This document shows positions 1 to 44,085 of a stretch of DNA of 44,085 nucleotides, piece by piece. The stretch's first letter is position 1. The number at the start of each line of letters is the position of its first letter. The notes beneath the pieces are model-generated. The model ran no database searches and was not told the origin of the DNA. It saw only the letters and a program-made list of their open reading frames with translations. Position numbers and translations under genes: made by a program. Source of the stretch: Planoprotostelium fungivorum (lineage: Eukaryota; Evosea; Variosea; Cavosteliida; Cavosteliaceae); the NCBI GenBank assembly GCA_003024175.1, contig MDYQ01000391.1, forward strand, positions 1 through 44,085, written 5' to 3'.

Positions 1-32
1 TTACTACTATGCCCACTCGTGAGAACGACTGA

Positions 33-99
33 GCCCGCATTGTAGAAAACGAAAAAAAAAAAAATCGTCTTTTTCGTCGATTATCTCGCTTCTGCGGGC
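33..99. repeat. Nested inverted repeat
   Basis: The outer arms GCCCGCA (33-39) and TGCGGGC (93-99) are perfect complements. Inside them ACGAAAAA (49-56) pairs with TTTTTCGT (70-77). The two stems are properly nested, so a single strand could fold into one interrupted hairpin. The A and T runs make some chance pairing likely. The function is unknown; a fragment of a foldback element is one possibility. Confidence 0.45.
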
Positions 100-208
100 G
101 CTTTTTCAAAAATGGCAGAGGACAGGTCGTAAACTCGACGCGCTCTTTCGAATGAGCCCAAGAACGTAGAAATCTATTTTTAACGGAGGTCGCCCGAAAT
201 TCAAAAAA

Positions 209-245
209 AAGTGTCCAGGACGGTACTCAGACCGTCTTTTCACTT
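209..245. repeat. Imperfect inverted repeat (hairpin)
   Basis: AAGTG (209-213) pairs with CACTT (241-245). Inside, GACGGT (219-224) pairs with ACCGTC (231-236) across a 6-nt loop, with an unpaired internal bulge on each side. It sits just outside the short-repeat zone. No terminator, promoter or known element can be assigned. Confidence 0.45.
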
Positions 246-284
246 GATTTTGCTTCGACTTTTTTTTGTATGGACAAATGCACT

Positions 285-306
285 ACGGTACCATAGAAGG
301 TACCGT
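285..306. repeat. Perfect 8-bp inverted repeat at the start of the repeat zone
   Basis: ACGGTACC (285-292) and GGTACCGT (299-306) are exact reverse complements separated by 6 nt. The arms resemble the GTACCGTA / TACGGTAC element in the core of the adjacent short tandem repeats. This segment is therefore probably a diverged or rearranged edge of the same repeat family, not an independent site. Confidence 0.55.
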
Positions 307-460
307 CATAGTACCGTAATGGTAAAAATTACCATTGGCGTTCTATAGAGAATTTCCCCATAGTACCGTAGTGGTAAACTTTACCATTGGCGTTCTATAG
401 AGAATTTTACCCATAGTACCGTAGTGGTAAACTTTACCATTGGCGTTCTATAGAGAATAA
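307..460. repeat. 52/53-bp tandem repeat, three copies
   Basis: The copies begin with CATAGTACCGTA at 307, 359 and 412, giving periods of 52 and 53 bp. Each carries a short palindrome in the middle. In copy 1, AATGGTAA (318-325) pairs with TTACCATT (329-336). In copies 2 and 3, TGGTAAA and TTTACCA flank one base (372-386 and 425-439). The start of copy 1, CATAGTACCGTAATGGTAA, is the exact reverse complement of the core TTACCATTACGGTACTATG found in the 50-bp and 78-bp repeats further right. This block is thus an inverted relative of those families. Copy 3 runs directly into the 50-bp repeats at about 460. Confidence 0.9.
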
Positions 461-590
461 CATAAGAGTGTAAGTTACCATTACAGTACTATGAAGAATA
501 ACTTAGCTGGCACAAGAGTGTAAATTACCATTACGGTACTATGAAGAATAACTTAGCTGGCACAAGATCGTAAGTTACCATTACAGTAAT
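461..590. repeat. 50-bp tandem repeat, two and a half copies
   Basis: Copies start at 461, 511 and 561 (period exactly 50 bp) with CAYAAGAKYGTAARTTACC-type starts. The last is cut short at 590, where the sequence continues as the 78-bp repeat. The right half of each full copy reads TATGAAGAATAACTTAGCTG. A diverged version of that half reappears at 747-770, on the far side of the 78-bp block, so the 78-bp repeats sit inside a background of 50-bp-type sequence. Confidence 0.9.
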
Positions 591-746
591 ATGGGATATC
601 GTTTTGCCCATAGTGGCCAATGGTTTACTTACAGAAGTGTAAAAAGTGTAAATTACCATTACAGTACTATGGGATATCGGTTTACCCATAGTGGCCAATG
701 GTTTACTTACAGAAGTGTAAAAAGTGTAAATTACCATTGCGGTACT
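591..746. repeat. 78-bp tandem repeat block A, two copies
   Basis: ATGGGATATCG starts at 591 and 669, and the following ATGG at 747 keeps the 78-bp step. Within the unit ACTATGGG (666-673) and CCCATAGT (685-692) form a perfect 8-bp hairpin with an 11-nt loop. The unit also contains the TTACCATTAC core of the 50-bp family. Because 78 is a multiple of 3, the repeat has a stop-free frame on each strand (about 26 residues per unit). I see no promoter or start context to make either frame a gene. Confidence 0.92.
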
Positions 747-796
747 ATGGAAGATGAGTTAAGCTATCGTTGATTTTTTTTAAGTGCGAATATGCG
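747..796. other. Edge between short repeats and 417-bp satellite (copy 1)
   Basis: The sequence leaves the 78-bp register at 747 with ATGGAAGATGAGTTAAGC, which resembles the right half of the 50-bp repeat. It passes through an 8-base T run and then enters the satellite. AAGTGCGAATATGCG just before 797 is recognisably similar to the last bases of the 417-bp monomer (AAGTGTGAAGAAATCCA), so the array edge is a degenerate monomer end and not a clean cut. A near-identical copy lies at 26847-26895. Confidence 0.8.
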
Positions 797-2464
797 CTCG
801 ATCGACCGTATCATCACTATGAACAATGATGAGACTGTCTAGTCACTTTCGGGACGTTCAGCACATTGCAACGCACGTTTTGATATAAAAAACAGTATCA
901 TACAGTGAAGTGGTCGTGCTGTGGATTTAAAATACCGCAAAAACATGTATTTCGACAATATCTCTTCGCGCACACGCAAACACACGTTGCAAAAATCATA
1001 TCAATGTACTTTAGAATATTCTGCATCGATTGATGTATCATACACGGTAGTACAAGCAATATTATGATATGAAAAGCATAAATCAAAACAATGCGGAGCT
1101 TGACCCTCGAAAAAAACCGTTTGTACCAAAGGGGGGACCATGCTAGATTTCAAAATCGAAAGTCTAAACCTTAAGCCCCCCCCCTCGATTTCGGCAAAGT
1201 GTGAAGAAATCCACTCGATCGACCGTATCATCACTATGAACAATGATGAGACTGTCTAGTCACTTTCGGGACGTTCAGCACATTGCAACGCACGTTTTGA
1301 TATACAAAACAGTATCATACAGTGAAGTGGTCGTGCTGTGCATTTAAAATACCGCAAAAACATGTATTTCGACAATATCTCTTCGCGCACACGCAAACAC
1401 ACGTTGCAAAAATCATATCAATGTACTTTAGAATATTCTGCATCGATTGATGTATCATACACGGTAGTACAAGCAATATTATGATATGAAAAGCATAAAT
1501 CAAAACAATGCGGAGCTTGACCCTCGAAAAAAACCGTTTGTACCAAAGGGGGGACCATGCTAGATTTCAAAATCGAAAGTCTAAACCTTAAGCCACCCCC
1601 CTCGATTTCGGCAAAGTGTGAAGAAATCCACTCGATCGACCGTATCATCACTATGAACAATCATGAGACTGTCTAGTCACTTTCGGGACGTTCAGCACAT
1701 TGCAACGCACGTTTTGATATACAAAACAGTATCATACAGTGAAGTGGTCGTGCTGTGGATTTAAAATACCGCAAAAACATGTATTTCGACAATATCTCTT
1801 CGCGCACACGCAAACACACGTTGCAAAAATCATATCAATGTACTTTAGAATATTCTGCATCGATTGATGTATCATACACGGTAGTACAAGCAATATTATG
1901 ATATGAAAAGCATAAATCAAAACAATGCGGAGCTTGACCCTCGAAAAAAACCGTTTGTACCAAAGGGGGGACCATGCTAGATTTCAAAATCGAAAGTCTA
2001 AACCTTAAGCCACCCCCCTCGATTTCGGCAAAGTGTGAAGAAATCCACTCGATCGACCGTATCATCACTATGAACAATGATGAGGCTGTCTAGTCACTTT
2101 CGGGACGTTCAGCACATTGCAACGCACGTTTTGATATACAAAACAGTATCATACAGTGAAGTGGTCGTGCTGTGGATTTAAAATACCGCAAAAACATGTA
2201 TTTCGACAATATCTCTTCGCGCACACGCAAACACACGTTGCAAAAATCATATCAATGTACTTTAGAATATTCTGCATCGATTGATGTATCATACACGGTA
2301 GTACAAGCAATATTATGATATGAAAAGCATAAATCAAAACAATGCGGAGCTTGACCCTCGAAAAAAACCGTTTGTACCAAAGGGGGGACCATGCTAGATT
2401 TCAAAATCGAAAGTCTAAACCTTAAGCCACCCCCCTCGATTTCGGCAAAGTGTGAAGGAATCCA

Positions 2465-2881
2465 CTCGATCGACCGTATCATCACTATGAACAATGATGA
2501 GACTGTCTAGTCACTTTCGGGACGTTCAGCACATTGCAACGCACGTTTTGATATACAAAACAGTATCATACAGTGAAGTGGTCGTGCTGTGGATTTAAAA
2601 TACCGCAAAAACATGTATTTCGACAATATCTCTTCGCGCACACGCAAACACACGTTGCAAAAATCATATCAATGTACTTTAGAATATTCTGCATCGATTG
2701 ATGTATCATACACGGTAGTACAAGCAATATTATGATATGAAAAGCATAAATCAAAACAATGCGGAGCTTGACCCTCGAAAAAAACCGTTTGTACCAAAGG
2801 GGGGACCATGCTAGATTTCAAAATCGAAAGTCTAAACCTTAAGCCACCCCCCTCGATTTCGGCAAAGTGTGAAGAAATCCA
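2465..2881. repeat. Consensus-identical 417-bp monomer (reference unit)
   Basis: This unit shows no difference from the majority base at any position I checked; 9971-10387, 27313-27729 and 37091-37507 are the same. Landmarks by offset from the unit start: GTATCAT at 11, 98 and 238; TTGCAACG near 69 with its complement CGTTGCAA near 188; TCATATCA near 199 with its complement TGATATGA near 268; A7 near 313; AGGGGGG at 333-339 with its complement CCCCCCT at 382-388. The 10-bp direct repeat GTATCATACA at offsets 98 and 238 is where the one deletion in the array occurred. I do not recognise the family. Confidence 0.85.
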
Positions 2882-5800
2882 CTCGATCGACCGTATCATC
2901 ACTATGAACAATGATGAGACTATCTAGTCACTTTCGGGACGTTCAGCACATTGCAACGCACGTTTTGATATACAAAACAGTATCATACAGTGAAGTGGTC
3001 GTGCTGTGGATTTAAAATACCGCAAAAACATGTATTTCGACAATATCTCTTCGCGCACACGCAAACACACGTTGCAAAAATCATATCAATGTACTTTAGA
3101 ATATTCTGCATCGATTGATGTATCATACACGGTAGTACAAGCAATATTATGATATGAAAAGCATAAATCAAAACAATGCGGAGCTTGACCCTCGAAAAAA
3201 ACCGTTTGTACCAAAGGGGGGACCATGCTAGATTTCAAAATCGAAAGACTAAACCTTAAGCCACCCCCCTCGATTTCGGCAAAGTGTGAAGAAATCCACT
3301 CGATCGACCGTATCATCACTATGAACAATGATGAGACTGTCTAGTCACTTTCGGGACGTTCAGCACATTGCAACGCACGTTTTGATATACAAAACAGTAT
3401 CATACAGTGAAGTGGTCGTGCTGTGGATTTAAAATACCGCAAAAACATGTATTTCGACAATATCTCTTCGCGCACACGCAAACACACGTTGCAAAAATCA
3501 TATCAATGTACTTTAGAATATTCTGCATCGATTGATGTATCATACACGGTAGTACAAGCAATATTATGATATGAAAAGCATAAATCAAAACAATGCGGAG
3601 CTTGACCCTCGAAAAAAACCGTTTGTACCAAAGGGGGGACCATGCTAGATTTCAAAATCGAAAGTGTAAACCTTAAGCCACCCCCCTCGATTTCGGCAAA
3701 GTGTGAAGAAATCCACTCGATCGACCGTATCATCACTATGAACAATGATGAGACTGTCTAGTCACTTTCGGGACGTTCAGCACATTGCAACGCACGTTTT
3801 GATATACAAAACAGTATCATACAGTGAAGTGGTCGTGCTGTGGATTTAAAATACCGCAAAAACATGTATTTCGACAATATCTCTTCGCGCACACGCAAAC
3901 ACACGTTGCAAAAATCATATTAATGTACTTTAGAATATTCTGCATCGATTGATGTATCATACACGGTAGTACAAGCAATATTATGATATGAAAAGCATAA
4001 ATCAAAACAATGCGGAGCTTGACCCTCGAAAAAAACCGTTTGTACCAAAGGGGGGACCATGCTAGATTTCAAAATCGAAAGTCTAAACCTTAAGCCACCC
4101 CCCTCGATTTCGGCAAAGTGTGAAGAAATCCACTCGATCGACCGTATCATCACTATGAACAATGATGAGACTGTCTAGTCACTCTCGGGACGTTCAGCAC
4201 ATTGCAACGCACGTTTTGATATACAAAACAGTATCATACAGTGAAGTGGTCGTGCTGTGGATTTAAAATACCGCAAAAACATGTATTTCGACAATATCTC
4301 TTCGCGCACACGCAAACACACGTTGCAAAAATCATATCAATGTACTTTAGAATATTCTGCATCGATTGATGTATCATACACGGTAGTACAAGCAATATTA
4401 TGATATGAAAAGCATAAATCAAAACAATGCGGAGCTTGACCCTCGAAAAAAACCGTTTGTACCAAAGGGGGGACCATGCTAGATTTCAAAATCGAAAGTC
4501 TAAACCTTAAGCCACCCCCCTCGATTTCGGCAAAGTGTGAAGAAATCCACTCGATCGACCGTATCATCACTATGAACAATGATGAGACTGTCTAGTCACT
4601 TTCGTGACGTTCAGCACATTGCAACGCACGTTTTGATATACAAAACAGTATCATACAGTGAAGTGGTCGTGCTGTGGATTTAAAATACCGCAAAAACATG
4701 TATTTCGACAATATCTCTTCGCGCACACGCAAACACACGTTGCAAAAATCATATCAATGTACTTTAGAATATTCTGCATCGATTGATGTATCATACACGG
4801 TAGTACAAGCAATATTATGATATGAAAAGCATAAATCAAAACAATGCGGAGCTTGACCCTCGAAAAAAACCGTTTGTACCAAAGGGGGGACCATGCTAGA
4901 TTTCAAAATCGAAAGTCTAAACCTTAAGCCACCCCCCTCGATTTCGGCAAAGTGTGAAGAAATCTACTCGATCGACCGTATCATCACTATGAACAATGAT
5001 GAGACTGTCTAGTCACTTTCGGGACGTTCAGCACATTGCAACGCACGTTTTGATATACAAAACAGTATCATACAGTGAAGTGGTCGTGCTGTGGATTTAA
5101 AATACCGCAAAAACATGTATTTCGACAATATCTCTTCGCGCACACGCAAACACACGTTGCAAAAATCATATCAATGTACTTTAGAATATTCTGCATCGAT
5201 TGATGTATCATACACGGTAGTACAAGCAATATTATGATATGAAAAGCATAAATCAAAACAATGCGGAGCTTGACCCTCGAAAAAAACCGTTTGTACCAAA
5301 GGGGGGACCATGCTAGATTTCAAAATCGAAAGTCTAAACCCTAAGCCACCCCCCTCGATTTCGGCAAAGTGTGAAGAAATCCACTCGATCGACCGTATCA
5401 TCACTATGAACAATGATGAGACTGTCTAGTCACTTTCGGGACGTTCAGAACATTGCAACGCACGTTTTGATATACAAAACAGTATCATACAGTGAAGTGG
5501 TCGTGCTGTGGATTTAAAATACCGCAAAAACATGTATTTCGACAATATCTCTTCGCGCACACGCAAACACACGTTGCAAAAATCATATCAATGTACTTTA
5601 GAATATTCTGCATCGATTGATGTATCATACACGGTAGTACAAGCAATATTATGATATGAAAAGCATAAATCAAAACAATGCGGAGCTTGACCCTCGAAAA
5701 AAACCGTTTGTACCAAAGGGGGGACCATGCTAGATTTCAAAATCGAAAGTCTAAACCTTAAGCCACCCCCCTCGATTTCGGCAAAGTGTGAAGAAATCCA

Positions 5801-8800
5801 CTCGATCGACCGTATCATCACTATGAACAATGATGAGACTGTCTAGTCACTTTCGGTACGTTCAGCACATTGCAACGCACGTTTTGATATACAAAACAGT
5901 ATCATACAGTGAAGTGGTCGTGCTGTGGATTTAAAATACCGCAAAAACATGTATTTCGACAATATCTCTTCGCGCACACGCAAACACACGTTGCAAAAAT
6001 CATATCAATGTACTTTAGAATATTCTGCATCGATTGATGTATCATACACGGTAGTACAAGCAATATTATGATATGAAAAGCATAAATCAAAACAATGCGG
6101 AGCTTGACCCTCGAAAAAAACCGTTTGTACCAAAGGGGGGACCATGCTAGATTTCAAAATCGAAAGTCTAAACCTTAAGCCACCCCCCTCGATTTCGGCA
6201 AAGTGTGAAGAAATCCACTCGATCGACCGTATCATCACTATGAACAATGATGAGACTGTCTAGTCACTTTCGAGACGTTCAGCACATTGCAACGCACGTT
6301 TTGATATACAAAACAGTATCATACAGTGAAGTGGTCGTGCTGTGGATTTAAAATACCGCAAAAACATGTATTTCGACAATATCTCTTCGCGCACACGCAA
6401 ACACACGTTGCAAAAATCATATCAATGTACTTTAGAATATTCTGCATCGATTGATGTATCATACACGGTAGTACAAGCAATATTATGATATGAAAAGCAT
6501 AAATCAAAACAATGCGGAGCTTGACCCTCGAAAAAAACCGTTTGTACCAAAGGGGGGACCATGCTAGATTTCAAAATCGAAAGTCTAAACCTTAAGCCAC
6601 CCCCCTCGATTTCGGCAAAGTGTGAAGAAATCCACTCGATCGACCGTATCATCACTATGAACAATGATGAGACTGTCTAGTCACTTTCGGGACGTTCAGC
6701 ACATTGCAACGCACGTTTTGATATACAAAACAGTATAATACAGTGAAGTGGTCGTGCTGTGGATTTAAAATACCGCAAAAACATGTATTTCGACAATATC
6801 TCTTCGCGCACACGCAAACACACGTTGCAAAAATCATATCAATGTACTTTAGAATATTCTGCATCGATTGATGTATCATACACGGTAGTACAAGCAATAT
6901 TATGATATGAAAAGCATAAATCAAAACAATGCGGAGCTTGACCCTCGAAAAAAACCGTTTGTACCAAAGGGGGGACCATGCTAGATTTCAAAATCGAAGG
7001 TCTAAACCTTAAGCCACCCCCCTCGATTTCGGCAAAGTGTGAAGAAATCCACTCGATCGACCGTATCATCACTATGAACAATGATGAGACTGTCTAGTCA
7101 CTTTCGGGACGTTCAGCACATTGCAACGCACGTTTTGATATACAAAACAGTATCATACAGTGAAGTGGTCGTGCTGTGGATTTAAAATACCGCAAAAACA
7201 TGTATTTCGACAATATCTCTTCGCGCACACGCAAACACACGTTGCAAAAATCATATCAATGTACTTTAGAATATTCTGCATCGATTGATGTATCATACAC
7301 GGTAGTACAAGCAATATTATGATATGAAAAGCATAAATCAAAACAATGCGGAGCTTGACCCTCGAAAAAAACCGTTTGTACCAAAGGGGGGACCATGCTA
7401 GATTTCAAAATCGAAAGTCTAAACCTTAAGCAACCCCCCTCGATTTCGGCAAAGTGTGAAGAAATCCACTCGATCGACCGTATCATCACTATGAACAATG
7501 ATGAGACTGTCTAGTCACTTTCGGGACGTTCAGCACATTGCAACGCACGTTTTGATATACAAAACAGTATCATACAGTGAAGTGGTCGTGCTGTGGATTT
7601 AAAATACCGCAAAAACATGTATTTCGACAATATCTCTTCGCGCACACGCAAACACACGTTGCAAAAATCATATCAATGTACTTTAGAATATTCTGCATCG
7701 ATTGATGTATCATACACGGTAGTACAAGCAATATTATGATATGAAAAGCATAAATCAAAACAATGCGGAGCTTGACCCTCGAAAAAAACCGTTTGTACCA
7801 AAGGGGGGACCATGCTAGATTTCAAAATCGAAAGTCTAAACCTTAAGCGACCCCCCTCGATTTCGGCAAAGTGTGAAGAAATCCACTCGATCGACCGTAT
7901 CATCACTATGAACAATGATGAGACTGTCTAGTCACTTTCGGGACGTTCAGCACATTGCAACGCACGTTTTGATATACAAAACAGTATCATACAGTGAAGT
8001 GGTCGTGCTGTGGATTTAAAATACCGCAAAAACATGTATTTCGACAATATCTCTTCGCGCACACGCAAACACACGTTGCAAAAATCATATCAATGTACTT
8101 TAGAATATTCTGCATCGATTGATGTATCATACACGGTAGTACAAGCAATATTATGATATGAAAAGCATAAATCAAATCAATGCGGAGCTTGACCCTCGAA
8201 AAAAACCGTTTGTACCAAAGGGGGGACCATGCTAGATTTCAAAATCGAAAGTCTAAACCTTAAGCCACCCCCCTCGATTTCGGCAAAGTGTGAAGAAATC
8301 CACTCGATCGACCGTATCATCACTATGAACAATGATGAGACTGTCTAGTCACTTTCGGGACGTTCAGCACATTGCAACGCACGTTTTGATATACAAAACA
8401 GTATCATACAGTGAAGTGGTCGTGCTGTGGATTTAAAATACCGCAAAAACATGTATTTCGACAATATCTCTTCGCGCACACGCAAACACACGTTGCAAAA
8501 ATCATATCAATGTACTTTAGAATATTCTGCATCGATTGATGTATCATACGCGGTAGTACAAGCAATATTATGATATGAAAAGCATAAATCAAAACAATGC
8601 GGAGCTTGACCCTCGAAAAAAACCGTTTGTACCAAAGGGGGGACCATGCTAGATTTCAAAATCGAAAGTCTAAACCTTAAGCCACCCCCCTCGATTTCGG
8701 CAAAGTGTGAAGAAATCCACTCGATCGACCGTATCATCACTATGAACAATGATGAGACTGTCTAGTCACTTTCGGGACGTTCAGCACATTGCAACGCACG

Positions 8801-11800
8801 TTTTGATATACAAAACAGTATGATACAGTGAAGTGGTCGTGCTGTGGATTTAAAATACCGCAAAAACATGTATTTCGACAATATCTCTTCGCGCACACGC
8901 AAACACACGTTGCAAAAATCATATCAATGTACTTTAGAATATTCTGCATCGATTGATGTATCATACACGGTAGTACAAGCAATATTATGATATGAAAAGC
9001 ATAAATCAAAACAATGCGGAGCTTGACCCTCGAAAAAAACCGTTTGTACCAAAGGGGGGACCATGCTAGATTTCAAAATCGAAAGTCTAAACCTTAAGCC
9101 ACCCCCCTCGATTTCGGCAAAGTGTGAAGAAATCCACTCGATCGACCGTATCATCACTATGAACAATGATGAGACTGTCTAGTCACTTTCGGGACGTTCA
9201 GCACATTGCAACGCACGTTTTGATATACAAAACAGTATCATACAGTGAAGTGGTCGTGCTGTGGATTTAAAGTACCGCAAAAACATGTATTTCGACAATA
9301 TCTCTTCGCGCACACGCAAACACACGTTGCAAAAATCATATCAATGTACTTTAGAATATTCTGCATCGATTGATGTATCATACACGGTAGTACAAGCAAT
9401 ATTATGATATGAAAAGCATAAATCAAAACAATGCGGAGCTTGACCCTCGAAAAAAACCGTTTGTACCAAAGGGGGGACCATGCTAGATTTCAAAATCGAA
9501 AGTCTAAACCTTAAGCCACCCCCCTCGATTTCGGCAAAGTGTGAAGAAATCCACTCGATCGACCGTATCATCACTATGAACAATGATGAGACTGTCTAGT
9601 CACTTTCGGGACGTTCAGCACACTGCAACGCACGTTTTGATATACAAAACAGTATCATACAGTGAAGTGGTCGTGCTGTGGATTTAAAATACCGCAAAAA
9701 CATGTATTTCGACAATATCTCTTCGCGCACACGCAAACACACGTTGCAAAAATCATATCAATGTACTTTAGAATATTCTGCATCGATTGATGTATCATAC
9801 ACGGTAGTACAAGCAATATTATGATATGAAAAGCATAAATCAAAACAATGCGGAGCTTGACCCTCGAAAAAAACCGTTTGTACCAAAGGGGGGACCATGC
9901 TAGATTTCAAAATCGAAAGTCTAAACCTTAAGCCACCCCCCTCGATTTCGGCGAAGTGTGAAGAAATCCACTCGATCGACCGTATCATCACTATGAACAA
10001 TGATGAGACTGTCTAGTCACTTTCGGGACGTTCAGCACATTGCAACGCACGTTTTGATATACAAAACAGTATCATACAGTGAAGTGGTCGTGCTGTGGAT
10101 TTAAAATACCGCAAAAACATGTATTTCGACAATATCTCTTCGCGCACACGCAAACACACGTTGCAAAAATCATATCAATGTACTTTAGAATATTCTGCAT
10201 CGATTGATGTATCATACACGGTAGTACAAGCAATATTATGATATGAAAAGCATAAATCAAAACAATGCGGAGCTTGACCCTCGAAAAAAACCGTTTGTAC
10301 CAAAGGGGGGACCATGCTAGATTTCAAAATCGAAAGTCTAAACCTTAAGCCACCCCCCTCGATTTCGGCAAAGTGTGAAGAAATCCACTCGTTCGACCGT
10401 ATCATCACTATGAACAATGATGAGACTGTCTAGTCACTTTCGGGACGTTCAGCACATTGCAACGCACGTTTTGATATACAAAACAGTATCATACAGTGAA
10501 GTGGTCGTGCTGTGGATTTAAAATACCGCAAAAACATGTATTTCGACAATATCTCTTCGCGCACACGCAAACACACGTTGCAAAAATCATATCAATGTAC
10601 TTTAGAATATTCTGCATCGATTGATGTATCATACACGGTAGTACAAGCAATATTATGATATGAAAAGCATAAATCAAAACAATGCGGAGCTTGACCCTCG
10701 AAAAAAACCGTTTGTACCAAAGGGGGGACCATGCTAGATTTCAAAATCGAAAGTCTAAACCTTAAGCCACCCCCCTCGATTTCGGCAAAGTGTGAAGAAA
10801 TCCACTCGATCGACCGTATCATCACTATAAACAATGATGAGACTGTCTAGTCACTTTCGGGACGTTCAGCACATTGCAACGCACGTTTTGATATACAAAA
10901 CAGTATCATACAGTGAAGTGGTCGTGCTGTGGATTTAAAATACCGCAAAAACATGTATTTCGACAATATCTCTTCGCGCACACGCAAACACACGTTGCAA
11001 AAATCATATCAATGTACTTTAGAATATTCTGCATCGATTGATGTATCATACACGGTAGTACAAGCAATATTATGATATGAAAAGCATAAATCAAAACAAT
11101 GCGGAGCTTGACCCTCGAAAAAAACCGTTTGTACCAAAGGGGGGACCATGCTAGATTTCAAAATCGAAAGTCTAAACCTTAAGCCACCCCCCTCGATTTC
11201 GGCAAAGTGTGAAGAAATCCACTCGATCGACCGTATCATCACTATGAACAACGATGAGACTGTCTAGTCACTTTCGGGACGTTCAGCACATTGCAACGCA
11301 CGTTTTGATATACAAAACAGTATCATACAGTGAAGTGGTCGTGCTGTGGATTTAAAATACCGCAAAAACATGTATTTCGACAATATCTCTTCGCGCACAC
11401 GCAAACACACGTTGCAAAAATCATATCAATGTACTTTAGAATATTCTGCATCGATTGATGTATCATACACGGTAGTACAAGCAATATTATGATATGAAAA
11501 GCATAAATCAAAACAATGCGGAGCTTGACCCTCGAAAAAAACCGTTTGTACCAAAGGGGGGACCATGCTAGATTTCAAAATCGAAAGTCTAAACCTTAAG
11601 CCACCCCCCTCGATTTCGGCAAAGTGTGAAGAAATCCACTCGATCGACCGTATCATCACTATGAACAATGATGAGACTGTCTAGTCACTTTCGGGACGTT
11701 CAGCACGTTGCAACGCACGTTTTGATATACAAAACAGTATCATACAGTGAAGTGGTCGTGCTGTGGATTTAAAATACCGCAAAAACATGTATTTCGACAA

Positions 11801-12055
11801 TATCTCTTCGCGCACACGCAAACACACGTTGCAAAAATCATATCAATGTACTTTAGAATATTCTGCATCGATTGATGTATCATACACGGTAGTACAAGCA
11901 ATATTATGATATGAAAAGCATAAATCAAAACAATGCGGAGCTTGACCCTCGAAAAAAACCGTTTGTACCAAAGGGGGGACCATGCTAGATTTCAAAATCG
12001 AAAGTCTAAACCTTAAGCCACCCCCCTCGATTTCGGCAAAGTGTGAAGAAATCCA

Positions 12056-12332
12056 CTCGACCGACCGTATCATCACTATGAACAATGATGAGACTGTCTA
12101 GTCACTTTCGGGACGTTCAGCACATTGCAACGCACGTTTTGATATACAAAACAGTATCATACACGGTAGTACAAGCAATATTATGATATGAAAAGCATAA
12201 ATCAAAACAATGCGGAGCTTGACCCTCGAAAAAAACCGTTTGTACCAAAGGGGGGTCCATGCTAGATTTCAAAATCGAAAGTCTAAACCTTAAGCCACCC
12301 CCCTCGATTTCGGCAAAGTGTGAAGAAATCCA
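12056..12332. repeat. Truncated satellite unit, 140-bp internal deletion
   Basis: This is the only unit of non-standard length: 277 bp, with offsets 98 to 237 missing. The breakpoint lies in GTATCATACA at 12154-12163, a 10-bp sequence normally present twice, 140 bp apart, in each unit. One copy remains. That is the pattern expected from slippage, single-strand annealing or unequal exchange between short direct repeats. The unit also carries two substitutions (12061 and 12256). Confidence 0.95.
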
Positions 12333-15300
12333 CTCGATCGACCGTATCATCACTATGAACAATGATGAGACTGTCTAGTCACTTTCGGGACGTTCAGCAC
12401 ATTGCAACGCACGTTTTGATATACAAAACAGTATCATACAGTGAAGTGGTCGTGCTGTGGATTTAAAATACCGCAAAAACATGTATTTCGACAATATCTC
12501 TTCGCGCACACGCAAACACACGTTGCAAAAATCATATCAATGTACTTTAGAATATTCTGCATCGATTGATGTATCATACACGGTAGTACAAGCAATATTA
12601 TGATGTGAAAAGCATAAATCAAAACAATGCGGAGCTTGACCCTCGAAAAAAACCGTTTGTACCAAAGGGGGGACCATGCTAGATTTCAAAATCGAAAGTC
12701 TAAACCTTAAGCCACCCCCCTCGATTTCGGCAAAGTGTGAAGAAATCCACTCGATCGACCGTATCATCACTATGAACAATGATGAGACTGTCTAGTCACT
12801 TTCGGGACGTTCAGCACATTGCAACGCACGTTTTGATATACAAAACAGTATCATACAGGGAAGTGGTCGTGCTGTGGATTTAAAATACCGCAAAAACATG
12901 TATTTCGACAATATCTCTTCGCGCACACGCAAACACACGTTGCAAAAATCATATCAATGTACTTTAGAATATTCTGCATCGATTGATGTATCATACACGG
13001 TAGTACAAGCAATATTATGATATGAAAAGCATAAATCAAAACAATGCGGAGCTTGACCCTCGAAAAAAACCGTTTGTACCAAAGGGGGGACCATGCTAGA
13101 TTTCAAAATCGAAAGTCTAAACCTTAAGCCACCCCCCTCGATTTCGGCAAAGTGTGAAGAAATCCACTCGATCGCCCGTATCATCACTATGAACAATGAT
13201 GAGACTGTCTAGTCACTTTCGGGACGTTCAGCACATTGCAACGCACGTTTTGATATACAAAACAGTATCATACAGTGAAGTGGTCGTGCTGTGGATTTAA
13301 AATACCGCAAAAACATGTATTTCGACAATATCTCTTCGCGCACACGCAAACACACGTTGCAAAAATCATATCAATGTACTTTAGAATATTCTGCATCGAT
13401 TGATGTATCATACACGGTAGTACAAGCAATATTATGATATGAAAAGCATAAATCAAAACAATGCGGAGCTTGACCCTCGAAAAAAACCGTTTGTACCAAA
13501 GGGGGGACCATGCTAGATTTCAAAATCAAAAGTCTAAACCTTAAGCCACCCCCCTCGATTTCGGCAAAGTGTGAAGAAATCCACTCGATCGACCGTATCA
13601 TCACTATGAACAATGATGAGACTGTCTAGTCACTTTCGGGACGTTCAGCACATTGCAACGCACGTTTTGATATACAAAACAGTATCATACAGTGAAGTGG
13701 TCGTGCTGTGGATTTAAAATACCGCAAAAACATGTATTTCGACAATATCTCTTCGCGCACACGCAAACACACGTTGCAAAAATCATATCAATGTACTTTA
13801 GAATATTCTGCATCGATTGATGTATCATACACGGTAGTACAAGCAATATTATGATATGAAAATCATAAATCAAAACAATGCGGAGCTTGACCCTCGAAAA
13901 AAACCGTTTGTACCAAAGGGGGGACCATGCTAGATTTCAAAATCGAAAGTCTAAACCTTAAGCCACCCCCCTCGATTTCGGCAAAGTGTGAAGAAATCCA
14001 CTCGATCGACCGTATCATCACTATGAACAATGATGAGACTGTCTAGTCACTTTCGGGACGTTCAGCACATTGCAACGCACGTTTTGATATACAAAACAGT
14101 ATCATACAGTGAAGTGGTCGTGCTGTGGATTTAAAATACCGCAAAAACATGTATTTCGACAATATCTCTTCGCACACACGCAAACACACGTTGCAAAAAT
14201 CATATCAATGTACTTTAGAATATTCTGCATCGATTGATGTATCATACACGGTAGTACAAGCAATATTATGATATGAAAAGCATAAATCAAAACAATGCGG
14301 AGCTTGACCCTCGAAAAAAACCGTTTGTACCAAAGGGGGGACCATGCTAGATTTCAAAATCGAAAGTCTAAACCTTAAGCCACCCCCCTCGATTTCGGCA
14401 AAGTGTGAAGAAAACCACTCGATCGACCGTATCATCACTATGAACAATGATGAGACTGTCTAGTCACTTTCGCGACGTTCAGCACATTGCAACGCACGTT
14501 TTGATATACAAAACAGTATCATACAGTGAAGTGGTCGTGCTGTGGATTTAAAATACCGCAAAAACATGTATTTCGACAGTATCTCTTCGCGCACACGCAA
14601 ACACACGTTGCAAAAATCATATCAATGTACTTTAGAATATTCTGCATCGATTGATGTATCATACACGGTAGTACAAGCAATATTATGATATGAAAAGCAT
14701 AAATCAAAACAATGCGGAGCTTGACCCTCGAAAAAAACCGTTTGTACCAAAGGGGGGACCATGCTAGATTTCAAAATCGAAAGTCTAAACCTTAAGCCAC
14801 CCCCCTCGATTTCGGCAAAGTGTGAAGAAATCCACTCGATCGACCGTATCATCACTATGAACAATGATGAGACTGTCTAGTCACTTTCAGGACGTTCAGC
14901 ACATTGCAACGCACGTTTTGATATACAAAACAGTATCATACAGTGAAGTGGTCGTGCTGTGGATTTAAAATACCGCAAAAACATGTATTTCGACAATATC
15001 TCTTCGCGCACACGCAAACACACGTTGCAAAAATCATATCAATGTACTTTAGAATATTCTGCATCGATTGATGTATCATACACGGTAGTACAAGCAATAT
15101 TATGATATGAAAAGCATAAATCAAAACAATGCGGAGCTTGACCCTCGAAAAAAACCGTTTGTACCAAAGGGGGGACCATGCTAGATTTCAAAATCGAAAG
15201 TCTAAACCTTAAGCCACCCCCCTCGATTTCGGCAAAGTGTGAAGAAATCCACTCGATCGACCGTATCATCACTATGAACAATGATGAGACTGTCTAGTCA

Positions 15301-18300
15301 CTTTCGGGACGTTCAGCACATTGCAACGCACGTTTTGATATACAAAACAGAATCATACAGTGAAGTGGTCGTGCTGTGGATTTAAAATACCGCAAAAACA
15401 TGTATTTCGACAATATCTCTTCGCGCACACGCAAACACACGTTGCAAAAATCATATCAATGTACTTTAGAATATTCTGCATCGATTGATGTATCATACAC
15501 GGTAGTACAAGCAATATTATGATATGAAAAGCATAAATCAAAACAATGCGGAGCTTGACCCTCGAAAAAAACCGTTTGTACCAAAGGGGGGACCATGCTA
15601 GATTTCAAAATCGAAAGTCTAAACCTTAAGCCACCCCCCTCGATTTCGGCAAAGTGTGAAGAAATCCACTCGATCGACCGTATCATCACTATGAACAATG
15701 ATGAGACTGTCTAGTCACTTTCGGGACGTTCAGCACATTGCAACGCACGTTTTGATATACAAAACAGTATCGTACAGTGAAGTGGTCGTGCTGTGGATTT
15801 AAAATACCGCAAAAACATGTATTTCGACAATATCTCTTCGCGCACACGCAAACACACGTTGCAAAAATCATATCAATGTACTTTAGAATATTCTGCATCG
15901 ATTGATGTATCATACACGGTAGTACAAGCAATATTATGATATGAAAAGCATAAATCAAAACAATGCGGAGCTTGACCCTCGAAAAAAACCGTCTGTACCA
16001 AAGGGGGGACCATGCTAGATTTCAAAATCGAAAGTCTAAACCTTAAGCCACCCCCCTCGATTTCGGCAAAGTGTGAAGAAATCCACTCGATCGACCGTAT
16101 CATCACTATGAACAATGATGAGACTGTCTAGTCACTTTCGGGACGTTCAGCACATTGCAACGCACGTTTTGATATACAAAACAGTATCATACAGTGAAGT
16201 GGTCGTGCTGTGGATTTAAAATACCGCAAAAACATGTATTTCGACAATATCTCTTCGCGCACACGCAAACACACGTTGCAAAAATCATATCAATGTACTT
16301 TAGAATATTCTGCATCGATTGATGTATCATACACGGTAGTACAAGCAATATTATGATATGAAAAGCATAAATCAAAACAATGCGGAGCTTGACCCTCGAA
16401 AAAAACCGTTTGTACCAAAGGGGCGACCATGCTAGATTTCAAAATCGAAAGTCTAAACCTTAAGCCACCCCCCTCGATTTCGGCAAAGTGTGAAGAAATC
16501 CACTCGATCGACCGTATCATCACTATGAACAATGATGAGACTGTCTAGTCACTTTCGGGACGTTCAGCACATTGCAACGCACGTTTTGATATACAAAACA
16601 GTATCATACAGTGAAGTGGTCGTGCTGTGGATTTAAAATACCGCAAAAACATGTATTTCGACATTATCTCTTCGCGCACACGCAAACACACGTTGCAAAA
16701 ATCATATCAATGTACTTTAGAATATTCTGCATCGATTGATGTATCATACACGGTAGTACAAGCAATATTATGATATGAAAAGCATAAATCAAAACAATGC
16801 GGAGCTTGACCCTCGAAAAAAACCGTTTGTACCAAAGGGGGGACCATGCTAGATTTCAAAATCGAAAGTCTAAACCTTAAGCCACCCCCCTCGATTTCGG
16901 CAAAGTGTAAAGAAATCCACTCGATCGACCGTATCATCACTATGAACAATGATGAGACTGTCTAGTCACTTTCGGGACGTTCAGCACATTGCATCGCACG
17001 TTTTGATATACAAAACAGTATCATACAGTGAAGTGGTCGTGCTGTGGATTTAAAATACCGCAAAAACATGTATTTCGACAATATCTCTTCGCGCACACGC
17101 AAACACACGTTGCAAAAATCATATCAATGTACTTTAGAATATTCTGCATCGATTGATGTATCATACACGGTAGTACAAGCAATATTATGATATGAAAAGC
17201 ATAAATCAAAACAATGCGGAGCTTGACCCTCGAAAAAAACCGTTTGTACCAAAGGGGGGACCATGCTAGATTTCAAAATCGAAAGTCTAAACCTTAAGCC
17301 ACCCCCCTCGATTTCGGCAAAGTGTGAAGAAATCCACTCGATCGACCGTATCATCACTATGAACAATGATGAGACTGTCTAGTCACTTTCGGGACGTTCA
17401 GCACATTGCAACGCACGTTTTGATATACAAAACAGTATCATATAGTGAAGTGGTCGTGCTGTGGATTTAAAATACCGCAAAAACATGTATTTCGACAATA
17501 TCTCTTCGCGCACACGCAAACACACGTTGCAAAAATCATATCAATGTACTTTAGAATATTCTGCATCGATTGATGTATCATACACGGTAGTACAAGCAAT
17601 ATTATGATATGAAAAGCATAAATCAAAACAATGCGGAGCTTGACTCTCGAAAAAAACCGTTTGTACCAAAGGGGGGACCATGCTAGATTTCAAAATCGAA
17701 AGTCTAAACCTTAAGCCACCCCCCTCGATTTCGGCAAAGTGAGAAGAAATCCACTCGATCGACCGTATCATCACTATGAACAATGATGAGACTGTCTAGT
17801 CACTTTCGGGACGTTCAGCACATTGCAACGCACGTTTTGATATACAAAACAGTATCATACAGTGAAGTGGTCGTGCTGTGGATTTAAAATACCGCAAAAA
17901 CATGTATTTCGACAATATCTCTTCGCGCACACGCAAACACACGTTGCAAAAATCATATCAATGTACATTAGAATATTCTGCATCGATTGATGTATCATAC
18001 ACGGTAGTACAAGCAATATTATGATATGAAAAGCATAAATCAAAACAATGCGGAGCTTGACCCTCGAAAAAAACCGTTTGTACCAAAGGGGGGACCATGC
18101 TAGATTTCAAAATCGAAAGTCTAAACCTTAAGCCACCCCCCTCGATTTCGGCAAAGTGTGAAGAAATCCACTCGATCGACCGTATCATCACTATGAACAA
18201 TGATGAGACTGTCTAGTCACTTTCGGGACGTTCAGCACATTGCAACGCACGTTTTGATATACAAAACAGTATCATAGAGTGAAGTGGTCGTGCTGTGGAT

Positions 18301-21300
18301 TTAAAATACCGCAAAAACATGTATTTCGACAATATCTCTTCGCGCACACGCAAACACACGTTGCAAAAATCATATCAATGTACTTTAGAATATTCTGCAT
18401 CGATTGATGTATCATACACGGTAGTACAAGCAATATTATGATATGAAAAGCATAAATCAAAACAATGCGGAGCTTGACCCTCGAAAAAAACCGTTTGTAC
18501 CAAAGGGGGGACCATGCTAGATTTCAAAATCGAAAGTCTAAACCTTAAGCCACCCCCCTCGATTTCGGCAAAGTGTGAAGAAATCCACTCGATCGACCGT
18601 ATCATCACTATGAACAATGATGAGACTGTCTAGTCACTTTCGGGACGTTCAGCACATTGCAACGCACGATTTGATATACAAAACAGTATCATACAGTGAA
18701 GTGGTCGTGCTGTGGATTTAAAATACCGCAAAAACATGTATTTCGACAATATCTCTTCGCGCACACGCAAACACACGTTGCAAAAATCATATCAATGTAC
18801 TTTAGAATATTCTGCATCGATTGATGTATCATACACGGTAGTACAAGCAATATTATGATATGAAAAGCATAAATCAAAACAATGCGGAGCTTGACCCTCG
18901 AAAAAAACCGTTTGTACCAAAGGGGGGACCATGCTAGATTTCAAAATCGAAAGTCTAAACCTTAAGCCACCCCCTTCGATTTCGGCAAAGTGTGAAGAAA
19001 TCCACTCGATCGACCGTATCATCACTATGAACAATGATGAGACTGTCTAGTCACTTTCGGGACGTTCAGCACATTGCAACGCACGTTTTGATATACAAAA
19101 CAGTATCATACAGTGAAGTGGTCGTGCTGTGGATTTAAAATACCGCAAAAACATGTATTTCGACAATATCTCTTCGCGCACACGCAAACACACGTTGCAA
19201 AAATCATATCAATGTACTTTAGAATATTCTGCATCGATTGATGTATCATACACGGTAGTACAAGCAATATTATGATATGAAAAGCATAAATCAAAACAAT
19301 GCGGAGCTTGACCCTCGAAAAAAACCGTTTGTACCAAAGGGGGGACCGTGCTAGATTTCAAAATCGAAAGTCTAAACCTTAAGCCACCCCCCTCGATTTC
19401 GGCAAAGTGTGAAGAAATCCACTCGATCGACCGTATCATCACTATGAACAATGATGAGACTGTCTAGTCACTTTCGGGACGTTCAGCACATTGCAACGCA
19501 CGTTTTGATATACAAAACAGTATCATACAGTGAAGTGGTCGTGCTGTGGATTTAAAATACCGCAAAAACATGTATTTCGACAATATCTCTTCGCGCACAC
19601 GCAAACACACGTTGCAAAAATCATATCAATGTACTTTAGAATATTCTGCATCGATTGATGTATCATACACGGTAGTACAAGCAATATTATGATACGAAAA
19701 GCATAAATCAAAACAATGCGGAGCTTGACCCTCGAAAAAAACCGTTTGTACCAAAGGGGGGACCATGCTAGATTTCAAAATCGAAAGTCTAAACCTTAAG
19801 CCACCCCCCTCGATTTCGGCAAAGTGTGAAGAAATCCACTCGATCGACCGTATCATCACTATGAACAATGATGAGACTGTCTAGTCACTTTCGGGACGTT
19901 CAGCACATTGCAACGCACGTTTTGATATACAAAACAGTATCATACAGTGAAGTGGTCGTGCTGTGGATTTAAAATACCGCAAAAACATGTATTTCGACAA
20001 TATCTCTTGGCGCACACGCAAACACACGTTGCAAAAATCATATCAATGTACTTTAGAATATTCTGCATCGATTGATGTATCATACACGGTAGTACAAGCA
20101 ATATTATGATATGAAAAGCATAAATCAAAACAATGCGGAGCTTGACCCTCGAAAGAAACCGTTTGTACCAAAGGGGGGACCATGCTAGATTTCAAAATCG
20201 AAAGTCTAAACCTTAAGCCACCCCCCTCGATTTCGGCAAAGTGTGAAGAAATCCACTCGATCGACCGTATCATCACTATGAACAATGATGAGACTGTCTA
20301 GTCACTTTCGGGACGTTCAGCACATTGCAACGCACGTTTTGATATACAAAACAGTATCATACAGTGAAGTGGTCGTGCTGTGGATTTAAAATACCGCAAA
20401 AACATGTATTTCGACAATATCTCTTCGCGCACACGCAAACACACGTTGCAAAAATCATATCAATGTACTTTAGAATATTCTGCATCGAGTGATGTATCAT
20501 ACACGGTAGTACAAGCAATATTATGATATGAAAAGCATAAATCAAAACAATGCGGAGCTTGACCCTCGAAAAAAACCGTTTGTACCAAAGGGGGGACCAT
20601 GCTAGATTTCAAAATCGAAAGTCTAAACCTTAAGCCACCCCCCTCGATTTCGGCAAAGTGTGAAGAAATCCACTCGATCGACCGTATCATCACTATGAAC
20701 AATGATGAGACTGTCTAGTCACTTTCGGGACGTTCAGCACATTGCAACGCACGTTTTGATATACAAGACAGTATCATACAGTGAAGTGGTCGTGCTGTGG
20801 ATTTAAAATACCGCAAAAACATGTATTTCGACAATATCTCTTCGCGCACACGCAAACACACGTTGCAAAAATCATATCAATGTACTTTAGAATATTCTGC
20901 ATCGATTGATGTATCATACACGGTAGTACAAGCAATATTATGATATGAAAAGCATAAATCAAAACAATGCGGAGCTTGACCCTCGAAAAAAACCGTTTGT
21001 ACCAAAGGGGGGACCATGCTAGATTTCAAAATCGAAAGTCTAAACCTTAAGCCACCCCCCTCGATTTCGGCAAAGAGTGAAGAAATCCACTCGATCGACC
21101 GTATCATCACTATGAACAATGATGAGACTGTCTAGTCACTTTCGGGACGTTCAGCACATTGCAACGCACGTTTTGATATACAAAACAGTATCATACAGTG
21201 AAGTGGTCGTGCTGTGGATTTAAAATACCGCAAAAACATGTATTTCGACAATATCTCTTCGCGCACACGCAAACACACGTTGCAAAAATCATATCAATGT

Positions 21301-24300
21301 ACTTTAGAATATTCTGCATCGATTGATGTATCATACACGGTAGTACAAGCAATATTATGATATGAAAAGCATAAATCAAAACAATGCGGAGCTTGACCCT
21401 CGAAAAAAACCGTTTGTACCAAAGGGGGGACCATGCTAGATTTCAAAATCGAAAGTCTAAACCTTAAGCCACCCCCCTCGATTTCGGCAAAGCGTGAAGA
21501 AATCCACTCGATCGACCGTATCATCACTATGAACAATGATGAGACTGTCTAGTCACTTTCGGGACGTTCAGCACATTGCAACGCACGTTTTGATATACAA
21601 AACAGTATCATACAGTGAAGTGGTCGTGCTGTGGATTTAAAATACCGCAAAAACATGTATTTCGACAATATCTCTTCGCGCACACGCAAACACACGTTGC
21701 AAAAATCATATCAATGTACTTTAGAATATTCTGCATCGATTGATGTATCATACACGGTAGTACAAGCAATATTATGATATGAAAAGCATAAATCAAAACA
21801 ATGCGGAGCTTGACCCTCGAAAAAAACCGTTTGTACCAAAGGGGGGACCATGCTAGATTTCGAAATCGAAAGTCTAAACCTTAAGCCACCCCCCTCGATT
21901 TCGGCAAAGTGTGAAGAAATCCACTCGATCGACCGTATCATCACTATGAACAATGATGAGACTGTCTAGTCACTTTCGGGACGTTCAGCACATTGCAACG
22001 CACGTTTTGATATACAAAACAGTATCATACAGTGAAGTGGTCGTGCTGTGGATTTAAAATACCGCAAAAACATGTATTTCGACAATATCTCTTCGCGCAC
22101 ACGCAAACACACGTTGCAAAAATCATATCAATGTACTTTAGAATATTGTGCATCGATTGATGTATCATACACGGTAGTACAAGCAATATTATGATATGAA
22201 AAGCATAAATCAAAACAATGCGGAGCTTGACCCTCGAAAAAAACCGTTTGTACCAAAGGGGGGACCATGCTAGATTTCAAAATCGAAAGTCTAAACCTTA
22301 AGCCACCCCCCTCGATTTCGGCAAAGTGTGAAGAAATCCACTCGATCGACCGTATCATCACTATGAACAATGATGAGACTGTCTAGTCACTTTCGGGACG
22401 TTCAGCACATTGCAACGCACGTTTTGATATACAAAACAGTATCATACAGTGAAGTGGTCGTGCTGTGGATTTAAAATACCGCAAAAACATGTATTTCGAC
22501 AATATCTCTTCGCGCACACGCAAACACACGTTGCAAAAATTATATCAATGTACTTTAGAATATTCTGCATCGATTGATGTATCATACACGGTAGTACAAG
22601 CAATATTATGATATGAAAAGCATAAATCAAAACAATGCGGAGCTTGACCCTCGAAAAAAACCGTTTGTACCAAAGGGGGGACCATGCTAGATTTCAAAAT
22701 CGAAAGTCTAAACCTTAAGCCACCCCCCTCGATTTCGGCAAAGTGTGAAGAAATCCACTCGATCGACCGTATCATCACTATGAACAATGATGAGACTGTC
22801 TAGTCACTTTCGGGACGTTCAGCACATTGCAACGCACGTTTTGATATACAAAACAGTATCATACAGTGAAGTAGTCGTGCTGTGGATTTAAAATACCGCA
22901 AAAACATGTATTTCGACAATATCTCTTCGCGCACACGCAAACACACGTTGCAAAAATCATATCAATGTACTTTAGAATATTCTGCATCGATTGATGTATC
23001 ATACACGGTAGTACAAGCAATATTATGATATGAAAAGCATAAATCAAAACAATGCGGAGCTTGACCCTCGAAAAAAACCGTTTGTACCAAAGGGGGGACC
23101 ATGCTAGATTTCAAAATCGAAAGTCTAAACCTTAAGCCACCCCCCTCGATTTCGGCAAAGTGTGAAGAAATCCACTCGATCGACCGTATCATCACTATGA
23201 ACAATGATGAGACTGTCTAGTCACTTTCGGGACGTTCAGCACATTGCAACGCACGTTTTGATATACAAAACAGTATCATACAGTGAAGTGGTCGTGCTGT
23301 CGATTTAAAATACCGCAAAAACATGTATTTCGACAATATCTCTTCGCGCACACGCAAACACACGTTGCAAAAATCATATCAATGTACTTTAGAATATTCT
23401 GCATCGATTGATGTATCATACACGGTAGTACAAGCAATATTATGATATGAAAAGCATAAATCAAAACAATGCGGAGCTTGACCCTCGAAAAAAACCGTTT
23501 GTACCAAAGGGGGGACCATGCTAGATTTCAAAATCGAAAGTCTAAACCTTAAGCCACCCCCCTCGATCTCGGCAAAGTGTGAAGAAATCCACTCGATCGA
23601 CCGTATCATCACTATGAACAATGATGAGACTGTCTAGTCACTTTCGGGACGTTCAGCACATTGCAACGCACGTTTTGATATACAAAACAGTATCATACAG
23701 TGAAGTGGTCGTGCTGTGGATTTAAAATACCGCAAAAACATGTATTTCGACAATATCTCTTCGCGCACACGCAAACACACGTTGCAAAAATCATATCAAT
23801 GTACTTTAGAATATTCTGCATCGATTGATGTATCATACACGGTAGTACAAGCAATATTATGATATGAAAAGCATAAATCAAAACAATGCGGAGCTTGACC
23901 CTCGAAAAAAACCGTTTGTACCAAAGGGGGGACCATGCTAGATTTCAAAATCGAAAGTCTAAACCTTAAGCCACCCCCCTCGATTTCGGCAAAGTGCGAA
24001 GAAATCCACTCGATCGACCGTATCATCACTATGAACAATGATGAGACTGTCTAGTCACTTTCGGGACGTTCAGCACATTGCAACGCACGTTTTGATATAC
24101 AAAACAGTATCATACAGTGAAGTGGTCGTGCTGTGGATTTAAAATACCGCAAAAACATGTATTTCGACAATATCTCTTCGCGCACACGCAAACACACGTT
24201 GCAAAAATCATATCAATGTACTTTAGAATATTCTGCATCGATTGATGTATCATACACGGTAGTACAAGCAATATTATGATATGAAAAGCATAAATCAAAA

Positions 24301-26595
24301 CAATGCGGAGCTTGACCCTTGAAAAAAACCGTTTGTACCAAAGGGGGGACCATGCTAGATTTCAAAATCGAAAGTCTAAACCTTAAGCCACCCCCCTCGA
24401 TTTCGGCAAAGTGTGAAGAAATCCACTCGATCGACCGTATCATCACTATGAACAATGATGAGACTGTCTAGTCACTTTCGGGACGTTCAGCACATTGCAA
24501 CGCACGTTTTGATATACAAAACAGTATCATACAGTGAAGTGGTCGTGCTGTGGATTTAAAATACCGCAAAAACATGTATTTCGACAATATCTCTTCGCGC
24601 ACACGCAAACACACGTTGCAAAAATCATATCAATGTACTTTAGAATATTCTGCATCGGTTGATGTATCATACACGGTAGTACAAGCAATATTATGATATG
24701 AAAAGCATAAATCAAAACAATGCGGAGCTTGACCCTCGAAAAAAACCGTTTGTACCAAAGGGGGGACCATGCTAGATTTCAAAATCGAAAGTCTAAACCT
24801 TAAGCCACCCCCCTCGATTTCGGCAAAGTGTGAAGAAATCCACTCGATCGACCGTATCATCACTATGAACAATGATGAGACTGTCTAGTCACTTTCGGGA
24901 CGTTCAGCACATTGCAACGCACGTTTTGATATACAAAACAGTATCATACAGTGAAGTGGTCGTGCTGTGGATTTAAAATACCGCAAAAACATGTATTTCG
25001 ACAATATCTCTTCGCGCACACGCAAACACACGTTGCAAAAATCATATCCATGTACTTTAGAATATTCTGCATCGATTGATGTATCATACACGGTAGTACA
25101 AGCAATATTATGATATGAAAAGCATAAATCAAAACAATGCGGAGCTTGACCCTCGAAAAAAACCGTTTGTACCAAAGGGGGGACCATGCTAGATTTCAAA
25201 ATCGAAAGTCTAAACCTTAAGCCACCCCCCTCGATTTCGGCAAAGTGTGAAGAAATCCACTCGATCGACCGTATCATCACTATGAACAATGATGAGACTG
25301 TCTAGTCACTTTCGGGACGTTCAGCACATTGCAACGCACGTTTTGATATATAAAACAGTATCATACAGTGAAGTGGTCGTGCTGTGGATTTAAAATACCG
25401 CAAAAACATGTATTTCGACAATATCTCTTCGCGCACACGCAAACACACGTTGCAAAAATCATATCAATGTACTTTAGAATATTCTGCATCGATTGATGTA
25501 TCATACACGGTAGTACAAGCAATATTATGATATGAAAAGCATAAATCAAAACAATGCGGAGCTTGACCCTCGAAAAAAACCGTTTGTACCAAAGGGGGGA
25601 CCATGCTAGATTTCAAAATCGAAAGTCTAAACCTTAAGCCACCCCCCTCGATTTCGGCAAAGTGTGAAGAAATCCACTCGATCGACCGTATCATCACTAT
25701 GAACAATGATGAGACTGTCTAGTCACTTTCGGGACGTTCAGCACATTGCAACGCACGTTTTGATATACAAAACAGTATCATACAGTCAAGTGGTCGTGCT
25801 GTGGATTTAAAATACCGCAAAAACATGTATTTCGACAATATCTCTTCGCGCACACGCAAACACACGTTGCAAAAATCATATCAATGTACTTTAGAATATT
25901 CTGCATCGATTGATGTATCATACACGGTAGTACAAGCAATATTATGATATGAAAAGCATAAATCAAAACAATGCGGAGCTTGACCCTCGAAAAAAACCGT
26001 TTGTACCAAAGGGGGGACCATGCTAGATTTCAAAATCGAAAGTCTAAACCTTAAGCCACCCCCCTCGATTTCGGCAAAGTGTGAAGAAATCCACTCGATC
26101 GACCGTATCATCACTATGAACAATGATGAGACTGTCTAGTCACTTTCGGGACGTTCAGCACATTGCAACGCACGTTTTGATATACAAAACAGTATCATAC
26201 AGTGAAGTGGTGGTGCTGTGGATTTAAAATACCGCAAAAACATGTATTTCGACAATATCTCTTCGCGCACACGCAAACACACGTTGCAAAAATCATATCA
26301 ATGTACTTTAGAATATTCTGCATCGATTGATGTATCATACACGGTAGTACAAGCAATATTATGATATGAAAAGCATAAATCAAAACAATGCGGAGCTTGA
26401 CCCTCGAAAAAAACCGTTTGTACCAAAGGGGGGACCATGCTAGATTTCAAAATCGAAAGTCTAAACCTTAAGCCACCCCCCTCGATTTCGGCAAAGTGTG
26501 AAGAAATCCACTCGATCGACCGTATCATCACTATGAACAATGATGAGACTGTCTAGTCACTTTCGGGACGTTCAGCACATTGCAACGCACGTTTT

Positions 26596-26596
26596 N
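26596..26596. other. Single N at a repeat-family switch
   Basis: An uncalled base lies exactly where 417-bp satellite (offset 84 of a unit) changes to the middle of a 78-bp repeat. There is no transitional sequence. The simplest reading is a join between contigs with a token gap of one base, so the true distance is unknown. Confidence 0.9.
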
Positions 26597-26846
26597 TTAC
26601 CATTGCGGTACTATGGGATGTCGTTTTACCCATAGTGGCCAATGGTTTACTTACAGAAGTGTAAAAAGTGTAAATTACCATTGCGGTACTATGGGATATC
26701 GTTTTACCCATAGTGGCCAATGGTTTACTTACAGAAGTGTAAAAAGTGTAAATTACCATTGCGGTACTATGGGATATCGTTTTACCCATAGTGGCCAATG
26801 GTTTACTTACAGAAGTGTAAAAAGTGTAAATTACCATTGCGGTACT
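26597..26846. repeat. 78-bp tandem repeat block B, three copies plus a partial
   Basis: A 16-bp partial is followed by units starting at 26613, 26691 and 26769. They match block A but with different copy number and base variants (ATGTCG against ATATCG after ATGGG). The inverted arms ACTATGGG and CCCATAGT are conserved in each unit. The block leads into a second copy of the satellite edge. Confidence 0.92.
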
Positions 26847-26895
26847 ATGGAAGATGAGTTAAGCTATCGTTGATTTTTTTAAGTGCGAATATGCG
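26847..26895. other. Edge between short repeats and 417-bp satellite (copy 2)
   Basis: This is the same sequence as 747-796 except for one T fewer in the T run (7 instead of 8). The degenerate monomer end, AAGTGCGAATATGCG, is identical. So is the register at which the first satellite unit begins (26896 here, 797 at copy 1). Confidence 0.85.
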
Positions 26896-27771
26896 CTCGA
26901 TCGACCGTATCATCACTATGAACAATGATGAGACTGTCTAGTCACTTTCGGGACGTTCAGCACATTGCAACGCACGTTTTGATATACAAAACAGTATCAT
27001 ACAGTGAAGTGGTCGTGCTGTGGATTTAAAATACCGCAAAAACATGTATTTCGACAATATCTCTTCGCGCACACGCAAACACACGTTGCAAAAATCATAT
27101 CAATGTACTTTAGAATATTCTGCATCGATTGATGTATCATACACGGTAGTACAAGCAATATTATGATATGAAAAGCATAAATCAAAACAATGCGGAGCTT
27201 GACCCTCGAAAAACACCGTTTGTACCAAAGGGGGGACCATGCTAGATTTCAAAATCGAAAGTCTAAACCTTAAGCCACCCCCCTCGATTTCGGCAAAGTG
27301 TGAAGAAATCCACTCGATCGACCGTATCATCACTATGAACAATGATGAGACTGTCTAGTCACTTTCGGGACGTTCAGCACATTGCAACGCACGTTTTGAT
27401 ATACAAAACAGTATCATACAGTGAAGTGGTCGTGCTGTGGATTTAAAATACCGCAAAAACATGTATTTCGACAATATCTCTTCGCGCACACGCAAACACA
27501 CGTTGCAAAAATCATATCAATGTACTTTAGAATATTCTGCATCGATTGATGTATCATACACGGTAGTACAAGCAATATTATGATATGAAAAGCATAAATC
27601 AAAACAATGCGGAGCTTGACCCTCGAAAAAAACCGTTTGTACCAAAGGGGGGACCATGCTAGATTTCAAAATCGAAAGTCTAAACCTTAAGCCACCCCCC
27701 TCGATTTCGGCAAAGTGTGAAGAAATCCACTCGATCGACCGTATCATCACTATGAACAATGATGAGACTGT
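26896..27771. repeat. 417-bp satellite array 2 (two full units plus 42 bp)
   Basis: Units run at 26896-27312 and 27313-27729, followed by 42 bp before the N at 27772. The first unit has one substitution, at 27214 inside the A7 tract; the second matches the consensus. The first unit lacks the two variants (888 and 1178) present in the first unit of array 1, so this is not an exact duplicate of the left edge. Confidence 0.95.
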
Positions 27772-27772
27772 N
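27772..27772. other. Single N at a repeat-family switch
   Basis: An uncalled base separates satellite (offset 41 of a unit) from the exact start of a 78-bp unit. It is probably a contig join of unknown true size. Confidence 0.9.
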
Positions 27773-28178
27773 ATGGGATGTCGTTTTACCCATAGTGGCC
27801 AATGGTTTACTTACAGAAGTGTAAAAAGTGTAAATTACCATTGCGGTACTATGGGATGTCGTTTTACCCATAGTGGCCAATGGTTTACTTACAGAAGTGT
27901 AAAAAGTGTAAATTACCATTACAGTACTATGGGATATCGTTTTCCCCATAGTGGCCAATGGTTTACTTACAGAAGTGTAAAAAGTGTAAATTACCATTAC
28001 AGTACTATGGGATATCGTTTTACCCATAGTGGCCAATGGTTTACTTACAGAAGTGTAAAAAGTGTAAATTACCATTACAGTACTATGGGATATCGTTTTG
28101 TCCATAGTGGCCAGTGGTTTACTTACAGAAGTGTAAAAAGTGTAAATTACCATTGCGGTACTATGGGATGTCGTTTTA
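27773..28178. repeat. 78-bp tandem repeat block C, five copies plus a partial
   Basis: Units start at 27773, 27851, 27929, 28007 and 28085, and a 16-bp partial begins at 28163. Several variants are shared between copies, as in ordinary tandem repeats: TTACCATTGCGGTACT against TTACCATTACAGTACT, and ATGTCG against ATATCG. The last 32 bp (28147-28178) are identical to the first 32 bp of block B (26597-26628). One frame on each strand is open throughout, which follows from the period being divisible by 3. Confidence 0.92.
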
Positions 28179-28179
28179 N
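28179..28179. other. Single N at a repeat-family switch
   Basis: An uncalled base lies where a 78-bp unit stops after 16 bp and the 417-bp satellite resumes at offset 263. It is probably a contig join. Confidence 0.9.
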
Positions 28180-31100
28180 TATTATGATATGAAAAGCATA
28201 AATCAAAACAATGCGGAGCTTGACCCTCGAAAAAAACCGTTTGTACCAAAGGGGGGACCATGCTAGATTTCAAAATCGAAAGTCTAAACCTTAAGCCACC
28301 CCCCTCGATTTCGGCAAAGTGTGAAGAAATCCACTCGATCGACCGTATCATCACTATGAACAATGATGAGACTGTCTAGTCACTTTCGGGACGTTCAGCA
28401 CATTGCAACGCACGTTTTGATATACAAAACAGTATCATACAGTGAAGTGGTCGTGCTGTGGATTTAAAATACCGCAAAAACATGTATTTCGACAATATCT
28501 CTTCGCGCACACGCAAACACACGTTGCAAAAATCATATCAATGTACTTTAGAATATTCTGCATTGATTGATGTATCATACACGGTAGTACAAGCAATATT
28601 ATGATATGAAAAGCATAAATCAAAACAATGCGGAGCTTGACCCTCGAAAAAAACCGTTTGTACCAAAGGGGGGACCATGCTAGATTTCAAAATCGAAAGT
28701 CTAAACCTTAAGCCACCCCCCTCGATTTCGGCAAAGTGTGAAGAAATCCACTCGATCGACCGTATCATCACTATGAACAATGATGAGACTGTCTAGTCAC
28801 TTTCGGGACGTTCAGCACATTGCAACGCACGTTTTGATATACAAAACAGTATCATACAGTGAAGTGGTCGTGCCGTGGATTTAAAATACCGCAAAAACAT
28901 GTATTTCGACAATATCTCTTCGCGCACACGCAAACACACGTTGCAAAAATCATATCAATGTACTTTAGAATATTCTGCATCGATTGATGTATCATACACG
29001 GTAGTACAAGCAATATTATGATATGAAAAGCATAAATCAAAACAATGCGGAGCTTGACCCTCGAAAAAAACCGTTTGTACCAAAGGGGGGACCATGCTAG
29101 ATTTCAAAATCGAAAGTCTAAACCTTAAGCCACCCCCCTCGATTTCGGCAAAGTGTGAAGAAATCCACTCGATCGACCGTATCATCACTATGAACAATGA
29201 TGAGACTGTCTAGTCACTTTCGGGACGTTCAGCACATTGCAACGCACGTTTTGATATACAAAACAGTATCATACAGTGAAGTGGTCGTGCTGTGGATTTA
29301 AAATACTGCAAAAACATGTATTTCGACAATATCTCTTCGCGCACACGCAAACACACGTTGCAAAAATCATATCAATGTACTTTAGAATATTCTGCATCGA
29401 TTGATGTATCATACACGGTAGTACAAGCAATATTATGATATGAAAAGCATAAATCAAAACAATGCGGAGCTTGACCCTCGAAAAAAACCGTTTGTACCAA
29501 AGGGGGGACCATGCTAGATTTCAAAATCGAAAGTCTAAACCTTAAGCCACCCCCCTCGATTTCGGCAAAGTGTGAAGAAATCCACTCAATCGACCGTATC
29601 ATCACTATGAACAATGATGAGACTGTCTAGTCACTTTCGGGACGTTCAGCACATTGCAGCGCACGTTTTGATATACAAAACAGTATCATACAGTGAAGTG
29701 GTCGTGCTGTGGATTTAAAATACCGCAAAAACATGTATTTCGACAATATCTCTTCGCGCACACGCAAACACACGTTGCAAAAATCATATCAATGTACTTT
29801 AGAATATTCTGCATCGATTGATGTATCATACACGGTAGTACAAGCAATATTATGATATGAAAAGCATAAATCAAAACAATGCGGAGCTTGACCCTCGAAA
29901 AAAACCGTTTGTACCAAAGGGGGGGCCATGCTAGATTTCAAAATCGAAAGTCTAAACCTTAAGCCACCCCCCTCGATTTCGGCAAAGTGTGAAGAAATCC
30001 ACTCGATCGACCGTATCATCACTATGAACAATGATGAGACTGTCTAGTCACTTTCGGGACGTTCAGCACATTGCAACGCACGTTTTGATATACAAAACAG
30101 TATCATACAGTGAAGTGGTCGTGCTGTGGATTTAAAATACCGCAAAAACATGTATTTCGACAATATCTCTTCGCGCACACGCAAACACACGTTGCAAAAA
30201 TCATATCAATGTACTTTAGAATATTCTGCATCGATTGATGTATCATACACGGTAGTACAAGCAATATTATGATATGAAAAGCATAAATCAAAACAATGCG
30301 GAGCTTGACCCTAGAAAAAAACCGTTTGTACCAAAGGGGGGACCATGCTAGATTTCAAAATCGAAAGTCTAAACCTTAAGCCACCCCCCTCGATTTCGGC
30401 AAAGTGTGAAGAAATCCACTCGATCGACCGTATCATCACTATGAACAATGATGAGACTGTCTAGTCACTTTCGGGACGTTCAGCACATTGCAACGCACGT
30501 TTTGATATACAAAACAGTATCATACAGTGAAGTGGTCGTGCTGTGGATTTAAAATACCGCAAAAACATGTATTTCGACAATATCTCTTCGCGCACACGCA
30601 AACACACGTTGCAAAAATCATATCAATGTACTTTAGAATATTCTGCATCGTTTGATGTATCATACACGGTAGTACAAGCAATATTATGATATGAAAAGCA
30701 TAAATCAAAACAATGCGGAGCTTGACCCTCGAAAAAAACCGTTTGTACCAAAGGGGGGACCATGCTAGATTTCAAAATCGAAAGTCTAAACCTTAAGCCA
30801 CCCCCCTCGATTTCGGCAAAGTGTGAAGAAATCCACTCGATCGACCGTATCATCACTATGAACAATGATGAGACTGTCTAGTCACTTTCGGGACGTTCAG
30901 CACATTGCAACGCACGTTTTGATATACAAAACAGTATCATACAGTGAAGTGGTCGTGCTGTGGATTTAAAATACCGCAAAAACATGTATTTCGACAATAT
31001 CTCTTCGCGCACACGCAAACACACGTTGCAAAAATCATATCGATGTACTTTAGAATATTCTGCATCGATTGATGTATCATACACGGTAGTACAAGCAATA

Positions 31101-34100
31101 TTATGATATGAAAAGCATAAATCAAAACAATGCGGAGCTTGACCCTCGAAAAAAACCGTTTGTACCAAAGGGGGGACCATGCTAGATTTCAAAATCGAAA
31201 GTCTAAACCTTAAGCCACCCCCCTCGATTTCGGCAAAGTGTGAAGAAATCCACTCGATCGACCGTATCATCACTATGAACAATGATGAGACTGTCTAGTC
31301 ACTTTCGGGACGTTCAGCACATTGCAACGCACGTTTTGATGTACAAAACAGTATCATACAGTGAAGTGGTCGTGCTGTGGATTTAAAATACCGCAAAAAC
31401 ATGTATTTCGACAATATCTCTTCGCGCACACGCAAACACACGTTGCAAAAATCATATCAATGTACTTTAGAATATTCTGCATCGATTGATGTATCATACA
31501 CGGTAGTACAAGCAATATTATGATATGAAAAGCATAAATCAAAACAATGCGGAGCTTGACCCTCGAAAAAAACCGTTTGTACCAAAGGGGGGACCATGCT
31601 AGATTTCAAAATCGAAAGTCTAAACCTTAAGCCACCCCCCTCGATTTCGGCAAAGTGTGAAGAAATCGACTCGATCGACCGTATCATCACTATGAACAAT
31701 GATGAGACTGTCTAGTCACTTTCGGGACGTTCAGCACATCGCAACGCACGTTTTGATATACAAAACAGTATCATACAGTGAAGTGGTCGTGCTGTGGATT
31801 TAAAATACCGCAAAAACATGTATTTCGACAATATCTCTTCGCGCACACGCAAACACACGTTGCAAAAATCATATCAATGTACTTTAGAATATTCTGCATC
31901 GATTGATGTATCATACACGGTAGTACAAGCAATATTATGATATGAAAAGCATAAATCAAAACAATGCGGAGCTTGACCCTCGAAAAAAACCGTTTGTACC
32001 AAAGGAGGGACCATGCTAGATTTCAAAATCGAAAGTCTAAACCTTAAGCCACCCCCCTCGATTTCGGCAAAGTGTGAAGAAATCCACTCGATCGACCGTA
32101 TCATCACTATGAACAATGATGAGACTGTCTAGTCACTTTCGGGACGTTCAGCACATTGCAACGCACGTTTTGATATACAAAACAGTATCATACAGTGAAG
32201 TGGTCGTGCTGTGGATTTAAAATACCGCAAAAACATGTATTTCGACAATATCTCTTCGCGCACACGCAAACACACGTTGCAAAAATCATATCAATGTACT
32301 TTAGAATATTCTGCATCGAATGATGTATCATACACGGTAGTACAAGCAATATTATGATATGAAAAGCATAAATCAAAACAATGCGGAGCTTGACCCTCGA
32401 AAAAAACCGTTTGTACCAAAGGGGGGACCATGCTAGATTTCAAAATCGAAAGTCTAAACCTTAAGCCACCCCCCTCGATTTCGGCAAAGTGTGAAGAAAT
32501 CCACTCGATCGACCGTATCATCACTATGAACAATGATGAGACTGTCTAGTCACTTTCGGGACGTTCAGCACATTGCAACGCACGTTTTGATATACAAAAC
32601 AGTATCATACAGTGAAGTGGGCGTGCTGTGGATTTAAAATACCGCAAAAACATGTATTTCGACAATATCTCTTCGCGCACACGCAAACACACGTTGCAAA
32701 AATCATATCAATGTACTTTAGAATATTCTGCATCGATTGATGTATCATACACGGTAGTACAAGCAATATTATGATATGAAAAGCATAAATCAAAACAATG
32801 CGGAGCTTGACCCTCGAAAAAAACCGTTTGTACCAAAGGGGGGACCATGCTAGATTTCAAAATCGAAAGTCTAAACCTTAAGCCACCCCCCTCGATTTCG
32901 GCAAAGTGTGAAGAAATCCACTCGATCGACCGTATCATCACTATGAACAATGATGAGACTGTCTAGTCACTTCCGGGACGTTCAGCACATTGCAACGCAC
33001 GTTTTGATATACAAAACAGTATCATACAGTGAAGTGGTCGTGCTGTGGATTTAAAATACCGCAAAAACATGTATTTCGACAATATCTCTTCGCGCACACG
33101 CAAACACACGTTGCAAAAATCATATCAATGTACTTTAGAATATTCTGCATCGATTGATGTATCATACACGGTAGTACAAGCAATATTATGATATGAAAAG
33201 CATAAATCAAAACAATGCGGAGCTTGACCCTCGAAAAAAACCGTTTGTACCAAAGGGGGGACCATGCTAGATTTCAAAATCGAAAGTCTAAACCTTAAGC
33301 CACCCCCCTCGATTTCGGCAAAGTGTGAAGAAATCCACTCGATCGACCGTATCATCACTATGAACAATGATGAGACTGTCTAGTCACTTTCGGGACATTC
33401 AGCACATTGCAACGCACGTTTTGATATACAAAACAGTATCATACAGTGAAGTGGTCGTGCTGTGGATTTAAAATACCGCAAAAACATGTATTTCGACAAT
33501 ATCTCTTCGCGCACACGCAAACACACGTTGCAAAAATCATATCAATGTACTTTAGAATATTCTGCATCGATTGATGTATCATACACGGTAGTACAAGCAA
33601 TATTATGATATGAAAAGCATAAATCAAAACAATGCGGAGCTTGACCCTCGAAAAAAACCGTTTGTACCAAAGGGTGGACCATGCTAGATTTCAAAATCGA
33701 AAGTCTAAACCTTAAGCCACCCCCCTCGATTTCGGCAAAGTGTGAAGAAATCCACTCGATCGACCGTATCATCACTATGAACAATGATGAGACTGTCTAG
33801 TCACTTTCGGGACGTTCAGCACATTGCAACGCACGTTTTGATATACAAAACAGTATCATACAGTGAAGTGGTCGTGCTGTGGATTTAAAATACCGCAAAA
33901 ACATGTATTTCGACAATATCTCTTCGCGCACACGCAAACACACGTTGCAAAAATCATATCAATGTACTTTAGAATATTCTGCATCGATTGATGTATCATA
34001 CACGGTAGTACAAGCAATATTATGATATGAAAAGCATAAATCAAAACAATGCGGAGCTTGACCCTCGAAAAAAACCGTTTGTACCAAAGGGGGGACCATG

Positions 34101-37100
34101 CTAGATTTCAAAATCGAAAGTCTAACCCTTAAGCCACCCCCCTCGATTTCGGCAAAGTGTGAAGAAATCCACTCGATCGACCGTATCATCACTATGAACA
34201 ATGATGAGACTGTCTAGTCACTTTCGGGACGTTCAGCACATTGCAACGCACGTTTTGATATACAAAACAGTATCATACAGTGAAGTGGTCGTGCTGTGGA
34301 TTTAAAATACCGCAAAAACATGTATTTCGACAATATCTCTTCGCGCACACGCAAACACACGTTGCAAAAATCATATCAATGTACTTTAGAATATTCTGCA
34401 TCGATTGATGTATCATACACGGTAGTACAAGCAATATTATGATATGAAAAGCATAAATCAAAACAATGCGGAGCTTGACCCTCGAAAAAAACCGTTTGTA
34501 CCAAAGGGGGGACCATGCTAGATTCCAAAATCGAAAGTCTAAACCTTAAGCCACCCCCCTCGATTTCGGCAAAGTGTGAAGAAATCCACTCGATCGACCG
34601 TATCATCACTATGAACAATGATGAGACTGTCTAGTCACTTTCGGGACGTTCAGCACATTGCAACGCACGTTTTGATATACAAAACAGTATCATACAGTGA
34701 AGTGGTCGTGCTGTGGATTTAAAATACCGCAAAAACATGTATTTCGACAATATCTCTTCGCGCACACGCAAACACACGTTGCAAAAATCATATCAATGTA
34801 CTTTAGAATATTCTGCATCGATTGATGTATCATACACGGTAGTACAAGCAATATTATGATATGAAAAGCATAAATCAAAACAATGCGGAGCTTGACCCTC
34901 GAAAAAAACCGTTTGTACCAAAGGGGGGACCATGCTAGATTTCAAAATCGAAAGTCTAAACCTTAAGCCTCCCCCCTCGATTTCGGCAAAGTGTGAAGAA
35001 ATCCACTCGATCGACCGTATCATCACTATGAACAATGATGAGACTGTCTAGTCACTTTCGGGACGTTCAGCACATTGCAACGCACGTTTTGATATACAAA
35101 ACAGTATCATACAGTGAAGTGGTCGTGCTGTGGATTTAAAATACCGCAAAAACATGTATTTCGACAATATCTCTTCGCGCACACGCAAACACACGTTGCA
35201 AAAATCATATCAATGTACTTTAGAATATTCTGCATCGATTGATGTATCATACACGGTAGTACAAGCAATATTATGATATGAAAAGCATAAATCAAAACAA
35301 TGCGGAGCTTGACCCTCGAAAAAAACCGTTTGTACCAAAGGGGGGACCATGCTAGATTTCAAAATCGAAAGTCTAAACCTTAAGCCACCCCCCTCGATTT
35401 CTGCAAAGTGTGAAGAAATCCACTCGATCGACCGTATCATCACTATGAACAATGATGAGACTGTCTAGTCACTTTCGGGACGTTCAGCACATTGCAACGC
35501 ACGTTTTGATATACAAAACAGTATCATACAGTGAAGTGGTCGTGCTGTGGATTTAAAATACCGCAAAAACATGTATTTCGACAATATCTCTTCGCGCACA
35601 CGCAAACACACGTTGCAAAAATCATATCAATGTACTTTAGAATATTCTGCATCGATTGATGTATCATACACGGTAGTACAAGCAATATTATGATATGAAA
35701 AGCATAAATCAAAACAATGCGGAGCTTGACCCTCAAAAAAAACCGTTTGTACCAAAGGGGGGACCATGCTAGATTTCAAAATCGAAAGTCTAAACCTTAA
35801 GCCACCCCCCTCGATTTCGGCAAAGTGTGAAGAAATCCACTCGATCGACCGTATCATCACTATGAACAATGATGAGACTGTCTAGTCACTTTCGGGACGT
35901 TCAGCACATTGCAACGCACGTTTTTATATACAAAACAGTATCATACAGTGAAGTGGTCGTGCTGTGGATTTAAAATACCGCAAAAACATGTATTTCGACA
36001 ATATCTCTTCGCGCACACGCAAACACACGTTGCAAAAATCATATCAATGTACTTTAGAATATTCTGCATCGATTGATGTATCATACACGGTAGTACAAGC
36101 AATATTATGATATGAAAAGCATAAATCAAAACAATGCGGAGCTTGACCCTCGAAAAAAACCGTTTGTACCAAAGGGGGGACCATGCTAGATTTCAAAAAC
36201 GAAAGTCTAAACCTTAAGCCACCCCCCTCGATTTCGGCAAAGTGTGAAGAAATCCACTCGATCGACCGTATCATCACTATGAACAATGATGAGACTGTCT
36301 AGTCACTTTCGGGACGTTCAGCACATTGCAACGCACGTTTTGATATACAAAACAGTATCATACAGTGAAGTGGTCGTGCTGTGGATTTAAAATACCGCAA
36401 AAACATGTATTTCGACAATATCTCTTCGCGCACACGCAAACACACGTTGCAAAAATCATATCAATGTACTTTAGAATATTCTGCATCGATTGATGTATCA
36501 TACACGGTAGTACAAGCAATATTATGATATGAAAAGCATAAATCAAAACAATGCGGAGCTTGACCCTCGAAAAAAACCGTTTGTACCAAAGGGGGGACCA
36601 TGCTAGATTTCAAAATCGAAAGTCTAAACCTTAAGCCACCCCCCTCGATTTCGGCAAAGTGTGAAGATATCCACTCGATCGACCGTATCATCACTATGAA
36701 CAATGATGAGACTGTCTAGTCACTTTCGGGACGTTCAGCACATTGCAACGCACGTTTTGATATACAAAACAGTATCATACAGTGAAGTGGTCGTGCTGTG
36801 GATTTAAAATACCGCAAAAACATGTATTTCGACAATATCTCTTCGCGCACACGCAAACACACGTTGCAAAAATCATATCAATGTACTTTAGAATATTCTG
36901 CATCGACTGATGTATCATACACGGTAGTACAAGCAATATTATGATATGAAAAGCATAAATCAAAACAATGCGGAGCTTGACCCTCGAAAAAAACCGTTTG
37001 TACCAAAGGGGGGACCATGCTAGATTTCAAAATCGAAAGTCTAAACCTTAAGCCACCCCCCTCGATTTCGGCAAAGTGTGAAAAAATCCACTCGATCGAC

Positions 37101-40100
37101 CGTATCATCACTATGAACAATGATGAGACTGTCTAGTCACTTTCGGGACGTTCAGCACATTGCAACGCACGTTTTGATATACAAAACAGTATCATACAGT
37201 GAAGTGGTCGTGCTGTGGATTTAAAATACCGCAAAAACATGTATTTCGACAATATCTCTTCGCGCACACGCAAACACACGTTGCAAAAATCATATCAATG
37301 TACTTTAGAATATTCTGCATCGATTGATGTATCATACACGGTAGTACAAGCAATATTATGATATGAAAAGCATAAATCAAAACAATGCGGAGCTTGACCC
37401 TCGAAAAAAACCGTTTGTACCAAAGGGGGGACCATGCTAGATTTCAAAATCGAAAGTCTAAACCTTAAGCCACCCCCCTCGATTTCGGCAAAGTGTGAAG
37501 AAATCCACTCGATCGACCGTATCATCACTATGAACAATGATGAGACTGTCTAGTCACTTTCGGGACGTTCAACACATTGCAACGCACGTTTTGATATACA
37601 AAACAGTATCATACAGTGAAGTGGTCGTGCTGTGGATTTAAAATACCGCAAAAACATGTATTTCGACAATATCTCTTCGCGCACACGCAAACACACGTTG
37701 CAAAAATCATATCAATGTACTTTAGAATATTCTGCATCGATTGATGTATCATACACGGTAGTACAAGCAATATTATGATATGAAAAGCATAAATCAAAAC
37801 AATGCGGAGCTTGACCCTCGAAGAAAACCGTTTGTACCAAAGGGGGGACCATGCTAGATTTCAAAATCGAAAGTCTAAACCTTAAGCCACCCCCCTCGAT
37901 TTCGGCAAAGTGTGAAGAAATCCACTCGATCGACCGTATCATCACTATGAACAATGATGAGACTGTCTAGTCACTTTCGGGACGTTCAGCACATTGCAAC
38001 GCACGTTTTGATATACAAAACAGTATCATACAGTGAAGTGGTCGTGCTGTGGATTTAAAATACCGCAAAAACATGTATTTCGACAATATCTCTTCACGCA
38101 CACGCAAACACACGTTGCAAAAATCATATCAATGTACTTTAGAATATTCTGCATCGATTGATGTATCATACACGGTAGTACAAGCAATATTATGATATGA
38201 AAAGCATAAATCAAAACAATGCGGAGCTTGACCCTCGAAAAAAACCGTTTGTACCAAAGGGGGGACCATGCTAGATTTCAAAATCGAAAGTCTAAACCTT
38301 AAGCCACCCCCCTCGATTTCGGCAAAGTGTGAAGAAATCCACTCGATCGACCGTATCATCACTATGAACAATGATGAGACTGTCTAGTCACTTTCGGGAC
38401 GTTCAGCACATTGCAACGCACGTTTTGATATACAAAACAGTATCATACAGTGAAGTGGTCATGCTGTGGATTTAAAATACCGCAAAAACATGTATTTCGA
38501 CAATATCTCTTCGCGCACACGCAAACACACGTTGCAAAAATCATATCAATGTACTTTAGAATATTCTGCATCGATTGATGTATCATACACGGTAGTACAA
38601 GCAATATTATGATATGAAAAGCATAAATCAAAACAATGCGGAGCTTGACCCTCGAAAAAAACCGTTTGTACCAAAGGGGGGACCATGCTAGAGTTCAAAA
38701 TCGAAAGTCTAAACCTTAAGCCACCCCCCTCGATTTCGGCAAAGTGTGAAGAAATCCACTCGATCGACCGTATCATCACTATGAACAATGATGAGACTGT
38801 CTAGTCACTTTCGGGACGTTCAGCACATTGCAACGCACGTTTTGATATACAAAACAGTATCATACAGTGAAGTGGTCGTGCTGTGGATTTAAAATACCGC
38901 AAAAACATGTATTTCGACAATATCTCTTCGCGCACACGCAAACACACGTTGCAAAAATCATATCAATGTACTTTAGAATATTCTGCATCGATTGATGTAT
39001 CATACACGGTAGTACAAGCAATATTATGATATGAAAAGCATAAATCAAAACAATGCGGAGCTTGACCCTCGAAAAAAACCGTTTGTACCAAAGGGGGGAC
39101 CATGCTAGATTTCAAAATCGAAAGGCTAAACCTTAAGCCACCCCCCTCGATTTCGGCAAAGTGTGAAGAAATCCACTCGATCGACCGTATCATCACTATG
39201 AACAATGATGAGACTGTCTAGTCACTTTCGGGACGTTCAGCACATTGCAACGCACGTTTTGATATACAAAACAGTATCATACAGTGAAGTGGTCGTGCTG
39301 TGGATTTAAAATACCGCAAAAACATGTATTTCGACAATATCTCTTCGCGCACACGCAAACACACGTTGCAAAAATCATATCAATGTACTTTAGAATATTC
39401 TGCATCGATTGATGTATCATAAACGGTAGTACAAGCAATATTATGATATGAAAAGCATAAATCAAAACAATGCGGAGCTTGACCCTCGAAAAAAACCGTT
39501 TGTACCAAAGGGGGGACCATGCTAGATTGCAAAATCGAAAGTCTAAACCTTAAGCCACCCCCCTCGATTTCGGCAAAGTGTGAAGAAATCCACTCGATCG
39601 ACCGTATCATCACTATGAACAATGATGAGACTGTCTAGTCACTTTCGGGACGTTCAGCACATTGCAACGCACGTTTTGATATACAAAACAGTATCATACA
39701 GTGAAGTGGTCGTGCTGTGGATTTAAAATACCGCAAAAACATGTATTTCGACAATATCTCTTCGCGCACACGCAAACACACGTTGCAAAAATCATATCAA
39801 TGTACTTTAGAATATTCTGCATCGATTGATGTATCATACACGGTATTACAAGCAATATTATGATATGAAAAGCATAAATCAAAACAATGCGGAGCTTGAC
39901 CCTCGAAAAAAACCGTTTGTACCAAAGGGGGGACCATGCTAGATTTCAAAATCGAAAGTCTAAACCTTAAGCCACCCCCCTCGATTTCGGCAAAGTGTGA
40001 AGAAATCCACTCGATCGACCGTATCATCACTATGAACAATGATGAGACTGTCTAGTCACTTTCGGGACGTTCAGCACATTGCAACGCACGTTTTGATATA

Positions 40101-43100
40101 CAAAACAGTATCATACAGTGAAGTGGTCGTGCTGTGGATTTAAAATACCGCAAGAACATGTATTTCGACAATATCTCTTCGCGCACACGCAAACACACGT
40201 TGCAAAAATCATATCAATGTACTTTAGAATATTCTGCATCGATTGATGTATCATACACGGTAGTACAAGCAATATTATGATATGAAAAGCATAAATCAAA
40301 ACAATGCGGAGCTTGACCCTCGAAAAAAACCGTTTGTACCAAAGGGGGGACCATGCTAGATTTCAAAATCGAAAGTCTAAACCTTAAGCCACCCCCCTCG
40401 ATTTCGGCAAAGTGTGAAGAAATCCACTCGATCGACCGTATCATCACTATGAACAATGATGAGACTGTCTAGTCACTTTCGGGACGTTCAGCACATTACA
40501 ACGCACGTTTTGATATACAAAACAGTATCATACAGTGAAGTGGTCGTGCTGTGGATTTAAAATACCGCAAAAACATGTATTTCGACAATATCTCTTCGCG
40601 CACACGCAAACACACGTTGCAAAAATCATATCAATGTACTTTAGAATATTCTGCATCGATTGATGTATCATACACGGTAGTACAAGCAATATTATGATAT
40701 GAAAAGCATAAATCAAAACAATGCGGAGCTTGACCCTCGAAAAAAAACGTTTGTACCAAAGGGGGGACCATGCTAGATTTCAAAATCGAAAGTCTAAACC
40801 TTAAGCCACCCCCCTCGATTTCGGCAAAGTGTGAAGAAATCCACTCGATCGACCGTATCATCACTATGAACAATGATGAGACTGTCTAGTCACTTTCGGG
40901 ACGTTCAGCACATTGCAACGCACGTTTTGATATACAAAACAGTATCATACAGTGAAGTGGTCGTGCTGTGGATTTAAAATACCGCAAAAACATGTATTTC
41001 GACAATATCTCTTCGCGCACACGCAAACACACGTTGCAAAAATCATATCAATGTACTTTAGAATATTCTGCATCGATTGATGTATCATACACGGTAGTAC
41101 AAGCAATATTATGATATGAAAAGCATAAATCAAAACAATGCGGAGCTTGACCCTCGAAAAAAACCGTTTGTACCAAAGGGGGAACCATGCTAGATTTCAA
41201 AATCGAAAGTCTAAACCTTAAGCCACCCCCCTCGATTTCGGCAAAGTGTGAAGAAATCCACTCGATCGACCGTATCATCACTATGAACAATGATGAGACT
41301 GTCTAGTCACTTTCGGGACGTTCAGCACATTGCAACGCACGTTTTGATATACAAAACAGTATCATACAGTGAAGTGGTCGTGCTGTGGATTTAAAATACC
41401 GCAAAAACATGTATTTCGACAATATCTCTTCGCGCACACGCAAACACACGTTGCAAAAATCATATCAACGTACTTTAGAATATTCTGCATCGATTGATGT
41501 ATCATACACGGTAGTACAAGCAATATTATGATATGAAAAGCATAAATCAAAACAATGCGGAGCTTGACCCTCGAAAAAAACCGTTTGTACCAAAGGGGGG
41601 ACCATGCTAGATTTCAAAATCGAAAGTCTAAACCTTAAGCCACCCCCCTCGATTTCGGCAAAGTGTGAAGAAATCCACTCGATCGACCGTATCATCACTA
41701 TGAACAATGATGAGACTGTCTAGTCACTTTCGGGACGTTCAGCACATTGCAACGCACGTTTTGATATACAAAACAGTATCATACAGTGAAGTGGTCGTGC
41801 TGTGGATTTAAAATACCGCAAAAACATGTATTTCGACAATATCTCTTCGCGCACACGCAAACACACGTTGCAAAAATCATATCAATGTACTTTAGAATAT
41901 TCTGCATCGATTGATATATCATACACGGTAGTACAAGCAATATTATGATATGAAAAGCATAAATCAAAACAATGCGGAGCTTGACCCTCGAAAAAAACCG
42001 TTTGTACCAAAGGGGGGACCATGCTAGATTTCAAAATCGAAAGTCTAAACCTTAAGCCACCCCCCTCGATTTCGGCAAAGTGTGAAGAAATCCACTCGAT
42101 CGACCGTATCATCACTATGAACAATGATGAGACTGTCTAGTCACTTTCGGGACGTTCAGCACATTGCAACGCACTTTTTGATATACAAAACAGTATCATA
42201 CAGTGAAGTGGTCGTGCTGTGGATTTAAAATACCGCAAAAACATGTATTTCGACAATATCTCTTCGCGCACACGCAAACACACGTTGCAAAAATCATATC
42301 AATGTACTTTAGAATATTCTGCATCGATTGATGTATCATACACGGTAGTACAAGCAATATTATGATATGAAAAGCATAAATCAAAACAATGCGGAGCTTG
42401 ACCCTCGAAAAAAACCGTTTGTACCAAAGGGGGGACCATGCTAGATTTCAAAATCGAAAGTCTAAACCTTAAGCCACCCCCCTCGATTTCGGCAAAGTGT
42501 GAAGAAATCCACTCGATCGACCGTATCATCACTATGAACAATGATGAGACTGTCTAGTCACTTTCGGGACGTTCAGCACATTGCAACGCACGTTTTGACA
42601 TACAAAACAGTATCATACAGTGAAGTGGTCGTGCTGTGGATTTAAAATACCGCAAAAACATGTATTTCGACAATATCTCTTCGCGCACACGCAAACACAC
42701 GTTGCAAAAATCATATCAATGTACTTTAGAATATTCTGCATCGATTGATGTATCATACACGGTAGTACAAGCAATATTATGATATGAAAAGCATAAATCA
42801 AAACAATGCGGAGCTTGACCCTCGAAAAAAACCGTTTGTACCAAAGGGGGGACCATGCTAGATTTCAAAATCGAAAGTCTAAACCTTAAGCCACCCCCCT
42901 CGATTTCGTCAAAGTGTGAAGAAATCCACTCGATCGACCGTATCATCACTATGAACAATGATGAGACTGTCTAGTCACTTTCGGGACGTTCAGCACATTG
43001 CAACGCACGTTTTGATATACAAAACAGTATCATACAGTGAAGTGGTCGTGCTGTGGATTTAAAATACCGCAAAAACATGTATTTCGACAATATCTCTTCG

Positions 43101-44085
43101 CGCACACGCAAACACACGTTGCAAAAATCATATCAATGTACTTTAGAATATTCTGCATCGATTGATGTATCATACACGGTAGTACAAGCAATATTATGAT
43201 ATGAAAAGCATAAATCAAAACAATGCGGAGCTTGACCCTCGAAAAAAACCGTTTGTACCAAAGGGGGGACCATGCTAGATTTCAAAATCGAAAGTCTAAA
43301 CCTTAAGCCACCCCCCTCGATTTCGGAAAAGTGTGAAGAAATCCACTCGATCGACCGTATCATCACTATGAACAATGATGAGACTGTCTAGTCACTTTCG
43401 GGACGTTCAGCACATTGCAACGCACGTTTTGATATACAAAACAGTATCATACAGTGAAGTGGTCGTGCTGTGGATTTAAAATACCGCAAAAACATGTATT
43501 TCGACAATATCTCTTCGCGCACACGCAAACACACGTTGCAAAAATCATATCAATGTACTTTAGAATATTCTGCATCGATTGATGTATCATACACGGTAGT
43601 ACAAGCAATATTATGATATGAAAAGCATAAATCAAAACAATGCGGAGCTTGACCCTCGAAAAAAACCGTTTGTACCAAAAGGGGGACCATGCTAGATTTC
43701 AAAATCGAAAGTCTAAACCTTAAGCCACCCCCCTCGATTTCGGCAAAGTGTGAAGAAATCCACTCGATCGACCGTATCATCACTATGAACAATGATGAGA
43801 CTGTCTAGTCACTTTCGGGACGTTCAGCACATTGCAACGCACGTTTTGATATACAAAACAGTATCATACAGTGAAGTGGTCGTGCTGTGGATTTAAAATA
43901 CCGCAAAAACATGTATTTCGACAATATCTCTTCGCGCACACGCAAACACACGTTGCAAAAATCATATCAATGTACTTTAGAATATTCTGCATCGATTGAT
44001 GTATCATACACGGTAGTACAGGCAATATTATGATATGAAAAGCATAAATCAAAACAATGCGGAGCTTGACCCTCGAAAAAAACCG
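28180..44085. repeat. 417-bp satellite array 3 (37 full units plus two partials), continues beyond window
   Basis: A 154-bp partial (28180-28333) is followed by 37 units of exactly 417 bp from 28334 to 43762 and a 323-bp partial to the window end. Orientation and consensus are the same as array 1. There are no indels, and about 49 substitutions were counted by eye. The 80-codon minus-strand frame is broken by a nonsense change at 30313. If the intervening 1.6 kb is misplaced, this is the continuation of array 1 after a missing 178 bp, or 178 plus a multiple of 417. Confidence 0.97.

Follow-up and report, generated by a model that had tools for sequence, protein, structure and literature searches.

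A 417-bp ribosomal-spacer satellite whose array layout on a 44,085-bp contig is very probably a product of short-read assembly

Results

Organization of the contig

The window, i.e. the whole stretch of DNA that was analysed, corresponds to the complete contig C357 (44,085 bp). It belongs to an assembly of 36.86 Mb in 471 contigs, which is eukaryotic as judged by its 18S. A satellite with a unit of 417 bp fills the contig from position 797 to its end. This satellite is composed of four blocks, each of constant phase, and is interrupted by a 140-bp deletion at position 12154 and by two small pieces edged by single Ns (positions 26596, 27772 and 28179). The features are the following:

1-796, plus strand: flank to the left of the array, with near-unique spacer DNA and then minisatellites of 53, 50 and 78 bp (TRF rows; positions 1-750 match C346 at 98.5%)
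797-12153, plus strand: satellite block 1, 417-bp unit in constant phase, about one private substitution per 360 bp (phase map, tabulation and block statistics)
12154-26595, plus strand: satellite block 2, 417-bp unit, entered via a short unit of 277 bp (140-bp deletion at a direct repeat GTATCATACA; junction also in C346, 125 bp exact)
26596, no strand: single N between two contigs
26597-27771, plus strand: small contig, in which the 78-bp minisatellite section of the flank occurs a second time (26597-26895), with 876 bp of satellite (26896-27771)
27772, no strand: single N between two contigs
27773-28178, plus strand: small contig containing nothing but the 78-bp minisatellite, with 98% identity to the C346 flank
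28179, no strand: single N between two contigs
28180-44085, plus strand: last satellite block, 417-bp unit, running to the contig end

The flank segment 1-570, taken over its full length, has matches on C357 and C346 only. Inside the blocks the phase never changes, although homopolymers of 6 to 7 bases are present, and there is thus no net indel in them. The piece 26597-27771 repeats the left boundary of the array itself and the piece 27773-28178 holds the flank minisatellite alone; the middle of the array therefore contains contigs derived from the flank. The satellite of the first of these pieces (26896-27771) displays one substitution, followed by a variant-free tail of 557 bp (27215-27771).

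Relationship with the ribosomal DNA

The only other copy of the satellite among the matches listed is localized on C346 (17,120 bp). On the reverse strand of this contig we observe, in order, a flank matching positions 1-750 of the window (98.5%), 2,470 bp of satellite, degenerate units, the 18S and the 5.8S rRNA. The path from the flank to the 18S spans only about six satellite units. Since the satellite sits between the flank and the 18S, it belongs to the ribosomal intergenic spacer, to judge by the 18S side; on the far side of the flank, the stretches examined gave no Rfam rRNA match and no 28S match. We take the 417-bp repeat to be a genuine satellite of this spacer, of which the genome presumably has many copies. 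In this position it resembles the subrepeats of rDNA intergenic spacers and the satellites derived from them. A literature search, judged from titles, matched the 417-bp unit to no described family. The assembly contains at least one full-length match to the 5' end of the 18S (one among the matches listed), which is consistent with collapsed rDNA.

The regular satellite block of C346 contains six substitutions, separated by gaps of 314 to 444 bp, and all six are absent from the window. The degenerate edge unit of C346 shares with the window the junction of the 140-bp deletion (near position 12152, 125 bp of exact identity). In a comparison that set aside the out-of-register rows beside the deletion and beyond the array, some of which match window alleles by number, and that omitted most of the approximately 90 bases that separate the edge unit from the regular block, this edge unit also shares one clean substitution with the window (offset 74, A>G, position 29659); its three other clean substitutions (offsets 0, 11 and 346) are absent from the window. 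The exact stretches common to C357 and C346 measure 125 and 272 bp.

Private alleles

Each difference from the consensus of all units was tabulated over 42,581 bases, in the four in-phase blocks (797-12153, 12154-26595, 26896-27771 and 28180-44085). An earlier note on this DNA, based on a hand tally, had claimed that every substitution is private, and the full tabulation bears this out: the window contains 128 substitutions at 108 offsets of the unit, and these represent 128 distinct alleles (offset and base) out of 128. The count of repeated alleles that this note had suggested making gives zero within the window, and not a normal number of recurrences. Two offsets are hit three times, namely offset 55 with T, A and C (4605, 6273 and 14473) and offset 233 with G, A and C (20489, 32320 and 36907). 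Both were already read in this way in the note, as were offsets 206, 380, 403, 311, 353 and 340, and the coordinates and bases given for all eight are correct. The offsets hit twice, which had been put at about 15 and always with different bases, number 16, none of them sharing a base.

The resulting 22 same-site pairs include no pair sharing a base. This agrees with the former estimate of about 20 pairs without sharing where chance alone would give about a third, as approximately 7 to 9 shared pairs are expected. The expectation is 7.3 with equal chances for the alleles (P(0) = 7.5e-5) and 8.9 with the observed substitution spectrum, for which zero sharing was obtained in 0 of 50,000 draws. 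Same-site pairs as such occur about as often as chance predicts (23 observed against 21.4 expected when the six substitutions of C346 are included), so that sharing is the only feature that is missing. Consensus 100-mers recur up to 91 times, while the variants stay once-only. No description of such a once-only allele signature was found in a literature search judged from titles.

Concerning the nature of the variants, 70 of 134 are transitions, which is above the level of evenly random base errors and suggests that some of them are probably true mutations. Identity of the variant base with an adjacent consensus base is no more frequent than expected (53 cases in 134, expectation 57), there is no clear excess at CpG sites (17, expectation 14.1) and the variant offsets display no clear departure from uniformity (KS p = 0.065).

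Spacing of the variants

The gaps between successive variants form a set of 124, after one gap across the 140-bp deletion and two across Ns were left out. They extend from 59 to 489 bp with a coefficient of variation (CV) of 0.298, and only 17 of them are shorter than 240 bp. Among 20,000 simulations with exponential spacing the lowest CV was 0.72, and such spacing would keep all 124 gaps at or below 489 bp with a probability of only 2e-14. When the blocks are tiled into 99 units (leaving out the small piece 26896-27771), 2, 70, 25 and 2 units contain 0, 1, 2 and 3 variants, respectively (variance/mean 0.22; dispersion p = 2e-17). The exception to this regularity is a block end and not a gap, i.e. 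the 557 variant-free bases closing the piece 26896-27771. Adjacent gaps show no serial correlation, and gap size shows no trend with contig position (p = 0.49).

The hazard of meeting the next variant was calculated from 129 gaps (including 5 from C346) and the 5 run-out ends of blocks. It is of 0.0001-0.0009 per bp below 240 bp, of 0.004-0.009 per bp between 240 and 416 bp and of 0.044 per bp between 416 and 452 bp; over the whole 416-500 bp interval, which holds 37 events, it remains at about 0.044. Between 500 and 557 bp no event occurs, the 557-bp tail alone being still at risk. The step falls at one period of the satellite (416-417 bp), with 7 events in 1,473 bp at risk before it and 31 in 709 bp after it, which represents a 9.2-fold increase (p = 7e-10 with the run-out ends counted, p = 4e-10 without them). 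A free search for a change point above 360 bp gave 416 as the best position and 417 as the next. The step is repeated in each of the three blocks tested (p = 7e-5, 0.003 and 0.0026), the small piece 26896-27771, which has a single variant, lying outside this test. An earlier step of the hazard is observed near 240 bp (p = 1.6e-4).

Discussion

Real arrays as explanations of the layout

The rDNA spacer is a classic site of concerted evolution, and the units are highly homogeneous and located in such a spacer, as would be expected of a real array in its correct order under unequal exchange and gene conversion. Unequal exchange should however make neighbours share variants, as the earlier note had argued, and no same-allele pair is observed. 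This argument held in simulation: in each of 200 exchange arrays (mean of 154 variants) at least 122 same-allele pairs were found, and the mean CV of the gaps was 1.01 against the 0.30 observed. We therefore give ordinary concerted evolution a practically negligible probability for this contig. An array produced by a very recent amplification, for instance by rolling-circle copying of one unit, would have a star phylogeny in which the later mutations are private, and this would in principle cover both the all-private variants and the near-identical, indel-free units. Independent mutations should nevertheless share a base at about 7 of the 22 same-site pairs, where none does. Zero sharing occurred in 0.14% of 5,000 star simulations (not conditioned on 22 same-site pairs), the CV of the gaps was never below 0.75 and the maximum gap never below 1,021 bp, against 489 bp in the window. 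As the star phylogeny also offers no reason for the step at one period, it is very unlikely to account for the contig.

The maximum gap, near 490 bp, resembles a limit of insert size, and it could be supposed that the order of the contig is right, that paired reads linked variants present in a single copy and that the regular gaps reflect the distance that an insert can cross. A filter of this kind drops long gaps but cannot drop short ones, which are rare here, and it predicts a flat hazard whereas the observed hazard climbs with distance. Moreover, such a limit is not expected to set in only a few bases from the repeat period, and we consider this explanation very improbable. A copying process that counts laps, adding about one never-repeated substitution at each lap of a circular 417-bp template and thus bar-coding every unit, seems extremely unlikely.

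A proposed walk through the assembly graph

The layout of about 100 units in C357 is very probably an artefact, produced when a short-read assembler walked through the repeat. No variant is used twice, very probably because the assembly software circled through the repeat and consumed a new variant at each lap. In the graph of an assembly that would be of short-read origin, the consensus unit would form a closed ring and each rare variant a short side path, either a true low-copy variant or a sequencing error at high depth. The ring would be re-used freely and each side path taken once. After each variant the walk would keep to the consensus for about 240 bp, which may correspond to the reach of the reads or of the graph word carrying the variant. 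Beyond this distance an exit onto an unused side path would become possible, and the walk would be pushed off the consensus soon after a full lap. With side paths used once on a re-used ring, the contig would represent a catalogue of variant side paths and not the order of units in the chromosome. Such a walk is proposed in view of the alleles used only once in the regular blocks, the regular spacing, the period-locked step, the joins by single Ns and the partial flank found a second time. A mutation would not be expected to depend on where in the preceding unit the last variant lies; a path-finder fresh from one lap of the ring can sense this position.

Several observations speak against the walk. 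The step comes at 417 with no word size added, and among published assembler rules we know of none that would place it at exactly one period; the one proposed here was derived from these data. The escape rule would rarely leave a variant-free run such as the 557-bp end of 26896-27771. A shrinking pool of unused paths might lower the post-lap hazard along the contig, but this hazard does not fall (excess over one lap against position, Spearman 0.15, p = 0.40). Finally, the A>G at offset 74 and the 140-bp deletion junction recur in C346. The earlier note had described the pattern as a sampling without replacement in which each variant path is used exactly once. The sampling is in agreement with the sharing of 0 of 22 pairs, the under-dispersed spacing (CV of 0.30) and the one-period step, three features that do not fit the simulated genome histories, and the single-N joins and the flank copy in the middle of the array are in line with it as well; "exactly once" does not extend across contigs, given the substitution and the junction found again in the C346 edge unit.

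These data do not match a simple contig in which each k-mer appears once, for the word sizes usual with short reads: exact repeats within the satellite pieces reach a length of between 460 and 469 bp, and C357 and C346 share their 125- and 272-bp stretches. This suggests that a step of repeat resolution must be involved. Offsets 311, 232 and 206 are also hit twice in the same order with different bases (24320/24658/25049 and 30313/30651/31042). This looks like a deterministic walk, though the case was picked after the fact: chains of at least three offsets were absent from 200 gap shuffles at zero tolerance, and the p-values of the chain count were 0.075, 0.035 and 0.22 for tolerances of 3, 5 and 10 bases, respectively, which is not clearly unusual at 3 or 10.

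Among known systems, the misassembly of high-copy tandem repeats in short-read graphs resembles C357 in its re-used consensus with once-only low-copy branches, and resembles this assembly in the single assembled 18S (among the matches listed) and in the unmerged overlaps split by one N. Misassembly of this kind is usually described as a collapse, whereas the walk in C357 would have drawn the repeat out to about 100 units, each lap taking up about one variant. The satellite family is real, and the order, length and variant layout of C357 are very probably not evidence about the chromosome. Conclusions on how many copies the spacer satellite has, how its units are ordered or how it evolved should thus not be drawn from C357. 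We suggest that recurrent alleles at re-hit sites, together with a jump of the hazard at one period, could serve as a simple means of recognizing invented tandem arrays in draft genomes without recourse to reads.

Single-N joins and other stretches of the assembly

Five single Ns were examined on C425, C397 and C410. At four of them the end of the left sequence matches the start of the right one at 89-99.6%, yet the two are unmerged; at the fifth, on C397, the only match is an inner one. C410 carries three of the four overlap-like Ns, and as the start of this contig is itself repetitive, tandem copies could mimic an overlap there. In the window, similar sequence is found on both sides of the Ns at 26596 and 27772, with no clean end-to-start overlap, and no similar sequence is found across the join at 28179. 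The overlap-like single Ns look as when contigs with failed overlaps are scaffolded. According to PMC5368935, overlapping contigs are recorded by ALLPATHS-LG with negative gap sizes. Scaffolders may print such gaps as one N.

Twenty additional stretches of about 3 kb (19 contig starts and one inner stretch of C397) were taken from the 471 contigs. Single Ns are present in two of them and longer runs of N in none. No other long homogeneous array was found in these 20 stretches; tandem repeats of few copies are present among them.

Recurring variant offsets and the variant-free run of the satellite

In the 417-bp satellite, where variants are substitutions relative to the consensus of all units, the unit offsets 311, 232 and 206 carry consecutive variants at positions 24320, 24658 and 25049 and again at positions 30313, 30651 and 31042. 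The bases differ between the two chains at every one of the three offsets. No chain of this kind was obtained in 200 shuffles of the gaps with zero tolerance. The longest run of the window devoid of variants (27215-27771; 557 bp) constitutes the tail of the small piece bounded by single Ns (26597-27771), and it exceeds every gap between variants.

Borders of the array and the shared deletion

Minisatellites are present beside the array:

307-750, 26597-26850 and 27773-28178: minisatellites with periods of 53, 50 and 78 bp

The part made of the 78-bp minisatellite is longer in C346, another contig containing a copy of the satellite, than at the start of the window. A 277-bp unit at position 12154 shows a 140-bp deletion, which runs between two GTATCATACA copies of the unit. 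This deletion was detected once in the window and once in the edge unit of C346, where it is localized at the border of the array on the 18S side. At the far end of C346 (L003), the first 410 bases read on the reverse strand constitute a nearly perfect inverted repeat (94.9%), which may be a further artefact of a contig end.

Other contigs containing a single N

The contig C425 (L004), which bears COX1, displays a stretch of about 709 bp present twice, around a single N, and by eye it also continues into what resembles the 3' end of an rRNA as well as a reading frame of the F-box type. A second contig with 18S sequence, C397 (L017), carries a short 18S fragment (positions 9981-10069; 89 query bases), and a single N lies about 360 bases away.
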